Assembly (NCBI RefSeq): GCF_030408835.1
Contig: NZ_CP047357.1
Coordinates: 1,984,001-2,048,000, forward strand
Reading direction: 5' to 3'
Source: Corynebacterium freneyi
GTDB lineage: Bacteria; Actinomycetota; Actinomycetes; Mycobacteriales; Mycobacteriaceae
DNA: 64,000 nucleotides
Shown in pieces: positions 1 through 64,000 of the stretch. The notes under the pieces were generated by a model, which ran no database searches, was not told where the DNA came from, and saw only the letters and a list, made by a program, of their open reading frames with translations. A program made the translations under genes and the position numbers. Each line of letters opens with the position of its first letter. Within the stretch, counting starts at the first letter, position 1.

Positions 1-1093
1 ATCGGTGGAGCTGCTCGGCGAGGCGTGCGCGGCGACCGGCGGCATGCTGCTGGCCACCGCGCTGCCCGTGTCCGTGGCCGTGGCGCTGGAGGAAAACGAC
101 GCCGACGAACTCGTCGTCATCGCCGCCCGCACCGGCGAGGAAACCCGCCTGCCCATGCCCGACGCCGTGCCGCCGGCGTACCCGGCCGAAGTCACCGCCA
201 TCGCCGCCGCCGTCGTGGCGCTGCAGCACACCACGCACCTCATCCCCCGCACCGGCTCCGGCCTCACCGTGCGCTGGGCGTCGAACATTCCCGCCGGTCG
301 CGGCCTCGGCGAGCTTCCCGCACTGCAGTCGGCGGTTGCGCTGGCTGCCAACGCCCGCTGGGGCGACCGCGACGACGTGCCCACCCGCGCCCGCCTGGCC
401 GCCGCCCTCCACGAAACGTCGGCGGCCCACTACGGCGGCCACTGGCCGCTGCACCCCTACACCGTGGCCCTGCGCAGCCGTCCCGACTCGGTGCTGACGT
501 GCAACCACTCCGACGAAGCCGTCACCCAGACGCCGCGCCCGGACAACCTGTCGCTGATGGTGGCCTACTCCCCCGACATCACCGGCGCGTCGCCGCAGGT
601 GGAGCGCCACGAGTTCTTCACCGAGGCATGCTCCGCCTTCGGCGTGCCCACCCTCAGCGGCCTGCCCGAGGCACAGCCGCGGGTCCTCGAATGGGTCCGC
701 GCCCGCCGTGAGGTCCAGCCCGACGGCGACGCCCCCACCGTCGGTCGCGCCACCCAGTGGCTCGACGACGCCTCCGGCTGCTCCGACCGCGCCCGCGCCG
801 TGTCCGCCCACCTGCGCCACGGCGACGCCGCCGCCGCAATGGCCGGAGTCTCCCACGACGTCACCGTGCGCGACACCGCCCCGGCGGCCGATTCGCCGCT
901 CGGCCGCGTGGTCGCCTCCCTCGACGGCCATGACGCCGTGGCCCGCTGCTGCCCGGCACCCGGCGCCGCCGTGGTCGTCTGGGCCCACGCCGACGACGCC
1001 GACGACGTCGAAGCCGCCATCCGCCGCGACGGCGGCACCGTCCTGCGCATCACCGACACCGACGCCGGGGCCGTCATCGACTCACCGTTCTGA
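1..1093 (+). CDS. Galactokinase-like GHMP-family protein, 5' end outside the window, probably degenerate
   Basis: The frame is open from the first bases and ends in TGA at 1091-1093, so the N-terminus lies upstream of the window. The start of the visible part (VELLGEACAATGG, then LLATALPVSVAVAL) aligns with the galactokinase signature normally read as NLIGEHTDY followed by a G-x-LP-x-AL stretch. A second match, IPAGRGLGELPALQSAVALA, sits where GHMP kinases have the ATP-binding P-x-G-x-G-L-S-S-S-A loop. Both matches are altered: the His-Thr-Asp-Tyr sugar-binding block is absent and the Ser-Ser-Ser of the phosphate loop is replaced by Gly-Glu-Leu. Galactokinases phosphorylate galactose in the Leloir pathway. 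Here I infer a homologue that has lost or changed that activity. No galT or galE is visible nearby. Confidence 0.6.
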   Translation, partial: SVELLGEACAATGGMLLATALPVSVAVALEENDADELVVIAARTGEETRLPMPDAVPPAYPAEVTAIAAAVVALQHTTHLIPRTGSGLTVRWASNIPAGRGLGELPALQSAVALAANARWGDRDDVPTRARLAAALHETSAAHYGGHWPLHPYTVALRSRPDSVLTCNHSDEAVTQTPRPDNLSLMVAYSPDITGASPQVERHEFFTEACSAFGVPTLSGLPEAQPRVLEWVRARREVQPDGDAPTVGRATQWLDDASGCSDRARAVSAHLRHGDAAAAMAGVSHDVTVRDTAPAADSPLGRVVASLDGHDAVARCCPAPGAAVVVWAHADDADDVEAAIRRDGGTVLRITDTDAGAVIDSPF

Positions 1094-1113
1094 GCCGGGG
1101 CGCTTTCATGCCG

Positions 1114-1221
1114 CCCTAATCGGCAGGCCCGGCGCGCTGCTCTGATCCGCCGGCCGGGCCCGCTGTCCTAATCTGCGGGCCAGGCGCACCCCCCCCTAAT
1201 CCGCCGGCCAGGCGAACAGCA
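1114..1221. repeat. Four degenerate tandem copies of the 3' end of the RNB gene
   Basis: About four imperfect units of 24-28 bp begin near 1117, 1141, 1169 and 1196. Each starts CTAAT or CTGAT and continues with a GC-rich CCGCCGGCCAGGC-like sequence. The last unit is the true end of the RNB reading frame, encoding Ala-Trp-Pro-Ala-Asp-stop on the minus strand. The other three lie downstream of that stop, so the gene end appears to have been copied several times. The opposite (+) gene ends at 1093, so the repeats fill the convergent intergenic space. Confidence 0.55.
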
Positions 1222-2725
1222 CCTCCGCCTCCACGGGATTCGACGGATCGGCGGCGACCAGGCTGACCCGCTGGGCCGTGCCCTCGTCCGGCACGCCCGC
1301 GTCGGTCGTCCCCCGGCACTTGGCGAACACCGGCGGCTCGAACACGAACACCTCGACCTCCTCGCCACGGTCGTGGAGCACCGCGGAGTCGAAGGCATGG
1401 CCCACCCACGGTTCCAACACCACCGCCTCGGTCAGATCCAGGCACGCCCGGTCCACCCGCGACGCCAGCTGCCCCGACGACGCCATCACCGAAATCGCCT
1501 CGTCGACCCCGGCCGTCACCCACCCGGGGACCTCCACCTCCTGCGTGTCGCCGCGCCGGTGAGCCGCGATGGCCAGACAATACTCCAGCCCGAACCGGTC
1601 GATCAGCCGTCGCAACGGGGCCGTCACATGCGCGTACGGGCCACCCACGCCCGAATGCACCGGCACGTCGGACGGTGCGGGGGCCGAACCGTCGTCAAGC
1701 GTCTCCAACCGCTCGTACCCCGAGCCGCGCAACAGGCGCGACGCATCCTTCATCACCGCCATCCCGCGGGTCGAATCCGCGTCGACGCCCGCCAAAAACG
1801 CGCTGACCTCGGCAATGCCCGCATCATCGGGCAGCTCGTACCCCAACGCGCGCGCCGCCACCCGAAACTCCGCCAGCGCAGCCTCCCCCGCCGGCCGCAA
1901 CGTCCGCAACACCCCGACGCCGGCCTCCGCCATCATCTGACCGGCGACCATCCCCGCCAGCAGCGAGATCTCCGAATTGAAATCCATCACCGGCGGCCGC
2001 GCATCCAAGCGCAGCTCCCACCGGCCATCCCCCGTCGGCACCACCGACTGCGACGGCAACCGCAAATTGATCGCTTCACGACGACGCGCCGACCCCTGCC
2101 TGGCCCGCCCAACTTCCGGTAGCAGCGCAATCGACGGATGCGGGACCCCGGCATCGAACGACTCCTGCACCGCGACGTACTCCAGCCGCGCCACCGACCG
2201 CACCAGAGCCGGGAACACGTCGCGCAACGTCGGCTCCCCATCCGCGTCGACGACGATGTCCCAGACGATGGCCGGGCGGTCGACGTCGGGAAGCAAACTG
2301 CCCGCACCCTCCGACAGCGCCGCCGGATGCAGGCGCGTCGGCTCGTCCGGCAGATAAATCGTCTGCCCGCGGCGCATCGACTCGGCCGCCGTCAACGAAT
2401 CCGGCGCGATGAGCCCGCCGACGTCCGCGATCGCGTACAGCACGCGCCAACCGGCGGTGTCGGGGTCGCCAGCGCCCGCGTCGTCGGTGCCAGTGCCCGC
2501 GCCGGCGCCATCCCCGCCCCACGCGCTGATGTGCATCGCCTGATCCAGATCCATGGAGCCGGGCGGGTCGATGGTCACGAACGCGACGTCGCGCAAATCC
2601 TTCCGCGCCGCCCGCCGATCCACCGCAGCCGCGGCATCGGCGTGCACCTCCGGGGCGAACGTCTCCGGCACCCCGAACTCGCGGGCGACGGCACGGAAAT
2701 CGAGGGCGGCCGCAAACAGCTTCAT
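1196..2725 (-). CDS. RNB-domain exoribonuclease (RNase II/R family)
   Basis: The 509-residue product carries the RNB catalytic core. Residues 50-62 contain D-P-P-G-S-M-D-L-D-Q, matching the acidic metal-binding cluster D-x5-D-x-D-Q (D53, D59, D61) used by RNase II/R to hydrolyse single-stranded RNA 3' to 5'. A later block, AHVTAPLRRLIDRF, matches the conserved Y-x-H-F-T-S/A-P-I-R-R-Y region. The N-terminal cold-shock domains of full-length RNase R are missing and no S1 domain is evident, so this is the short actinobacterial form. A Gly/Ala/Asp-rich insert lies at residues 70-92. It is transcribed divergently from the trpB-like gene, with only about 80 bp between the two starts. It probably acts in the cytosol on RNA turnover. 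The product class is secure; the exact substrate is not. Confidence 0.85.
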   Translation of the reverse strand: MKLFAAALDFRAVAREFGVPETFAPEVHADAAAAVDRRAARKDLRDVAFVTIDPPGSMDLDQAMHISAWGGDGAGAGTGTDDAGAGDPDTAGWRVLYAIADVGGLIAPDSLTAAESMRRGQTIYLPDEPTRLHPAALSEGAGSLLPDVDRPAIVWDIVVDADGEPTLRDVFPALVRSVARLEYVAVQESFDAGVPHPSIALLPEVGRARQGSARRREAINLRLPSQSVVPTGDGRWELRLDARPPVMDFNSEISLLAGMVAGQMMAEAGVGVLRTLRPAGEAALAEFRVAARALGYELPDDAGIAEVSAFLAGVDADSTRGMAVMKDASRLLRGSGYERLETLDDGSAPAPSDVPVHSGVGGPYAHVTAPLRRLIDRFGLEYCLAIAAHRRGDTQEVEVPGWVTAGVDEAISVMASSGQLASRVDRACLDLTEAVVLEPWVGHAFDSAVLHDRGEEVEVFVFEPPVFAKCRGTTDAGVPDEGTAQRVSLVAADPSNPVEAEVLFAWPAD

Positions 2726-2805
2726 GTCCGCCCAGCCTAATGGCGATCACGGTCCGCGTCGCCGGATACGCTGAGGTGAACCATCCGCACTACACAGGAG
2801 CACAC

Positions 2806-4230
2806 ATGACCACCCAGGCCCGGCCCGGCACCGACGCCAACGGCGCGAACGGCGCGAACGGCGAGATGACCAAGGCGATTCTCCCCGACTCGGCGCTGCC
2901 GACCCACTGGTACAACCTCGCCGCCGACTTCCCCGAGCCGCTGCCGCCGCACCTCCACCCCGGCACCCGTGAGCCGCTGAAGCCGGAGGAGATGGAGCCG
3001 ATCTTCGCGTCCGGGCTGGTCGAGCAGGAGTTCTCCACCGACCGGTGGATCGAGATCCCCGAGCCGATCCGCGAAATCTACCGCCTGTGGCGTCCGTCGC
3101 CGCTGGGCCGGGCGCGCCGTCTGGAGAAGGAGCTGGGCACCTCCGCCCGCATCTACTACAAGAACGAGTCCGTCTCCCCCATCGGTTCGCACAAGCCGAA
3201 CACGTCGGTGGCGCAGGCGTACTACAACATGCTCGACGGCATCGAGAACCTGACCACCGAGACCGGCGCCGGCCAGTGGGGTGCGTCGCTGGCGTTCGCC
3301 GCCCAGTTCTTCGGCTTGGGCGTCGAGGTGTGGCAGGTGCGTGCGTCGTACGATTCGAAGCCCTACCGCCGCATGCTGATGGAGGTCTACGGCGGTTCGG
3401 TGCACCCGTCGCCGTCGGATCTGACCGAGGCGGGGCGCGCGATGCTGGCGAAGGATCCCGATACCCCGGGTTCGTTGGGCATGGCCGTGTCGGAGGCGAT
3501 CGAGGTCGCGGTCAACGGCAAGAATTCGCGGTACGCCCTGGGCAGCGTGCTCAATCACGTGATGTTGCACCAGACGATCATCGGTCAGGAGGCCGCCGCG
3601 CAGCTGGCCATGTTCGGCGAGACCGGCCCGGATGTCGTGGTCGGTTGCGCCGGCGGCGGGTCGAACCTGGCCGGTTTGACGTTCCCGTTCATCGGGCATT
3701 CGTTGACGGGTTCCGTGCTTGACGACGGCGGCCGTTCCTCCACTTCGACCTCCGCGTCGGGGGCGAAGGGGGATGCGAAGAAGTTCGTGGGAGATGACGC
3801 GCCGCGCATCATCGCCGCAGAGCCCGCCAAGTGCCCGTCGTTGACGAAGGGCGAGTACCGCTACGACCATGGTGATGTGGCGGGGTTGACGCCGCTGCTG
3901 AAGATGCACACCCTGGGCAGCGATTTCGTGCCGGATCCGATTCACGCCGGTGGTCTGCGGTACCACGCGATGGCGCCGATGGTGTCGCACGCCGTGGAGT
4001 TGGGTTTGATGGAGACCACCACGGTGGAGCAGGAGGACGCGTTCGCCGCCGGCGTGCGTTTCGCCCGCTGCGAGGGCACGGTTCCGGCGCCGGAGTCGAA
4101 CCACGCCATCGCCGCCGCATGTGCCGAGGCCGCGAAGTACGAGGGTGAGCCGGGTTCGGGTCCGGCCATTTTGATCGGTCTGTCGGGCAACGGTTTCCTC
4201 GACCTGCCGGCGTACTCGAAGTTCGTTTAG
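2806..4230 (+). CDS. TrpB2-type tryptophan synthase beta-like PLP enzyme
   Basis: ATG 2806 is preceded by an AGGAG ribosome site at 2796-2800, giving 474 residues; the open frame further upstream has no such site. The product matches the TrpB2 subfamily: WRPSPLGRARRLEKELG, then the PLP-lysine region SPIGSHKPNTS with Lys130, and a glycine-rich phosphate loop VGCAGGGSNLAGL. TrpB enzymes make L-tryptophan from serine and indole. TrpB2 proteins are often stand-alone and thought to salvage indole, and no trpA or other trp gene is adjacent here. An insert rich in Ser/Thr/Gly (about residues 305-325) precedes the conserved AEPAKCPSLTKGEYRYD block. A strong hairpin downstream (4381-4418) probably ends the transcript. 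The family is secure; the role as indole-salvaging enzyme is inferred. Confidence 0.88.
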   Translation: MTTQARPGTDANGANGANGEMTKAILPDSALPTHWYNLAADFPEPLPPHLHPGTREPLKPEEMEPIFASGLVEQEFSTDRWIEIPEPIREIYRLWRPSPLGRARRLEKELGTSARIYYKNESVSPIGSHKPNTSVAQAYYNMLDGIENLTTETGAGQWGASLAFAAQFFGLGVEVWQVRASYDSKPYRRMLMEVYGGSVHPSPSDLTEAGRAMLAKDPDTPGSLGMAVSEAIEVAVNGKNSRYALGSVLNHVMLHQTIIGQEAAAQLAMFGETGPDVVVGCAGGGSNLAGLTFPFIGHSLTGSVLDDGGRSSTSTSASGAKGDAKKFVGDDAPRIIAAEPAKCPSLTKGEYRYDHGDVAGLTPLLKMHTLGSDFVPDPIHAGGLRYHAMAPMVSHAVELGLMETTTVEQEDAFAAGVRFARCEGTVPAPESNHAIAAACAEAAKYEGEPGSGPAILIGLSGNGFLDLPAYSKFV

Positions 4231-4270
4231 GCGGTTCGACCCGGTTGCCGCATGCGCCGGGGTCGTTCGC

Positions 4271-4349
4271 CCACCCGCTGAACGTTCCCGGGGTGGTGAA
4301 TCCGGCGGCCGATCCACCCACCGAACGTTCCCGGGGTGGTGAATCCGGC
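4271..4349. repeat. Two-copy direct repeat, 43-bp period
   Basis: Two copies begin at 4271 and 4314. They share CCACCC, then a near-identical core of GAACGTTCCCGGGGTGGTG running into AATCCGGC, with two or three differences at the start. Nothing in them suggests coding. They sit just after the trpB-like stop codon. Confidence 0.7.
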
Positions 4350-4380
4350 CATATCCGAGTGCTGCGGTGATTGAGGTGAG

Positions 4381-4418
4381 GGCCGGGTCGTCGTAAAGCC
4401 AGACACGACGGCCCGGCC
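4381..4418 (+). terminator. Hairpin terminator after the trpB-like gene
   Basis: Arms 4381-4394 and 4405-4418 (14 bp each, one G-T pair) enclose a 10-base loop. The stem is very GC-rich and is followed only by a short TTCC, so it is a rho-independent-like hairpin without a clear T-run, as is common in high-GC actinobacteria. The left arm and loop contain CGTCGTAAAGC, a copy of the recurrent 11-mer described in the findings. Confidence 0.6.
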
Positions 4419-4514
4419 TTCCGCATGCCCGGCCCCCTACACCAGCCGCAACCACTTCCCCCACGCCCGCCACACCCGCCACATCCGACGCGCGCGCCCC
4501 AGAAACGCCCAGAG

Positions 4515-4587
4515 TCGCACAAAACGGGACAGACGACGAGAGGAAAAGCCCAGGTCACGTGAAGCGGGCATGTCCCGTTTTGTGCGA
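4515..4587. repeat. Inverted-repeat element, left copy
   Basis: Perfect 17-bp arms, TCGCACAAAACGGGACA at 4515-4531 and its reverse complement at 4571-4587, enclose a 39-base spacer. A second element of the same design lies at 6070-6141, on the other side of the AbiEi/DUF559-like gene. The spacers of the two elements also share CCCAG-TCAC and an ATGTCCCG run-in, so they are related copies rather than chance palindromes. Confidence 0.85.
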
Positions 4588-4776
4588 TAGAAAATCCTCT
4601 ACGGTTGGGCCGGATTGCGTCCGGGGTCTGATCACGTTCGAGGCGAGGGACATCCGGGGCCGGCGAGACCTGGTCATGCCCGGGGTTGGCAGGATCTGGT
4701 CACGGCCGGGACCTGGTTACGCCGCCATCAGCGCCTCCACCTCGGTCACACCCGACAGATCACACCCCGCGATCCG

Positions 4777-5799
4777 TCATGCGGCACCCGCCCGACGCTG
4801 CCCCGGCGTGCGATAACCCTTCGGCCAACGAGCCCCGGCCCGGACGAAACGCGCCGTCGTCGCATCACCCGCCGCGACCTTCGCCCTCTGCGCCTCCAAA
4901 AACTCACGCACCCGGCGCAGCGCCTCCCCCGACATGATCTGCTCCCACGTCACGCGCAACACGGCCAGCCCCTCGTCGAGAAGCTCCGACTCACGCTTCC
5001 ACTCGTAGAACGAACGCTCATCGGAATCGCCGTACACCCCGAGAAACTTCCCCTTGCCGTGCACCTCGATCATCGCCAACAAACCCCGATAGGCCAGATC
5101 CACGCACCCGATGAACAGCCCGTCAGCGCTGAACACCCGCAACTGCAGCTCCGGCGCCGGCAACCCCGCCTTGATGATCTGGGCGCGCATCAACGACTCC
5201 GCGGCACTGTCGGCGAAACGACTCGCGCACGCGACGACGTCGAGCGCCATCCGCGGATTCGCCGAACGCCCCGCCGCCCGGGCCAAATCAATCTGCGAAT
5301 GCCCCAGCCGCAACGCCGAATCCGCCGTGACCAAACCATGAGCGAACCCGTGCCGCAAAGTCACGTCGGCGACGGTCGCGCCCACCGACGTCACCAACCG
5401 CCCCTCGACGCGCCGCAGGTCCTCCGGGCCCCACGTCAGCTTCCGTTCGTGGATCGCGCCCCGCGTCTGGTAGTTCCTGCGCGTGGGATGCGCGAGTTCG
5501 ATGACGTCGATGCCGGCCGCGGGGTTTTTCGGGTTCGACCGTCCACCATCGCGGTTCGGCGACCGATCGAAGATGTCGAGCCCCCACGCCAGCGCGGCAC
5601 TGCGCCCGACGACGACCATCCCCTCCCTGGAGTCGACGGCGCTGAGATGGGTCACCCGCCGGCGGGCTGTGGTGTCGAGGTCGTGCCACTCGGCGGTCGG
5701 AATGTAGGTGTTCGGGTGCAGTCTGTGCAGCTCGCCGCCCCGCCATTTGCGGGCGAGCGCTTTACGTTCGGATTCCGTGTTCCCCCTGAGAATGTTCAC
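4777..5799 (-). CDS. AbiEi-like / DUF559-type protein (putative restriction-like nuclease fold)
   Basis: The frame is open up to 6051, but the first 84 codons run through tandem repeats. I place the start at GTG 5799 (VNILRGNTESERKALARKW), giving 340 residues. The N-terminal part resembles the winged-helix domain of AbiEi family antitoxin-like proteins, common in corynebacteria. The C-terminal part (about 225-320) reads SAAESLMRAQIIKAGLP, then GCVDLAYRG, then AMIEVHGKGKF. This is the D ... E-x-H-G-K layout of DUF559/VSR-like PD-(D/E)xK nucleases. The gene is isolated and flanked on both sides by matching inverted-repeat elements, which suggests it may have moved as a unit. No AbiEii-type toxin partner is next to it, so antitoxin function is doubtful. 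Family assignment is moderate; biochemical activity is unknown. Confidence 0.6.
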   Translation of the reverse strand: MNILRGNTESERKALARKWRGGELHRLHPNTYIPTAEWHDLDTTARRRVTHLSAVDSREGMVVVGRSAALAWGLDIFDRSPNRDGGRSNPKNPAAGIDVIELAHPTRRNYQTRGAIHERKLTWGPEDLRRVEGRLVTSVGATVADVTLRHGFAHGLVTADSALRLGHSQIDLARAAGRSANPRMALDVVACASRFADSAAESLMRAQIIKAGLPAPELQLRVFSADGLFIGCVDLAYRGLLAMIEVHGKGKFLGVYGDSDERSFYEWKRESELLDEGLAVLRVTWEQIMSGEALRRVREFLEAQRAKVAAGDATTARFVRAGARWPKGYRTPGQRRAGAA

Positions 5800-5946
5800 G
5801 CCCCATTGGACGCGGTCCGGCGGTAATCGGTTCCATCGACTTTCCGACGACCTCAATGTGGGGGTGCCGAAACCGGGTCGCCGAGGCCGGGCGCCACCGA
5901 TTCGAGTGCCGCCGTGACTGCCCAAACCCAACCGGATGCAACCCCC

Positions 5947-6054
5947 GATTCCCGCCCAACGCGACCGCCCGTTACCGACTGGACGCGCCACCGATTCCCG
6001 CCCAACGTGACCGCCCGTTACCGACTGGACGCGCCACCGATTCCCGCCCACGCC
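5947..6054. repeat. 46-bp tandem repeat, about 2.3 copies
   Basis: Units begin at 5947, 5993 and 6039 (GATTCCCGCCCA in each). The first two full copies are nearly identical, with one visible change (AACGCGACC against AACGTGACC); the third is partial. The repeat ends 15 bases before the right inverted-repeat element. Confidence 0.8.
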
Positions 6055-6069
6055 GCAGCAAATTTGCTA

Positions 6070-6141
6070 TCGCACAAAATGGGACAGGGATCGAGACAAA
6101 ACCCCAGCTCACAATCACCGCAAATGTCCCGTTTTGTGCGA
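6070..6141. repeat. Inverted-repeat element, right copy
   Basis: The arms TCGCACAAAATGGGACA (6070-6086, one change from the left element) and TGTCCCGTTTTGTGCGA (6125-6141) enclose a 38-base spacer. Together with 4515-4587 it brackets the AbiEi/DUF559-like gene and its upstream tandem repeat. Confidence 0.85.
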
Positions 6142-6340
6142 TTCCCCCAGAACTGGGGCCAGAGCGACGCAGGGGACTCAAGAGGTGACCGACAGAGCAA
6201 CGCCCTCACCGTCGCTCACGACGACGAGTGGCGAAGGGCGAAAAACGCCGACCACAACGACGAGAGAACCACCAAGGGCGAAAACGCAGGGCCACAACTG
6301 CGCGCGAAACCGGCAGGCGAAAACCGAAGCAAAAGGTGAA

Positions 6341-6780
6341 CGAGCCGGCCTGTGAGCCGGATTCTGTCCCCGCCGCGCCTTTCGGCCTCGGCGGGTGATG
6401 ACCATCCATCTCGACGCACCATCGCTGGGCGCCTGAAGCAGCTGACCCTCGGACTTGGGCGGGCAGCCCTCGGTCGTCCGAGCAGGCACACCGCGCGTGC
6501 GTGGTGCGCCCTCTTGCCTTGCTCCCGGTGGGGTTTACCGAGCCGTCGCAGTCACCTGCGGCGCTGGTGCGCTCTTACCGCACCTTTTCACCCTTACCCG
6601 GTTCGTGCGGACGCATCCGCGCGCCCGGGCGGTTTGTTTTCTGTGGCACTGTCCCGCGGGTCGCCCCGGGTTGCCGTTAGCAACCACCGTGCCCTGTGGA
6701 GTCCGGACTTTCCTCGGCGCCGGGCCGGGCGCTTTGTGCGCTGGTCCCCGTGCCGCGGTCATCTGGCCGACTCGCTCACG
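6341..6780 (-). ncRNA. rnpB: RNase P RNA, bacterial class A
   Basis: The minus strand carries the near-universal rnpB block GAGGAAAGTCCGGACTCCAC followed by AGGGCA (complement of about 6688-6715). Near the 3' end it has ACAGAATCCGGCT-CACAGG-CCGGCTC (complement of 6341-6366). The length of about 440 bases is usual for actinobacteria. RNase P RNA is the ribozyme that trims the 5' leader of tRNA precursors, working with the RnpA protein. The 5' end is set from a TAAAAT -10-like box at 6788-6793 and is accurate to a few bases. The gene lies just downstream of the NIF3/zinc-ribbon/phosphatase operon on the same strand. Confidence 0.93.
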
Positions 6781-6787
6781 TGGGGGG

Positions 6788-6793
6788 ATTTTA
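6788..6793 (-). promoter_or_regulatory. -10 box of rnpB
   Basis: TAAAAT on the minus strand (plus-strand ATTTTA) is the only A/T-rich hexamer in the very GC-rich leader. It sits 8-13 bases upstream of the inferred RNA start. No good -35 hexamer is visible at 16-18 bases upstream. Confidence 0.5.
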
Positions 6794-6919
6794 GCGCACG
6801 CGGGCGGGTGTCTGGTGCGGGGTCTGCTTTACGACGCCCCTCTCCCCGCCGTCGCCCATTTTCCCCGGGTGCATCGGGCATCGGTCGCCCCGGGTACACC
6901 GGTCAGCTCCGGCCGCCGC

Positions 6920-7720
6920 TTACCTCAGGTGGGCGGTGTCGTTGACCAGCGTGACCGAGGTGGGCCCGTCGGCGTAGAACTCGGCGACGGACAGCGACGC
7001 GAGGTCGAGGTGCAGTCGGGTGAACAGTTCGAACCCGGCGCCGAGGCCCTGGCGGAGGATGGATTTGATGGGCGTGACGTGGCTGACCACCAGGAACGTG
7101 CCGGGGCCGAAGTCGTCGGCGATGCGGCGGCGGGCGGCGGCGACGCGGTCGTCGACGGTGCGGAAGGCCTCGCCGCCGGGTGGGGTCAGTTCGGGGTCGG
7201 TGAGCCAGCGGGCGTGGATGTCGGCGTCGCGGGCGGCGGCTTCGCCGAAGGTCAGGCCTTCCCAGGTGCCGAAGTCGGTCTCGCGCAGGTCGTCGTCGAC
7301 GCTGATGCCGAGGCCGAGTTCCACCGCCGCGTATGTCGCGGTTTCCAGGGCGCGGGCCTGCGGGGATGCAATGATGCCGCGGATGTCCCAGTCGCCGGCC
7401 ACCAGCCGGTCGGCGGCGGCGCGTGCTTGGCGGCGGCCGAAGTCCGTCAGGGAGGGGTTCGACGCCGAGCCGCTGTATCGGCGGTCGACGCTCATCGGGG
7501 TTTGGCCGTGGCGCAGCAGCAGCAGTCGCGTGGGTTCGCCGACCGCGCCGGTCCATCCCGGGCTTGCCGACGTCGCCTCCCGGGTGGATCCGCGCTCCGG
7601 TTTCACGGAGCTTGCCGACGTCGCCTCCCTGGTCGATCCACGTTCCGGCTTCTCGGGGGCGCTCATCGCCTGTTCACCGCTCCCAGCTTGCTCACCGCTC
7701 ACCGCTCGCTCACCGCTCAT
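6920..7720 (-). CDS. Histidine phosphatase (phosphoglycerate mutase-like, CobC/acid phosphatase type)
   Basis: The start ATG at 7720 overlaps the stop of the upstream zinc-ribbon gene (ATGA), giving 266 residues. LLLLRHGQTPMSVDRRYSG carries the R-H-G catalytic motif of the histidine phosphatase superfamily, and VVSHVTPIKS supplies the second conserved His. In M. tuberculosis Rv2228c the matching position encodes a fusion of RNase HI with this phosphatase domain. Here the RNase H half is absent, replaced by a 58-residue Ser/Glu/Gly-rich leader that contains a 48-bp DNA repeat (7562-7655). It probably dephosphorylates a small phosphorylated substrate in the cytosol; alpha-ribazole phosphate is the guess suggested by the nearby cobC and cobD genes. 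The fold is secure; the substrate is unknown. Confidence 0.82.
   Translation of the reverse strand: MSGERAVSGEQAGSGEQAMSAPEKPERGSTREATSASSVKPERGSTREATSASPGWTGAVGEPTRLLLLRHGQTPMSVDRRYSGSASNPSLTDFGRRQARAAADRLVAGDWDIRGIIASPQARALETATYAAVELGLGISVDDDLRETDFGTWEGLTFGEAAARDADIHARWLTDPELTPPGGEAFRTVDDRVAAARRRIADDFGPGTFLVVSHVTPIKSILRQGLGAGFELFTRLHLDLASLSVAEFYADGPTSVTLVNDTAHLR
7562..7655. repeat. 48-bp in-frame direct repeat in the phosphatase N-terminus
   Basis: Two copies start at 7562 and 7610 (GCTTGCCGACGTCGCCTCCC, then GGT-GATCC-CG-TCCGG). They encode the repeated peptide K-P-E-R-G-S-T-R-E-A-T-S-A-S in the low-complexity leader. The period is a multiple of three, so copy-number change would keep the frame. 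Confidence 0.75.
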
Positions 7721-8463
7721 CGCTTGTTCGCCTCGTCGGCGGCGTTGAGGGTCACCGGCCGGACGAGCCACGCGCTGCACTCGGGGCAGGTGACTACCTC
7801 TTCCGCCGGCAGCGTTTCGAAGTTGCGCATCGTCGACGCGTCGAGCTCCATGTAGCAGCTCAGGCACGTGCGGCCGTCGAGTCGGGCGACGCCGATGCCG
7901 GTTTCGGCGGTGATCTTGTCGTAGCGCGACAACAGCTTCGCGTCGACGGTGCCGCGCAGTTCCTCCATGCGGCGCTTCAGGCCGTCGACCTGCGCCTGCA
8001 TGTCCCGATCGACGTCGGCGACGCGCTTCTCGGCCAGGCGGATGCGGTCCTCCAGCTCATCGGAGTCCGCGCCGACGTTGATCTCGTGGGCGTCGCGGAT
8101 GTCGCGGACGTCGGCGATGTGGTGTTCGAGCTCTTCTCGGCGACGGCGCGTCGAGGCGAGGTCGTGCTCCAGGTCGCGGCGCACCTCGGCGTCTTCGGCG
8201 TGGTCGAGGCTGCGGCGATCTTCGTCTTCGCGGCGGCGCAGCTTGTCCAGGTCGGATTCGAGCTTCTTCACGTCGACGCCCAGATCCCGCGCCGACAGAC
8301 GCGATCGGGCGGTGCTGGTGCGCAGTGCGGCGCGTTCCGCCAGCAGCGACGTCAGCTCCGCCCGCTCCGGCGAGGACTGGCGGCGTGCCTCGAGCCCGTC
8401 CATGCGCGCCTGCGCCTCGGACAGCTCCAGGATGGTCACCTGGGTGACGGGGTCGAGTTTCAT
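7717..8463 (-). CDS. C4 zinc-ribbon, coiled-coil protein (CT398/Rv2229c-like)
   Basis: ATG 8463 overlaps the NIF3 stop by ATGA and gives 248 residues. Residues 10-190 are charged heptad-rich coiled coil. The C-terminus holds CLSC and CPEC pairs, a four-cysteine zinc ribbon. Members of this family are near-universal in actinobacteria and are almost always found between NIF3 and the RNase H/phosphatase gene, as here. Their function is not established; a nucleic-acid or protein scaffold role is usually suggested. Confidence 0.85.
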   Translation of the reverse strand: MKLDPVTQVTILELSEAQARMDGLEARRQSSPERAELTSLLAERAALRTSTARSRLSARDLGVDVKKLESDLDKLRRREDEDRRSLDHAEDAEVRRDLEHDLASTRRRREELEHHIADVRDIRDAHEINVGADSDELEDRIRLAEKRVADVDRDMQAQVDGLKRRMEELRGTVDAKLLSRYDKITAETGIGVARLDGRTCLSCYMELDASTMRNFETLPAEEVVTCPECSAWLVRPVTLNAADEANKR

Positions 8464-9623
8464 CGGTTCTCCTCGGTGGTGTCGGTGTTGTGGCCGGCGG
8501 CGGCGACGGTCCAAGGGTCGGTGCGGATGTCCAGGACCTCCGTCTCGACGCCCAACGCATCGCCCAACAGGTCCGCGGCCTGGCCGCACCACGGGAACTC
8601 GCTGGCCCAGTGGGCGGTGTCGACGATGCAGGGCCCGCCCTCGCGCAACGCCTCGTCGACCGGGTGATGACGCAGGTCGGAGGTGACGAACGCATCCACG
8701 CCCAGCTTGCGCGCGACGTTCAGGAAAGAATCGCCCGACCCGGAGGCCACCGCCACGCGGCGGATGATCCGCTCCGGGTCACCCGCCCCGCGCACGCCCC
8801 ACTCGGTGGCGGGCAGACGCTCGCCGACCCGGGCGACGAAATCCTTGAACGGCATCGGCTCATCGAGATCGCCGACCCGGCCGATGCCGAACGCGGCCTC
8901 CGGGTCGAGATCGCCGACGAGCGACTCCAGGACGTCGAAGCTCGGCTCCTCATACGGGTGCGCCTCCACCAGGGCGGCATGCACCCTCGACCGCAGCGAC
9001 GGCTCGGCGACGAACTCGATGCGCAGCTCCTCGACATGTTCGACCCGGCCCCGCTCGCCGAGGAACGGGTCGGCGTCATCGCCCGGGCGGAACTGGCCGC
9101 GGCCGGAAAGCTCGTACGCGCACGCTTCGTAATCCCCGACCGAACCGGCGCCGGCGGCGAACACCGCCTCCTTCACCGCCTCGGCATGCGACCCCGGCAC
9201 CCGCACCACCCAGGCATCGAGATGCCGCCCCGGCTTCGGCGCCAACGGGGCACCCGGGTGCACTCCCAGCAGCTCGGCGAGGCGGTCGTTGACGCCCGGC
9301 CGCGCCGAATCGGCGTTGGTGTGCGCCGCGAACAACGCCACCCCACCGCGAATGAGCTTGTGCAGGATCCGCCCCTTCGGCGTGTCCGCCGCCACCGACG
9401 ACACCCCGCGCAGCAACAGCGGATGGTGGACGACGAGCATCTGCGCACCCGACGCAAGCGCCGCATCGGCCACCGCGTCGGTGCAGTCGAGGGCCACCGC
9501 CACCCGCGACACCGGCTCGTCGGGGTCGCCGCAGATCAACCCGACCTTGTCCCACTCCTCCGCCAGCTCGGGCGGGTAGGCGGCGTCGAGAACTCGGCGC
9601 ACGTCGGCGACGGTCACGTTCAT
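8460..9623 (-). CDS. NIF3-like dinuclear metal-centre protein (GTP cyclohydrolase I type 2 homologue)
   Basis: The 387-residue product has the NIF3/YbgI layout. An N-terminal half contains LVVHHPLLLRG and LFAAHTNADSA, with His and Asp metal ligands. A central inserted PII/CutA-like domain includes VEAHPYEEPSFDV. A C-terminal half contains VTSDLRHHPVDEAL and IVDTAHWASE. NIF3 proteins form toroid hexamers with a dinuclear metal site; the biochemical role is still unclear. It is the first gene of a three-gene run coupled by ATGA overlaps and follows cobC on the same strand after about 110 bp. Confidence 0.88.
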   Translation of the reverse strand: MNVTVADVRRVLDAAYPPELAEEWDKVGLICGDPDEPVSRVAVALDCTDAVADAALASGAQMLVVHHPLLLRGVSSVAADTPKGRILHKLIRGGVALFAAHTNADSARPGVNDRLAELLGVHPGAPLAPKPGRHLDAWVVRVPGSHAEAVKEAVFAAGAGSVGDYEACAYELSGRGQFRPGDDADPFLGERGRVEHVEELRIEFVAEPSLRSRVHAALVEAHPYEEPSFDVLESLVGDLDPEAAFGIGRVGDLDEPMPFKDFVARVGERLPATEWGVRGAGDPERIIRRVAVASGSGDSFLNVARKLGVDAFVTSDLRHHPVDEALREGGPCIVDTAHWASEFPWCGQAADLLGDALGVETEVLDIRTDPWTVAAAGHNTDTTEENR

Positions 9624-9736
9624 CTGCGTTTCCTCTCGGGTCGAATCGTCGGTCGGGCGGGCCGCGCGGCGGGCGCCGGGGCCCGAGTCACATCAGTTGC
9701 TCCACCGGAGCCGAGGCGGGCGCCCCGGCCCCCTCA

Positions 9737-10846
9737 TCATCGTTCACGTTGCAGGGCGGCGATGCGGGTGACCTCCCCCACCAGTGTGCCGACGTCGGCC
9801 GGACCACGCACCGCCAACCGCCACCGCGACGTCCCCAACCCCGGGAACGTGTCGCAGCGGCGCACCGCCACTCCCCGATTCGCCAGGGCCAGCCGCACCG
9901 CCTCCGGGTCGGCCACCGGTGGCCTGGCCAGCAGAAACGGCCCCGCGGCCGGCTCGACCTCCCAGCCGGCGTCGTCAAGCACCGCCACCATCAATTCCCG
10001 CTCCCGCGCAACGTCGGCGCGCTCGAGCTGCAACGGCCGGCCCATCCCATGCTCGGCCACCAACCGCATCGCATGCAGCTGCAACGTGCCCACCGGCCAC
10101 GCCGGACGACGCCGCGCCAACGCCGCCAGCACCTCCGGCGCACCCAATGCATACCCGCAGCGCAACCCCGCCAACGCCCACGTCTTGGTCAAACTGCGGA
10201 ACACCAGCAACCCGGGATCGCGCACCGACGCGACCTCGCAAGCCTCCCCGGCATCCTCGGCGACGACGTCCATGAACGCCTCGTCGACCACCACGACCCG
10301 GCCCGGCGCGCGCAGGGCCAAAATGTCCTCGCGCGAATGGAGCACCGACGTCGGATTCGTCGGATTGCCCACCACCACCAGATCGGCGTCGTCGGGCACC
10401 GCAACCGAACCATCGCGCACCTGCCCCAGATCCCACGGGGGGCGCAGAATCACCCGGTCGACGTCGATGCCCGCCGCCCGCATCACCGCATCCGGCTCCG
10501 TGAACTGCGGATGGATCACCGCCGGACGCTCGCAGATGTCCGGCAACAGCGCGAACCCCTCGGCCACGCCCGCCAGCAACAGGACCTCATCCTCCCGCCG
10601 CCCGTGCCGCCGCGCGATGAGCTTGCGCACCCGCCGATCCAGCATCGGATCCGGGTAGGCGGACAAATCGTTGAGGTGGCTGCCGAGGGCGTCGAGAAGC
10701 CACCGCGGCGTCGCCCCACGCACGTTGACCGCGAAATCCACCAGCGCCCCCCGCGCCGCCACATCGCCGTGGTAACTCACGTCGCCGGTGAACTCGGCCC
10801 CGACGGAGACCGCCGCAGCGTCATCCCCCGTGTTGCCCATCATCAT
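9737..10846 (-). CDS. cobC: CobC/threonine-phosphate decarboxylase-like PLP aminotransferase
   Basis: This is a fold-type I aminotransferase of about 369 residues. Conserved features are VGNPTNPTS (N-P substrate loop), VVVDEAFMDV (Asp contacting the PLP nitrogen) and FRSLTKTWALAGLRCGYALG with the Schiff-base Lys. Homologues in the same position (Rv2231c) are called CobC and act in the lower part of the cobalamin pathway, or as histidinol-phosphate aminotransferase-like enzymes. A cobD-like gene lies 4 kb away. The start is uncertain: three adjacent ATG codons (10840, 10843, 10846) and a GTG at 10855 compete without a clear ribosome site. It diverges from ptkA. Confidence 0.8.
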   Translation of the reverse strand: MMMGNTGDDAAAVSVGAEFTGDVSYHGDVAARGALVDFAVNVRGATPRWLLDALGSHLNDLSAYPDPMLDRRVRKLIARRHGRREDEVLLLAGVAEGFALLPDICERPAVIHPQFTEPDAVMRAAGIDVDRVILRPPWDLGQVRDGSVAVPDDADLVVVGNPTNPTSVLHSREDILALRAPGRVVVVDEAFMDVVAEDAGEACEVASVRDPGLLVFRSLTKTWALAGLRCGYALGAPEVLAALARRRPAWPVGTLQLHAMRLVAEHGMGRPLQLERADVARERELMVAVLDDAGWEVEPAAGPFLLARPPVADPEAVRLALANRGVAVRRCDTFPGLGTSRWRLAVRGPADVGTLVGEVTRIAALQRER

Positions 10847-10910
10847 GTTGTTCACATTGCCACACCGCCCGGATCGCCGACCACGGGTCGCGGCCCCCAT
10901 ACTGGATGGC

Positions 10911-11642
10911 ATGGCCCCCACCTTGCTCATCGACGTCGACGGCACCATCAGCGATTCCCTCGCGGGCATCCAGGCGAGCTTCCGCACCGCGATGGAGGCG
11001 GTCGACCACCCGATCCCCGACAACACGTTCATGTCCACCCTCGCCGGCCCGCCGATGCGGGATTCGATGGCGAAGATCGGACTGTCCGGCGACCGCCTCG
11101 ACGCCGCGATGCGCGCCTACCGTGCCGCGCAAACCGACGGCGGGTGGGCGGACACCAGGATGTTCCCGGGCTGGGTCGAGCTTCTCGACGGCTGGCGCGC
11201 CGACGGCATCCGCCTGGCGACGGCCACCTCGAAGGGAGGGCACTTCGCCCGGAAGGTGCTGGCGGAGTTCGGGATCCTCGGCCGTTTCGACTTCATCGGC
11301 GCCGCCGACGACGGCGGGGACCGCCACCACAAGGACGACGTCATCGAACACACCCTGCGCGTGCTGGGGCTGCCCGCCGTGCGCCGCGACATCGACGGCG
11401 ATGGCGGGGACTCCGGGGATGACGGCAATGGTGGCAATGGCGGCAATGGCGGGAACGCCCTGCCCGGCGTCGTGATGATCGGCGACCGCATCCACGACGT
11501 CGAGGGCGCCCGACGCTTCGGCGTGCCGGCGATCCTCGTCGGCTGGGGCTACGGACCCGACGACGAACGCGACCGCGCCGACGCCGTCGCGCACACGCCC
11601 GACCAGCTAGACCGCATGGCCCGGGAGATGCTCGGGCTCTGA
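10911..11642 (+). CDS. ptkA: HAD-family hydrolase, PtkA-like
   Basis: The 243-residue product has the HAD motifs: LLIDVDGTISDS (Asp nucleophile and acid), TATSKGG (motif II), a Lys in HHKDDV, and MIGDRIHDVEGA (motif IV). Its place before a low-molecular-weight tyrosine phosphatase matches M. tuberculosis ptkA-ptpA (Rv2232-Rv2234), where PtkA is reported to phosphorylate PtpA. Here I would only claim a phosphoglycolate-phosphatase-like HAD protein with conserved synteny. A Gly/Asp/Asn-rich insert, including G-N-G-G-N-G-G-N-G-G, lies at about residues 164-182, just before motif IV. Confidence 0.78.
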   Translation: MAPTLLIDVDGTISDSLAGIQASFRTAMEAVDHPIPDNTFMSTLAGPPMRDSMAKIGLSGDRLDAAMRAYRAAQTDGGWADTRMFPGWVELLDGWRADGIRLATATSKGGHFARKVLAEFGILGRFDFIGAADDGGDRHHKDDVIEHTLRVLGLPAVRRDIDGDGGDSGDDGNGGNGGNGGNALPGVVMIGDRIHDVEGARRFGVPAILVGWGYGPDDERDRADAVAHTPDQLDRMAREMLGL

Positions 11643-11899
11643 CGAGCCCGCCCGGACGCGGGCGCGGGAGCGGTCGCGGGTGAGGCAACGAGCTCGAGCG
11701 CATGCTCGTGTAGGGACTCAGCGCGACTCCGGACACCGGCCGCCGCACCGGACACCGCACGCCCCAATTTCTCCGGCCGATGCGAAATTGGCCCCGGCGG
11801 CGCAGGCGATATACCTTGTCATTCGGAAAAATTCACGCCCGCGCGACGGACCCGACCGGCCCCTCATGCGCGGGGCGTCCCCGGCACCGAGGAGAACCC

Positions 11900-12403
11900 A
11901 TGTCCGCGCCTGGCCGCACCGAATCCGTCTACGTCGTCTTCGTGTGCAGCGGCAACATCTGCCGTTCCCCGATGGCGGAGATCATCGTCCGCGAAGCCGT
12001 CGAAGAAGCCGGCCTCGCCGACGACGTCCTCCTGGCCTCCTGCGGCATCGGCGCCTGGCACGTCGGCCAGCCCGCCGATTCCCGCGCCCGGGCGGAACTG
12101 GAAAACTCCGGCCGCGACTCCACGCACGTCGCCGCGCAGCTCGGCGCCGAACACGTCGACGCGACCCTGTACATCGCCATGGACAACGGCCACGTGTCGC
12201 AGCTCGTCGCCCGCGGCATCCCCGCCGAGAAGATCCGCCTGATGCGCTCCTTCGACCCGAACTCGCCCGCCGACGCCGACGTCGCCGACCCGTACTACGG
12301 CGATCTGTCCGGATTCACCCGCACCCGCCGCGAAATCGAGGCCGCCACCCCGGGGCTCATCGCCACCATCCGCGACATCCTCGAAGACTCCTCGACCCGC
12401 TGA
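11900..12403 (+). CDS. ptpA: Low-molecular-weight protein tyrosine phosphatase
   Basis: ATG 11900 has a GAGGAG site six bases upstream. The 167-residue product starts with the P-loop VFVCSGNICRSPMAE (C16-x5-R22, the catalytic Cys and Arg). It ends with the general-acid loop VADPYYGD, whose Asp is followed by Pro and two Tyr as in the family. It removes phosphate from tyrosine on proteins. The neighbouring HAD gene upstream matches its mycobacterial partner PtkA. The two genes are 257 bp apart, so separate promoters are possible. Confidence 0.92.
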   Translation: MSAPGRTESVYVVFVCSGNICRSPMAEIIVREAVEEAGLADDVLLASCGIGAWHVGQPADSRARAELENSGRDSTHVAAQLGAEHVDATLYIAMDNGHVSQLVARGIPAEKIRLMRSFDPNSPADADVADPYYGDLSGFTRTRREIEAATPGLIATIRDILEDSSTR

Positions 12404-12506
12404 CCGCTGACCGCAGGCTCGCACCGCCACGCCCCCACCGGGTGCCGCTGACCGAGCGTCGACCGGCGTCCACGGTGAACGGCCGGGGCGGTGGCCGTCG
12501 TGAAGC

Positions 12507-13100
12507 CTACAATTCCTTCAACTCGATGCGCTCGCGGTTCTTCCGCCGGGGATCCTTGCCGCCGAGGCCGCGCACGCGGAACGTCCAGATCTTGTTGATG
12601 ACGAAGTTCGCCGGCGTGCCCAACAACACGCCGATGAGGTTCGCCCAGTAGAACTTCGTGCGCAGCCCGCTGGAATCGTCGAAGATGTGGTCCGGCAGGG
12701 CCAGCGGCGACGTCGGGTTGGTCAGCAGCGTGATGGTGACCAGGCTGACGATCAGCCCCGACAGGCCCGCCAGCAGGAACGGCCCGAACTGGCGGAACCA
12801 ATTCGGCCGGTTATCCACCCGGAACGTCCACGAACGGTTGAGCTGGAAGTTCCATACGTTGGCGATGAGGAACGCCAACGTCGCGTACACGTGCGACCAC
12901 CGGATGTTCCACCGGGTGCCCAGCAGGTTGGCGAACACCTCGTGCTCGTTGACGCCCCACTCCAGGCCGATCTTGCGCGCCATGATCGCCACCACGGTAT
13001 TGACCAGGACACCGGTGCCGCCGACCATGCCGAACTTCAGGAATTGGCGGAACACCGCGCCATAACGCGAACGCGTCGATGCTTTTGCGACTGTGGACAC
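12507..13100 (-). CDS. GtrA-family membrane protein
   Basis: I start at GTG 13100 because GGAAGG precedes it by five bases; an ATG at 13124 is the alternative. The product of about 197 residues has four membrane segments and the GtrA signatures FLKFGMVGGTGVLVN, ANVWNFQLNRSWTF and ANFVINKIWTFRV. GtrA proteins are thought to assist transfer of polyprenyl-linked sugars across the membrane for cell-wall polysaccharide modification. It diverges from the SURF1 gene and is not part of a visible glycan cluster. The tail is strongly basic (KDPRRKNRERIELKEL). Confidence 0.85.
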   Translation of the reverse strand: MSTVAKASTRSRYGAVFRQFLKFGMVGGTGVLVNTVVAIMARKIGLEWGVNEHEVFANLLGTRWNIRWSHVYATLAFLIANVWNFQLNRSWTFRVDNRPNWFRQFGPFLLAGLSGLIVSLVTITLLTNPTSPLALPDHIFDDSSGLRTKFYWANLIGVLLGTPANFVINKIWTFRVRGLGGKDPRRKNRERIELKEL

Positions 13101-13324
13101 GGGCACCTTCCGGCGGCTGGGCAAACGGGCCCGGGTTTCGGGCTGAGCGACGATTCTACTCCACCGCCGCAGTGCTCCGCCGCAACGCTCCGCCGCAGCC
13201 GACGGCGCCGCGCCGGTCGTTTTTCACGCCCACCGCCGACCAACCACCGACCACGCCCCGACCGCCGCCACCATCCCCCCGCCCGTATCCGGGGCGATCC
13301 GAGCTAGTGAGTAAGGTGGGCGGC

Positions 13325-14407
13325 GTGACATCCCGAATCCGCCAGTTCCTGACCCCCGGCTGGGTGCTCACCGCCGTGGTCTGCGTCGCGTTCGCCTATC
13401 TCGCGTTCACGGTGCTCGCTCCGTGGCAGCTCGGGAAGAACAAGGCCACGCAGGAGCGCAACGACCAGCTGCGCCACGCCTTCGAGGTCGATCCCGTGGA
13501 CGCCTCGGAGCTGTTCCCCGCCGACGGGGAGCTGGCGGAGGGCACGGAGTGGCGGCGGGTCACCGCGCAGGGCGAGTTCCTGCCGGATTCGGAGGTCCTG
13601 CTGCGCAATCGGCCGGTCGACGGCACGCCGGCGACGCACGCACTGACCGCCTTCCGCGCCGATGACGGAACGATTTACCTGGTCAACCGCGGTTTCGAAA
13701 CCCCGCCGGATGGCGGCGTCCCGGACATGGAGGCCGCACCGTCGGGTGAGGTGACCATTCTGGGCTACGCCCGCCGCGGCGAAATGACCCCGGAGCGCCC
13801 GCCCCTGGAGGGCGGCGAGGGCGAGCCGACGCAGGTCTACGGCATCGACACCGACCAGGTCGGCGAGATCATGGACGTGGATTTGCACCCCGATTACATC
13901 CAGCTCGCCGAGGATCAACCGGGCAGCCTGCGCGCCATTCCGCTGCCGACGCTGGAAAGCGGCCCGTACCTGGCGTACGGCATCCAGTGGATTTTCTTCG
14001 GCATCATGGCCCCGGGCGCCCTGATCTGGTTCATCTTCGCGGAGGCCCGGGAACGTCGCCGGGACCGGGAGGAGCAGGAGGCCGTCCTGCGTTCCTCGCG
14101 TGACGACGAGCCTGCCGCCGCATCCCCCGCCGCGGAGTCGGCGACGGCCCCGTCCGCCACGGCGGGTGGCGATGACGTGGACGTCGTCAAGCCAGAAACG
14201 CACGAGGCACGCGATGCGCGTGCGGACCGCGACGGCGGTGAGACCGACGCCGGGCGCGAGAAGAAGGCAGAGCCCGCTGCGGCGGCCGCCACGGCGGAAG
14301 CCGACGCGCAGGCTGAACGTGCGCGCCGACTGGCTGCGCGCTACGGCGACTCCGGGCACAAGGGACGGCGCCGCAAGGGCCACGGGCTCGACGACGAACG
14401 GTTCTAG
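13325..14407 (+). CDS. SURF1-family cytochrome oxidase assembly protein
   Basis: GTG 13325 follows a TAAGGTGGG site, giving 360 residues. TM1 covers residues 13-32 and is followed by the SURF1 mark WQLGKN. A periplasmic loop carries RVTAQGEFLPDSEVLLRNRP, a conserved SURF1 block. TM2 covers about 218-239. SURF1 helps insert heme a3 into the aa3 oxidase. Beyond TM2 there is a tail of some 120 residues, rich in Ala, Asp, Glu and Arg, that typical SURF1 proteins lack. It ends in a basic RRKGHGLDDERF. Position next to cobD and ptpA matches Rv2235. Confidence 0.87.
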   Translation: MTSRIRQFLTPGWVLTAVVCVAFAYLAFTVLAPWQLGKNKATQERNDQLRHAFEVDPVDASELFPADGELAEGTEWRRVTAQGEFLPDSEVLLRNRPVDGTPATHALTAFRADDGTIYLVNRGFETPPDGGVPDMEAAPSGEVTILGYARRGEMTPERPPLEGGEGEPTQVYGIDTDQVGEIMDVDLHPDYIQLAEDQPGSLRAIPLPTLESGPYLAYGIQWIFFGIMAPGALIWFIFAEARERRRDREEQEAVLRSSRDDEPAAASPAAESATAPSATAGGDDVDVVKPETHEARDARADRDGGETDAGREKKAEPAAAAATAEADAQAERARRLAARYGDSGHKGRRRKGHGLDDERF

Positions 14408-14473
14408 ACGCGAGGGCGCGTCACCACGCCGGGCGAGTCAACACCGCCACCGCAACGCGAGTGCGCCACCCCG

Positions 14474-15409
14474 TCACCGCGACGCGAACGCCACAGCGAG
14501 CAGACCGCCGACGCACATCGCGGCGGTGATGTCCTGCACGCGACGGGTGAGGGTCACCGCGCGGCGGACGTCGGCGACCGTCGGGGAATCCCCGCGGCCG
14601 AGAACCGCGCGCTCCTCCACGCCGCCCTCGTACGCGGTGGCGCCGCCGAGCCGCACGCCCAATGCGCCGGCCGCCGTGGCCTCGGGAACCCCGGCGTTAG
14701 GGCTCGGATGGCCGGGGGCGTCCTCGCGCCACGCCCGCCACGCCCCCGCGCGGTCCGGGCCCGCGATAACCGTGGCCACGCCCGTCAGCCGGGCCGGCAC
14801 CCAATTGACCACGTCGTCGAACTTCGCCGACGCCCACCCGAAATTCCGCCACTTCTCGGTGCGGTAGCCGACCATCGCGTCGAGGGTGTTGCCGCACCGG
14901 TGCGCCACGACGCCGGGGGCTCCGAACACCGCGCCCCACAGCAGCGTGCCCGACACCGCGTCGGAGGTGTTTTCCGACAGCGATTCCACCGTCGCCCGGG
15001 CCACGCCGTCGAGGTCGAGCCGCGCGGGGTCGCGAGAGCACAGCCACGGCACCAACTCCCGGGAGGCGGCGAGGTCTTCGGCCTCGAGACGGTCGGCCAT
15101 GCGCTCGCCGGTGCGGGCCAGCGTCGTGCCGCCGAGCGACGCCCACGCCACCGCGGCGAGCGCTACATTCGGAAATCGGCGGGCGGCGACGGTGGCGGCG
15201 ACGGTCGGCACCGCGACCAGCACCGCCGCGTACGCCGCTCCCCGGGGCTTCGAATCGGCCCACATCCGCTTTTCCAAACGGTCGGCGGCGGTGCCGAACC
15301 AGGCGACCGGATGGTGGCGCACCGGGTCACCGAAGATCCGGTCGGCGACGATGCCCGCCGTCAGCGCCGCGGCCCGGCCCACCATGCGTCGCCGGCGGGT
15401 GGTGGTCAT
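14474..15409 (-). CDS. cobD: Cobalamin biosynthesis protein CobD/CbiB
   Basis: The 311-residue membrane protein carries DRIFGDPVRHHPVAWFG and SLSENTSDAVSGTLLWGAVFGAPGVVAHRCGNTLDAMVGYR, both diagnostic of CobD/CbiB. The enzyme attaches aminopropanol (or its phosphate) to adenosyl-cobyric acid, giving adenosylcobinamide. The rest of the corrin-ring pathway is not in this window; the cobC-like gene is the only other cobalamin candidate. The gene order SURF1-cobD with convergent ends matches the M. tuberculosis layout. Confidence 0.9.
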   Translation of the reverse strand: MTTTRRRRMVGRAAALTAGIVADRIFGDPVRHHPVAWFGTAADRLEKRMWADSKPRGAAYAAVLVAVPTVAATVAARRFPNVALAAVAWASLGGTTLARTGERMADRLEAEDLAASRELVPWLCSRDPARLDLDGVARATVESLSENTSDAVSGTLLWGAVFGAPGVVAHRCGNTLDAMVGYRTEKWRNFGWASAKFDDVVNWVPARLTGVATVIAGPDRAGAWRAWREDAPGHPSPNAGVPEATAAGALGVRLGGATAYEGGVEERAVLGRGDSPTVADVRRAVTLTRRVQDITAAMCVGGLLAVAFASR

Positions 15410-15452
15410 GTGGGCTCCTCAATTGGGGCGGGGCAATCGTGGCGGGGCACGA

Positions 15453-15487
15453 AAACCCCGTCCCGGTGACGGTCCGGAAACGGGGTT
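15453..15487 (-). terminator. Terminator after tRNA-Val
   Basis: On the minus strand AACCCCGT (15480-15487 side) pairs with ACGGGGTT, with a nested CCGG stem, and is followed by TTTTCG. It lies 29 bases downstream of the tRNA 3' end. Confidence 0.65.
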
Positions 15488-15515
15488 GTCCCGCCATCGT
15501 CGGCGGTGAATCGAG

Positions 15516-15587
15516 TGCGGCGAGAGGGTTTCGAACCCCCGACCGCTGGTGTGTAAAACCAGAGCTCTACCACTGAGCTATCGCCGC
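15516..15587 (-). tRNA. tRNA-Val (anticodon TAC)
   Basis: The 72-nt cloverleaf has a 7-bp acceptor (GCGGCGA/TCGCCGC), D arm GCTC-GAGC, anticodon stem CTGGT/ACCAG around the loop TTTACAC, and T loop TTCGAAA with stem GGGGG/CCCTC (one G-T pair). The anticodon is TAC. The 3' CCA is not encoded. Confidence 0.95.
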
Positions 15588-15748
15588 TGATGTCGCGTGG
15601 GCGACGTCGCGGAAAACGGTAACACACCCGGTGACTCGGCCGACCTTCGGGCCGACCGGGCATCGGTCGGGGCATCGGCCAGCCGGTGGGGTCGCCGAAA
15701 ACGGCCATCGCCGCAGGACGGGCCCCAAGGGCGACGCTGCGCCTCGCG

Positions 15749-16168
15749 CTACTGGCGCTTGACGCCACGCTGAACCAGGCAGTTGGCCTGCCACTGGCCC
15801 AGGCGGATCGCGGAGGTGCCGGTCAGGCCCGCCAGCTGCGCGGACTCGTCGATGAGGCCCGGGTCCACGAAGCCGGGGCGGCCGGCGCCGGGGGTCAGCA
15901 GCCAGATGCGGCCGTTTTCGTCCATCGGGCGGGCGGCGTCGACCAGGCCATCGACCAGGTCGCCGTCTTCCTCGCGCCACCACAACAGCACGACGTCGAC
16001 GACCTCATCGGTGTCTTCGTCGAGCAGGTCCTCGCCGAGGAACTCCTCGATCGACTCGCTGATGGCGGTGTCGCAGTCTTCGTCCCAACCGACTTCCTGA
16101 ACCCGCCGACCCTTTTCGATGCCGAGCGAATCCGCATAATCCCGCGCAGCGCCAGTGGCGTCGCCCAC
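15749..16168 (-). CDS. DUF3052 family protein
   Basis: I start at GTG 16168 after a GGAGG site, giving about 139 residues that begin VGDATGAARDYADSLGI, the usual DUF3052 N-terminus. The middle is strongly acidic (SIEEFLGEDLLDEDTDEVVDVV) and the C-terminus is SAIRLGQWQANCLVQRG. Actinobacterial DUF3052 proteins are conserved next to aceE (Rv2239c-like position) but have no assigned function. It diverges from aceE. Confidence 0.82.
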   Translation of the reverse strand: MGDATGAARDYADSLGIEKGRRVQEVGWDEDCDTAISESIEEFLGEDLLDEDTDEVVDVVLLWWREEDGDLVDGLVDAARPMDENGRIWLLTPGAGRPGFVDPGLIDESAQLAGLTGTSAIRLGQWQANCLVQRGVKRQ

Positions 16169-16541
16169 TTCTCCGATCCTCCAAAATCTCGTGAGTGCCG
16201 CGGGTCCCGTCATAGACCCGCGTTGCTTTCTCCGGGGAGTTTACCGCCCCGGGGGGCCTTGTACAGGGATCGGGGTCCGGGAGCTTGACGACGACCCCGC
16301 CGAATCGCCCCCGCCCACACCGCGGATCAGCGCCGCAGTCACGCCCGACCATGAGGTGTAACGCCGTTTCCGGCCCACCGGACCGGTGGCGACGAGGTGG
16401 GCGTCGTCACGCACGAAGACGGCGGAAATCGACCCAAACGCGAATCCGGAAACGGAAGTAGAGTGTTGAGGAAAACGACTCGGGCACCGACCGCCCCATC
16501 ATCACGGGGGCCGATCGCCCCAACGATCCGGGAGGAACCAC
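16169..16541. other. Divergent promoter region between DUF3052 and aceE
   Basis: No gene is visible. It contains one copy of the recurrent 11-mer (GCTTGACGACG, 16283-16293) and a TAGAGT hexamer at 16459-16464 that could be an aceE -10 box. GGGAGGAACC before ATG 16542 is a good ribosome site. I see no recognisable regulator site. Confidence 0.4.
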
Positions 16542-19271
16542 ATGGCCGACACGGCGGACCGACATGTCGACGAATCCAACTTCGCGCTGATCCGCGATGG
16601 CGTCGCGTCCTATCTGAAGGACACCGACCCGGAGGAGACCCGCGAGTGGCTGGAGTCCCTTGACGGGCTGCTGGAGGAAGCCGGCCCCGACCGCGCCCGC
16701 TTCCTCATGCTCCGGCTCCTGGAGCGCGCGACCGCCAAGCGCGTCGCCCTGCCTCCGTTGACCTCCACCGATTACGTCAACACCATCCCCACCACCCTGG
16801 AGCCCGAGTTCCCGGGCGACGAGGAAGTGGAGCGCCGCTACCGCAAGTGGATCCGCTGGAATGCCGCGATCATGGTGCACCGCGCCCAGCGCCCCGGCAT
16901 CGGCGTCGGCGGGCACATCTCCACCTACGCCTCGTCGGCCCCGCTGTACGAGGTCGGCTTCAACCACTTCTTCCGCGGCAAGGACCACCCCGGCGGCGGC
17001 GACCACATCTTCTTCCAGGGCCACGCCTCCCCCGGCGTCTACGCCCGAGCGTTCCTCGAGAGCCGTCTCGACGAGGACGACCTCGACGGCTTCCGCCAGG
17101 AAGTGTCCCGCCCCCAGGGTGGCCTGCCGTCCTACCCGCACCCGCACGGCATGCCCGACTTCTGGGAATTCCCCACCGTGTCCATGGGCCTGGGCCCGAT
17201 GGGCGCCATCTACCAGGCGCGATTCAACCGCTACCTGCACGACCGCGGCCTGGTCGACACCTCCCAGCAGCACGTGTGGGCGTTCCTCGGCGACGGTGAG
17301 ATGGACGAACCGGAGTCGCGCGGCCTGATCCAGACCGCCGCCCTCAACAACCTGGACAACCTCACCTTCGTGGTCAACTGCAACCTGCAGCGCCTCGACG
17401 GCCCGGTCCGCGGCAACACCAAGATCATCCAGGAGCTGGAGAGCTTCTTCCGCGGCGCCGGCTGGAACGTCATCAAGGTCGTGTGGGGTCGCGACTGGGA
17501 CGCCCTGTTCGAAAAGGACCACGAGGGCGCCCTCGTCGAGCTGATGAACGGCTTCCCCGACGGCGACTACCAGACCCTGAAGGCCAACGACGGCGCATGG
17601 GTGCGCGAGCACTTCTTCGGTCGCGACCCGCGCACCGCCAAGCTCGTCGAGGACATGACCGACGAGGAGATCTGGAACCTGCGCCGCGGCGGCCACGACT
17701 ACCGCAAGATCTACGCCGCCTACGCCAAGGCCCTGGAGACCAAGGATCAGCCGACCGTCATTCTGGCGCACACCATCAAGGGCTACGGCCTGGGCCACAA
17801 CTTCGAGGGCCGCAACGCCACGCACCAGATGAAGAAGCTGACGCTCGACGACCTGAAGCTTTTCCGCGACAAGCAGGAGATCCCGATTTCCGACGAGGTC
17901 CTGGAAAAGGACCCGGCCCTGCCGCCGTACTACCACCCGGGCGAGGACTCCGAGGAGCTGCAGTACCTGAAGGAGCGCCGCAAGGAACTCGGCGGCTTCG
18001 TGCCCGAGCGCCGCGAAACCTACGAGCCGCTGAAGGTGCCCGAAATGGACGCCCTCAAGTCGATTCTCAAGGGGTCCGGCAAGCAGCAGGTCGCCACCAC
18101 CATGGCGGTGGTGCGCATCTTCAAGGAGCTCATGCGCGACAAGGAGCTGGGCAAGCGTTTCGTGCCGATCATCCCGGACGAGGCCCGCACCTTCGGCATG
18201 GACTCGTGGTTCCCGACGTTGAAGATCTACAACCCGCACGGCCAGCAGTACACCCCGGTCGACCATGACCTGATGCTGTCGTACAAGGAGTCCGAGCAGG
18301 GCCAGATCCTCCACGAGGGCATTTCGGAGGCCGGTTCGATGGCGTCGTTCATCGCCGCCGGTTCGTCGTACGCCACCCACGGCGAGGCGATGATTCCGCT
18401 GTACATCTTCTACTCGATGTTCGGTTTCCAGCGCACCGGCGACCAGATGTGGCTGGCCGGCGACCAGAAGTGCCGTGGTTTCCTGCTCGGCGCCACCGCC
18501 GGCCGCACGACCCTGACCGGTGAGGGCCTGCAGCACATGGACGGCCACTCCCCGCTGCTGGCGGCGACGAACCCGTCGGTGGTGACGTACGACCCGGCGT
18601 TCGCGTACGAGGCCGCCTACATCATCCGCGAGGGCATCGACCGGATGTACGGCGAGGGCCGCGGCGAAGACGTCATCTACTATCTGACCATCTACAACGA
18701 GCCGACGCCGCAGCCGCCCGCCGCCGAGGACCTGGACGTCAACGGGCTGCTGAAGGGCATCTACCCGTACAAGGAGTCGCAGGGCGAAAACCACGTCAAC
18801 CTGCTGGCGTCGGGCATCGGCATGCAGGCCGCGCTGAAGGCGGCCGACATGCTGGCCGAGGAGTACGACATCCCGTCGTCGATTTACTCGGTGACCTCGT
18901 GGAACGAGCTGGCCCGCGATGGCCTGGCCCGCGAGACCGAGGTGCTGCGCAACCCGGCGGAGTTCCACGAGCGTCCGTTCGTGCAGCGCGTCCTCGAGGA
19001 TGCCGACGGCCCGTTCATCGCGGTGTCGGACTTCCAGCGCGCCATTCCGGAGCAGATCCGTCAGTGGGTGCCGGGCGACTACACGGTGCTGGGCTGCGAC
19101 GGTTTCGGTTTCTCCGACACTCGTGAGGCGGCGCGTCGTTTCTTCAACATCGACGCCGAGTCGATCGTCGTCGCGGCGCTGGCCGGCCTGGCCCGCGAGG
19201 GCAAGCTGCCGGCGTCGGTGGCGCAGAAGGCGGCGGAGAAGTACCAGATCACCGACCCGACGGTGGTGTAG
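16542..19271 (+). CDS. aceE: Pyruvate dehydrogenase E1 component, homodimeric type
   Basis: The 909-residue protein is full length for the AceE family. [12 protein letters not shown] followed by [13 protein letters not shown] is the thiamine-diphosphate/Mg binding region (about residues 248-290). The C-terminal transketolase-like domains contain [17 protein letters not shown] and [10 protein letters not shown]. It decarboxylates pyruvate and passes the acetyl group to lipoyl-E2, linking glycolysis to the TCA cycle. In corynebacteria E1p assembles into a mixed complex with the oxoglutarate dehydrogenase subunits, and E2 is encoded elsewhere, consistent with no aceF here. An ACP-like gene follows 32 bp downstream. 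Confidence 0.97.
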
Positions 19272-19303
19272 CCGGGCGTGGGCGACTGCGGACGGGAGAG
19301 GTC

Positions 19304-19681
19304 ATGACCAGCAGTTTGGGCGATGCCCTGAGCGCTTTGCTTGGCGACGGCGCCGGGGTCGCCGGTGACTCGACGTCGGCCGGCACGGGCGGAAGGTCCG
19401 GTGGCCGCGGCTCCGGCGGGGGTGCGCTCGACGGTTTGTCGGGTGCCCGCGCGGAGGTCACCGACGTGCTGTTCCGCGTGCTCGGCGACGACGCCCCGGA
19501 AGAGGCGCCGGGCCTGGAGTCCACGCTGCGCGGCGACATCGGGCTGGACCGGTTGGGTGTGGTGGAGTTGCTCGTGCGGTGCGAGGAGGAAACCGGGGTG
19601 CGTTTCGCCGACGACGACGTCACGGGCATGAAGACCCTCGGCGACGTGGTGTCCCACGTCGAAAACGACCGAAACGGCTGA
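19304..19681 (+). CDS. Acyl-carrier-protein-like protein lacking the phosphopantetheine serine
   Basis: ATG 19304 is preceded by GGGAGAGG. The 125-residue product has a Gly/Ser-rich leader of about 45 residues, then a helical ACP-like domain: VTDVLFRVLGDDAPE, LRGDIGLDRLGVVELLVRCEEETGVRFADDDV, GDVVSHV. In carrier proteins the second helix begins D-S-L, the serine taking 4'-phosphopantetheine. Here the codon at 19550-19552 is CGG (Arg83), giving D-R-L, so it cannot be primed in the usual way. It follows aceE closely and probably shares its transcript; mycobacterial AcpM lies in the same neighbourhood. Corynebacteria rely on FAS-I, so a drifted ACP is plausible, but the rest of the fold looks maintained. 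Confidence 0.75.
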   Translation: MTSSLGDALSALLGDGAGVAGDSTSAGTGGRSGGRGSGGGALDGLSGARAEVTDVLFRVLGDDAPEEAPGLESTLRGDIGLDRLGVVELLVRCEEETGVRFADDDVTGMKTLGDVVSHVENDRNG

Positions 19682-19719
19682 CCTCCCCGGGGGCCGACCA
19701 CCGGCCGACTGGCCGCCGC

Positions 19720-20373
19720 CTACATCACCGCCCGCCGCGTCAGGAGTTCCACGACGTCGCAGGCGGTGTTTTCACGTGCGTCGGCATCATCGGGGTTCTG
19801 GGCGGCGGCGTTCGGGTGGCCGTCGTCAAGCAAAGGCGAACCCTGCCCGACGGTGGGCGCCTCCCATGCCTCGAAACCGGCGGTGCCGGGGCGCAGCGGC
19901 TCAAGGGCGGTGTCCCAGGCGGTGCCGAGTTCCGCGTCGAGGGCGCGCGCCATGCCGGCGGCATCGCCCCGGTGGGCGGCCATGATGGCGCGGAGGCGCT
20001 GCTCGCCGACCTGGATATCGCCGGCGGCGTCGGTGGTGCCGGACCAGGTGCCCAACGCGGGGACGTGGCAGTGGCGTTCGCCCTGGGCGCCCGGGGTGGA
20101 CGGGTCGGGGTCCTCGGTGATTTCGAAGGTGAGATCCGGCCAGCGGGCGAGATCGCCGACCAGGCGTGCGGCGGCGCCCGCGGGTCCGCGCCAGTCGAGT
20201 TCGGCGCAGACGCGGGTGGCATCGTCGGGGCGGGTGCGCCAGATCGACGCCGCGGGGCGGGTGCCGTCGGGCAGCGTGATGCCGGCGCGGGCGATCGCCC
20301 ACGCGACATGGGGCGTGAGGGCCGGGCGCGCTGCGTGGATCCACAGCACTCCGGTGGAGTCGTGTCGGGACAT
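19720..20373 (-). CDS. DUF3145 family protein
   Basis: I start at ATG 20373, with CAGGT just upstream, giving 217 residues. The product begins STGVLWIHAARPALTPHVAWAIARAG, close to the DUF3145 consensus of actinobacteria. Tryptophan-rich segments follow (WRTRPDDATRVCAELDWRGPAG, LARWPDLTFEITEDPD). The C-terminus is Ala/Asp-rich. DUF3145 proteins are conserved near aceE/acpM in this order but have no known function. It is convergent with the ACP-like gene, with 38 bp between the stops. Confidence 0.78.
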   Translation of the reverse strand: MSRHDSTGVLWIHAARPALTPHVAWAIARAGITLPDGTRPAASIWRTRPDDATRVCAELDWRGPAGAAARLVGDLARWPDLTFEITEDPDPSTPGAQGERHCHVPALGTWSGTTDAAGDIQVGEQRLRAIMAAHRGDAAGMARALDAELGTAWDTALEPLRPGTAGFEAWEAPTVGQGSPLLDDGHPNAAAQNPDDADARENTACDVVELLTRRAVM

Positions 20374-20797
20374 GGTCACCTGAGTGGTCGGCGGAGAGGC
20401 GGTGCGCCACCGGAGGTGCCGGTACCGGTGGCGCGCCGCCTCAAGACGAGGCTCGTCTTCCCCTACGCCCTCGTCGCCGGGGCTTCGCCACCCGTGTGCG
20501 GGTCGTCGCGATGCGGTCGGCCGCGGTGCGGCGTGTGCTTTGCGACGGCCCGGGCGGCGATGCCACGTGAACCAATGTGGCCAGTGTGTCGCGGGGCGCG
20601 AGACGCGACAAGGGTCAAGTTGAGGTTGACACCCCCGAAGCATGAAGGGGCGGTTGAGACTTGACGGGTGGCGGGGCCGCCATCGTCGGGGGCCGGGGGC
20701 GCTCGCCGAGCGGGAAGCCGCCACCGGTGTTAAAACTCTTGTCGTGCGCGTACGACATACCGTTGCGCGTTCGACACTTGAGATTCGGGGGGATCCA
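20374..20797. other. Gene-free 424-bp spacer with several palindromes
   Basis: Seen here: a stem with arms 20404-20413 and 20425-20434; a 17-bp palindrome AAGACGAG-G-CTCGTCTT at 20443-20459; one recurrent 11-mer (GCTTTGCGACG, 20537-20547); and GTCGTGCGCGTACGAC (5-bp arms) at 20741-20756, just upstream of the lipoprotein gene. The region separates DUF3145 (-) and the lipoprotein (+), so it must hold both promoters. I cannot identify them with confidence. Confidence 0.45.
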
Positions 20798-21487
20798 ATG
20801 AAACCAGGGCACACGCCCGACTCCACGCACGGCCGCGGCGCCGAGGATTGCACGAGCGGATGGAGCGGCCTTCGACGCCTGGGCGTCGCCGCGATCATCG
20901 CCGCCACCGCCGCAGGTGCGCTGGCCGGCTGCGGTGACGCCCAGGCCGACGCTGATGACGGTAGGCACACTGCAGCGGAGGAAAACTCCCTGCCGCCGGG
21001 CGTCATGCCACCCAACGACCCGCCCCAACCCGGTGACGCTCCACTCGGACCGGACGGCCACTACGACTACTCGGCCCCCGGCTTCGAGCTGAAGAACCCG
21101 TGCGACACGGAGTACTTCCAGCGAGCATTGGAGTTGGGTTGGAGAGTCCCGGAGTTTGGGACGAAACGCCGCGATGAGCCCGAAGAAATGTATTGCGGTG
21201 TCATCAACGACGAGGTGGGACTCGCATTGTTTTCCTTCCCAAGCAACTTCGTCGACTTTGACGCTTCGGAATTTGAAGTCAAGGTCACGGAACAAGCTGG
21301 AGTCCCTTTAATCCTTCTCAAACGACCTTCTCTTTTCGGAGAAGCGTGCTTCGTAGGTGTTGAGACGCCCAACGGCATGATCGGCGGGCTTTCTGGCACC
21401 GGTGGTTTTTCTCTTCACACCACTATCGAACAGGCCTGCGATGAAGCGACTCGATCGATCTTTCCAATTCTGGGGGTAAATCAATAA
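20798..21487 (+). CDS. Secreted lipoprotein (DUF3558-like), unknown function
   Basis: ATG 20798 follows GGGGGGATCCA. The 229-residue product has a long basic N-region, a hydrophobic stretch (RRLGVAAIIAATAAGALAG) and the lipobox L-A-G-C45, so the mature protein would be anchored by Cys45. The mature part is acidic and Pro-rich at first (LPPGVMPPNDPPQPGDAP). It then has four cysteines in a domain reading PCDTEYFQRALELG ... MYCGVIND ... EACFVGVET ... QACDEATRSIFP, reminiscent of DUF3558 lipoproteins. From about 21100 the DNA is visibly less GC-rich than its surroundings. Its TAA stop overlaps the next ATG (TAATG), so the two are translationally coupled. Confidence 0.72.
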   Translation: MKPGHTPDSTHGRGAEDCTSGWSGLRRLGVAAIIAATAAGALAGCGDAQADADDGRHTAAEENSLPPGVMPPNDPPQPGDAPLGPDGHYDYSAPGFELKNPCDTEYFQRALELGWRVPEFGTKRRDEPEEMYCGVINDEVGLALFSFPSNFVDFDASEFEVKVTEQAGVPLILLKRPSLFGEACFVGVETPNGMIGGLSGTGGFSLHTTIEQACDEATRSIFPILGVNQ

Positions 21488-23157
21488 TGTTCAGAGCAAA
21501 CTTGTCGGGACTATCAGAAATCCAAACCACGCTGGCGATGGAGTCGAACGCTTCCCTGACAGCTCCCTCTGTCTCGTTGGCCGGGTACTCGCCGGTGCCG
21601 TCGATGCAGATGGTCGCCACGCAGCATTCGTCGGCGATCGTGGGTTCGTCGGGATGTTCCGTCGTCGTGTCCGCCGCCATCGACGCCGAGATCCAGTGGT
21701 CCGCGGCGAACCTCAAGTCCATGATCACCGCCCTGCAGTCCCACGAGGCCGACACCGGCGCCGCCTTCACGGCGATCGACCCGCTCAACGCCCCGAACAA
21801 ACTGCAGGTCGCCGATGGCATCGTCAATCACGCCTTTGGCGCCCGACCGCCCTTCAACCCGGGATCGCTGGTCTTCTCCCCCGCCGTCGTCGGGCCGGAA
21901 ACCGCCGAAACCGCCGAATCCCTCCTGGCGAAGTTCGTCGCCACCAACGACGCCACCATCGGCGAGGCCGTCACCTACTGGTCCGGCTACGGCACCCGCA
22001 TGGCCGACCTGGCCACCACCCTCGCCAACGCCGCCCTGAAACTGCTCGGCGACAACGAAGGCGCGGCCTTCGACGCCGCCGCCGCAAGCCTCACCGGGCT
22101 GGCCGGCCGGGTCAGCAACGTCGCCGCCTCCGCCGGGATCCTCGCCACCCACCTGCAGGCGCTGCCCTCCGTCAAAGCGATGGCGATCAACGCGCTCACC
22201 AGCATCGAGGCGCAATCCCGGACCATGACCGATCCGGCGGCGAAGGAAGCGTTCGAACGCGCCGAGATCACCGCGTTCCTCACCGGCCCCTACCTCGGCC
22301 AGCTGCAAGCCGCCGTGCCGACGATCCCGAACCTCACCCAGCCCGACTTCTCCGTCAGCACCCCCGATCTCGTCGCCTCCGGCGTCGCGGGCGGCCACGG
22401 CGCCGCCGGGGCATCGCAGGTCGGGCTCGCCCCGGCCGGCATGACCACAGCAGCCGCCGCCCCGGCGACGGCGGCATCCACCATGGCCCCGGCCGCCTCC
22501 GGCCCGATCACCGGCCCCAACGGAATGAGCCCCATCGGCGGCACCCCATCCGGCGCCCCGGCCGCGGCCTCGACGTCCGGCCCGATCTCCACCATCCCCG
22601 GCGGCGCCACCGCTCCCATGGCACCCTCCGGCGCAACCGCACCGGCCGGCTCCGGCTACGGCGCCATGCCACCGGCTCCTGCGGGCATGTCCCCCGCGGG
22701 ATCCGGCGCAGCAGGTGCCGCCACCCCGGGCTCCCGAGGCACCTCCGGCACCGGCCCCCTCTCCGGCTTCGGCGCGGGTGCGGTCGGCGGTCGCGGCGGC
22801 CTCGGCACCCCGACCTCGGGCGGCATCGGCAACTCCGGCACCCGCGGCCGGGGTGGCTTTGCGACGCCCGGCGCCGGAACCACCACCGGCACCGGTACCG
22901 GAAAGACGCAGCACACCACGGCGACGGCACTCAACCGCACCGGCCCCAAGGGCGGACACGCCGCAGGTGGGCCGTCGTCAAGCAAAAACGGCGCCGCCCA
23001 CGCCACCATGCACCGCCGCGGGCCCAGGCCCGACGCCAACGTCGAATCGATCCGCGGCACCGGCCGCGACTTCGAACAGGACGAATACCAGCGGGAACTG
23101 TTCGGCGCAGAACCGACGACGGTGCCCGCCGTCATCGGCGCCAACGTGCGCGGATGA
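21487..23157 (+). CDS. PPE/ESX-substrate-like protein with Ala/Gly/Pro-rich tail
   Basis: The start ATG overlaps the lipoprotein stop by one base. Residues 50-290 form a mostly helical, Ala-rich domain (AEIQWSAANLKSMITALQSHEADTGAAFTAIDPLN, then long amphipathic helices). Residues 300-500 are low-complexity Gly/Ala/Pro/Ser/Thr. The C-terminus reads RDFEQDEYQRELFGAEPTTVPAVIG. That helical-head plus flexible-linker plus short acidic, P-x-V-I-G-ending tail resembles PPE-like and other ESX/type VII associated proteins of actinobacteria. No WXG100 gene or EccC ATPase is in the window, so type VII export is an inference. The first 60 codons share the lower GC of the lipoprotein gene. Two copies of the recurrent 11-mer lie in the tail (22856, 22973). 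Confidence 0.6.
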   Translation: MFRANLSGLSEIQTTLAMESNASLTAPSVSLAGYSPVPSMQMVATQHSSAIVGSSGCSVVVSAAIDAEIQWSAANLKSMITALQSHEADTGAAFTAIDPLNAPNKLQVADGIVNHAFGARPPFNPGSLVFSPAVVGPETAETAESLLAKFVATNDATIGEAVTYWSGYGTRMADLATTLANAALKLLGDNEGAAFDAAAASLTGLAGRVSNVAASAGILATHLQALPSVKAMAINALTSIEAQSRTMTDPAAKEAFERAEITAFLTGPYLGQLQAAVPTIPNLTQPDFSVSTPDLVASGVAGGHGAAGASQVGLAPAGMTTAAAAPATAASTMAPAASGPITGPNGMSPIGGTPSGAPAAASTSGPISTIPGGATAPMAPSGATAPAGSGYGAMPPAPAGMSPAGSGAAGAATPGSRGTSGTGPLSGFGAGAVGGRGGLGTPTSGGIGNSGTRGRGGFATPGAGTTTGTGTGKTQHTTATALNRTGPKGGHAAGGPSSSKNGAAHATMHRRGPRPDANVESIRGTGRDFEQDEYQRELFGAEPTTVPAVIGANVRG

Positions 23158-23161
23158 GCGC

Positions 23162-23192
23162 GCAACCGCCCGGCAATGCGCCGGGAGGTTGC
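23162..23192 (+). terminator. Hairpin after the lipoprotein/PPE-like pair
   Basis: GCAACCGCCCGGC and GCCGGGAGGTTGC (one mismatch) close around AATGC, starting four bases after the TGA. There is no T-run. Confidence 0.6.
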
Positions 23193-23304
23193 CGCCGACG
23201 CGGTCATTTCCCATTTGCCCTCTGCACGCCGGGAAACGGCGGATCCCGCGGATGCACGTACGCGACGAGATGGCTCCGGACCCGCCGTCCGCTGAACCGG
23301 ATCG

Positions 23305-24495
23305 CTAGTCGATGATTCCCTCAAGATCGCGGAAAACCACCGACACGACGGTATCCGCGCCCACCTTCAGCGGAAACGATGGTGTGCCGGCATCGATCTC
23401 GAGAGACGACCATGGTTTCAGGTAAGCGGGAATACTCGGTGCGTCGTATTCGGTGGCGTCCCGCATACCGGAAAAGCGCCGAAGATCAATGAACTCATCG
23501 ATGTCGGCCACCGACATGAGCGCATCGCTCATGTGGAGCCAAAAATCCAGCAAGAGCCGGAACACAAACCTGCGAAATCGGATCGAATCATCGACATCCC
23601 GAAGATCCGCGGGAAGCCCGTCTTCCTCCATCGCCACGTCGAAGGCGATGCGCAGAACATCCGACCCCGAATCGGCGACTCTCCGAAGGAATTCGCGGAG
23701 CTGCGGGGCGGCGTGCGCAAACTCACCGGCGATTCCGGCCCCGGGGCGAACGCGCGAACGAACAGCGCCATAACGCGACGACGTTGCGACGACGATGTCG
23801 TCCCCATCCCCGCCGCCGTCCCGGCCCAGGGGATCAACCCGGCCCAGGGGATGAAACAGCCAACCGGTGAAAGGACCGCACTCGACCAGAACGTCTTCAT
23901 CGACATGGTGGTCGGCCCGGGGCGCGTTCGCCGCCGGCGCTTCGCCGTCGACGCTCACCCCGGCGTGGGAACGCATGAGCCTCCAGAAGTCCCCGAAATC
24001 GCGGACGGGCCCTTCCCCGAAGAACCCGGTGTCCCGAAAGTCCGCGACCAGCGCCAACAACGACCCCACGGGCATCCGCCTCAGTTCCGTCCCCTCATCG
24101 CCGCATACGCCCTCGTATCCGGTCATGCAGGCGAACCCATCGCCGGATTCCTCGACGGCGACGGCCGTGTAATTCCACAGGAACAGCACGGAACCCGGGG
24201 ACTGCCGCACGCTCGCATGCAGCCACAGCAGATTCATCTCGACGTACGGGCAAAGCTCCAGTTCGGAGTACCACTCGGCCAACGCCGCAGGTTCGACTCC
24301 CCCAATCGCCCGCGGGAAAAGCAATTGCACCGTCGGCGGGCACCGCACGCCGGTGTGCTCCCCCACCAAAACCTTGTCCGGCGGCGCGAACATTCCGAAA
24401 AAGCAGCCGTCGCCGACCTCGGGAACGTAGTCGGGGAAAGCGGCGGGAGGATCGGGCCACGGTTCGAAACCCGATTCCCGCAGGAAGCCCGCCAT
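23305..24495 (-). CDS. Protein of unknown function, third gene of symporter/beta-lactamase operon
   Basis: I start at ATG 24495 (MAGFLRESGFEPWPDPPAAFPDYVPE) because the beta-lactamase-like gene ends at 24498 and a GGAGTAAAG site covers its stop codon; the frame is open further upstream. The 396-residue product has no signal peptide or membrane segment. It is rich in aromatic and acidic residues. It contains segments such as LCPYVEMNLLWLHASVRQSPGSVLFLWNYTAVAVEE and FWLHMSDALMSVADIDEFIDLRRF. I do not recognise a family. Base composition is somewhat lower in GC than in flanking housekeeping genes. A sequence-profile search would be needed to place it. Confidence 0.65.
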   Translation of the reverse strand: MAGFLRESGFEPWPDPPAAFPDYVPEVGDGCFFGMFAPPDKVLVGEHTGVRCPPTVQLLFPRAIGGVEPAALAEWYSELELCPYVEMNLLWLHASVRQSPGSVLFLWNYTAVAVEESGDGFACMTGYEGVCGDEGTELRRMPVGSLLALVADFRDTGFFGEGPVRDFGDFWRLMRSHAGVSVDGEAPAANAPRADHHVDEDVLVECGPFTGWLFHPLGRVDPLGRDGGGDGDDIVVATSSRYGAVRSRVRPGAGIAGEFAHAAPQLREFLRRVADSGSDVLRIAFDVAMEEDGLPADLRDVDDSIRFRRFVFRLLLDFWLHMSDALMSVADIDEFIDLRRFSGMRDATEYDAPSIPAYLKPWSSLEIDAGTPSFPLKVGADTVVSVVFRDLEGIID

Positions 24496-24497
24496 CT

Positions 24498-25349
24498 TTA
24501 CTCCGCAGCCTCGAACGCCGACCACAGCTCGTCGTTGAAGTCGGTCCACAGCGGCTTGGCCCACTCGCCGAAGGGCCGGTCGGTGAGCACCACGCAGGCG
24601 CGGCCCGTCGGCGCGTGCAGCCACAGGAACGTGCCGGCCTGTCCGAAATGCCCGGCGACGTCACCCGGCATCGACTCGCCGAACCACAGGCCCTGGCGGG
24701 ACTCGGGGCGGGAGAAGATCTCGAACCCCAGCCCCCAGTCAGCCGGCTTCTGCGCCCCATACCCCGGCACGACGCCATTCAGACCGGGAAACTGCACGGT
24801 CAGCGCTTCGGCGACGGTGTCGGGGTGCAGCACCGCCGGGGCGAGGATCTCGTCGGCGAACTTCATCAGGTCCGCCACCGACCCCTCGCCGGCGTGGCCG
24901 GCCGAACCATGCAGCACAGACGACTCCATGCCCAACGGCTGGAACGTCGCCTCCCGCAGGTACGCCGCGAAACTCATCCCGGCTTCGTCGGCGATGCGGT
25001 CGGCGATGATGTCGAACCCCGCCGACGAATACAGCCGCCGCTCCCCCGGCTCCCGCTCCGGCTTGGGCGACGCGAACCCCACGCCGGAGGCATGCGACAG
25101 CAGATGCCGCACGGTCGAACCGGGCGGGCCGAGCTCGTCGTCGAGGTCGAACACGCCCTCCTCCACCGCCACCAGCATCGCGTGGGCCGACAGCAGCTTG
25201 GTCACGCTGGCCAGGCCATACACGCGCGATGCATCACCGTGGACGACCCACTTCCCGTCGGCGCCGCGGGCTGCGGCGCACACGGATTTCACGGGCCATT
25301 CGTCGACTGCGGCAAGGCTGCTGGACAGGGCGGAGGAAAGCTCGGTCAT
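24498..25349 (-). CDS. Beta-lactamase-fold serine hydrolase (class C/esterase-like)
   Basis: The 283-residue product has the serine beta-lactamase/DD-peptidase motifs: S48-V-T-K51 (nucleophile and Lys), Y107-S-S (in place of Y-x-N) and H234-F-G near the C-terminus, where classical enzymes have K-T-G. There is no signal peptide, so it is predicted cytosolic. These features point to the esterase/EstB-like branch rather than to antibiotic resistance. ATG 25349 overlaps the symporter stop (ATGA), so expression is coupled to it. The substrate is unknown. Confidence 0.82.
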   Translation of the reverse strand: MTELSSALSSSLAAVDEWPVKSVCAAARGADGKWVVHGDASRVYGLASVTKLLSAHAMLVAVEEGVFDLDDELGPPGSTVRHLLSHASGVGFASPKPEREPGERRLYSSAGFDIIADRIADEAGMSFAAYLREATFQPLGMESSVLHGSAGHAGEGSVADLMKFADEILAPAVLHPDTVAEALTVQFPGLNGVVPGYGAQKPADWGLGFEIFSRPESRQGLWFGESMPGDVAGHFGQAGTFLWLHAPTGRACVVLTDRPFGEWAKPLWTDFNDELWSAFEAAE

Positions 25350-26710
25350 GCTCCCAGGCTAACGCGGGAGTCGGAGACGGCGTCGTCGTCAAGCGAACGG
25401 GGCTCGCCCTCGAAGGCCTCCTCGTCGAGAATGCCGGCTCGCTTGGCCACGACCGCCGGAACCAGCGCCTGACCCGTGACGTTGACCGCGGTGCGGCCCA
25501 TGTCGACGATCGGCTCGACCGCCAGCAGCAGGCCGACGCCCTCCAGCGGCAGACCCAGCGTCGACAGGGTCAGGGTGAGCATGACCGTCGCACCGGTCGT
25601 GCCGGCCGTCGCCGCCGACCCGAGCACGGAGACGATGACGATGAGCAGGTAATCCGTCGCCCCCAACTCCAGACCGTAGAACTGCGCCACGAACAACGCG
25701 GCGATGGCCGGGTAAATCGCGGCGCAACCGTCCATCTTCGTCGTCGCGCCCAACGGGACGGCGAACGACGAATACTCCTGCGGCACACCGAGACGACGCT
25801 CCGTGACGCGCTGCGTGACCGGCATGACGCCCATCGACGACCGCGTGACGAAGCCCAGCGACGTCACCGGCCACACGCGCTTGAAGAACCCGCCCACCGG
25901 CAGACCGTTGAGCTTGAGCACCGCCGGGTAGATGACGCCGATGACGACGAGCAGACCGACGTAGATGGCGACGACGAACTTGCCCAGCGAACCCAACGCC
26001 TCCCAGCCGTACTCGGCGACGGCGCGGCCGATGAGCGCCGCCGTGCCGATCGGCGCCAGGCGGATGATCCACCACAGGACCTTCTGGATGATCTTCAGCA
26101 GCGACTCCGTGCCCCGCAGGAACGGCTCGGCCGGAGCCCCGACCTTCACCGCCGCGATGCCCAACGCAATGGAGATGACCAGCAACTGCAGGACGTTGAA
26201 CACCGGGTCGGCGCCATCCTCCGTCACCTTCACGCCCAGGCCGAGGATGTTGTCCGGCACGATGCCGGCGAGAAACGCCCACCACGAACCCGTCGACGAC
26301 GGGGCCTCCGCGGCGGCGGCGTCGACGGAGGAGCCGATGCCGGGCTTGAGCCACACGCCGATGAGGATGCCGGCGACCACCGACGCGAAGGACGTGGCCG
26401 CGAACCACAGCAACGTCGACAAGGCCAGGCGCGCGGCATTGGTGACCTTGCGCAGATTGGCCACCGACGTGATCACCGCGGTGACCACCAACGGCGGAAC
26501 CATCAACTTGAGCAGCTGCACGTACGCGCCGCCGACGGAATCGAGCACGGCGCGCAGCCCGGACCCTTCCGCCGTGCCGCGGGCGACGAAACCGAGGATC
26601 AGGCCGATGATGAGGCCATAGATGACCTGGGCCCCGAAACCGGTGGCCCAAGAAGGAACCCACGAAGGAAGAAAGCGGCGATGATCGGTCGCCGAAGAAG
26701 AGGTGCTCAC
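25346..26710 (-). CDS. Dicarboxylate/amino acid:cation symporter (DAACS family)
   Basis: I start at GTG 26710 with AAAGG upstream; ATG 26740 is an alternative. The 454-residue protein has eight or more membrane helices and the DAACS hallmarks: a serine-rich re-entrant loop region around FVTRSSMGVMPVTQRV, the FAVPLGATTKMDGCAAI motif and the LTLSTLGLPLEGVGLLLAVEPIVDMGRTAVNVTGQ region with the conserved Asp-Met-x-R-T-x-x-N-V. It should import C4-dicarboxylates or glutamate/aspartate with Na+ or H+. It leads a three-gene run with the beta-lactamase-like and unknown genes. A palindrome and promoter-like sequence lie 250 bp upstream (26971-26986). Confidence 0.9.
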   Translation of the reverse strand: MSTSSSATDHRRFLPSWVPSWATGFGAQVIYGLIIGLILGFVARGTAEGSGLRAVLDSVGGAYVQLLKLMVPPLVVTAVITSVANLRKVTNAARLALSTLLWFAATSFASVVAGILIGVWLKPGIGSSVDAAAAEAPSSTGSWWAFLAGIVPDNILGLGVKVTEDGADPVFNVLQLLVISIALGIAAVKVGAPAEPFLRGTESLLKIIQKVLWWIIRLAPIGTAALIGRAVAEYGWEALGSLGKFVVAIYVGLLVVIGVIYPAVLKLNGLPVGGFFKRVWPVTSLGFVTRSSMGVMPVTQRVTERRLGVPQEYSSFAVPLGATTKMDGCAAIYPAIAALFVAQFYGLELGATDYLLIVIVSVLGSAATAGTTGATVMLTLTLSTLGLPLEGVGLLLAVEPIVDMGRTAVNVTGQALVPAVVAKRAGILDEEAFEGEPRSLDDDAVSDSRVSLGA

Positions 26711-27079
26711 GGTAGAGCCTTTCTGATGAGCCCGCGACATCGCGCGTTCGCCGGCACGGATGGGCGCGGGCGCGAACGCGATCGGGGTGCGGGGGTGCGC
26801 GAGGTGACGCGCGGTGCAGGATACGGGGATCCGCCGGTGCCGACGTCGGCGGCGGGCGGATCGATCAGACGAAGGTCACGGGGCGCGGACACATGTCCCC
26901 GTGCACGTGGCCCTGGTCCAACCAGAGCCTGCGAGTGAGCATCATCGACATGGCCGACAGACTAGAAGCAGACAGATTGGTCTGTCAACAAACGGCCCGG
27001 AGACCTCCGCTGGAACTGCCGCTGGAACCGACGCGACGTACCCGCCGACACCCGCGCCCCGATGGTCTACCGTTGAACC
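26711..27079. other. Divergent intergenic region, symporter to TRIC channel
   Basis: I find no gene in these 369 bases. The clear feature is the palindrome at 26971-26986. Reading on the minus strand, TTGACA (26983-26988) and TAGTCT (26959-26964) are separated by 18 bases and would form a promoter for the symporter operon with a leader of about 240 nt. Confidence 0.45.
26971..26986. promoter_or_regulatory. TetR-type operator-like palindrome overlapping a promoter
   Basis: GACAGA-TTGG-TCTGTC is a perfect palindrome with 6-bp arms and a 4-bp centre, of the type bound by TetR/AcrR repressors. It overlaps the spacer and -35 box of the putative minus-strand promoter. No tetR gene is in the window, so the regulator would have to be encoded elsewhere. 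Confidence 0.5.
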
Positions 27080-27889
27080 ATGCTGCTCCATGTGTTGTGG
27101 GTCATCGGCATCACCGCCGAAGGCATGACCGGCGCGCTGGCCGCCGGACGCCAGAAAATGGACCTCTTCGGCGTATCCACCATCGCCTGCGTCACCGCCA
27201 TCGGCGGCGGCACCATCCGCGACCTGATATTGGGCCACTATCCGCTGGTGTGGGTCGAAGATCCGCAATACCTGCTGCTCATCATCGGCGCCGCGATTTT
27301 GACGGTGTCCATCTCCTTCCTCATGGAGCACTTCCGGGTGCTGTTCCTGGTCCTCGACGCGGTGGGCCTGTCCGCCTTCGCGGTGATCGGCATCCGCATC
27401 GCCCTGGAGATGGGATACGGCTTCATCATCGCCGTGGTGGCGGCGGTGCTCACCGGCGTCTTCGGCGGCGTGCTGCGCGATCTGCTGTGCGACCGCGTGC
27501 CCCTGGTGTTCCAGAAGGAGCTCTACGCCTCCATCGCGCTGTTCGCGACGGTCGTCTACTTCGCTCTGGATTGGATGGGCGCCTCCGAAACGGCGACGAT
27601 CATCACGTCGGTGACCGTCGCCTTCGTCACCCGCCTCCTGTCCATCTGGCGCGGCTGGGGCCTGCCCGTGTTCGACTACCAGGAACGCGACTACCAGCGC
27701 GACCCCAACCACCGCCTGTGGAACTTCTTCCGCTGGAACTCCAAGAGCTCGACGGGCGGCAACGGATCGGCCGGCTCGGGCGGCAATGGGTCGGCCAACT
27801 CGGTCAGCTCGGGCAACTCGGACGGATCCGATTCCCGCTCGGCCAACGGCGCGAACGATGATCCGGAGGGCCGGCCAACCTCGGATTGA
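27080..27889 (+). CDS. TRIC-family cation channel protein (YadS/UPF0126)
   Basis: The 269-residue product has seven predicted membrane helices arranged as two internal repeats. Each repeat carries the family motif: AIGGGTIRDLIL (about residue 50) and GVFGGVLRDLLCDRVPLVF (about 135). TRIC proteins form trimeric monovalent-cation channels. The C-terminal 45 residues are a Gly/Asn/Ser-rich repeat (GNGSAGSGGNGSAN, then SGNSDGSDSRS), which is not part of the family core. It is transcribed divergently from the symporter operon. Confidence 0.9.
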   Translation: MLLHVLWVIGITAEGMTGALAAGRQKMDLFGVSTIACVTAIGGGTIRDLILGHYPLVWVEDPQYLLLIIGAAILTVSISFLMEHFRVLFLVLDAVGLSAFAVIGIRIALEMGYGFIIAVVAAVLTGVFGGVLRDLLCDRVPLVFQKELYASIALFATVVYFALDWMGASETATIITSVTVAFVTRLLSIWRGWGLPVFDYQERDYQRDPNHRLWNFFRWNSKSSTGGNGSAGSGGNGSANSVSSGNSDGSDSRSANGANDDPEGRPTSD

Positions 27890-27978
27890 GCGCGCACCCG
27901 GCAAACGGCGCCGTCCAACCGCGCCGAAAAGTTCACACTTTCCATTGATGTCCACGGCCGTTTCCGGGGCATAGCGTG

Positions 27979-29751
27979 ATGGACATGACCACGACATCAG
28001 GCGCCGCCGGCGACCGCACCGGCACCCCGGAGCGGCGCCCGGGCACCACCGAATCCCCCTATCCCCGCCGCTGGGCGGCGTTGGCGGTCCTCGCCTGCGG
28101 CCTCGGCCTGGTGGTCCTGGACGGCACCATCGTCGGCGTCTCCATGCCCACCATCATCCGGGAGCTCGGCCTGGACTTGGCCGGAGCCCAGTGGGTGACC
28201 AGCCTCTACGCGGTGGTCTTCGCCGCCTTCCTGCTCACCGCCGGCCGGATCGGCGACTTCACGGGCCGTCGCCGGCTGTTCCTCGTCGGCGTCGCCCTGT
28301 TCACCGTCGGTTCAGTGATGGCGGCGTTGGCCACCGGCGGCGGGTCCCTCATCGGCGCCCGCGTGATCCAGGGCCTGGGTGGCGCGGCGATTCTGCCGTC
28401 GACGCTGTCGACGGTCAACGTGGTCTTCCGGGGCCGCGAACGTGCCGCCGCCTTCGGCGTGTGGGGCGCGGTGATGGCCGGTGCCGCCGCCATCGGCCCC
28501 CTCGCCGGCGGCCTGCTCACCGAAAACATCGGCTGGGAATCGATTTTCTGGGTCAACGTCCCCATCGGGGTCGCCCTCATCGTCGCGGGTCTGGCGGTGG
28601 TGCCGGAAACCTCGGTGCGTGACGACGACTCCTCCGCCGACGACACCGCCCATCGTGCCGCGGCACGCCCGACCGACGACGACCGCCGTGCAAGCGACGT
28701 GGACGACGAGAACGAAGACGACACCACATTGCTCCGGATCCGACGGTTCGACGTGGCGGGCTTCGTGCTGTCGGCAGTCGGCTTCGGCACCCTGGTCTTC
28801 GGCATCATCGAAGGCCCCAAGATCGGCTTCTTCACCCAGATCCGCCCCTTCTCCATCGGCCCGCTCGACTGGCCGGCCAACTTCCCCTCGGCCGCGGGCA
28901 TCGCCCTGGTCATCGCGACGGTGTCCCTGACCGCCTTCGTTTTCGTCGAAAAGCCCCGGTCCAGGGCCGACGCGCCCGTCCTGCTGGAACTGGGCATGTT
29001 CCGCTACCCCACCTTCAGCTGGGGCAACGCGACGGCGCTGATGGTCGCCATCGGCGAATTCGCCCTGGTCTTCGTCCTCCCGCTGTATCTGATCTCCGCC
29101 GTCGGACTGTCGACCGTGGTCACCGGCGTCATCCTCGCCGGCATGGCCCTCGGCGCATTCCTGTCCGGCGCCATGGCCCGCCACCTCGCCGCACGCATCG
29201 GAGCCCCCGGCGTGGTGCTGCTCGGCCTGGGCCTGGAGGTCTTCGGCGCCCTGCAACTGGCGGCGGAGGAACGCCCCGAGCAGCCGCTGTGGCTCGTCGT
29301 CGTGGCCCTGACGATCTACGGCCTGGGCCTGGGCCTGGCCTCGGCGCAGCTGACGTCGCTGGTGCTCGGCGACATCCCGGAATCGCTGTCGGGACAGGCC
29401 TCCGCCACCCAGTCGACCATCCGGCAGGTCGGCTCCGCGCTCGGCGCCGCACTCGCCGGGGCGATGCTGACGGTGGGCATCCGGACCAACGCCGGCGACC
29501 TCCCGCCGTCGGTGGCCCACTTCGCCGAACCGCTGTCGGATTCGGCGGGCGGACTGCTCAATGCGCTGCGGGCCCAGGGCGCCCCCGCCGACATCATCGC
29601 GCCGCTGTCCAAGCTCTTCGCCGACGCGACCAGGTTGTCGCTGTTTTCGGCGGTCGCGGCCCTGACCATCGGCTTCGTCTGCGCCCTGATGGTGCGCCGC
29701 AGCCACGCGGAATCCGATGCCGAAGCCCCCACCGACGCACCCGTGAAGTAG
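27979..29751 (+). CDS. MFS drug:H+ antiporter, 14-helix DHA2/EmrB type
   Basis: Three nearby starts are possible (GTG 27976, ATG 27979, ATG 27985); I use ATG 27979, about nine bases after GGGGC, giving 590 residues. The protein has about 14 helices and the MFS motif A LLTAGRIGDFTGRRRLFLVG after TM2. The antiporter motif C region is GAVMAGAAAIGPLAGGLLTENIGWESIFWVNVPIG. Between TM6 and TM7 there is an extended hydrophilic loop of about 45 acidic residues (DDDSSADDTAHRAAARPTDD). It should export hydrophobic compounds. No local regulator gene is present. Confidence 0.9.
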   Translation: MDMTTTSGAAGDRTGTPERRPGTTESPYPRRWAALAVLACGLGLVVLDGTIVGVSMPTIIRELGLDLAGAQWVTSLYAVVFAAFLLTAGRIGDFTGRRRLFLVGVALFTVGSVMAALATGGGSLIGARVIQGLGGAAILPSTLSTVNVVFRGRERAAAFGVWGAVMAGAAAIGPLAGGLLTENIGWESIFWVNVPIGVALIVAGLAVVPETSVRDDDSSADDTAHRAAARPTDDDRRASDVDDENEDDTTLLRIRRFDVAGFVLSAVGFGTLVFGIIEGPKIGFFTQIRPFSIGPLDWPANFPSAAGIALVIATVSLTAFVFVEKPRSRADAPVLLELGMFRYPTFSWGNATALMVAIGEFALVFVLPLYLISAVGLSTVVTGVILAGMALGAFLSGAMARHLAARIGAPGVVLLGLGLEVFGALQLAAEERPEQPLWLVVVALTIYGLGLGLASAQLTSLVLGDIPESLSGQASATQSTIRQVGSALGAALAGAMLTVGIRTNAGDLPPSVAHFAEPLSDSAGGLLNALRAQGAPADIIAPLSKLFADATRLSLFSAVAALTIGFVCALMVRRSHAESDAEAPTDAPVK

Positions 29752-29775
29752 AACCACACTCCCCCTCGACGACCA

Positions 29776-29805
29776 CCGCCCCACCGGAACCAACCGGCGG
29801 GGCGG
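29776..29805. terminator. Bidirectional hairpin between MFS gene and tRNA-Met
   Basis: CCGCCCC and GGGGCGG arms enclose a nested ACCGG/CCGG stem. It lies 25 bases after the MFS stop and 12 bases after the 3' end of the convergent tRNA. Confidence 0.6.
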
Positions 29806-29817
29806 CATGCGTCACCG

Positions 29818-29891
29818 TGCCCCCGGCGGGGCTCGAACCCGCGACCTATGGATTATGAGTCCACGGCTCTAACCGACTGAGCTACAGGGGC
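29818..29891 (-). tRNA. tRNA with CAT anticodon, probably elongator tRNA-Met
   Basis: The 74-nt cloverleaf has acceptor GCCCCTG/CGGGGGC, D arm GCTCAGTCGGTTAGAGC, anticodon stem GTGGA/TCCAT around CTCATAA, and T arm GCGGG-TTCGAGC-CCCGC. The 5' G1-C72 pair excludes initiator tRNA. Elongator Met is more likely than tRNA-Ile2 (lysidine CAU), but sequence alone does not fully exclude the latter. CCA is not encoded. Confidence 0.9.
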
Positions 29892-30042
29892 GAAAGCGAA
29901 ACGACCCCGAAAACGGGAAACGCCCGCGCGTGCGCACCGGCTCAATCTACCAAGCCCGGCGGACGACGCGGACATGGACGTCGCAAAGCACGGGCACCGC
30001 TCCCCCGGGCGCGTTTCCGCCGCTCATGGCAAAGTTGTGGGC

Positions 30043-31140
30043 ATGCAGAACCACCACCGCCGCCGCCCCGGCACACACCGCACCATCCAGCCCATCGACG
30101 CCACCGTCGAGCGCCTGATGCCGGATGCCGACCCCGGTGAGCCGGCCGTGGTGATCTGCGGATCCATCCACCAGGACACCCTCGCCCGCGTCCCCGAATT
30201 CCCCGCCCCCGGCGAATCGGCGATCGTCGACGACAGCTCGCTGTCCCTCGGCGGCAAGGGCGCCAACCAGGCATCCGCCGTCGCACACGCCGACGTCCGC
30301 GCCATCATGGCCGGCACCGTCGGCGAAGACCCCGCCGCCGATCTCGTCCTTGCGGAACTGGCCGCCCACGGCGTCGACACCCACTCCGTGCGCACCACCT
30401 GGGACGAACCGACCGGCTCCGCCTACATCGCGGCGACGCCCGACGGCCACCACATGGTGTTCGTCACCCGCGGCGCCAACACCGTCACAGAGCCGACGGA
30501 CTTCACCGACGAAATCACCGGAGCCGACGTCCTCCTCGCCCAGGGCGAACTGCGCCCCGACGCCACCGAACAGCTCGGCATGATCGCCAACCTGCACGGC
30601 ACCCGATTCATCCTCAACCTCGCGCCCGTCACCGTGGTGACGCCGACGCTCATCGACAGCGCCGACCCGCTCATCGTCAACGCCACCGAAGCATGGGAAG
30701 TGCTGCGCAAGCTCGGCGCCTCCGAAGGCATCCGCCGCGGCGACCTGGCCGGCCAGATCGACTCGCTGCTGCAGTACTGCCCGTCGGTGGTCATCTCCCT
30801 GGGCGACGAAGGCAGCGTCTACGCCCGCGCCGTAGTCGACGGCGGCGACGGCATCGTGTGGCACCAGCCGTCGCTGAAGGTCCCCGCCGAGGACATCGTC
30901 GACACCACCGGCGCCGGCGACGCCTTCGCCGGCACCATCGCCGCAGAACTCGCCCGCGGCGGCAGCTTCGAACGGGCCGTCGCCCTGGGCACCGCCGCCG
31001 GGTCGCTGGCCGTCCGTTCCTTCGGCGCGACGTCGTCCTACGCGGACTACGCCACCCTCCAGGCCACCGTCGCCGCCGACGATTTCCCGGCGCGCCGCCG
31101 CCTGGAGGGCACCACGAAGACGGGCACCACCAAGAACTGA
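30043..31140 (+). CDS. PfkB-family sugar kinase (ribokinase-like)
   Basis: The 365-residue product (ATG 30043; ATG 30118 also possible) has both PfkB signatures. These are SLSLGGKGANQASAVAHADV, the substrate-side G-G-K-G-x-N-Q of ribokinase, and VDTTGAGDAFAGTIA, with the catalytic Asp and anion hole. VVICGSIHQDTLARVPEFPAPGES is the typical first strand. Ribokinase phosphorylates ribose at O5 in the cytosol. The N-terminal 40 residues are basic and unrelated to the family. No ribose transporter or LacI-type regulator is next to it, so the sugar substrate is inferred from motif likeness only. Confidence 0.85.
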   Translation: MQNHHRRRPGTHRTIQPIDATVERLMPDADPGEPAVVICGSIHQDTLARVPEFPAPGESAIVDDSSLSLGGKGANQASAVAHADVRAIMAGTVGEDPAADLVLAELAAHGVDTHSVRTTWDEPTGSAYIAATPDGHHMVFVTRGANTVTEPTDFTDEITGADVLLAQGELRPDATEQLGMIANLHGTRFILNLAPVTVVTPTLIDSADPLIVNATEAWEVLRKLGASEGIRRGDLAGQIDSLLQYCPSVVISLGDEGSVYARAVVDGGDGIVWHQPSLKVPAEDIVDTTGAGDAFAGTIAAELARGGSFERAVALGTAAGSLAVRSFGATSSYADYATLQATVAADDFPARRRLEGTTKTGTTKN

Positions 31141-31282
31141 CGAACTGACCCGGCGGGGGCGGCGGCTCAGCCGAACACCCGCGACCGCGTGAGCGACCTC
31201 GAGCACCGGCGGCCCCACCTTCTCCGCGGCGGTTTCCGGCGAACCGCCGCATTTTCGTTTCGTGTCCAATACCCTGTCGCGC

Positions 31283-32104
31283 ATGACGCAGAAATCCGAC
31301 GCCAACCACGCCGACGCCTCCTCGTCGCCGATCGCCCACTCCATCCACGGCGAAGGACCGACGCTGGTGCTCATCCACGGCATCTGCCATTCACGGCACG
31401 CCTGGGACGACGTGCTGCCCGGGCTCGTCGACCACTTCCGGGTGGTCACCATCGACTTGCCAGGGCACGGCGAAACGCCGAATCCCGATTCGCTTGACGA
31501 CGACATCGTCGACAGGATGATCGACGAACTCGCCGCCTTCCTGCGCGAAGTTTCGACCGACGGGGAAAAGCCCCACGTGGCGGGCAATTCGCTGGGCGGT
31601 TACTTCGCACTGGAGCTGGCCCGGCGCGGTCACGCGGCGACGGCGACGGCGTTCAACCCGGCCGGGTTCTTCCACGGCCCCTGGGATCAGCGCCGCACGG
31701 TCGCGCAGTTCCTCGCGCTGCGCGCCATCGGCCGGATCCTGAAGCCCGTGCTGCCGGCCATGGCCAAGACCGCGATCGGCCGCACCTCGATGTTCGGCAT
31801 GTTTTCGGCGAAGCCCTGGCGCCTCGACCCCGATGCCGTCGTCCGCGACGCGGAGAACATGCTGCGCAACACGGTCATCGACCACGGCCTGGCCGCGGAC
31901 TTCATCTACTCCCCGTCCGTCGGCGACGCCGCCCAGACCGTGTACTGGGGCACCACGGACCTGACCCTCATCCGCGGTTGGAAGCGCCACCACGACGTGC
32001 TGCCCGAGGTGCCACTGCATCTGCTGCCCGGCCTGGGACACGTGCCGATGGTCGACGACGGCGACACCGTCGCGGCCTGCATCCGCCGCAGCGCCCGAAT
32101 CTGA
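31283..32104 (+). CDS. Alpha/beta hydrolase
   Basis: The 273-residue product has the alpha/beta-hydrolase core: oxyanion HG loop LVLIHGICHSRHAWDDV, DLPGHGETPNP, nucleophile elbow VAGNSLGGYFALELA (Ser in G-N-S-L-G), and a late GLGHVPMVDD with the catalytic His. It looks like a cytosolic esterase or C-C bond hydrolase. A Baeyer-Villiger-type monooxygenase gene is convergent next to it; such enzymes often form the ester that a hydrolase then cleaves, but the two are on opposite strands. The substrate is unknown. ATG 31283 chosen over the GTG at 31262. Confidence 0.85.
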   Translation: MTQKSDANHADASSSPIAHSIHGEGPTLVLIHGICHSRHAWDDVLPGLVDHFRVVTIDLPGHGETPNPDSLDDDIVDRMIDELAAFLREVSTDGEKPHVAGNSLGGYFALELARRGHAATATAFNPAGFFHGPWDQRRTVAQFLALRAIGRILKPVLPAMAKTAIGRTSMFGMFSAKPWRLDPDAVVRDAENMLRNTVIDHGLAADFIYSPSVGDAAQTVYWGTTDLTLIRGWKRHHDVLPEVPLHLLPGLGHVPMVDDGDTVAACIRRSARI

Positions 32105-32201
32105 CCGGCCCACCACCGGGCCATCACCGTCCCATCACAGGGCCGCCACCGGATCACCGCCCGCCCGCCACCTGGCCCCCCGGGGGGGGGCGGGCACACG
32201 A

Positions 32202-32234
32202 AAGGGCGCCGAACCGAACCGGTCCCGCGCCCTT
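32202..32234. terminator. Shared hairpin between convergent hydrolase and monooxygenase genes
   Basis: AAGGGCGC (32202-32209) pairs with GCGCCCTT (32227-32234), with an inner ACCGG-type stem. It lies between the two stop codons and could serve both strands. Confidence 0.55.
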
Positions 32235-32252
32235 CGAGTCTCCTATGGCACG

Positions 32253-33881
32253 CTAGCGGCTCGGTTCCAGCGCCGGCCGGGCCACCCGCAGGTCATACGA
32301 CGACGCGTCGAACTTCTTCGTCTTCAACCGGAATTTCCACGTCCAGCTCGGCCACACCGCCGGCGCATTGCCGTGATCGTCGAGGTACCACGAACCGCAA
32401 CCGCTGACCCACACCGTGTCCGGCAGGCGCTTGCGAATCCAGTCGTTCCACTCGCCCTGGGCGCGCTCCGACACCTCCGCAACATCGACACCGTGGCGGC
32501 GCTTCGTCCGGAGCATGTCCATGAAGTAATTCGCCTGGGATTCGATCATGTAGATCATCGACGAATGCCCCAGGCCCGTCGCCGGGCCCATGAGGACCGA
32601 CAAGTTCGGGTAACCGTGAATGGTGGTGCCCTTGTGGGCGCTCATGCCCTCGCGGCGCCACGCCTCGGCCAGCGACTCGCCGTCACGCCCGTGGACCAAC
32701 TCGAACGTCGGCGAGTCGGTGACGTGGAAACCCGTGCAGACGATGAGCACGTCGATCGGACGCTCCGTGCCATCCGCCGTCGTGATCGAATGGGCGTTGA
32801 CCCGCTGAATCGGATCGGTGACCAACTCGACGTTGTCCCGGGCGATCGCCGGGTAATACGTGTTCGAGATCAGCATGCGCTTGCAGCCGATGGTGAACTT
32901 CGGAGTCAGCTTCTCCCGCAGCTTCCGGTCCCGGACCTGCGCCCGCAACATCGCCAGCGACACCCCCTTGATCGGGGCCATCAACGCGTCGTTCTTCGTC
33001 AGCCCCGGAATCTGCAGCTCACGGAAGAACCAGTCCTGCGCTCGAACAACCCGACGCAGCCCCGGCACGTTGCGCAACGCCGCCCGCTCCCACCCGGCAT
33101 AGGAACGATCCAGCCGCGGAATCACATACGGGGCGGTGCGCTGGTAGACGTCCAGATGCCCGACGATCGGGGCGATCTTCGGGATGATCTGGATCGCCGA
33201 AGCCCCCGTGCCGATCACCGCCACCCGCTTGCCGCGCAAATCCACATCATGATCCCAGCGCGACGAATGGAAGATGGTGCCCTCGAACCCGCCGATCCCC
33301 TCGATGTCCGGCAGCCGCGGCTCGCACAACGCACCGACGCCGAGAACGAGCTCACGGGCCGACCACGTCGTGGTCTTCGGCTCCGCGGCCGCGACCTCCC
33401 CATCCCGTGCACCCCCGTCGGCGCCGCCGCCGAACACCTTGTCGGCCAACTCCCCCGACGTGGCCACTGCGGTGCGCCCGTCGGCGTCGTCAAGCACATG
33501 CGGAAACTCGCGAGTCGTCACCAACCACCGGCCCGCCGCATCATCCCACCGGGCGTCGACCATCTCCGTTCGGAACCGGATATGCGGGTACAAACCCTGC
33601 TGAACCGCGACGCTGCGCTGGTAATCGGCGATCTCCGGCTGCGTGCCGAAACTGCGGGACCAATCGAAGTCCTGCGCGAACGACAACGAATACAGATGAC
33701 TGGGCACGTCACACGCCGCACCCGGATACGTGTTGTCGCGCCACGTGCCGCCCACCTCGTGACCACGATCGATGATCTGGAAATCCTCGATCCCCTCACG
33801 CAGAAGACGGACACCGGCGGTGATGCCGGAAAAACCCGCGCCGACGATCAGAACCTCAGTTTTGCGAACCGAATCATTCAT
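32253..33881 (-). CDS. Flavin-containing monooxygenase, Baeyer-Villiger type
   Basis: The 542-residue protein opens with the FAD Rossmann motif VLIVGAGFSGITAGVRL. It has the Baeyer-Villiger fingerprint FEGTIFHSSRWDHD (F-x-G-x3-H-x3-W-D) just before the NADPH Rossmann motif VAVIGTGASAIQIIP. A later CTGFHVTDSP block is also typical. Such enzymes insert oxygen into ketones or oxidise N/S groups with NADPH and O2. A short Gly/Asp-rich insert (FGGGADGGARDGEVAAAEPK) lies at about residues 155-175. The gene stands alone on this strand; only the convergent alpha/beta hydrolase is a plausible partner. Confidence 0.88.
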   Translation of the reverse strand: MNDSVRKTEVLIVGAGFSGITAGVRLLREGIEDFQIIDRGHEVGGTWRDNTYPGAACDVPSHLYSLSFAQDFDWSRSFGTQPEIADYQRSVAVQQGLYPHIRFRTEMVDARWDDAAGRWLVTTREFPHVLDDADGRTAVATSGELADKVFGGGADGGARDGEVAAAEPKTTTWSARELVLGVGALCEPRLPDIEGIGGFEGTIFHSSRWDHDVDLRGKRVAVIGTGASAIQIIPKIAPIVGHLDVYQRTAPYVIPRLDRSYAGWERAALRNVPGLRRVVRAQDWFFRELQIPGLTKNDALMAPIKGVSLAMLRAQVRDRKLREKLTPKFTIGCKRMLISNTYYPAIARDNVELVTDPIQRVNAHSITTADGTERPIDVLIVCTGFHVTDSPTFELVHGRDGESLAEAWRREGMSAHKGTTIHGYPNLSVLMGPATGLGHSSMIYMIESQANYFMDMLRTKRRHGVDVAEVSERAQGEWNDWIRKRLPDTVWVSGCGSWYLDDHGNAPAVWPSWTWKFRLKTKKFDASSYDLRVARPALEPSR

Positions 33882-33947
33882 GGAACGTACGATAGCGCCC
33901 GAGTCGCCGACGCGGGAGGTTTTTCCCCGAGTCCCGGAAAACCCGTC

Positions 33948-35402
33948 CTACCCCTCTTCCAGCAGGTTGGTCACCAACTCGGCGATGCGCGACCGCTCCG
34001 ACCGCTGCAAGGTCACGTGCCCGAACAACGCGTTGCCCTTGAGCTTCTCGATGATCGCCGCAACACCGTCATGCCGCCCGACCCGCAGGTTGTCGCGCTG
34101 CGCGACATCATGGGTGAGCACCACCCGCGAATTCGAGCCGAGGCGCGACAACACCGTCAGCAACACGTTGCGCTCCAACGACTGCGCCTCGTCGACGATG
34201 ACGAAACTGTCGTGAAGGCTGCGGCCGCGGATGTGCGTCAACGGCAGCACCTCGAGCATCCCCCGCGCCTGGATCTCATCCATGACGTTCTCGCTGACCA
34301 GGCCCTCCAACGTGTCGTACACCGCCTGGGCCCACGGATTCATCTTCTCGCTCTCCGACCCCGGCAAGTAACCGAGATTCTGCCCGCCCACCGCGTACAG
34401 CGGCCGGAACACGACGATCTTGCGGTGCCGGCCATGCTCCAACACGGCCTCCAGGCCGGCGCACAACGCCAACGCGGACTTGCCCGTGCCGGCGCGGCCG
34501 CCGAGCGAAACGATCCCGACCTCGTCGTCGAGAAGCAGATCAAGCGCAATGCGCTGCTCCGCGGAACGGCCCCGCAGACCGAAGGCCTCCACATCCCCGC
34601 GAACCAGCCGAACCGCACCACCCGGCACGATGCGGCCCAACGCCGACTGCGACCCCGCGGTCAACTGCACCCCGCAATGCACCGGCAACTCCGACGCGGG
34701 CGTCCCCTCTTCGGTGACGGCATCGTCGGAAAGCTCGACGAACCCGTTGCGGAACAACGAATCGATGTCCTCCGACGCCACCCCCACCTGCGCCAACCCC
34801 GTGTAGCCGGTGACCACCACATCCTGCGCGTGGTACTCGTCGGCCGGCAACCCCACCGCACCGGCCTTGACCCGCAGCGGAATGTCCTTGGTCACCAACA
34901 CCGTGTCCCGGCCCTCCGCCCGGAAATTCAGGGCGCAGGCCAAAATGCGGTGATCGTTGGCATCATTGCGAAAACCCGCCGGCAACACCGACGGGTCCGT
35001 GTGATTGAGCTCCACCTGCAGCGTGCCGCCCTCATCGTTGGCGGGCACCGGCAGATCCAGGCGCTCGTGGCGGTGCCGCAGCTCCTCGAGCTGGCGCAAC
35101 GCCGTCCGGGCGAACCAGCCCAGCTCGGGGTGGTGCCGCTTGGCCTCAAGTTCATTGATCACCACCAACGGCAGCACGACGGAGTGCTCGGCGAACTTCC
35201 GCAGCGCGTGCGGGTCGGACAACAGCACCGACGTGTCCAGCACGTAGGTGCGCAGCGCCGTGTCCCGGCGTCCGGCATCGTCGGACCCGCCTGCGGGCAG
35301 GGTGGAATCGATGGTGGCGCCGTGCGACGTCGCGCCCGCGGCCACCACCTCCCCATCCCGGATCAGAGGGTTTCGGTCAGTGGTCGCGGTCGTGGTACGC
35401 AA
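33948..35402 (-). CDS. PIN-PhoH fusion ATPase (YlaK-like)
   Basis: I choose TTG 35402 because AGGAG sits five bases upstream and the GTG at 35444 has no such site; the product is 484 residues. The N-terminal PIN domain begins [16 protein letters not shown] with the first catalytic Asp. It includes [12 protein letters not shown] and [15 protein letters not shown]. The C-terminal half is a PhoH ATPase: [13 protein letters not shown] (Walker A), [14 protein letters not shown] (Walker B), [15 protein letters not shown]-PhoH proteins are RNA-processing ATPases, described as RNA helicase/RNases in mycobacteria. A second, shorter PhoH gene lies at 60934-62178 and lacks the PIN domain. Confidence 0.88.
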
Positions 35403-35618
35403 CGTGGCTCCTGTTCCGCCCGACAGCTTCCCCCTGCCGGGCACACGCCAGGGTAGGTAACGAGGGTGGAAATCACATTGGTGGAAGATGAACTTCCCGT
35501 TAAGTTGCGGCTACGCCCACATCATCGCAGTTCAGAGGCTTGACGACGTCCACGCAGCCGCCGTCCGCCCCCGCGCCGACCCCACCGGGCAGGCCCCGAA
35601 ACGGGTAATTTCGACCCC

Positions 35619-36290
35619 ATGACCAACCCCGGAACGCCCCACGAGCGCCGCGAACATCTGCAATCCAGGCTCGAAACCGCCGTCGGACGCGCGGAACTGA
35701 GCATCGGGGAGTACGACGAGCTCTGCGCACGGGTATGGGACGACGAACTCGCCGACGACTCCCCCGAACTCGACGCCATCGCGGGACGCCTGGAACGGAT
35801 CGAATCGGCCCGCCCCGCCGACACCGCCCCCGCCCCGGATCCGCTGCGCACCGCCCGGAGCGACAACCCCTACCGCCAACCCGACCCCTACCGACCGCGC
35901 CCGGAGGGCCGCACCGGCCACGGCCTGGAGCTCATCGGCCGGACCCCGGACTCCGACCGGCAAGAGGGACGCCCCGCCCTGCTGTCCGACAAGAAGTTCA
36001 CCGGACGCTGGGCCCCGCGCGCCGACACCACATGGTGGGCCCTGCTCGGCGAGGTGAAACTCGACCTGCGCCAGGCAGATTGGCCCGCCGAGCGGATCGT
36101 CCTGGATTTCCAGGCCCTCTGTTCCGACGCGAAAATCATCGTCCCGCCCGGCACCGCCATCGTCGACGACACGACGGCGCTGCTCGGCGAAGTGAAGAAC
36201 AAGACCTCGTCATCCGCACCGGCCAACGGACTGACCGTCGTGCTCGACGGCTTCCTCTTCATGTCCGACTTGATCGTCCGCGACCGCTGA
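35619..36290 (+). CDS. DUF1707 domain protein with LiaF-like C-terminal domain
   Basis: ATG 35619 gives 223 residues. The first 55 residues are the DUF1707 domain (RREHLQSRLETAVGRAELSIGEYDELCARVWDDE). A Pro/Arg-rich linker follows. The end is a beta-rich domain (WWALLGEVKLDLRQADWP, VPPGTAIVDDTTALLGEVKNK) similar to the C-terminal domain of cell-wall-active antibiotic response (LiaF-like) proteins. There is no membrane segment. The function is unknown, perhaps envelope-stress related by likeness only. The tail of the gene is followed by two short imperfect copies of its last codons (36291-36360). Confidence 0.72.
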   Translation: MTNPGTPHERREHLQSRLETAVGRAELSIGEYDELCARVWDDELADDSPELDAIAGRLERIESARPADTAPAPDPLRTARSDNPYRQPDPYRPRPEGRTGHGLELIGRTPDSDRQEGRPALLSDKKFTGRWAPRADTTWWALLGEVKLDLRQADWPAERIVLDFQALCSDAKIIVPPGTAIVDDTTALLGEVKNKTSSSAPANGLTVVLDGFLFMSDLIVRDR

Positions 36291-36443
36291 TTCATGTCCG
36301 ACCTGACCGTGCGCGACCACTGACGATTCATGCCCAATCTGACCGTGCGCGACTGCCGACGGGAAAGCCCCGGCCACCCGGCGCGGGGATTAATCCTGCA
36401 TTTTTCGGTCCTTTAATGGTCCTTTTCGACCGAAAAGACGAAA

Positions 36444-36473
36444 GCAGGCCAGAGGTTTTACCCTCTGACCTGC
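36444..36473 (-). terminator. Rho-independent terminator of tRNA-Asn
   Basis: On the minus strand GCAGGTCAGAGG pairs with CCTCTGGCCTGC (one G-T pair) around GTAAAA, followed by TTTCGTCTTTTCG. It starts six bases after the encoded CCA. A second inverted repeat, TTTTCGGTC/GACCGAAAA (36401-36437), follows directly. Confidence 0.8.
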
Positions 36474-36481
36474 TGTTTTGG

Positions 36482-36553
36482 CTCCTCCAGCTGGACTCGA
36501 ACCAGCAACCCTTCGATTAACAGTCGAATGCTCTGCCATTGAGCTATGGAGGA
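36482..36553 (-). tRNA. tRNA-Asn (anticodon GTT)
   Basis: The 72-nt cloverleaf has acceptor TCCTCCA/TGGAGGA, discriminator G, anticodon stem TTCGA/TCGAA around CTGTTAA, and T arm GCTGG-TTCGAGT-CCAGC. Unlike the other two tRNA genes here, the 3' CCA is encoded (complement of 36479-36481). Confidence 0.96.
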
Positions 36554-36761
36554 ATGTCTCCGGCACGTCTCCGTGCAACGGATCATTACTCTACCCAGAT
36601 CGCATATGGACACCAAATCAGCAGTTCACGCGGCATTTCCACCCCACCGCCGAGCATTGCGAAACTGCGCCACACACCCCACCGGCGCCCGCACCCGCAC
36701 ACCGGACCGGCACCACGGACGACGTCGCAAAGCAACCCCCAACCTTTGCTAACGTGACGCG

Positions 36762-36838
36762 CGACACGGGGTGCCCGCGACGGACCGGGCTGAGAACACA
36801 CCCGCCGAACTTGATCCGGCCAACACCGGCGAAAGGAT
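36762..36838 (+). promoter_or_regulatory. TPP riboswitch (THI element)
   Basis: The leader contains the conserved TPP aptamer blocks in order: ACACGGGGTGCCC, GGGCTGAGA, ACACCC, GAACTTGATCCGG, AACACCGGCGAAAGGA. The 3' end of the aptamer includes the GAAAGGA ribosome site of the thiD-tenA gene, whose ATG is at 36845. Thiamine pyrophosphate binding should therefore hide the ribosome site and lower translation. Confidence 0.95.
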
Positions 36839-36844
36839 GTTGCA

Positions 36845-38470
36845 ATGGGCGACGCACGCACACCCGCATACCGGCAGTTCCCCGACGACTGGAACGGCGG
36901 CTGCATCACCTGCGGCGCCTCCGTCACCGGCCGCATCCCCCGCGTGCTGTCCATCGCCGGCACCGACCCCAGCGGCGGCGCCGGCCTGCAAGCCGACCTG
37001 AAGGCCTTCTCCGCCCACGGCGCCTACGGCATGGGCGTCGTCACCGCCCTCGTCAGCCAGAACACCACCGGGGTCCGCGACGTCCACGTGCCGCCGATCG
37101 AATTCCTGCGCTCCCAACTCGATGCGGTGTCCGATGACGTCACCATCGACGCCATCAAAATCGGCATGCTTTTCGATGCGCCCATCATCGCCGAAGTCGC
37201 CGACTGGCTCGACACGCTGCCCAAGCGCACCAGCCACTCCGACGACGGGGCTTCCGGCGAATCCGTCGACGGCACGATCTCCCCCGAGGGCGCGCCCGCC
37301 CCCATCGTCGTCCTCGACCCCGTCATGGTCGCCACCTCCGGCGACCGACTGCTCAAGGCCGACGCCGAAAAAGCCCTGCACGACCTGCTGCGCCACGTCG
37401 ACCTGGTCACCCCCAACATCCCCGAACTGGCCGTCCTCGCCGGCACCGCCCCCGCCGCCACCGCCGGCGAAGCCCTCGACCAAGCCCACGCCGTCGCCGC
37501 CGCCCACGACGTCCTCGTCCTGGCCAAGGGCGGCCACCTCACCGACGACACCGTCATCGACGCCCTCGTCCGCCCCGACGGCTCCGCCGAACGGTTCACC
37601 GGACCCCGCATCGACACCCGCAACACCCACGGCACCGGCTGCTCCATCTCCGCGGCCATCGCCGCCCTGTGGCCCCGCACCGGCGACCCCGTGCTCGCCG
37701 TCGACACCGCCAAATCCTGGATGACCTCCTCCCTGCGCCACGCCGACGAACTCGACGTCGGACACGGCAGCGGCCCCATCCACCACTTCGCGCGACTGTG
37801 GGAACGCGGCCTCGCCCCCAACGCCGCCACCATCGCCGACCAGTGGTGGGAATCGATCGCCGACCTCCGCGACGCCATCGACGACCTCGACTTCGTCAAG
37901 GGCCTCGGTTCCGGCACCCTGCCCGAAGAAGCCTTCCGCTTCTACCTCGCCCAAGACGCCCTGTACCTCAACGGCTACGCCCGCGCCCTGGCCGCCGCAT
38001 CCGCGCTGGCGCCGACGCAGGACGAGCAGATGTTCTGGTCGTACGCCGCCCACGGCGCCCTCGCCGGCGAAATGGAACTGCACCGCAGCTTCCTCGGCGA
38101 CGACGCCGGCGACACCGGGGCCGGCGCCATCGATGCGTCCCCGGTCACCCGCGCCTACGTCGACCACCTCGTCGCCACCGCCGCCCGCGGCTCCTACGGC
38201 GAACTCATCGCCGCCGTCCTCCCCTGCTTCTGGCTCTACCGCGACATCGGCCACCGTCTCATCGCCCTCAACCACCCCAGCCACCCGTACTCGCGATGGC
38301 TCGACACCTACGCCGACGAATCCTTCGACGCCGACACCACCAAGGCCATCGACATCTGCTCCCGCCACGCCACCACCGCCACCACCACCGAGCGCGCCGC
38401 CATGGACCGGGCCTTCCGACTGTCGTCCTGGCACGAGGTGGAATTCTTCGCCGCGCCGATGCGCCGGTGA
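36845..38470 (+). CDS. thiD: ThiD-TenA fusion: HMP/HMP-P kinase and TenA-type thiaminase II
   Basis: The 541-residue product fuses two thiamine enzymes. Residues 30-290 are ThiD, with [29 protein letters not shown] and [15 protein letters not shown] (anion hole and catalytic region). Residues 315-541 are TenA, with [35 protein letters not shown] and a C-terminal [13 protein letters not shown] that includes the usual catalytic Glu. ThiD phosphorylates hydroxymethylpyrimidine twice; TenA salvages HMP from degraded thiamine. The first 29 residues (ending [13 protein letters not shown]) are extra. TPP riboswitch control fits the role. Fusion of these two domains is known in other bacteria and fungi. 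Confidence 0.94.
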
Positions 38471-38516
38471 GCCGGGCTGCGGGCATGATTCCGGAAGTCT
38501 CCCTACGCTGGGACGC

Positions 38517-39728
38517 ATGACCGACAACGACGCGAACCATCCCCGGACCGCTTCCGACAACCCCGAAGGCGCCGCCGGAACCGCCGACGCCGCTTCCGCC
38601 GCGGGCGCCCACCGCACCGTGCGCGGCGTCATCGCCCGCTCGAAGGGCGCCCCGGTGGAGATGGTCGACATCGTCATCCCCGCCCCCGGCGCCAACGACG
38701 TCATCGTCGACGTCCAGGCCTGCGGCGTCTGCCACACCGACCTGGCCTACCGCGACGGCGACATCGCCGACGACTACCCCTTCCTCCTCGGCCACGAGGC
38801 CGCCGGCATCGTCTCCGAGGTCGGAGACGCCGTCACCCACGTCAAGGTCGGCGACTTCGTCGTCCTCAACTGGCGCGCCGTGTGCGGCCAGTGCCGCGCC
38901 TGCAAGAAGGGCGAACCGAAGTACTGCTTCGACACCCACAACGCATCCAAGCCCATGACGCTTGCCGACGGCACCGAGCTGACCCCGGCCCTGGGCATCG
39001 GTGCCTTCTCCGACGCGACGCTCGTCCACGAAGGCCAGTGCACCAAGGTCGACCCCTCCGCCGACCCCGCCGTCGTCGGCCTGCTCGGCTGCGGCGTCAT
39101 GGCCGGCATCGGCGCCGCGATCAACACCGGCGAAGTCACCCGCGGCGAATCCGTCGCCGTGATCGGCTGCGGCGGCGTCGGCACCGCCGCCATCGCCGGC
39201 GCGAAGCTGGCCGGAGCGACGACGATCATCGCCGTCGACATCTCCGACGACAAGCTCGCCACCGCCCGCGAGTTCGGCGCCACCGAGGTCATCAACTCCA
39301 AGGAACTCGCCGCCACCGCACCCGACGCCACCGGCGAAGACGACCCCGTCGTCAAGCAAATCCGGGAACTCACCGGCGGCTTCGGCGCCGACGTCGTCAT
39401 CGACGCCGTCGGCCGCCCCGAAACCTACGTTCAGGCGTTCTACGCCCGCGACCTCGCCGGCCGCGTCGTCCTCGTCGGCGTACCCTCGCCGACGATGAAC
39501 CTCGAGGTGCCGCTGCTCGACGTCTTCGGCCGCGGCGGCTCCCTGACGTCGAGCTGGTACGGCGACTGCCTGCCGGAACGCGACTTCCCCATGCTCGTCG
39601 ACCTGTCCCTCGACGACCGCCTGCCGCTGGGCGACTTCGTCACCGAACGCATCGGCCTGAACGACGTCGAGGAAGCATTCGACACCATGAAGGCCGGCAA
39701 GGTCCTGCGGTCGGTCGTGACGCTGTAG
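38517..39728 (+). CDS. mscR: S-(hydroxymethyl)mycothiol dehydrogenase
   Basis: The 403-residue zinc alcohol dehydrogenase has catalytic zinc ligands in [15 protein letters not shown] and [10 protein letters not shown]. The four structural-zinc cysteines are in [15 protein letters not shown]. The NAD-binding motif is [20 protein letters not shown]. Sequence type and the next gene match the mycothiol-dependent formaldehyde dehydrogenase (MscR/AdhE2), which oxidises the formaldehyde-mycothiol adduct and can also reduce S-nitrosomycothiol. A hydrophilic N-terminal extension of about 35 residues precedes the domain. The MBL-fold gene starts 56 bp downstream on the same strand. Confidence 0.9.
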
Positions 39729-39784
39729 CCCGTCCGCCCCCTCCCCACCGCACCATCCCTTTCGACAACCGGAAGAGAGCACCA

Positions 39785-40456
39785 ATGAGCACCGATTCGC
39801 ACGACGCCGCCAACCGCATCCGAAAGCAGGGCGACCTGCTCATCGACCACGTCGTCACGTCCGGCACGTTCGCCCTCGACGGCGGCGAATGGGACGTCGA
39901 CAACAACATCTGGGTCTTCGGCAACGACGACGAAGTCATCGTCGTCGACGCCGCGCACACCGCCCAGCCGATCATCGACGCCGTCGCCGGCCGCCGCGTG
40001 AAGGCCATCGTGTGCACCCACGCGCACAACGACCACATCACCGTCGCCCCCGAACTGTCCGAGAAGCTCGACGCCCCGATCCTCGTCCACCCCGGCGACC
40101 AGATGCTGTGGGAGCAGACGTGGGGCGACCTGGGCCACGCCCCCCTGACGCACGGCCAAAAGCTCGAAGTCGCCGGCACCGAGGTCGTCGTCGTCAACAC
40201 CCCGGGCCACTCCCCCGGGTCCTGCTGCCTGTACGTGCCCGAAGCCGGCGAGCTGTTCTCCGGCGACACCCTGTTTTCCGGCGGGCCCGGCGCGACCGGC
40301 CGGTCCTACTCGGACTTCGACACCATCATCGACTCGATCCGCGACAACCTGCTGACCCTGCCGGAGGACACCATCGTCCGCACCGGCCACGGCGACCACA
40401 CCACCATCGGCCGCGAGGCGCCGCATCTCGAGGAGTGGATCCGCCGGGGCTACTGA
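39785..40456 (+). CDS. Metallo-beta-lactamase fold hydrolase, mscR partner
   Basis: ATG 39785 follows GGAAGAGAG, giving 223 residues. VCTHAHNDHITVAPEL carries the H-x-H-x-D-H metal motif. NTPGHSPGSCCL gives the third His, SGDTLFSGG the bridging Asp and RTGHGDHTTIG the last His. The combination with mscR is conserved (Rv2259-Rv2260). By analogy with glutathione pathways it is expected to hydrolyse S-formylmycothiol to formate and mycothiol, but that role is inferred from context. Confidence 0.88.
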   Translation: MSTDSHDAANRIRKQGDLLIDHVVTSGTFALDGGEWDVDNNIWVFGNDDEVIVVDAAHTAQPIIDAVAGRRVKAIVCTHAHNDHITVAPELSEKLDAPILVHPGDQMLWEQTWGDLGHAPLTHGQKLEVAGTEVVVVNTPGHSPGSCCLYVPEAGELFSGDTLFSGGPGATGRSYSDFDTIIDSIRDNLLTLPEDTIVRTGHGDHTTIGREAPHLEEWIRRGY

Positions 40457-40560
40457 CCCGGGATTCGGCCCAAGCGACGCCACCGCATCCATCACACTCC
40501 CGGATTTGGGCCAGGCGACGCCATCGTAGCCATCACGCCCCCGGATTCGGCCCCGGCCCC
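40457..40560. repeat. Imperfect 41-bp direct repeat after the MBL gene
   Basis: Two units start near 40459 and 40500 with CCCGGATT-GGCC, followed by GCGACGCCA and CATCAC, and a third partial start (CCCGGATTCGGCC) lies at 40541. No coding sense is apparent. They fill the space before the GntR operon promoter. Confidence 0.55.
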
Positions 40561-40649
40561 GCCCTCGGTGCCGCCGTAGCCCCGGCGCAAGGATTTTCCG
40601 CAAACCCCCTTGTGTCGGGGCTTTCGCATGCCTAAAGTCACGGTTAAGG

Positions 40650-40673
40650 GGTTCACCACATAGGTGGTTAACC
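40650..40673. promoter_or_regulatory. GntR operator candidate
   Basis: GGTTCACCAC-ATAG-GTGGTTAACC is an almost perfect palindrome (10-bp arms, one mismatch) 22 bases upstream of the GntR start codon. It lies just before the AAAGGAGGT ribosome site. YtrA-subfamily GntR regulators bind such palindromes in front of their own operons, so autoregulation is likely. Confidence 0.7.
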
Positions 40674-40694
40674 CATGAACCAAAGGAGGTGCTC

Positions 40695-41054
40695 ATGGCC
40701 GATCCCCGCCCGATCTACGCGCGCATCGCCGCCGAGCTCCGCGATCACATCGGCAGCGGCGCGTTAAGGGAAGGCGACCGCGCTCCGTCGACCAACGAGC
40801 TGTCCGCCTTCCACTCCGTCAACCCCACGACCTCCGGAAAGGCCCTCGCCGAACTCGTCGCCGACGGTCTTCTGGAAAAACGCCGCGGCCTGGGCATGTT
40901 CGTCGTCCCCGGCGCGCGCGACATGGTGCTGGCCCGCCGCCGGGCGGCACTGGCCGAAGAGTTCATCCGTCCCCTGCTCGCCGAAGCGCGCGCACTGGGT
41001 CTCGACGACGCCACGCTGGACGGGCTGATCGCCGAAGAAAGGAAGAGGAAATGA
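40695..41054 (+). CDS. GntR-family regulator, YtrA subfamily
   Basis: ATG 40695 follows a near-perfect ribosome site AAAGGAGGT. The 119-residue product is the short YtrA type: an N-terminal winged helix (PIYARIAAELRDHIGSGALREGDRAPSTNELSAFHSVNPTTSGKALAELVADGLLEKRRGLGMFV) and a short helical dimerisation tail without the usual ligand domain. It overlaps the ABC ATPase gene by ATGA. It should repress its own ABC operon through the palindrome at 40650-40673. Confidence 0.92.
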   Translation: MADPRPIYARIAAELRDHIGSGALREGDRAPSTNELSAFHSVNPTTSGKALAELVADGLLEKRRGLGMFVVPGARDMVLARRRAALAEEFIRPLLAEARALGLDDATLDGLIAEERKRK

Positions 41055-41959
41055 CCATCGGAATCTCCGACGTCGTCGTACGGCGCCGCGGCCACACCAT
41101 CCTCGATCGGGCGAGCGTTGAACTCGGCCCCGGCATCCACGGCGTCATCGGGCGCAACGGCGTGGGCAAGACGACGCTGCTCCGGGTACTGGCCCACCAC
41201 ATGCGCGTCACCGCCGGCACCGTGCACGGCCCGGGCACCACCGCGCTGGCCCGCGTCGCACCGGACGTTCGATTCGCGGGCGCCACGGTCGGGCAACACC
41301 TCGACGTCGCCGCCGTCGGGCATCCGGGCCTCGACCGCGAACTCGCCCTGGAGGTTCTCGCCGCCGCCGGCATCGGCGCACGCACCCGCACCGCAACACT
41401 GAGCGCAGGGCGGCGCCAGCTCCTCTCGGTCGCCACGGCACTGTCTTCCGGCGCCGACGCGATATTGCTCGACGAGCCCTTCACCGGCCTGGACGTCGGT
41501 CTCCGCCGTGCCCTGCGCGACCACGTCATCGCGGTCGCGGGCGACCGCCCGGACCTGTGCCTCGTGCTCACCTCGCACCGCTCCGAGGACCTCGCGGGAC
41601 TCGTCGACGACGTGACCACCATCGCCGACTCCGGCATCGTCGTCGGCCCGATCGCCCTCGACGCCGCGCGCTCGGGCTTCCCCACGCTGCGCGGCCCCTC
41701 GGCCATGGTCGACGTCATCGCCGGCGAAACGCCGCGCGCGTCCGCGAAGCACCTCGGCGGCATCGCGGAAGTCACGCTGTCGCACCCCCTGTCCTGTTCG
41801 GCTTCACGACGAGCCATCGCCGAAGGCGTCACCGTCACCGAACCCGAAGACGGCGAGCTGATCGACCTCCTCGCCCTCCACGGCGCACCCGACGGCCCCG
41901 ACACCGCCACCCCCACCCCGACCTCCCGCACCCCCGAAACCACGAGGAACGAGCCATGA
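41051..41959 (+). CDS. ABC transporter ATP-binding protein
   Basis: The 302-residue product has Walker A GRNGVGKTTLLR, a modified signature LSAGRRQLLSVA (LSGGQ in the consensus), Walker B AILLDEPFTGLD and switch His in LVLTSHRSEDLAG. A C-terminal extension of about 90 residues follows the nucleotide-binding domain. It lies between the GntR regulator and a membrane protein, both coupled to it by ATGA overlaps, as in YtrA-type operons that respond to envelope stress. The substrate is unknown. Confidence 0.9.
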   Translation: MTIGISDVVVRRRGHTILDRASVELGPGIHGVIGRNGVGKTTLLRVLAHHMRVTAGTVHGPGTTALARVAPDVRFAGATVGQHLDVAAVGHPGLDRELALEVLAAAGIGARTRTATLSAGRRQLLSVATALSSGADAILLDEPFTGLDVGLRRALRDHVIAVAGDRPDLCLVLTSHRSEDLAGLVDDVTTIADSGIVVGPIALDAARSGFPTLRGPSAMVDVIAGETPRASAKHLGGIAEVTLSHPLSCSASRRAIAEGVTVTEPEDGELIDLLALHGAPDGPDTATPTPTSRTPETTRNEP

Positions 41960-42642
41960 AAAACGCCATCACCGCCTTCGTCTCCCCCTCCCGACGGGAA
42001 TTGCTCATCGGCTTCGCCGCCACCGCGTTCTTCCTCGCGGTCGGCAGGTTCGCGGCGGGGGACGGGTTCATCTGGAACATGCTGGCGCTGGTGTCGACGG
42101 CCGTCCTCTTCGGCATCGCCGCACACCGGGTACGCGCCGTCCGCGCCCTGGACGTGCCGGCAACCACCTGGTTCGCCGGATTCGCATCCGTCGCCGCCGC
42201 ATGGAGCCTCGCGCTGGCGGCCGTCGCCACCGCAAGCACATGGCTCAGTTGGCGAAACTCCCCCTGGTACACGCGATACGACTCCTTCGTCGTCGTCGCC
42301 GGAAGCGCACCTTTCACGGACACCAACGGCGAACCGTACCTGGTCGACGACGCCGGCACCGCAGCGTGGACGTGGGCGACCACTCTCCTGGTGTTCCTCG
42401 TCTGCTTCCTCATGGCCGCCGCCATCGGCGCGGCGCTGGGCACGGTGACCGCATCCCTGGGCGTGGTGACGGCCATCGCCGGCGCGTCGTTGGCCATCGC
42501 CGTCCTGTTGGTGGCCACCTGGGGCTTCGGCATCGGCGACGGCGTGGCCGCGCCCTACCCGGGAGCGTTCATCTTCGGCATCCCCATCGCCGCCGTCGCA
42601 GCGGCCATCAACTGGGCCGCGGCGAGCACACTCGAACCCTGA
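41956..42642 (+). CDS. Membrane protein, permease partner of the GntR-ABC operon
   Basis: ATG 41956 overlaps the ATPase stop, giving 228 residues with about six membrane helices (for example LLIGFAATAFFLAVGRFAA, WNMLALVSTAVLFGIAA, TTLLVFLVCFLMAAAIGAALG, SLAIAVLLVATWGFGIG). An extracytoplasmic loop of some 45 residues between helices (NSPWYTRYDSFVVVAGSAPFTDTNG) has the layout seen in ABC-2-like permeases of YtrA operons. I recognise no named family. Position strongly suggests that it is the transmembrane half of the transporter. Confidence 0.75.
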   Translation: MKNAITAFVSPSRRELLIGFAATAFFLAVGRFAAGDGFIWNMLALVSTAVLFGIAAHRVRAVRALDVPATTWFAGFASVAAAWSLALAAVATASTWLSWRNSPWYTRYDSFVVVAGSAPFTDTNGEPYLVDDAGTAAWTWATTLLVFLVCFLMAAAIGAALGTVTASLGVVTAIAGASLAIAVLLVATWGFGIGDGVAAPYPGAFIFGIPIAAVAAAINWAAASTLEP

Positions 42643-42723
42643 CCCGCCCCGGAGGCGTCGCAACGTGAGCCAACCAGGATTTCCCGGACCTCCCGAACCA
42701 CCGGAATGGCCGCCCGCTCCCCC

Positions 42724-44697
42724 TCAGTCGACCTGCACCTTGAGCGACTCCGCCAACAGCTCGCGGCGGTAGTCCTCGAGGGCCAGCAGGTCGGCGAACA
42801 TTTGCCGGTAGGCGGCTTCGTCGTCGGCGGGCCGCATGCGGGCGAGCATCGACTTCACCTGCGCCACCTGCCCGCCGACCCACACCTCCTGCAGCCGCGC
42901 CAGCACCGACGACGAGTACGCGCGCAGCTGCTCGGCATCGACGCGGATTTCCTCCACCCCGAGCTCCGTGACCAGGGCGCGGCCCACGGCATCGTCGAGC
43001 TGCCCCAGCAGGGCCGTCACCCACGGCGCGCCACCGCTTTGCGACGCCACCCCTCCCGCCTTCTGCGTGGCGTCGAACAACGCCCGATACGTCGGATGCG
43101 GGAACGTATCCGGCGACAGGGCGTCGAACATCGGGCCGGTGATCACCGGCTCCTGGATCGCCAACTTCATCGCCTCACGCTGCACGTGCAATTCCGGGTC
43201 CCGCGGATCCGGGTACGGCAGCAACGGCCGCGCCGCACCACCGCCCGGCGCCCCGCCACCCGCAGCGGCCGCCCCGCCGCCGAAGCCCGGCGACCCCGGC
43301 CCCGTGTACTCGTCCTCATCACGCTTCCGGAACGGGCGCCGCCTCGGCCCGTCCGCACGCGACGGATTGCGGGCCTCGTCGCGAACACGACGAACCAACT
43401 CCGCCTCGTCGTTCCAACCGACCCAACCGGCGACCTCGCGTGCGTACTCGTCGCGCAACGCCGCATCGCGGATCTGGCCCAGCACCGGCACCACCCGGCG
43501 CAAACCCTCGACGCGGCCGTTCGGGGTGGTCATGTCGTAGTCGCTCAGCAGCGTCCGCAGCACGAACTCCACCAGCGGCGTCCGCTGCGCCACCAGGTCC
43601 CGCACCGCCGCATCGCCCCGCTCCATCCGCAGATCGCACGGGTCCATGCCCTCCGGCGCCACCGCCACGTAACTCTGCCCGGTGAACTGCTGCTCGCCCT
43701 CGAACGCGCGCATGGCGGCCTTCTGCCCGGCCTCGTCGCCGTCGAAGGTGTAGATCAACTCGCCGCGGAAGAAACTGTCATCGAGCATCAACCGCCGCAA
43801 CAGCTGCAGGTGCTCGTCGCCGAACGCCGTACCGCACGCAGCCACCGCGGTGGTCACCCCGGCGGCGTGCATCGCCATGACGTCGGTGTACCCCTCGACG
43901 ATCACCGCCCGATGCTCCTCCGCGATCGACTTCTTCGCGTGATCCAGCCCGAACAGCACCTTCGACTTCTTGTACAGCATCGTCTCGGGCGTGTTCATGT
44001 ACTTGCCCAGGTTGTCGTCGTCGTAAAGCTTGCGCGCACCGAAACCGATCACGTCGCCGCTGATGTTGCGGATCGGCCACAGCAGCCGCCGGTGGAACCG
44101 GTCGATCGGCCCCTTCCGGCCCATCCGCGCCAGCCCCGCCTTCTCCAGCTCCTCGAAGCTGAACCCCAGCCGCTGCAGATGCTTCGTCAGCGTGTCCCAC
44201 CCCGCCGGGGCGTACCCGCAGCCGAAATGCTTGGCCTGCTCCATGGTGAACCCGCGGTCGGTGAGGAACGTCCGCGCGGTCTCCGCCTCCGGCTTGCCCA
44301 ACTGCATGGAGTAGAACTTCTGCGCCTCACGGTTGGCCGCGATCAGCCGCTGCCGCGTGCCCGGCTCCTCGCGCCTGCCGGTGCCGCCGCCCTCGTAGTT
44401 GATGCGGTACCCGATCCGCTCCGCGCACGCCTCCACGGCCTCCGGGAACGTCAGGTGCTCCATCTCCATCAGGAAACTGAAGACATCACCGCCCTTGCCC
44501 GTGGAAAAGCAGTGGTAGTACCCGTGATTGGGGCGCACGTGGAAACTCGGGGTGCGCTCGTCCTTGAAGGGCGACAGCCCCTTCATCGAGTCCGCGCCAC
44601 CCGGCTTCAACTGCACGTATTCCGCGACGATCTCCTCGATCGGCGTACGTTCGCGGATCGCCGCGATGTCGCTGTCGGGAATTCGTCCTCTGGCCAT
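42724..44697 (-). CDS. dnaG: DNA primase with altered zinc-binding motif
   Basis: The 657-residue product has the DnaG order: an N-terminal CHC2-type domain, the Toprim core (VIVEGYTDVMAMHAAGVTTAVAACGTAFGDEHL with the catalytic Glu, and YTFDGDEAGQKAA), and a C-terminal helicase-interaction domain. A Gly/Ala/Pro linker at about 450-480 joins the last two. In the zinc domain the ligand positions C-x2-H-x17-C-x2-C are Ser42, Lys45, Cys63 and Thr66 (GLSPFKDERTPSF ... YYHCFSTGKGGD), so three of four ligands are missing. It makes RNA primers for the replisome. The neighbouring dgt gene is the usual actinobacterial partner. ATG 44697 chosen over 44706. Confidence 0.95.
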   Translation of the reverse strand: MARGRIPDSDIAAIRERTPIEEIVAEYVQLKPGGADSMKGLSPFKDERTPSFHVRPNHGYYHCFSTGKGGDVFSFLMEMEHLTFPEAVEACAERIGYRINYEGGGTGRREEPGTRQRLIAANREAQKFYSMQLGKPEAETARTFLTDRGFTMEQAKHFGCGYAPAGWDTLTKHLQRLGFSFEELEKAGLARMGRKGPIDRFHRRLLWPIRNISGDVIGFGARKLYDDDNLGKYMNTPETMLYKKSKVLFGLDHAKKSIAEEHRAVIVEGYTDVMAMHAAGVTTAVAACGTAFGDEHLQLLRRLMLDDSFFRGELIYTFDGDEAGQKAAMRAFEGEQQFTGQSYVAVAPEGMDPCDLRMERGDAAVRDLVAQRTPLVEFVLRTLLSDYDMTTPNGRVEGLRRVVPVLGQIRDAALRDEYAREVAGWVGWNDEAELVRRVRDEARNPSRADGPRRRPFRKRDEDEYTGPGSPGFGGGAAAAGGGAPGGGAARPLLPYPDPRDPELHVQREAMKLAIQEPVITGPMFDALSPDTFPHPTYRALFDATQKAGGVASQSGGAPWVTALLGQLDDAVGRALVTELGVEEIRVDAEQLRAYSSSVLARLQEVWVGGQVAQVKSMLARMRPADDEAAYRQMFADLLALEDYRRELLAESLKVQVD

Positions 44698-44786
44698 GGC
44701 CACCATCGTAGCCGCGCCTCCGGATCGCTTCGCCGGGGACTTGGACCGATTGCTTTACGACGCCCACCCCATGGGAAAATGCCCCC

Positions 44787-45374
44787 ATGGCAGGACACAA
44801 CGGGAACCCCGGAGGGGCCGGCGGCGGCAACGCCGACGGAAACAAGGGCGGCAGCGGCGACGGAAGTAACGGCGGCGAAATCAACCGAGGCAAGGGCGGC
44901 AAGGGCGCGCTCGCCACCGTCGGCGCCCTCGTGCTGGCGCTGGCCGCGGCGTGGCTGGGCATCGACGGAACCGGCGGAACCGACGGCAACGGCGCCAACG
45001 GGCACAACGCGACCGGCACCGACGGCAACCGCAACAACGACGGCGGCGAAACCACCGGCAACGACGGCGACACCCGACTCTGCCCCATCGATACGCTGCC
45101 GCCGCAAACCGACGACGTCGTCGACCGCATCCTGACCAACCAGGACCACATCTACTCGGCCCACGACGGCAAGCACTTCGGCAACTACGAAGGCGTCCTG
45201 CCGAAACAACACGGCAGCTACTACCGCGAATACACCGTCGACACTCCGGGCCTCAACCACCGCGGCGCCCGACGCATCGTCGTCGGCGGCGGCACCGAGG
45301 ATGACCCCGACGTCTGGTACTACACTGACGACCACTTCGAGTCCTTCTGCGAAATCCCCGACGCCGAAGACTGA
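44787..45374 (+). CDS. Membrane-anchored guanyl-specific ribonuclease (RNase Sa/T1-barnase superfamily)
   Basis: The 195-residue product has a Gly/Asn-rich cytosolic leader, one membrane segment (about 40-58), a Gly/Asn/Thr linker and an RNase Sa-like domain (about 97-190). The active-site residues match: Glu148 in YYREYTVDTPG, Arg162 in GARRIVVGGG, His183 in TDDHFESF. GNYEGVLP matches the substrate-binding N-x-E-x-V-L-P loop. C99 and C188 flank the domain, much as the disulfide pair does in RNase Sa. The enzyme should act outside the membrane, cutting RNA after G. No barstar-type inhibitor gene is adjacent; topology may spare the cell. A VKOR gene follows 60 bp downstream. Confidence 0.88.
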   Translation: MAGHNGNPGGAGGGNADGNKGGSGDGSNGGEINRGKGGKGALATVGALVLALAAAWLGIDGTGGTDGNGANGHNATGTDGNRNNDGGETTGNDGDTRLCPIDTLPPQTDDVVDRILTNQDHIYSAHDGKHFGNYEGVLPKQHGSYYREYTVDTPGLNHRGARRIVVGGGTEDDPDVWYYTDDHFESFCEIPDAED

Positions 45375-45434
45375 CCCCCGGGCCCGCCCCACCCCGCACC
45401 AGCCACCACGCACATCCCCGACCAGGAACCGCAC

Positions 45435-46103
45435 ATGACAGCCCTCTCCACGGCCACCTCGGACACCCCGGACCGCCCGAACACCCCTGACACCGCACAC
45501 GCCACAGGCACCGCGCCGGCCGCCCGGACCACCCCGGCACCCCTCGCCTGGCTGTACGTCATCGGCGGCCTCATCGGACTCGTCTCCTCGACGACGCTCA
45601 CGGTGGAAAAGATGGAGCTCGCCGAAAACTCCTCCTACGTGCCCTCCTGCACCTTCGGCGAATCCTTCACCTGCAGCTCCGTCATGACCAGCCCGCAGGC
45701 CGCCGCCTTCGGCATCCCCAACCCTCTGCTCGGCATCGCCGGCTTCGCCGTCGTCATGGCCATCGGCGTCATCATGCTCGTCAGCGCCGCCCTACCCCGC
45801 TGGTTCCGCGCCACCTTCGTCACCGGCCTCGGCCTGGCCACCGCCTTCTGCCTCTGGCTCGCCTGGCAAGCCGTCTACGACATCCACGCCCTGTGCATCT
45901 ACTGCATGATCGTGTGGGCCGTGACCATCACCATGTTCTGGTTCGCACTGCTGCGGCTCATGGGCGACGCCGCCGACGCCAACGCCTACTCCACCATCGC
46001 GCGCATCCACGGCACGCTGAACATGCTGCGCTTCCCCATCCTCATCGCCGTGATCTTCCTCATCGCCGCCCTCATCGCCATCGAATTCGGGTTCGTCGGC
46101 TGA
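45435..46103 (+). CDS. Vitamin K epoxide reductase (VKOR) family disulfide-forming protein
   Basis: The 222-residue membrane protein has the VKOR four-helix core, with the active-site C154-I-Y-C157 on the last core helix and the loop cysteine pair C72/C80 (SCTFGESFTCSSV). The conserved GIPNPLLGIAGF follows the loop. In actinobacteria VKOR replaces DsbB and reoxidises a DsbA-like protein so that exported proteins gain disulfides. It has an Ala/Thr/Pro-rich cytosolic leader of about 35 residues. It follows the exported two-cysteine RNase on the same strand, which could be one of its clients. It is convergent with dgt. Confidence 0.92.
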   Translation: MTALSTATSDTPDRPNTPDTAHATGTAPAARTTPAPLAWLYVIGGLIGLVSSTTLTVEKMELAENSSYVPSCTFGESFTCSSVMTSPQAAAFGIPNPLLGIAGFAVVMAIGVIMLVSAALPRWFRATFVTGLGLATAFCLWLAWQAVYDIHALCIYCMIVWAVTITMFWFALLRLMGDAADANAYSTIARIHGTLNMLRFPILIAVIFLIAALIAIEFGFVG

Positions 46104-46107
46104 CCGC

Positions 46108-47454
46108 CTACCCCCACGCCGCCGAAACGCCCGCGATCTGCCGATCCAACTGCTCCACCCGCGACTCCGTCATCGACGCGATCTGATCCACGATGACCCG
46201 CAACCGTCCCGCATCCGACTCCGCCTGGGCGTACATCCTGCGGTACATCGGATCCAACGCCCCGGGCGCCCCTTCCTTGAAATACTCCGCTACACGGAAC
46301 AACCGATCCCGCTCCCGATCCTGCCGGCGAATATGCCGCGGCAAATCCATCACGTACAACACCGCAATGGTCTTCAACATCGTCACCTCCGCGAGGATCC
46401 CCGCCGGCACCGCCAAATCCGCCTCATAACGCCCCAAGGCCCGATCAATCGGCTGCTTCGGCCCGAAAATCCCCTCCGCCTCACTCGACGACGCCCACGC
46501 CTCGCGCGCCGCCCTCCGCGTACCCGCAACCGACGCCGTGACGAACCGGCCCACCAACTCCGACGTCATCCGCTTCAACGCCACCATCGACTCCAGAGAA
46601 CCGTCATACGACGCCGCCACCGACACCACCGGCAAACTCGCCAACCGGCCGGCCGCCTCGACCAGCTCCGCAGGATCCCCGCCGAACGCCCGCGCCCCCT
46701 TGTCCGCCAACGCCGCCAACTCCACCGTGTCCCACAACACCCCCAAATCAATGCGCCCCGACACGATCCCGTCCTCGACGTCATGCACCGAATACGCCAC
46801 GTCATCGGCCCAATCCATGATCTGCGCCTCAAGACACTGCCGCCCATGCGGCGCCCCCGCCCGAATCCACTGCAAAATCGGAGCATCCTCCTGATAGGCG
46901 CCGTACTTCGCCCGCTTCGTCCCATCCGGGGCAATCGGCGTCCACGGATACTTGCACGCCGCATCCAACGCCGCCCGCGTCAGGTTCAAGCCGCACGGGT
47001 GCCCCGTGTCATCCAAGGTCTTCGGCTCCAGACGCGCCAAAATGCGCAACGTCTGGGCATTCCCCTCGAAACCACCGCACCCTGCGGCGATCTCATCCAA
47101 CGCCCGCTCCCCGTTATGCCCGTACGGCGGATGACCGATGTCATGGGTCAACCCCGCCAACTCCGCCAAATCCTCATCCGCGCCCAACTCCGCCGCAATC
47201 CCCCGCGCAATCTGCGCCACCTCCAACGAATGCGTCAAACGAGTACGCGGCGTATCCCCCTCATGCGGCCCCACGACCTGAGTCTTATCCGCCAACCGTC
47301 GCAAAGCAGCCGAATGCAGCACACGCGCACGATCACGGGCAAACGCCGTACGATGCGCCTCCACCACCTCCGCCCCCGGCAGCAGCGACTGCTTCGCCCC
47401 CTCACGCAGGATGCGGTCGAAATCGGAAGGTGAATAACGGAATCGAGCGGCCAC
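46108..47454 (-). CDS. dgt: Deoxyguanosine triphosphate triphosphohydrolase-like protein
   Basis: I start at GTG 47454 ([15 protein letters not shown]); the frame is open a little further upstream and no strong ribosome site settles the choice. The 448-residue product has HD-domain residues in [18 protein letters not shown] and [21 protein letters not shown], then the long dGTPase tail with [16 protein letters not shown]. The enzyme splits dNTPs into nucleoside and tripolyphosphate. Its position beside dnaG is conserved in Actinobacteria (Rv2344c-Rv2343c). Confidence 0.93.
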
Positions 47455-47480
47455 GCGCCCATCATGCCGCCGAAACCACC

Positions 47481-47569
47481 ACACCGCCCGTAGGCGCGCG
47501 GTACGCCCTCATGCAACTCCCCCAGGTCTCATTCGCGCCGGACACCGCCCGTAGGCGCGCGGCACGCCC
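47481..47569. repeat. 28-bp direct repeat in the divergent dgt/TPM promoter region
   Basis: Copies at 47481-47508 and 47542-47569 differ at one base (T/C): ACACCGCCCGTAGGCGCGCG followed by G-T/C-ACGCCC. The spacing of 61 bp is near six helical turns, which would place both copies on the same face of the DNA. Both genes read away from it. Confidence 0.75.
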
Positions 47570-47593
47570 ACGCACCCACGTATCCTGGAGAAC

Positions 47594-49645
47594 ATGACCG
47601 AGCACGACCGCTTCCGCCGAACCAGCCGCACCCACCGCCTCGCAGCAACCATCGCAGCCGGTGCACTCGTCGCCCTGTCCGGCCCCCTCACCGGCGTGCT
47701 CCTCGCAACCGACCCCGGCCCCATGGCCCCGCCCACCGCACGAGCCGAAACCCCGCAACGCTTCGACGGCCGCATCTGGGACGCCGCCGACGTGCTCACC
47801 GACGCCGACGAAGCCACCATCAACGAACGCGCCGCCCAACTCCAACAGGACCAGGGCACCGTCATGCGCATCATCTACGTCAACACCTTCGACGGCATCC
47901 AAGCAGAAGAATGGGCCCACCAAACCTGGCAAGCCCTCGGCGGCACCCCCAACCTCGCCGTCTTCGCCGTCGCCGTCGGCGACCGCAACGTCGGCGCATA
48001 CGCCGGAAACGACGTCGACGCCACCGGCCCCGACCTCGCCAACTCCGCCGTCCCGCAACTCGGAAACGACGACTGGGCCGGAGCCGCCCTCGCCGCCATC
48101 GACGAAGCCACCGCCCCCGGCGCAACCGAAGGCCTCGCCGTCCTCGGTGCAGGAGCAGCCGGAGCAGCAGCCCTCGGCGGCGGCGCCGTCGCATGGTCGC
48201 GCCGCAACAAAAAGAAGCGCACCGCCACCGAAGTCGAACAAGGCAAAAAGCTCAACCCCGACGACATCGAATCCCACGACCGACTCTCCACCGACGCCCT
48301 CGACCAACTCGCCCGCGAAGAACTCGTCTCCACCGACGAATCCATCCGCCTCGCCACCACCGAACTCGACCTCGCCCGCGCCGAATTCGGCGACGCCCGC
48401 GTCCGGGACCTCACCCAAGCCCTCGACCACTCCCAACGCACCCTCAACCGCGCCTTCCGACTGCGCCAAAGCATCGACGACGCCCCCGACCTCCCCGAAA
48501 CCGAACGCCGCGGCACCCTCCTGGAAATCATCTCCACCTGCGGCACCGCCGACGACCGACTCGACGGCGAAGTCACCCGCTACGCCGAAATGCGCGAACA
48601 ACTGCTCAACGCACCCGACACCCTCGACCGCCTCACCCAACGCGGCATCGCCCTGCGCACCCGCATCCCCAACGCCGCCACCATCCTCGACGGCCTCCGC
48701 GCCCGCTACGACGAAGAAGCACTGGCCTCCATCTCCGACAACGTCGACATGGCCACCGAACACGTCAACATGGCCGAACGCTCCGGCGACGAAGCCCGCT
48801 CCCTGCTGACCAAACCCGCAGGCGAACAAGCCGGCCTCGTCGACGCCCTCCGCGCCACCGACCTCGCCCTCGACCAAGCCGAAAAACTCGTCGAAGCCAT
48901 CGAACACGCCGACGACAACATCGCCCAAGCCCTCACCGGCCTCAAAGACCTCATCAACGAAGTCCGCGACGAAATCGCCGAAGCCACCAACCTCCTCGCC
49001 GCACCCGACGCCGCCAACATCGACCGCAACGCCCTGGCCGACGCCGCCGACTCCGGCCGCACCGCCCTCGACATCGCCCAAGCAAAAAGCTCCACCGACC
49101 CCCTCGGCGCCTGGACCATCCTCACCGACGCCGACGCCACCCTCGACGACCAACTCGAAGAAGCCCGCGACGCGGCCAACGCCTTCGCCCGCAAAATGCA
49201 AACCCTGCACAACGCACTCACCGACGCACGCGCCCAGGTGACCGCCGCCCGCGACATCATCGGCACCCGCCGCAGCATCGTCGGCTCCACCGCCCGCACC
49301 CGCCTCGCCGAAGCCGAACGCCACCTCGCCACCGCCGAAAACATCGCCGCCAACCCCGGCAACGACCCCGACCACCACCCCCGCCGCGGCATCCAAGAAG
49401 CCCGCACCGCCGCCCAACTCGGACGCCAAGCCGCCCAAAAAGCCCGCGACGACATCAACCGCCACCGCCAACGCATGAACCAACACCGCGGCGGCGGCAA
49501 CTCCGGCGCAATGATCGCCGGCATGGTCCTCGGCAGCATGATGAACAGCGGAGGCGGCTTCAGCGGAGGAGGCAGCTTCGGCGGAGGAGGCTTCAGCGGA
49601 GGCGGAAGCTTCGGCGGCGGATCCGGCGGCTCGGCGAGCTTCTGA
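47594..49645 (+). CDS. TPM-domain (YgcG-like) membrane protein with coiled coil and Gly-rich tail
   Basis: The 683-residue product starts with a signal-anchor (residues 17-40). It continues with a TPM domain (about 55-165; FDGRIWDAADVLTDADEATINERAAQLQQDQGTVMRIIYVNTFDG) and a second membrane segment (about 178-198) followed by RRNKKKR. A charged helical region of more than 400 residues predicted as coiled coil comes next, then a Gly/Ser/Phe tail (SFGGGGFSGGGSFGGG). This design is conserved next to dgt in mycobacteria and corynebacteria (Rv2345). TPM proteins are tied to membrane or photosystem repair in other organisms; the role here is unknown. Confidence 0.85.
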   Translation: MTEHDRFRRTSRTHRLAATIAAGALVALSGPLTGVLLATDPGPMAPPTARAETPQRFDGRIWDAADVLTDADEATINERAAQLQQDQGTVMRIIYVNTFDGIQAEEWAHQTWQALGGTPNLAVFAVAVGDRNVGAYAGNDVDATGPDLANSAVPQLGNDDWAGAALAAIDEATAPGATEGLAVLGAGAAGAAALGGGAVAWSRRNKKKRTATEVEQGKKLNPDDIESHDRLSTDALDQLAREELVSTDESIRLATTELDLARAEFGDARVRDLTQALDHSQRTLNRAFRLRQSIDDAPDLPETERRGTLLEIISTCGTADDRLDGEVTRYAEMREQLLNAPDTLDRLTQRGIALRTRIPNAATILDGLRARYDEEALASISDNVDMATEHVNMAERSGDEARSLLTKPAGEQAGLVDALRATDLALDQAEKLVEAIEHADDNIAQALTGLKDLINEVRDEIAEATNLLAAPDAANIDRNALADAADSGRTALDIAQAKSSTDPLGAWTILTDADATLDDQLEEARDAANAFARKMQTLHNALTDARAQVTAARDIIGTRRSIVGSTARTRLAEAERHLATAENIAANPGNDPDHHPRRGIQEARTAAQLGRQAAQKARDDINRHRQRMNQHRGGGNSGAMIAGMVLGSMMNSGGGFSGGGSFGGGGFSGGGSFGGGSGGSASF

Positions 49646-49700
49646 CCGCCGCAGCGAGCCGCGACCTACGCGGCCCAGCCGACAACCGACCGCACCCGGG

Positions 49701-50213
49701 CTACCCCATCAAACGCGCGGCGCCATCCACATGCGCACACGCAAACGCCGCAGCCGCCAAAAGCCCCGCATCAACCCCCGCCGCATCGGGATCACCCCCG
49801 ACGATCTCGACGACGACCTCCCCACCATCCACGCGCGTCCTCGCCACCAGACGCCGAGCGCCGACATCCACCACATCACGGCCCCGCCCACCGTCACGCC
49901 GCCTCAAACTCAACTCCCCGCCCGGCCCCGACACCACCACATGCGCCACCGTCAAACCCACCGTCCGCGCACGCCACCAATCCCCCGGCGACGACACCGT
50001 AAACGTCCGCCCCGACAACCCCGACGGCGTCACCCGCCAACCGGCCGCAATGACAACCCCATCAGCGTCGTAAAGCACACCCCCCTGCCCCGAACCAACC
50101 CCCGACCGGCCCGCCGGCACCACCCCCGACACACGCCACGGCCCGGGCGCGCCACCGGGAACGGGCCCCACACCCTCCCCCGGCACACGCCCGGGCCGAT
50201 CACCGCCAACCAT
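49701..50213 (-). CDS. Conserved-looking protein of unknown function
   Basis: The 170-residue frame starts six bases after the stop of the upstream gene, so the two look co-transcribed. The segment from about residue 45 (GGVLYDADGVVIAAGWRVTPSGLSGRTFTVSSPGDWW) through LVARTRVDGGEVVVEIVGGDPDAAGVDAGLLAAAAFACAH alternates short beta-strands and turns. It looks protein-like rather than like a frame shadow. I recognise no family. The first 40 residues are Gly/Pro-rich and the true start could be further in. Confidence 0.6.
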   Translation of the reverse strand: MVGGDRPGRVPGEGVGPVPGGAPGPWRVSGVVPAGRSGVGSGQGGVLYDADGVVIAAGWRVTPSGLSGRTFTVSSPGDWWRARTVGLTVAHVVVSGPGGELSLRRRDGGRGRDVVDVGARRLVARTRVDGGEVVVEIVGGDPDAAGVDAGLLAAAAFACAHVDGAARLMG

Positions 50214-50219
50214 CGCGTC

Positions 50220-51005
50220 CTACGCCACCCACACCCACACAAGGTAAGCGATCAACAGCAACAGACAGACCGTGAGAATCCACGTCGAACTGACCATCCG
50301 GTACTCCAGCACCCGACGCGCCACCCACGACAGGAAAATCTTCTCCTCATCCGGCAACGCACGGCCACCATCGGTGTCGTACTGAATCTCCGCCGCACGC
50401 ACACCACGATTCGCGCCCGTGAACTGCCCCAACTTGCCGCCGCGAGCATCCTCGATCACGTAATTCTGCGACCCCTCGCACACCACGACCAGGTGGCGAT
50501 CACCGCCCAAATCAACGTCGATCTTCTTCGCCCGGGCCAACTTCGGACGATCCTTGCCGCCCGCCGTGAAAACCCGGCCATCCGGCAAAGTGGCCACCAG
50601 ACGCCCATCGCCGACGACATCCAGATCCCACGCACCCCGCGCGGACGCGATCGCCTCCTCCGGGCCAACGCGAACGTACTCCGCCACCTCAGCACCCTCG
50701 GCGATCACCGGAATGCGAACCTTGTCGCCGTCCTTGACCTCCTCCCCCAGACGCCAGCTCTCCCACCGCACGACGGTGCCGTCATCCAGGGTCGCCGCAT
50801 GCGACTCGTCGATCTCCCGCAGCCCCGGTGCCTCCGGAGACTCCGGGGCATCCGGCGTTTCCAGCGTTTCCGAAGACTCGGGAGCACCCGGATTCTCCGG
50901 CACAGCCTGCGTCTCCGGAGCCTCGACGTCCTCCGCGGGCGCCACGGTCGGCTCCTCCGACACCCCCTCGGCATCGAGCCCGGGACGATCGTTCTGGTCG
51001 CTCAT
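50220..51005 (-). CDS. Tail-anchored protein of unknown function with acidic N-terminus
   Basis: The 261-residue product has an acidic, Pro/Glu-rich first 60 residues (EEPTVAPAEDVEAPETQAVPENPGAPESSETLETPD). A beta-rich middle follows (GTVVRWESWRLGEEVKDGDKVRIPVI; GDRHLVVVCEGSQNYVIEDARGGKLGQFTGANRGVR). A single hydrophobic helix closes the protein (TWILTVCLLLLIAYLVWVWVA). It is therefore a C-terminal tail-anchored membrane protein facing the cytosol. The middle part, with its repeated strand pattern, resembles LURP/scramblase-like folds only in outline. It sits between glyS and the 170-residue gene on the same strand. Confidence 0.7.
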   Translation of the reverse strand: MSDQNDRPGLDAEGVSEEPTVAPAEDVEAPETQAVPENPGAPESSETLETPDAPESPEAPGLREIDESHAATLDDGTVVRWESWRLGEEVKDGDKVRIPVIAEGAEVAEYVRVGPEEAIASARGAWDLDVVGDGRLVATLPDGRVFTAGGKDRPKLARAKKIDVDLGGDRHLVVVCEGSQNYVIEDARGGKLGQFTGANRGVRAAEIQYDTDGGRALPDEEKIFLSWVARRVLEYRMVSSTWILTVCLLLLIAYLVWVWVA

Positions 51006-51047
51006 GCGTTGTCTCCTAGCTGACGGCGGGAATCGTCGAAAAGCGAA

Positions 51048-52433
51048 CTAGCAACCGATCAGGCGCTGTGCGAGGTACCCCTCGAGCTCGTCGATCTTCA
51101 CGCGCTCCTGCTCCATCGTGTCACGATCGCGCACGGTGACCGCGTCATCCTCGAGCGTGTCGAAATCGACCGTCACGCAGAACGGCGTACCGATCTCATC
51201 CTGACGACGGTAACGACGACCAATGGCACCCGACGTGTCGTAATCGACGGCCCAGTGCTGACGCAGCTTGTCGGCGACGGCCTCCGCGGTCGGAGTCAGC
51301 GTGTCCTTCTTCGACAGCGGCAGTACCGCGACCTTGACCGGCGACAGGCGCGGGTCCAGCTTCAGCACCGTGCGGGTGTCGGTGCCGCCCTTGGCGTTCG
51401 GCACCTCCTCCTCGGTGTAGGCGTCGCACAGGAACGCCATCAGCGCACGGGTCAGACCGAAGGACGGCTCGACGACGTACGGCACGTACTTCTCGCCCGT
51501 GACCTGGTCGTGGTAACGCAGATCCTCCTTGGCGTGCTCGATGTGGCAGCCGAGGTCGTAGTCGGTGCGGTTGGCCACGCCCATCAGCTCGCCCCACTCG
51601 TTGCCCTGGAAGTGGAAGCGGTACTCGAAGTCGATGGTGCGGGCGGAGTAGTGGGCGCGCTCGTCGTCCGGGACGTCGTACTGGCGCATGTTCTCCGGGT
51701 TGATGCCCAGGTCGATGAACCAGTTCCAGCAGGCGTCGACCCACTCGTCGAACTTCGCCGGGGCGTCATCCGGGGCGGTGAAGTACTCGATCTCCATCTG
51801 CTCGAACTCGCGGGTGCGGAAGATGAAGTTGCCCGGGGTGATCTCGTTGCGGAACGCCTTGCCGGTCTGGGCGATGCCGAACGGCGGCTTCATGCGCGCG
51901 GTGGTCATGACGTTCTTGAAATTCACGAAGATGCCCTGCGCCGTCTCCGGGCGGAGGTAGTGCAGGCCGACCTCGTTGTCGACGGGGCCGAGGAAGGTCT
52001 TCAGCAGGCCCGAGAACATCTGCGGTTCGGTCCACTTGCCCGGCTGGCCGGTCTCCGGGTCCGGAACGTCGGCGAGGCCGTTGGCCGGCGGGTGGCCGTG
52101 CTTGGCTTCGTAGGCCTCCAGCAGGTGGTCGGCGCGGTACCGCTTGTGGGTGTGCAGCGATTCGACGAGCGGGTCGGTGAACGTCGCGACGTGGCCGGAG
52201 GCCTCCCACACCTGGCGGGGCAGGATGATGGACGAGTCGAGGCCGACGACGTCCTTGCGTCCGGTGACGAAGGTCTTCCACCACTGGCGCTTGATGTTTT
52301 CCTTCAGCTCCACGCCCAGCGGACCGTAGTCCCACGCGGAGCGCGTACCGCCGTAGATCTCACCGCAGGGGTAGACGAAACCCCTGCGCTTGCACAGGTT
52401 CGCGACGGTATCGACGACAGACTTCGGGGCCAC
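51048..52433 (-). CDS. glyS: Glycyl-tRNA synthetase, class II alpha2 type
   Basis: The frame is open to 52556. I start at GTG 52433 because AAGGAG lies upstream (complement of 52445-52450) and the resulting 461 residues, beginning [40 protein letters not shown], fit the family. Class II motifs are present: [35 protein letters not shown] (motif 2) and [19 protein letters not shown] (motif 3). A C-terminal anticodon-binding domain starts near [15 protein letters not shown]. It charges tRNA-Gly. It diverges from zur, as in M. tuberculosis (Rv2357c-Rv2359), but the smtB gene found there between them is missing. Confidence 0.95.
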
Positions 52434-52697
52434 TGCCTCAAACGCTCCTTGGTTCACGGTGTCCCGCCCCGCGGTGGATCCGGCGGGCACGGGATGACGG
52501 TGGGCGGCTTCATCGGCCGCCCCGTGCAATCGACTGTCCGGGTGGACGGTCGACAAGTGTCCCCCACTCTAACCGGCATGGTGAGTTTCATGCCCATCGA
52601 CCCCGGGATTTCGCCGAGGGTAGTGTCGGGATGCGAAGCAAGCTTTGCGACGACACCTCCCCGGTCCACCGCGAAGGTGCGGTTTGGGGCGGTGATC

Positions 52698-53198
52698 ATG
52701 TCGGGATTGGAGAAGTCGGCGATGTCATCCACGAAGGGTTCTGGTGCCGGTGTCGGGTCGGGCGACGCCGGAGGGGCGGCCACCGGTGCCGCCGCCCAGA
52801 CCCCGAAGATCGGAGTGCGCAGCACCAGGCAGCGCAAGGCCGTGATCGCGGCGATGAACGACATCACGAAGTTCAGCTCCGCAAAGGACATTCATCGGGT
52901 GCTCGTGGAACGCGGCGACCAGGTCGGGTTGACCACCGTGTATCGGACGTTGCAGTCGCTGTCGGAGGTCAAGGCCGTGGATGTTCTGCACACCGATGCC
53001 GGTGAAGCGTTGTACCGGTTGTGCGGGGATCATCATCACCATCACCTGGTGTGCACCGATTGCGGTGAAACCGTGGAGATCGGCGGCGGCCCGGTGGAGG
53101 AATGGGCGGGTGACCTCGCCACCAAGCATGGTTTCCGGTTGACCGGTCATACCGCCGAGGTTTTCGGGGTGTGCGGCGACTGCCAGGAAGAGTCTTAG
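52698..53198 (+). CDS. zur: Zinc uptake regulator, Fur family
   Basis: The 166-residue product (ATG 52698; ATG 52722 also plausible) has a Gly/Ala-rich leader of 34 residues, then the Fur-family winged helix (RSTRQRKAVIAAMNDITKFSSAKDIHRVL ... VGLTTVYRTLQSLSE). The metal domain contains GDHHHHHLVCTDCGETVEI and GVCGDC: structural zinc cysteines C119/C122 and C159/C162 and the sensing His cluster. With zinc bound it represses zinc-uptake genes. No zinc transporter is visible nearby. One recurrent 11-mer (52642-52652) lies in the glyS-zur spacer. Confidence 0.92.
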   Translation: MSGLEKSAMSSTKGSGAGVGSGDAGGAATGAAAQTPKIGVRSTRQRKAVIAAMNDITKFSSAKDIHRVLVERGDQVGLTTVYRTLQSLSEVKAVDVLHTDAGEALYRLCGDHHHHHLVCTDCGETVEIGGGPVEEWAGDLATKHGFRLTGHTAEVFGVCGDCQEES

Positions 53199-53281
53199 AC
53201 GAAGACCGTTTGGCCGTTCCGAGAGGCCGTCTGGTTCGAGATCCCGCCTGGTTCGAAATTCCGTCTAACTGCCGAGCCCAT

Positions 53282-55159
53282 CTAGTTGGACCAGCTCCAC
53301 CATCCGGTCGACGTCGACTGCGCTTCTCTCCTGTCGGCTTGGTAGGTCGCCCACCAGGATTCGGACCAGCCGGGGGATCTGCGTGCCGCCGGCGAGTCGT
53401 TGAACTCGGGGGCCCGGCCCGGTTTCACGTGCCCGACTCGTCCGGTTTCCCGGGGGTGGGTGGCCCGCCCACTGGCATGGCCAGCATCCGCGTCGTCGTT
53501 TTCGCGGTGGTGTTCCGGGCAGCGGAGTGTGCAGTTGCCGATGTCGGTGGCCCCTCCGAATAGCCAGGCGTCGATGTGGTGCGTTTCGCACATGTCGGCG
53601 GGCTGTTCGCATCCGGGGTAGGTGCACACGGTCTCCGACGCCAGCAGCAGGACTCGCTGCCACAGGTCGGCGGTTCGCCGTGATCGGCCCAGGTCGAGTG
53701 GGCGTCCCGTGATGTCGTCGAGCAACGCCAACCACGCGTACTTGTGAGCCCCGAGGGTCACCAGTTCGGGCAGCGTCAGGTCGATGCCGGTGTTCGTCGG
53801 GAAGCGTTTGAACACCCGCCGCTCCCCTTCCGGCGGCCCTTCCCGTTGGGCGCTCTGAAGTTCGTCGTCGAAGTCCGAGGCCCTGATCGCCATCACGATC
53901 GACGCCACGCCGGCATTCGGGCGGTCGAGCGGTTGCGCGACTCCCGAGTACAGGTCGGCGACGAAGGGGCATCGTTCCGGGTCCCAGTAGGTTGATTCGG
54001 TGCGCAACCATCGCAGCAATCCCCGGCCATGGTCCTCCCCTGCGCCCTCCCCTGCGCCGTCGTCCGCCTCCGGCGCGTCGCTTCCGGCCCCGCTCCGGAC
54101 TCCACCTGCGGTTCCCGCTCTGCGGCTCACCTTCCCGGCGCCTCCGCCTCCGCCGCCCGACTCTCCGGCGGTCGCGGTTCCGCTCCGGACCCCGCCTGGC
54201 GCACCGAGATCAACACCATCCCCGGCATCCACCCCGACTCCCGCCGCAGCTCCGGCTCCGCTGTGCTGCAGCGCGAACAGCAGCACGTGGTGGAGGGCGT
54301 GCACGCGTCGTTGGGTCAGGGTTCGGGGATCTTTGACGCCGTCGGGCAGGTCGAGGAAGGCGCCGGGCCCGGCGTTGAGGTGCAGCAGCGCGTTAAGCAC
54401 TGCGGCGGTCGGCGCCGGCAGCATCGCGTCGAGTTTGCACAGTCCGTCGACGTTGGGCGCCCGGACGGTCAGCCTGGCCTGCGAGGTGCCGGCTTTGGTC
54501 GCCGATTTCCGTTTTTCCAGGCGTTTGCGGGCTTCGTTGGCGCACATCGACCGGAAGAGGTCGGCGGGCGTGGAGTCGATGTTGTCGGTGATGGCTTCGG
54601 CGACGTCCTCCATGAGTCCGTGCTCTTGTCCGGTGAAGCTGCCGAGCACTTCGTTCATTTGGTTGGATCGGCACACTGGGAAGTTGCCTTTTTTGGCGGA
54701 GGCTGCGAGTCGTTCGCCGATGGCGCGACGCCGGTGGAGTTGTTTTTCGGCGGCCTCCAGTTCTTCGGGGGTGGCGTCGGCGGGCGGGTCGGGGTCGGGT
54801 TCGGGGTGGAGTGCGTCGCGGTATGCGAGCAGGTGGCGTGCTTCGGTGTCGGTGATGTCGAACAGCCTCTTGAGGTATGACCGTGGCGTGGCGCGTCCGC
54901 CGCCGCGTTTGTGCAGTTCGTTGACGACGACGGCGTTGGCGTATTCGGCGAAGACGACGTCGGCGGCGCGCATGGCGTGGCGCAGCCTGACGACGCCGGC
55001 TTCGACGTGGTTGATCTCGTCGCCGTGGTGTCCGTCGCCGCCCACTGCCCCGATGGGCAGGGTGGTCAGTTGCCGGATCATGCCCTCTATGTTTCGCGTC
55101 AGCTTTGCGACGAGTCCCGCCAGGTCGTCGCCCGCCCCGTTGTCGTGTGCCGTCGACAT
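53282..55159 (-). CDS. DUF222 / HNH endonuclease (13E12-repeat family)
   Basis: ATG 55159 gives 625 residues. The N-terminal and central part is the DUF222 region (NIEGMIRQLTTLPIGAVGGDGHHGDEINHVEAGVVRLRHAMRAADVVFAEYANAV ... AREL-type helices). A Gly/Ala/Asp-rich linker lies at about 310-395, and a C-terminal HNH domain contains CTYPGCEQPADMCETHHIDAW, GGATDIGNCTLRCPEHHREND. 13E12-type genes occur in multiple copies in actinobacterial genomes and are often linked to mobile DNA. No flanking repeats or attachment site are evident. Biological role unknown. Confidence 0.85.
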   Translation of the reverse strand: MSTAHDNGAGDDLAGLVAKLTRNIEGMIRQLTTLPIGAVGGDGHHGDEINHVEAGVVRLRHAMRAADVVFAEYANAVVVNELHKRGGGRATPRSYLKRLFDITDTEARHLLAYRDALHPEPDPDPPADATPEELEAAEKQLHRRRAIGERLAASAKKGNFPVCRSNQMNEVLGSFTGQEHGLMEDVAEAITDNIDSTPADLFRSMCANEARKRLEKRKSATKAGTSQARLTVRAPNVDGLCKLDAMLPAPTAAVLNALLHLNAGPGAFLDLPDGVKDPRTLTQRRVHALHHVLLFALQHSGAGAAAGVGVDAGDGVDLGAPGGVRSGTATAGESGGGGGGAGKVSRRAGTAGGVRSGAGSDAPEADDGAGEGAGEDHGRGLLRWLRTESTYWDPERCPFVADLYSGVAQPLDRPNAGVASIVMAIRASDFDDELQSAQREGPPEGERRVFKRFPTNTGIDLTLPELVTLGAHKYAWLALLDDITGRPLDLGRSRRTADLWQRVLLLASETVCTYPGCEQPADMCETHHIDAWLFGGATDIGNCTLRCPEHHRENDDADAGHASGRATHPRETGRVGHVKPGRAPEFNDSPAARRSPGWSESWWATYQADRREAQSTSTGWWSWSN

Positions 55160-55390
55160 CGCCCCACCCCGAGTGATTGTTCGCTTTCCTGTTCGCACCC
55201 CGGACGCTATCAGCAGATCAAGATCGGCCGCGACGCATATTTGTTCGAATCCGCCATTCGGGCGGGCCGCCACCGGCGAAAGCGTCGTCGCAAAGCCGAA
55301 AGTGACCGATTCCGCGAATTTTTCCCAGGACCAGCCCCGCTCGCCTCCCCCGTCGTTGTACTCCGGTGGTTCCCGCCTATTTGCCGCCGC

Positions 55391-56143
55391 CTACTTGACG
55401 CCGCCGAAGCGACGGTCCCGCTTGGCGTATTCAACGACGGCGGCGCGCAGGTCCTCGCGGGTGAAGTCGGGGAACAGGCGGTCCTGGAACACGAGTTCGG
55501 CGTAGGCGGACTGCCACGGCAGGAAGTTGGAGGTGCGCTGTTCGCCGGAGGGGCGGAGGAACAGGTCGACGTCGGGCATGTCGGGTTCGTCGAGGAAGCG
55601 GGCGAAGTTCTTTTCGTCGATGTCGGTGGGCTTGATCTCCCCGGCTGCCGCGAGGCGTGCGATCTCGCGGGCGGCGTCGACGATTTCGGCGCGGCCGCCG
55701 TAGTTGACGCACATGTACAGGGTCATGTTGGTGTTGTCGGCGGTCTGGCGTTCGGCGGTTTCGAGTTCCTTGATCACGGAGCGCCACAGTCGGGGGCGTC
55801 GGCCGGCCCAGCGGACGCGGACGCCTTTGGCGTCGAGTTCGTCGCGGCGGCGGCGCAGGACGTCGCGGTTGAAGCCCATGAGGAATCGCACTTCGTCGGT
55901 GGAGCGTCGCCAGTTTTCGGTGGAGAAGGCGTAGGCGGACAGGTGGGGCACGCCCATTTCGAGGCATGCGTCGACGCAGTCCATGAGCACCGCTTCGCCG
56001 CGTTTGTGGCCTTCGGTGCGTTTCATTCCGCGTTCTTGGGCCCAGCGTCCGTTTCCGTCCATGACCAGGGCGATGTGGTTGGGGAGGAATTCTTCGGGGA
56101 CGGGGGAATCGTGCGGGATGGGGTTTGATTTCGGCGTCGTCAC
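55391..56143 (-). CDS. uppS: Undecaprenyl/decaprenyl diphosphate synthase (cis-prenyltransferase)
   Basis: GTG 56143 gives 250 residues, the usual size. The catalytic motif [17 protein letters not shown] has Asp29 for Mg-diphosphate binding. [12 protein letters not shown] and [26 protein letters not shown] are the other conserved cis-prenyltransferase blocks. It makes the polyprenyl carrier for cell-wall sugar transfer. Actinobacteria often have two such genes and this position (before recO) matches M. tuberculosis Rv2361c. The ribosome site is weak (GATGAAAAC). Confidence 0.93.
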
Positions 56144-56244
56144 GTTTTCATCATGCCCCACGGGGTGCGGCGGGCCCCAGTCCCGGTGGGCCTCAGTTCC
56201 GGCGGGCACCAGTTCCGCTGGGCTCGGTTCCGGTGGGCGTGGCT

Positions 56245-57204
56245 TTACGACGGTGTGCCGCGTCCCGGTGCGCCGGGGTGGGTTCGGGCGGTCGGCGTGG
56301 TCGAGGTGCGGGGGCTGCCGTCTTCTCCCCAGCGGGCGTCGACGAAGGACAGTGCCGCGACGCGTCGGCCGAGGTGGTGGTGGAGGTGAGCCGTCGCCAA
56401 GCCTCGGGCTTGTGAGGCGAGGGGGCGGAATCCTCGGCGGTCGGAGACGGCGTCGATGTAGTCCCAGCGGTCGTGGGCGAGCCACCACATCAGGCGGAGG
56501 ACGTCGGTGGGTGGGGTGGCGGCGCCGGGTGGGCGGCATTCGACGCATACTGCGCCGCCGGCGGCTGGGGCGAATGCCTTGTGGGGGCCGGGTTTTCCGC
56601 ATTGGGCGCAGTCGAAGAGGCTGGGGGCCCAGCCGGCTTCGCCCATGGCTTTGAGCAGGTATGCGGTGAGCAGGAGTCCGGGGGTGCGGCGGGGTGCGCC
56701 GCCATTGTGCCCGCCCAGCGTGCTGCTACGGTGGACGCCGTTTTCGGGGCCGCGTTCATCGGCGTTGGCGGCGTCGGCGTCGGTGACGGCGGTCGCGGCG
56801 ACATCGGCGGCGGTCGCGGAGTGTGCGAGGGCGTCGAGTGCGTCGACGGTGAGGTCCCACAGGCCCGGCGAGGGGGCGCCTTCTTCGCCGGCGAGGCGTT
56901 CGGCGGTTTCGAGGACTCCGCAGGCGCAGGTGTAGCGGGCGTAGTCGTCGACGATGGGTGCGGCCCACGTTCGGATCGTGTCGGCGCCGGTGATGGTGCC
57001 GAGGTTGCGGCCGGGGTGGATCTGCACGTCGGTTTCGACGAACGGCGCCAGCCTGGATCCGAAGCGGGATTTGGCGCGACGCACGCCTTTCGCCACGGCG
57101 CGGACGATGCCGTGGTTCCGGGTGAACAGGACGATGATCCGGTCGGCTTCCCCCAGGTCGTGACGCTTTACGACGATCGCCCGGTCGCGATAGCTCTCCG
57201 CCAT
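56245..57204 (-). CDS. recO: DNA repair protein RecO
   Basis: The 319-residue product starts [52 protein letters not shown], the conserved N-terminal OB-fold. The C-terminal half has a zinc site with [10 protein letters not shown] and CVECRPPG. RecO loads RecA on SSB-coated DNA with RecR. A Thr/Pro-rich tail follows the core ([18 protein letters not shown]). The stop is about 100 bp upstream of the uppS start codon, with the recurrent 11-mer (56242-56252) across the stop. Confidence 0.94.
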
Positions 57205-57225
57205 CGTTGGTTGCGTGGTCTCCCG

Positions 57226-57717
57226 TTAGGGGCGCTGCTCGAGGTTCTGCAGCGACTGGGCGGAGCGGATGAGTGCGAGGCTCGATTCCAGCAGCACGCG
57301 AACCAGGGCGAGCTGCAGGATGACGGCGATGAGGATGAAGGGCACGCCGAACAGCAGGAAAAGCAGCCCGATGCCGGAGTCGAGGTCGAAGGCGCCGGCT
57401 GCGCCGGTGATGATCCACACCAGGGCGCCGAGGGCGACGACGATGGTGACCAGGACGTAGATGGTCTTCACGATCGACGGCGTGGCGTACTGGCGGAAGG
57501 AGAAGTCGAACAACGCGGAGAGGAAACTGGCGTCACGGCCGGCGGCTGCGGGGGCGGGGGCGCCGGTTGCGCCGTTGGCGGGGTACCCGGAGTAGTCGGG
57601 GTACCCGGCCTGGGGGTTGTGCTGGCCCGCGGTCGAGTAGCCGTCGGCGGGGTTTCCCCATCCGCCGTCACCGGAGTAGTTGCCGAAGCCGTTTCCCGGG
57701 TTGTTCGCGTCGGTCAC
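57226..57717 (-). CDS. DUF4282 domain membrane protein
   Basis: The 163-residue product has a Gly/Asn/Tyr-rich leader of about 60 residues (NPGNGFGNYSGDGGWGNPADGYSTAGQ). The DUF4282 core follows: FLSALFDFSFRQYATPSIVKTIYVLVTIVVALGALVWII and a second membrane helix pair (LLFLLFGVPFILIAVILQLALVRVLLES). Function unknown. It lies just upstream of recO on the same strand, with 21 bp between them. Confidence 0.82.
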   Translation of the reverse strand: MTDANNPGNGFGNYSGDGGWGNPADGYSTAGQHNPQAGYPDYSGYPANGATGAPAPAAAGRDASFLSALFDFSFRQYATPSIVKTIYVLVTIVVALGALVWIITGAAGAFDLDSGIGLLFLLFGVPFILIAVILQLALVRVLLESSLALIRSAQSLQNLEQRP

Positions 57718-57881
57718 GGTTCACCTTTCGCACGTTTATGGATCGTTTATGGATGTTCTCGCCCGTGGGCGAATGATGAGGTTACCCGGCGCCCCGGATT
57801 CCACCGGACGCAGCCCGGAAAAGGGGCACCTTCTCCGGTCTGCCGGACCGCGAGCTCGGCCGTGTCCCGCAGCCTCCCGCT

Positions 57882-58847
57882 CTAGAACCCCAGGCGTCCC
57901 AGCTGCTTCGGGTCGGACTGCCAGTCCTTGAGCACCTTGATGCGCAGGTCCAGGTAGACGTTGCCGCCGAGCAGTTCCATGAGGGACTTTCGGGCCTTGT
58001 GCACGGTGGTGCGCATGCGCCTGCCGTCCTTGCCCATGAGGATGTGCTTCTGGCCGGGACGTTCGACGTAGATGACGGCGTGGACGTCGGTGACGCCCTC
58101 GCGGTCGGGGTTCGGCATGACTTCGTCGATTTGGACGGCGACGGAGTGCGGCAGTTCATCGCGGAGGCCGCCGAGGGCCGCTTCGCGGATGAGTTCGGCC
58201 ATGCGCGTGTCGCGGTCTTCGTCGGTGACGTGGCCGGACGGGTAGTACTTGGGGCCCTCCGGCAGCAGCGACGCCATGACGTTGACGAGGGTTTCCAGGT
58301 TTTCGCCGGAGTTCGACGACACGGGCACGAGTTCGGCTTCCGCGCCGAGCAGGTCGTGGAGTTCCATGAGGCGTTCGGCGATGACGTCGCGGCCGACCTT
58401 GTCGGTCTTGGTGACGATGCCCATCATCGTCGTGTTCGGGCATTCCTTGCGGACGGATTCGAGGATCCACCGGTCGCCGGGGCCGATTTTTTCGTCGGCG
58501 GGCACGGACATGGCGATGAGATCGACGTCGGCGTAGGCCTCGGCGACCATGTCGTTGAGGCGGTGGCCCAGCAGTTTGCGGGGCTTGTGCAGGCCGGGGG
58601 TGTCCACGACGATGATCTGGCAGTCGTCGCGGTGCACCACGCCGCGCACGGGGTGGCGGGTGGTTTCCGGTTGGTCGGCGGTGATGGCGATCTTCTCGCC
58701 GACGAGGGCGTTGGTCAGGGTGGATTTGCCGGTGTTGGGGCGCCCCACGATGGACACGAATCCGGAGCGGTGGCCCGGCGGGGTGGCGTAGTCGTCGGAA
58801 TCGCCGCCGATTCCGGCGCCGGCCAGCATGTCGTCCAGGTTTCCCAT
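57882..58847 (-). CDS. era: GTPase Era
   Basis: ATG 58847 follows AGGAGAAC, placed across the stop of the upstream CBS-domain gene. The 321-residue product has G1 GRPNTGKSTLTNAL, G2/G3 TTRHPVRGVV and DTPGLHKP, G4 TKTD, G5 SSNSGEN, and a C-terminal KH domain with HILMGKDGRRMRTTVHKARKSLMELLGGNVYLDLRIKV. Era helps mature 16S rRNA in the small subunit. Its C-terminus ends LGRLGF. Confidence 0.96.
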   Translation of the reverse strand: MGNLDDMLAGAGIGGDSDDYATPPGHRSGFVSIVGRPNTGKSTLTNALVGEKIAITADQPETTRHPVRGVVHRDDCQIIVVDTPGLHKPRKLLGHRLNDMVAEAYADVDLIAMSVPADEKIGPGDRWILESVRKECPNTTMMGIVTKTDKVGRDVIAERLMELHDLLGAEAELVPVSSNSGENLETLVNVMASLLPEGPKYYPSGHVTDEDRDTRMAELIREAALGGLRDELPHSVAVQIDEVMPNPDREGVTDVHAVIYVERPGQKHILMGKDGRRMRTTVHKARKSLMELLGGNVYLDLRIKVLKDWQSDPKQLGRLGF

Positions 58848-58848
58848 G

Positions 58849-60192
58849 TCAGTTCTCCTCTTGTTCGTGTCCCGCGGCGGCGTCCGCCGGTTCCGGGTCG
58901 ACGGGTTCGACCACGACGGCGTGGACCCGCATGCGGCCGCGGCGGTCGCGTGCGCCTTCGGCGGTGAAGCGCAGTCCGGCGGCCTCCACTTCGGCGCCCG
59001 GCAGCGGGACGCGTCCGAGACCGTAGGCGAGCAACCCGGATACCGTGTCGACTTCGTCGTCGACACCGTCGTCGAATCGGACTTCACGTCCCTCGGCTTC
59101 GTCGTAAAGCTCCACGAGTTCGCCGAGGGACAACCTGGCCATGACCCGGTACCGGCCGTCGCCGAGGGGTTCGATGGGCGCCCGTTCGTCTTCATCGTAT
59201 TCGTCCGCGATCTCGCCGACGATTTCCTCGAGGATGTCCTCGATGGAGATCAGCCCCGCCACGCCGCCGTACTCGTCGACGAGGATGGCGATGTGGTTGC
59301 GGTCGCGTTGCATTTCGTCGAGCAGGTCGTCGAGGGGTTTGGAGTCCGGCACGAACGTGGCGGCGCGCATGACGTCGGTGACGGGGACGCTGCGGCCACC
59401 GTCGGTGAGCGAGTAGGTCTGCTGCACCAGGTCCTTCAGGTAGACGATGCCGACGATGTCGTCGGCGCCGTCGCCGATGACCGGGATGCGCGAGTGGCCC
59501 GACCGGACGCACAGGGCGACGGCCTGGCCGGCGTGCTTCTCCGATTCGATCCACACCATTTCCGGGCGCGGCACCATCACCGACCGTGCGGACGTCGACG
59601 CCAGGTCGAAGACGGATTGGATCATGCGGCGTTCGTCGTGTTCGACGATGCCGCGTTCGCGGGCGATGTCGACCATTTCGCGCAGTTCGACTTCGCCGGA
59701 AAATGGGCCGTCGCGGAAGCCGCCGCCGGGGGTGAGCACGTTGCCCACCCAGATCAGGAGCTTTTCGACGGGGCCGAGCAGGCGGGAGACGGCGCCGAGG
59801 ATGACGGCGGAGGCGAGCGACACCGCGTAGGGGTTGCGGCGTCCGAGGGTGCGCGAGGTGACGCCGAGGACCAGGTAGCTGAACAGCGTCATGGCCACGA
59901 TCGCCGCGGTGATCGCCCAGGCGTCGGACCGGATGTATTCCATCGCGAGGACGGCGACGAGGACGGAGCCGGAGACTTCGCACACCGTGCGCAGCAGCAC
60001 GAGGACGTTGACGTTGCGGGCACGGTAGTCCAGGACGCGGACCAGTGCTTTCGCACCGGCGACTTCGTCGCGGACCATTTCATTGGCGCGCGCCCGGGAG
60101 ATGGACGATACGGCGGTTTCGACGGTGTTGAGTACGCCGGCGATGGCCATGAGGAGGATGACCGCGAGGATCATCCATGCCGATGCGGTCAT
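58849..60192 (-). CDS. CorC/HlyC-type CBS-domain membrane protein
   Basis: The 447-residue product has an N-terminal DUF21 membrane domain with four helices ([26 protein letters not shown]). A CBS pair follows ([18 protein letters not shown] ... [52 protein letters not shown]), then the C-terminal CorC/HlyC domain. Family members are implicated in Mg2+ efflux; the old hemolysin label is historical. ATG 60192 overlaps the ybeY stop. The tail is a Glu/Asp/Pro-rich stretch. Confidence 0.9.
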
Positions 60193-60884
60193 CGCTGCGT
60201 GCCCGCCCCACGGTCGTCGTCGTTTCGGCCGTCACCGTCGCGGCCACGGCCGGCGTCGCCACGGCCGGCGTCGCCACGCGCGTCGCCACCATGTGCGTTA
60301 CCAGCATGCGCGTTGCCGCCATGCACATCGCCGCCGAGCTGTTCGTCGAGTTGCTCGCGGTCGGCGGCCGACGGGAAGGCGCCCGGGTTGATGGGCTTGG
60401 CCGGGAAGTCGGCGCCGCGGCGTTCGACGTCGTCGTACCAGTCGGCGAGCAGGCCGTTCTGGAGCGCGAACATGCGGCGCTCCTCGTCGGCCTCGATGTG
60501 GTCGTATCCGAGCAGGTGCAGCAGGCCGTGGACGGTGAGCAGGACCAGTTCGTGGCTGAGCGGGTGGCCGGCCTTCTCCGCCTGGCGGGCGGCGAAGTCG
60601 GGGCACAGCACGATGTCGCCGAGCATCGACGGGCCGGGTTGCGGCGCATCCGGGCGGCCGGAGCCGGGGGTGAGCTCGTCCATGGGGAAGCTCATGACGT
60701 CGGTCGGGCCGGGCAGGTCGAGCCAGCGGATGTGCAGGTCCTCGATGGTCGGTTCGTCGACGAGGTGGATCGACAGTTCCGCGGCCGGGTGGACGTCCAT
60801 CCGGCCCAGGGCGTAGCGGGCGACGTCGATGAGCGATTCCTCGCTGACGCCGCGGCCGGATTCGTTGAAGACCTCGATGCTCAT
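60189..60884 (-). CDS. ybeY: Endoribonuclease YbeY with a low-complexity tail
   Basis: ATG 60884 gives 231 residues. The zinc motif H119-G-L-L-H123-L-L-G-Y-D-H129 is complete. [11 protein letters not shown] and [16 protein letters not shown] are the other YbeY blocks. The enzyme matures the 16S rRNA 3' end and takes part in ribosome quality control. The family usually ends near residue 155. Here a tail of about 50 residues made of Gly, Asp, Asn, His and Arg repeats follows ([21 protein letters not shown]). It lies between phoH and the CorC-type gene. Confidence 0.93.
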
Positions 60885-60933
60885 CGTCTCATGCTCCTGT
60901 TTCCACTGTCGTTGCCCGTGTTGTCGCGGCCCA

Positions 60934-62178
60934 TCACCGCTCGTCCCCCGAGTCCCACATCCAGTCGCGGCCGGGGCCGGGGTTCGTGCCGCCGCCGCGC
61001 TTGTTCTTGCCGCGCCCGGTGCCGTCCCGCCCGGCCACGTCGCGCTTGTTCTTGCCGCGCCCGGGTTTCGTGGATTCGGTCGTCCCACGTTCGGCCCTCC
61101 CGCGCTCGGTCTTCGCCCGCTCGGTTTTCGCCCGTTCGGCGCGTTCCTGCTCGGCGGCGTCGTAGTCGTCGTAGGCCTCGACGATGGCGGAGACGAGCGA
61201 GTGCCGGACGACGTCGGCCGCGCCGAGGTGCGGGAAGGCGATGCCGTCGATGTCGCCGAGGATGCGGCGCACGACGTCGAGGCCGGAGCGCTGCCCGCGG
61301 GGCAGGTCGACCTGGGTGGCGTCGCCGGTGACGACCATCTTGGCGCCGAAGCCGAGTCGGGTGAGGAACATCTTCATCTGCGCGGGCGTGGTGTTCTGCG
61401 CTTCGTCGAGGATGATGAATGCGTTGTTCAGCGTCCGTCCGCGCATGTACGCGAGCGGGGCGACTTCGATGACGCCGGACTCCATGAGTTTCGGGATCAT
61501 CTCCGGGTCCATCATGTCGCGCAACGCGTCGTGGAGGGGCCGCAGGTAGGGGTCGATTTTTTCGTGGAGGGTGCCGGGCAGGAAGCCGAGGTTTTCACCG
61601 GCTTCGACGGCGGGGCGGGTCAGGATGATCCGTTCGACGTCCTTGCGCTGCAGCGCCTGGACGGCCTTGGCCATGGCCAGGTACGTCTTTCCGGTGCCGG
61701 CGGGGCCGATGCCGAAGATGATGGTGTTGCGGTCGATGGCGTCGACGTAGTCCTTCTGGCCCTGGGTGTTGGGGCGGACGATTTTGCCCCGGCGGGCGAT
61801 GATCTCCGCGCCGAGGACGTCGGCCGCACCGCCGGATCCGCCGGCCGCCCCGTCGCGGGCGTCGTCCCCGACGATGCCGACGGCGCGCGTCACGGAGTCG
61901 GTGGACAGTTCGTGGCCGCGGCGCGCCATGGATTCGAGTTCCTTGAAGGCCCGGGCCGCGGTGGCGACCTGGGAGGGGCGGCCGGTGACGGTGACGGTGG
62001 TGCCGCGGGCGTGGACGTCCGCGCCGAGGAGGTTTTCGAGGAGGCGCAGGTTGCGATCGGCGTGCCCGAATACGGTCGGTGCGTGCGCGGGGTCGAGTTC
62101 GACGATCGCCTGGGTGCGGTGGTCGACGGCGTGTCGTTCGGGGCGTCGTCGTTCGGGTTGTCGGGTCGGATCCGTCAC
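60934..62178 (-). CDS. phoH: PhoH-family ATPase with basic repetitive tail
   Basis: GTG 62178 is the best start I can see, but no strong ribosome site settles it; 414 residues. An N-terminal KH-like region precedes the ATPase core with Walker [38 protein letters not shown], and Walker [26 protein letters not shown]. The last 60 residues are Lys/Arg/Glu repeats ([24 protein letters not shown] twice). The protein is linked to RNA handling through its constant partner YbeY, 49 bp downstream. A distinct PIN-PhoH protein is encoded at 33948-35402. Confidence 0.92.
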
Positions 62179-62291
62179 GCCGGGTGGAACCTCGTTTCCT
62201 TGGCGGGTTGGTGGTGCGGGTCGGTGAGGCGGTTGGTGGTCGGCGCGCCGGGGGCGGGGCGTCGACGGGTTTGTCACGATCTTAGGTCGTC

Positions 62292-63419
62292 TCACTGGTC
62301 GGGCGTGCACCGGCGCATGAGTTGCGGCAGGGATGGGGCCGCGACGGCGACGGCGATGACGCGGACGACGTGCATGACCACGACGATGCCCGCGCCGCCG
62401 CGTTCGGCGACGAACCCGAATACGAGCTCGCTGGCGCCGGGTGCGGTGGCCAGGTAGGAGTCGACGCCGCCGGTGATGCCGAACATCCACATCGCCCAGG
62501 CGGACAGTGCGGTGGTGGCCAGCAGCATGCCGACGCCGGCGAGGACGTACGGCAGAGCGCGGCGGAATTCGGCGATGTTGGCCATGGTCATGCCGGAGCC
62601 GGCGGCGGTGCCCAGGACGATGAATGCGACGGCGACGGCCAGCCGCGGCATGTCGGGGGCCAGTTCGGGCCAGATCATGGCGCCCGCGGCCCCGGCGAGG
62701 ATGGCGGGGATGATGAAGGGTGCCGGGAACTTCGGCATGAGCTTTGCGACGGCGGCTCCCAACGCCATTGCGGCGGCGATCATCGCCCAGCTCGACCAGT
62801 CGCCCGCCCATTCCGAAATCCGGGACGCCGAGTCCATGGCGGTTGGGTCGGCTGCGCCGCCGATGGGGGCGACGGCGTCGTCGGGGCGGGCGTCACCCGG
62901 TCCGTCGAGAAGCAGAATCACGGCCGGCAGGCTCAACGAAACGACGAGCAGGCGCAGGTACTGGGAGAAGACGACGAATTTCTCGTCTGCGCCGGCTTCG
63001 CGGGCCACCGCCAGCATGAGGGATGCGCCACCCGGCAGCGTGGCCACCACCGATGTGGCGCGATCGACGCCCGCGCGGCGGTGCAGCAGGGACGATGCGG
63101 CGAAGGCGACGAGCATCGACGCGACCGTGACCAGCAGGGCCAGGGGAAGACCCGCGGCGAGCTCGCCGGGGCTGGATTGTGCGACGGGACCGACGGCGAG
63201 CAGCGCGATGACCGTCTGCCCGAAGCGGTTCGGCCAGGGCCTGGTCCACTTCACGTTCGGGGCGGCGCGGCCGCCGGCGACCAGCGACAGCACCACGGCG
63301 ACGACCATCGGGCCGACCAGCCATCCCGCCGGCACGCCCGCCCACGACGCCACCGCGCCGCCGAGGGCGCACAGCAGCCAGGGAACGAGGAATGCGCGGG
63401 CGGATTTCACGTCGACCAC
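62292..63419 (-). CDS. AbrB-family membrane protein (putative ammonia monooxygenase-like transporter)
   Basis: GTG 63419 gives 375 residues with about ten helices in two repeats (LVPWLLCALGGAVASWAGVPAGWLVGPMVVAVVLSLVAGG ... SSWAMIAAAMALGAAVAKLMPKFPAPFIIPAILAGAAGAMIW). VVATLPGGASLMLAVAREAGAD and SYLATAPGASELVFGF are the conserved repeated P-G-A-S/E motifs of the AbrB (Gate/AmoB-like) family. The substrate is unknown. The start is 12 bp downstream of the rsmE stop. Confidence 0.85.
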   Translation of the reverse strand: MVDVKSARAFLVPWLLCALGGAVASWAGVPAGWLVGPMVVAVVLSLVAGGRAAPNVKWTRPWPNRFGQTVIALLAVGPVAQSSPGELAAGLPLALLVTVASMLVAFAASSLLHRRAGVDRATSVVATLPGGASLMLAVAREAGADEKFVVFSQYLRLLVVSLSLPAVILLLDGPGDARPDDAVAPIGGAADPTAMDSASRISEWAGDWSSWAMIAAAMALGAAVAKLMPKFPAPFIIPAILAGAAGAMIWPELAPDMPRLAVAVAFIVLGTAAGSGMTMANIAEFRRALPYVLAGVGMLLATTALSAWAMWMFGITGGVDSYLATAPGASELVFGFVAERGGAGIVVVMHVVRVIAVAVAAPSLPQLMRRCTPDQ

Positions 63420-63430
63420 GCGGTCCCGGC

Positions 63431-64000
63431 TCAGCCCCAACGCCGGGTCAGCGGACCCAGCGCCGAGGTCGCGGCCGCACCGGCCAGGGCCGTGCGCAAC
63501 ACGGTCGGGCCGAGGACCAGCGGCGTCGCACCCGCCGCGCGGAACGATTCGAGCTCCGCGTCGTCGACGCCGCCTTCGGGGCCGACGATGAAGATGACCT
63601 CGCCGACGTCGGCGGCGGCCCGGGCGACGTCCGCGAAGGCGCGATTCTCCTCCTCGTGGAGCACCGCGGCCACTCCCCCGCGTCCGGTCACCGTCTCGAT
63701 GAGCGCCACGACGTCCTTCGTCGAATGCAGTTCGGCCACCGGCGGGATCCAGGCGCGGCGGGCCTGTTTGGCGGCCTCGCGGGCGGTCGACGCCCACTTG
63801 TCGCGTGCCTTGCCCGCCTTCGCGCCGGTCCACTTGGCCACGCACCGTCGCGCCGACCACGGGATGATCGCGTCGACGCCGGCTTCGGTCATCAGATCCA
63901 CGGCCAATTCCGCCCGGTCCGACTTCGGCAACGCCTGGACGACCGTCACATGGGGCGTCGGCCGCTCATCGACCTCCGAGGAGAGGACTTCGCAGGTGAC
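63431..64000 (-). CDS. rsmE: 16S rRNA m3U1498 methyltransferase RsmE, 5' end outside the window
   Basis: The visible 189 residues run in one open frame to the window edge, so the start codon lies beyond 64000. The SPOUT-domain knot is evident: FIVGPEGGVDDAELESFRAAGATPLVLGPTVLRTALAG, the S-adenosylmethionine-binding deep trefoil. Upstream VTVVQALPKSDRAELAVDLMTEAGVDAIIPW and RCVAKW are also typical. It methylates U1498 in the decoding region of 16S rRNA. In M. tuberculosis Rv2372c follows the same genes, and dnaJ/hrcA would be expected next. Confidence 0.93.
   Translation of the reverse strand, partial: VTCEVLSSEVDERPTPHVTVVQALPKSDRAELAVDLMTEAGVDAIIPWSARRCVAKWTGAKAGKARDKWASTAREAAKQARRAWIPPVAELHSTKDVVALIETVTGRGGVAAVLHEEENRAFADVARAAADVGEVIFIVGPEGGVDDAELESFRAAGATPLVLGPTVLRTALAGAAATSALGPLTRRWG

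Follow-up and report, generated by a model that had tools for sequence, protein, structure and literature searches.

We describe a short gapped word, GCTTNNCGACGnC, that is dispersed over the chromosome of Corynebacterium freneyi and is probably a DNA uptake sequence, a self tag of the genus Corynebacterium; the uptake role is deduced from genome comparison. The word recurs at high density, with even spacing and balanced orientations. It exists in dialects, and orthologous sites have switched from one dialect to the other and, in one lineage, back again. Some species lack it, and two pieces of mobile DNA in the chromosome are nearly free of it.

The word and its abundance

An earlier note on a 64 kb stretch of the chromosome (the window) had pointed to an over-represented 11-mer, GCTTKRCGACG. 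All of its counts were reproduced. The window holds 12 GCTTGACGACG, 10 GCTTTGCGACG and 8 GCTTTACGACG, 14 on the plus strand and 16 on the minus strand, and 2 copies of GCTTGGCGACG bring the total to 32. The dinucleotide-shuffled window contained a mean of 0.39 copies (maximum 3), and the whole chromosome contains 957 as compared to 40 of the reversed pattern. The motif was, however, incompletely defined. Its core is spaced, GCTT-NN-CGACG, usually with a C two bases further on. The spacer is fixed at two bases (311 copies in a 464 kb sample vs. 5 to 41 for each spacer of 0, 1 and 3-7 bases), and thus the window holds 49 sites (22 plus, 27 minus; Table 1) rather than 30. The 2.88 Mb chromosome contains 1,720 copies vs. 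119 of the reversed control, about 600 per Mb or one per 1.6 kb; the earlier note had staked its claim on this count not falling near expectation. Uptake sequences are expected to recur exactly hundreds to thousands of times, well beyond chance, with balanced orientations irrespective of replication direction. Both properties were found, with 861 plus and 859 minus copies.

The flanks had been called not conserved. Beyond position +12 there is indeed hardly any conservation, but the second base after the core (+12) is C in 66% of 542 sites of the own genome and in 75-95% of sites in five other genome samples. A G directly before the core is rare in the same five samples (3-12%) and stands at 18% of the sites of C. 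freneyi itself. Copies with one mismatch are only slightly in excess (433 vs. 354 expected).

Table 1. Sites of GCTT-NN-CGACG in the 64 kb window
Sequence	Position	Strand	Location
GCTTGACGACG	1690..1700	-	in gene
GCTTCACGACG	2073..2083	+	in gene
GCTTCCCGACG	2284..2294	-	in gene
GCTTGACGACG	3717..3727	+	in gene
GCTTTACGACG	4389..4399	-	intergenic
GCTTCTCGACG	4974..4984	-	in predicted gene
GCTTTACGACG	6826..6836	+	intergenic
GCTTGCCGACG	7562..7572	+	intergenic; direct pair with 7610
GCTTGCCGACG	7610..7620	+	intergenic; direct pair with 7562
GCTTGACGACG	9970..9980	-	in gene
GCTTCTCGACG	10690..10700	-	in gene
GCTTCTCGACG	11180..11190	+	in gene
GCTTCACGACG	12496..12506	-	intergenic
GCTTGACGACG	14182..14192	-	in gene
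GCTTGACGACG	16283..16293	+	intergenic
GCTTGGCGACG	19339..19349	+	in predicted gene
GCTTGACGACG	19821..19831	-	in gene
GCTTTGCGACG	20537..20547	+	intergenic
GCTTTGCGACG	22856..22866	+	in gene; inverted pair with 22973
GCTTGACGACG	22973..22983	-	in gene; inverted pair with 22856
GCTTGACGACG	25384..25394	-	in gene
GCTTTTCGACG	28944..28954	-	in gene
GCTTTGCGACG	29979..29989	-	intergenic
GCTTGACGACG	31492..31502	+	in gene
GCTTGACGACG	33485..33495	-	in gene
GCTTCTCGACG	34526..34536	-	in gene
GCTTTCCGACG	34724..34734	-	in gene
GCTTGACGACG	35538..35548	+	intergenic
GCTTTGCGACG	36723..36733	-	intergenic
GCTTGCCGACG	38960..38970	+	in gene
GCTTGACGACG	39347..39357	-	in gene
GCTTCACGACG	41801..41811	+	in gene
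GCTTTGCGACG	43036..43046	+	in gene
GCTTTACGACG	44019..44029	-	in gene
GCTTTACGACG	44752..44762	+	intergenic
GCTTTGCGACG	47297..47307	-	intergenic by predicted genes; inside longer frame 46108-47484
GCTTTACGACG	50066..50076	-	intergenic
GCTTTTCGACG	51034..51044	-	intergenic
GCTTTGCGACG	52642..52652	+	intergenic
GCTTCCCGACG	53795..53805	-	in gene
GCTTTGCGACG	55102..55112	+	in gene
GCTTTGCGACG	55286..55296	-	intergenic
GCTTTACGACG	56242..56252	+	at gene end
GCTTGGCGACG	56392..56402	-	in gene
GCTTTACGACG	57165..57175	+	in gene
GCTTTACGACG	59100..59110	-	in gene
GCTTTTCGACG	59760..59770	+	in gene
GCTTTGCGACG	62741..62751	+	in gene
GCTTCTCGACG	62903..62913	-	in gene

Placement in genes

The excess of intergenic sites claimed for the window was borne out: 16 of the 49 sites are intergenic where intergenic DNA makes up 17%, and 85 of 311 in the 464 kb sample where it makes up 16% of bases. 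Genes were called with a purpose-made codon-model caller, 7 of 10 window frames had no Pfam match, and the borders in these fractions are predictions.

The earlier note had further proposed that selection acts on the DNA word and not on codons. One codon frame dominates the intragenic copies (182 of 226 sites), as it might if the excess were a by-product of codon pairs, of composition or of a spreading repeat. Synonymous reshuffling, however, yielded a mean of 32 coding sites and a maximum of 42 in 100 runs, as compared to 223 observed, and the proposed selection survives this test of codon preference. The dinucleotide shuffles, the intergenic excess and the presence of both orientations also speak against a by-product. 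Reshuffling and the fixed spacer length led us to reject an origin from codon pairs or composition, and the scarcely conserved flanks past +12 an origin from a larger repeat. We regard a by-product as exceedingly improbable.

Distribution along the chromosome

Of 40 stretches of 20 kb sampled at even intervals, all but two contain 6-20 sites each. A prophage stretch (terminase, portal, head protease) has no site in 20 kb and an insertion-sequence island with three ISL3 transposases has one; both lie in the ori half. Scarcity in newly acquired mobile DNA, a property of uptake sequences, is thus seen in these two regions. With the two set aside, the stretches vary less in site number than a Poisson distribution would predict (variance/mean 0.70; 1.31 with them).

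Inverted pairs of the word occur 13-50 bp apart, and several enclose GC-rich hairpins; no poly-T tract was found in the inverted pairs listed. Neighboring sites no more than 150 bp apart are plus/minus pairs in 16 of 24 cases. Intergenic excess together with inverted pairs able to form stem-loops is expected of uptake sequences, and in the Neisseriaceae these occur as inverted pairs around hairpins, according to the available part of PMC3630211.

Sites in the same orientation are avoided within 1 kb in G000 (74 observed/167 expected; opposite orientation 181/183), G004 (14/29; opposite 33/30) and G160 (12/24; opposite 24/24). The avoidance is absent in G016 (63/55; opposite 44/56) and in G006 (21/22; opposite 29/22), and we reject it as a general property. 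In the pooled other loci of the first dialect it was weaker than in the own genome. To our knowledge, such avoidance is not a known feature of uptake sequences.

Dialects and their switching

Dialect D1, GCTTNNCGACG, and dialect D2, GCTTNNCGATG, differ by one base: position 10 of the core is C in D1 and T in D2 (CGACG vs. CGATG). Of 201 Corynebacterium genomes, 140 carry D1 (280-1,964 copies; the remaining genomes have at most 134), 12 carry D2 (213-1,337 copies), and 1 of these carries both. Neither dialect was found in 50, a quarter of the sampled species. Segments of 22.7 kb from C. pollutisoli and C. gallinarum appear rich in D1, with 15 and 10 sites, respectively. The five D2 species included in a 20-species tree all fall within one supported clade. 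In a ComEC tree of 30 species D2 does not form one clade and requires five changes, of which well supported branches enforce at least two. Uptake sequences are expected to have clade-specific dialects that differ by few bases; such dialects are present, with the qualification that the D2 species are not all grouped together by the ComEC tree.

Spread to other genera was rejected: in 149 genomes from elsewhere in the order, the word never exceeded about 2.1 times the control, as compared to 13.5 times in C. freneyi. A de novo scan for spaced words ranked D1 highest in G016 and D2 highest in G160. Applied to 4 of the 50 genomes with neither dialect, G014, G055, G168 and G163, it yielded no comparable word.

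Conservation at aligned sites in relatives, a check that the earlier note had proposed, was found. Among 75 alignable D1 sites of G004, 47 are D2 in its relative G006 and 7 are D1 there too; of the others, 1 differs by another single change and 20 differ by more. The remaining 8 bases are intact at 54 of the 75, as compared to 23.5% of 18,709 random windows. Change from C to T is frequent at CGACG outside the motif as well (95 of 246), but the T:C ratio at the tenth base is 47:7 at the sites and 95:136 at CGACG elsewhere (Fisher p = 4e-10). At all 8 shared sites with D1 in G004 and D2 in G006, a third genome, G159, has D2. This indicates that G004 switched back and that the change also ran from T to C. 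Deamination of methylated C was rejected as the cause of D2 because it leaves T to C in the G004 lineage unexplained.

Competence genes and candidate readers

ComEC was found in all 201 genomes, DprA in 38 of 38, a T2SSE/TadA match in 60 of 60, and TadA-TadB-TadC-Flp in 20 of 20 loci. ComEA was recognised adjoining ComEC in 28 of 30 loci, the exceptions being G105 and G154, and its domains were verified in the own genome. Thus, the com and pilus genes that the earlier note had proposed to look for, and with them a competence machinery, are present, but equally so in genomes without either dialect. They do not discriminate, and no competence gene tracks the word. A TadA match with a late start occurs in 13 of 24 genomes without the word and in none of 36 with it, a weak signal because the genomes are related.

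We compared candidate readers among species. No ComEA column has disjoint letters between D1 and D2 species (28 rows). Of the 4 word-free loci, all have TadE-like genes and at least 2 have one resembling TadF; the comparison is partial, TadE having been recovered by pattern in 13 of 20 loci and some TadF rows being wrong frames. G154, where ComEC is incomplete, and G001, where it is divided over two matches, nevertheless retain 625 D2 and 1,618 D1 sites, respectively. Flp pilin, TadE, TadF and ComEA were rejected because none was seen to track the dialects as far as recovered, and ComEC length or integrity and TadA presence because neither was seen to track the word. The comparisons of these six proteins yielded no reader.

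Discussion

A Chi-like signal would be read in one orientation by a helicase-nuclease such as AdnAB at DNA ends, so that each strand would need its own copies. The avoidance of same-orientation neighbors in G000, G004 and G160 suggests polar action and fits such a signal, although the effect is missing in G016 and G006. Chi hotspots likewise have many genome-wide copies, and in three of five genomes the action may depend on orientation. Chi sites described so far are biased toward one replication strand, whereas the chromosome halves hold 124 plus/113 minus and 148 plus/158 minus sites (the terminus being taken as opposite the start of the record). The earlier note had set the word apart from Chi and KOPS; the balance upholds this and led us to reject any replication-polar motif. 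RecC (PF04257) was absent from 38 of 38 genomes while the E. coli control matched, so that no cognate RecBCD-type enzyme was found and a RecBCD Chi was rejected. The gapped word of 9-10 bases is also longer than all Chi sites known to us. On balance we consider a Chi-like signal unlikely.

Site-by-site selection of a binding site for a chromosome-organising or segregation protein has a similarly low probability in our estimate. Even spacing, a density that varies little along the chromosome, a strictly recognised stretch of 9-10 bases and near-absence from mobile DNA are in agreement with it. The two chromosome halves, however, hold 11.65 and 13.05 sites per 20 kb, with no strong ori/ter trend. 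Moreover, an essential organiser that needs each site is hardly compatible with a one-base switch at most alignable orthologous sites, with the reversal of that switch, or with the lack of the word in 50 of 201 species within a single genus. A target of DNA modification or of a restriction-modification system is less probable still, and we give it little credence. Strict, gapped and asymmetric recognition would suit it, but such targets are usually neutral or avoided, not enriched. The one-base change at conserved places ran both ways, and deamination of methylated C alone is therefore insufficient.

The likeness to uptake sequences that the earlier note had remarked appears stronger than could be seen from the window, and is partly supported. 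Dialects, site-by-site switching, inverted pairs, scarcity in mobile DNA and even spacing argue for it; the search for a reader and the non-discriminating competence genes do not. We infer that the word is read by a component of the competence system, that DNA bearing it is taken up better, and that its copies are maintained by drive and not by selection on each site. A putative DNA receptor of the competence apparatus would read GCTTNNCGACGnC and thereby favor own-species DNA in uptake and recombination. This bias would spread the word and keep it at its density by molecular drive, and recent arrivals such as prophages would lack it. If the receptor preference shifted at the tenth base, sites would follow one by one, and successive shifts would yield dialects that separate species. 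Corynebacteria have a mycolic-acid outer membrane which makes the cells functionally two-membraned.

Among other iterated words, HIP1 of cyanobacteria is a highly iterated short palindrome of debated function; the Corynebacterium word is non-palindromic and has dialects. According to the available part of PMC3630211, the Neisseriaceae uptake sequences resemble it in the very high copy number of a short word, in dialects specific to species or clades, in stem-loop-capable inverted pairs, and in the occurrence of both intragenic and intergenic copies. The Corynebacterium word differs in its sequence and its free two-base spacer, and belongs to an actinobacterium with Tad-type pilus genes. The Pasteurellaceae uptake sequences are unrelated in sequence, but the accessible text of PMC12616744 gives 500-800 per Mb for the Haemophilus type (Hin-USS), a density like that found here, and two dialect groups within one taxon; it names ComN/PpdA as predicted receptor. 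In 2013, a short uptake sequence requirement was described as unique to Neisseria species and Pasteurellaceae (PMC3630211, part of the text). As the earlier note had supposed, our search of titles and abstract openings (most subscription papers and bioRxiv lay outside) found neither the word nor uptake sequences in Actinobacteria, and a search of the same kind found no report of natural transformation in Corynebacterium.

We propose tentatively, at somewhat less than even confidence, that corynebacteria independently evolved a DNA uptake code. It would consist of a gapped 10-base self tag and a putative receptor that is linked to the Tad pilus and acts in a polar manner. The one-base dialects of this code, which changed and reverted at dozens of orthologous sites and probably at hundreds genome-wide, would act as a genetic species barrier, with 50 of 201 species carrying neither. 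If true, DNA self-tagging arose again, independently, outside the Gram-negative groups of Neisseria and Pasteurellaceae, natural transformation would extend across much of the genus, and tagged DNA might make strains transformable. The D2-to-D1 reversal would then provide a before-and-after record of how one letter changes in a recognition code that comprises about a thousand sites, by which molecular drive and site-by-site selection become testable against each other.

Copy number and composition of the word

The earlier note had claimed that GCTTKRCGACG is over-represented, and the counts agree: the window contains 32 copies where shuffles average 0.39, and the 2.88 Mb chromosome carries 957 copies against 40 of the reversed pattern. 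A 464 kb sample of the same genome (the window and 20 stretches of 20 kb) was used to examine one-base variants. The middle two bases of the core are free, because 14 of the 16 dinucleotides occur there (most commonly GA, TG and TA) and changes at the fixed bases stay near background. All single changes in the nine fixed bases, when summed, gave 433 copies vs. 354 expected, with the largest excess for T to C at base 4. The spacer is fixed at two bases (311 copies, vs. 5-41 for other spacers within 0-7 bases). The flanks had been described as unconserved; this does not hold for a C at the second base past the core, found in 66% of sites in the own genome and up to 95% in Corynebacterium genome G004, nor for a G immediately ahead of the core, which is infrequent in the five samples from other genomes. 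The free dinucleotide, fixed spacer and flank preference together define the full word as GCTT-NN-CGACG-n-C.

Codon usage was rejected as the source of the word. Synonymous reshuffling of 372 predicted genes left on average 32 cores, with a maximum of 42 in 100 runs, vs. 223 observed, so that the excess stands against the codon-preference refutation proposed earlier. The reported intergenic excess was also reproduced (85 of 311 sites, intergenic bases being 16%). In co-directional intergenic gaps site orientation is even (20 same, 19 opposite), which disfavors an RNA-level signal. The claimed balance of orientations was confirmed by 22 plus and 27 minus among the 49 cores in the window, and no replication polarity was found in the two chromosome halves (124 plus/113 minus and 148 plus/158 minus, with the terminus assumed opposite the start of the record).

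Spacing, mobile DNA and inverted pairs

Density was surveyed in 40 segments, each of 20 kb, distributed along the chromosome. Thirty-eight contain 6-20 sites, with a mean of 13.0 and a variance/mean ratio of 0.70. The chromosome is tagged and two mobile regions, L179 and L190, are not (see the table). As a separate observation, the 15-base word TGTCCCGTTTTGTGC and its complement form two inverted pairs, 54 and 53 bp apart and one copy with a mismatch, which bracket a predicted gene. These pairs may be the ends of a mobile element.

Neighboring sites in the sample of the own genome (G000) are in opposite orientation 345 times and in the same orientation 171 times (p 1.5e-14). At distances below 1 kb, same-orientation pairs number 74 vs. 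167 expected, and opposite pairs 181 vs. 183 expected. This avoidance is weaker in G004 and G160 (p 0.04 each) and was not seen in G016 (p 0.41) or G006 (p 0.68). If it is general, each site would have a direction of action. Some of the close inverted pairs enclose GC-rich intergenic hairpins, a likeness to uptake sequences, for which inverted pairs near terminators are described in PMC3630211.

Coordinates of features in the window and in stretches cut from Corynebacterium genomes
Feature	Position	Content
TGTCCCGTTTTGTGC inverted pair	window 4517-4585	
TGTCCCGTTTTGTGC inverted pair	window 6072-6139	
Predicted gene between the pairs	window 4777-5799	
Region compared with Pfam	window 4777-6051	No match
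Hairpin flanked by inverted pair	L012:4128	
Hairpin flanked by inverted pair	L010:7458	
Hairpin flanked by inverted pair	L018:12916	
L179	G000:652501-672500	0 sites; part of prophage (genes for terminase, portal and head protease)
L190	G000:2247501-2267500	1 site; island (three ISL3 transposases, ABC transporter genes)
Own DUF4244/Flp pilin frame	L125:10821-11219	Long N-terminal extension, several cysteines

Distribution in the genus and order

The pyruvate dehydrogenase E1 gene of the window (identified by Pfam) has its top three named relatives in Corynebacterium (81, 79 and 77% identity), in a search that may omit the genome's own records. The own form of the word, GCTTNNCGACG (D1), is present in 280-1,964 copies in 140 of 201 Corynebacterium genomes and in at most 134 in the remaining 61. 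Some of these 61 contain GCTTNNCGATG (D2), with T as tenth core base, partly at places orthologous to D1 sites. D2 reaches 213-1,337 copies in 12 of the 201 genomes, 11 of them D1-poor, and does not exceed 159 in any D1-rich genome except G159. G159 alone has both dialects in numbers (1,337 D2, 352 D1); it is perhaps in mid-switch or has a relaxed reader. Fifty genomes have neither dialect. Four of them were scanned de novo over 100-138 kb each and gave no comparable other word; the same method ranked D1 and D2 top in positive controls. Across 149 other genomes of the order (55 other genera) GCTTNNCGAYG stays at or below about 2.1 times control; in the own genome it is at 13.5 times.

Two genomes showed other words. 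G055 (L240-L244, L141), a tag-free relative of the own species with 75.6% G+C, has TCGnCGA-type words in strong excess. In 38 kb of G009 (L128 or L029), GTTGTGCGCTAT occurs eight times and GTTATGCGCTAT six times, as a repeat unrelated to the tag.

Competence and Tad genes

The proposed check for com and pilus genes found ComEC in 201 of 201 genomes, DprA in 38 of 38 and a TadA-type ATPase in 60 of 60. In the own genome, ComEA (SLBB and helix-hairpin-helix domains) lies directly ahead of ComEC. The Tad locus near topA contains TadA and a DUF4244 pilin, both confirmed by Pfam, and genes which we take, by position, to be CpaE-like, TadB, TadC, TadE-like and TadF-like. Because word-free species, as far as examined, carry Com/Tad genes too, the machinery is permissive and not diagnostic. 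A TadA match starting late (from model position 86) was seen in 13 of 24 word-free and 0 of 36 word-bearing genomes, but this contrast is weak because the genomes are related to one another. No ComEA column had disjoint letters between D1 and D2 species, and comparison of pilin-like proteins did not point to a reader. The G069 pilin (DUF4244/Flp) has a shorter cysteine-bearing N-terminal extension. ComEC open frames range from 325 to 879 aa across 30 species; the 325 aa frame, in G154 (L174), gives an incomplete match (2-188 of 270).

Site-by-site change of dialect

Five D2 species were among the 20 in a tree built from helicase, TopA and TadA proteins, in which the midpoint root serves for display only. 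They form one group with G004 (D1) and G014 (neither) at 100% SH-aLRT; only D1 and neither-type species lie outside. A ComEC tree covering 30 species is to be trusted less for its long branches. In it the 12 D2 species are not united and require five changes, and G159 is well supported as sister to D1 G004, G005 and G109 with D2 G006, G121 and G169.

Alignment of G006 (217 kb) with G004 (218 kb) covered 137 kb at 81.7% identity. Of 115 G004 D1 sites, 75 could be traced in G006 and 40 were unalignable. In this check of aligned sites in related species, 47 of the 75 are D2 in G006 and seven D1; a different single change is seen in one, and 20 carry two or more changes. Conversely, 83 of 101 G006 D2 sites were traceable in G004, as 47 D1, eight D2 and 28 other. 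The other eight bases are unchanged at 54 of the 75 sites vs. 23.5% of random windows, and the tenth base is T or C at a ratio of 47:7 vs. 95:136 for CGACG elsewhere. In 80 kb of G159, D2 stands at eight aligned sites where G004 has D1 and G006 has D2; none of its seven D1 sites matches this pattern. Since G159 holds D2 at all eight such sites, D2 is the older state there and G004 has reverted to D1. Deamination of methylated C could account for C to T and was rejected since it does not account for the return to C.

Interpretation

The main rivals are a Chi-like polar signal and a chromosome-organizing site, both of which we regard as improbable and to about the same degree. Among the classes known to us, DNA uptake sequences best fit the combined features. 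The likeness drawn in the earlier note extends to copy number, strand balance, density, even spacing, inverted pairs and scarcity in mobile DNA, and is strongest in the dialects, which differ by one base and are exchanged one site at a time; uptake itself stays putative, by analogy. We therefore favor, as the probable reading, that the word is a putative uptake-type self tag.
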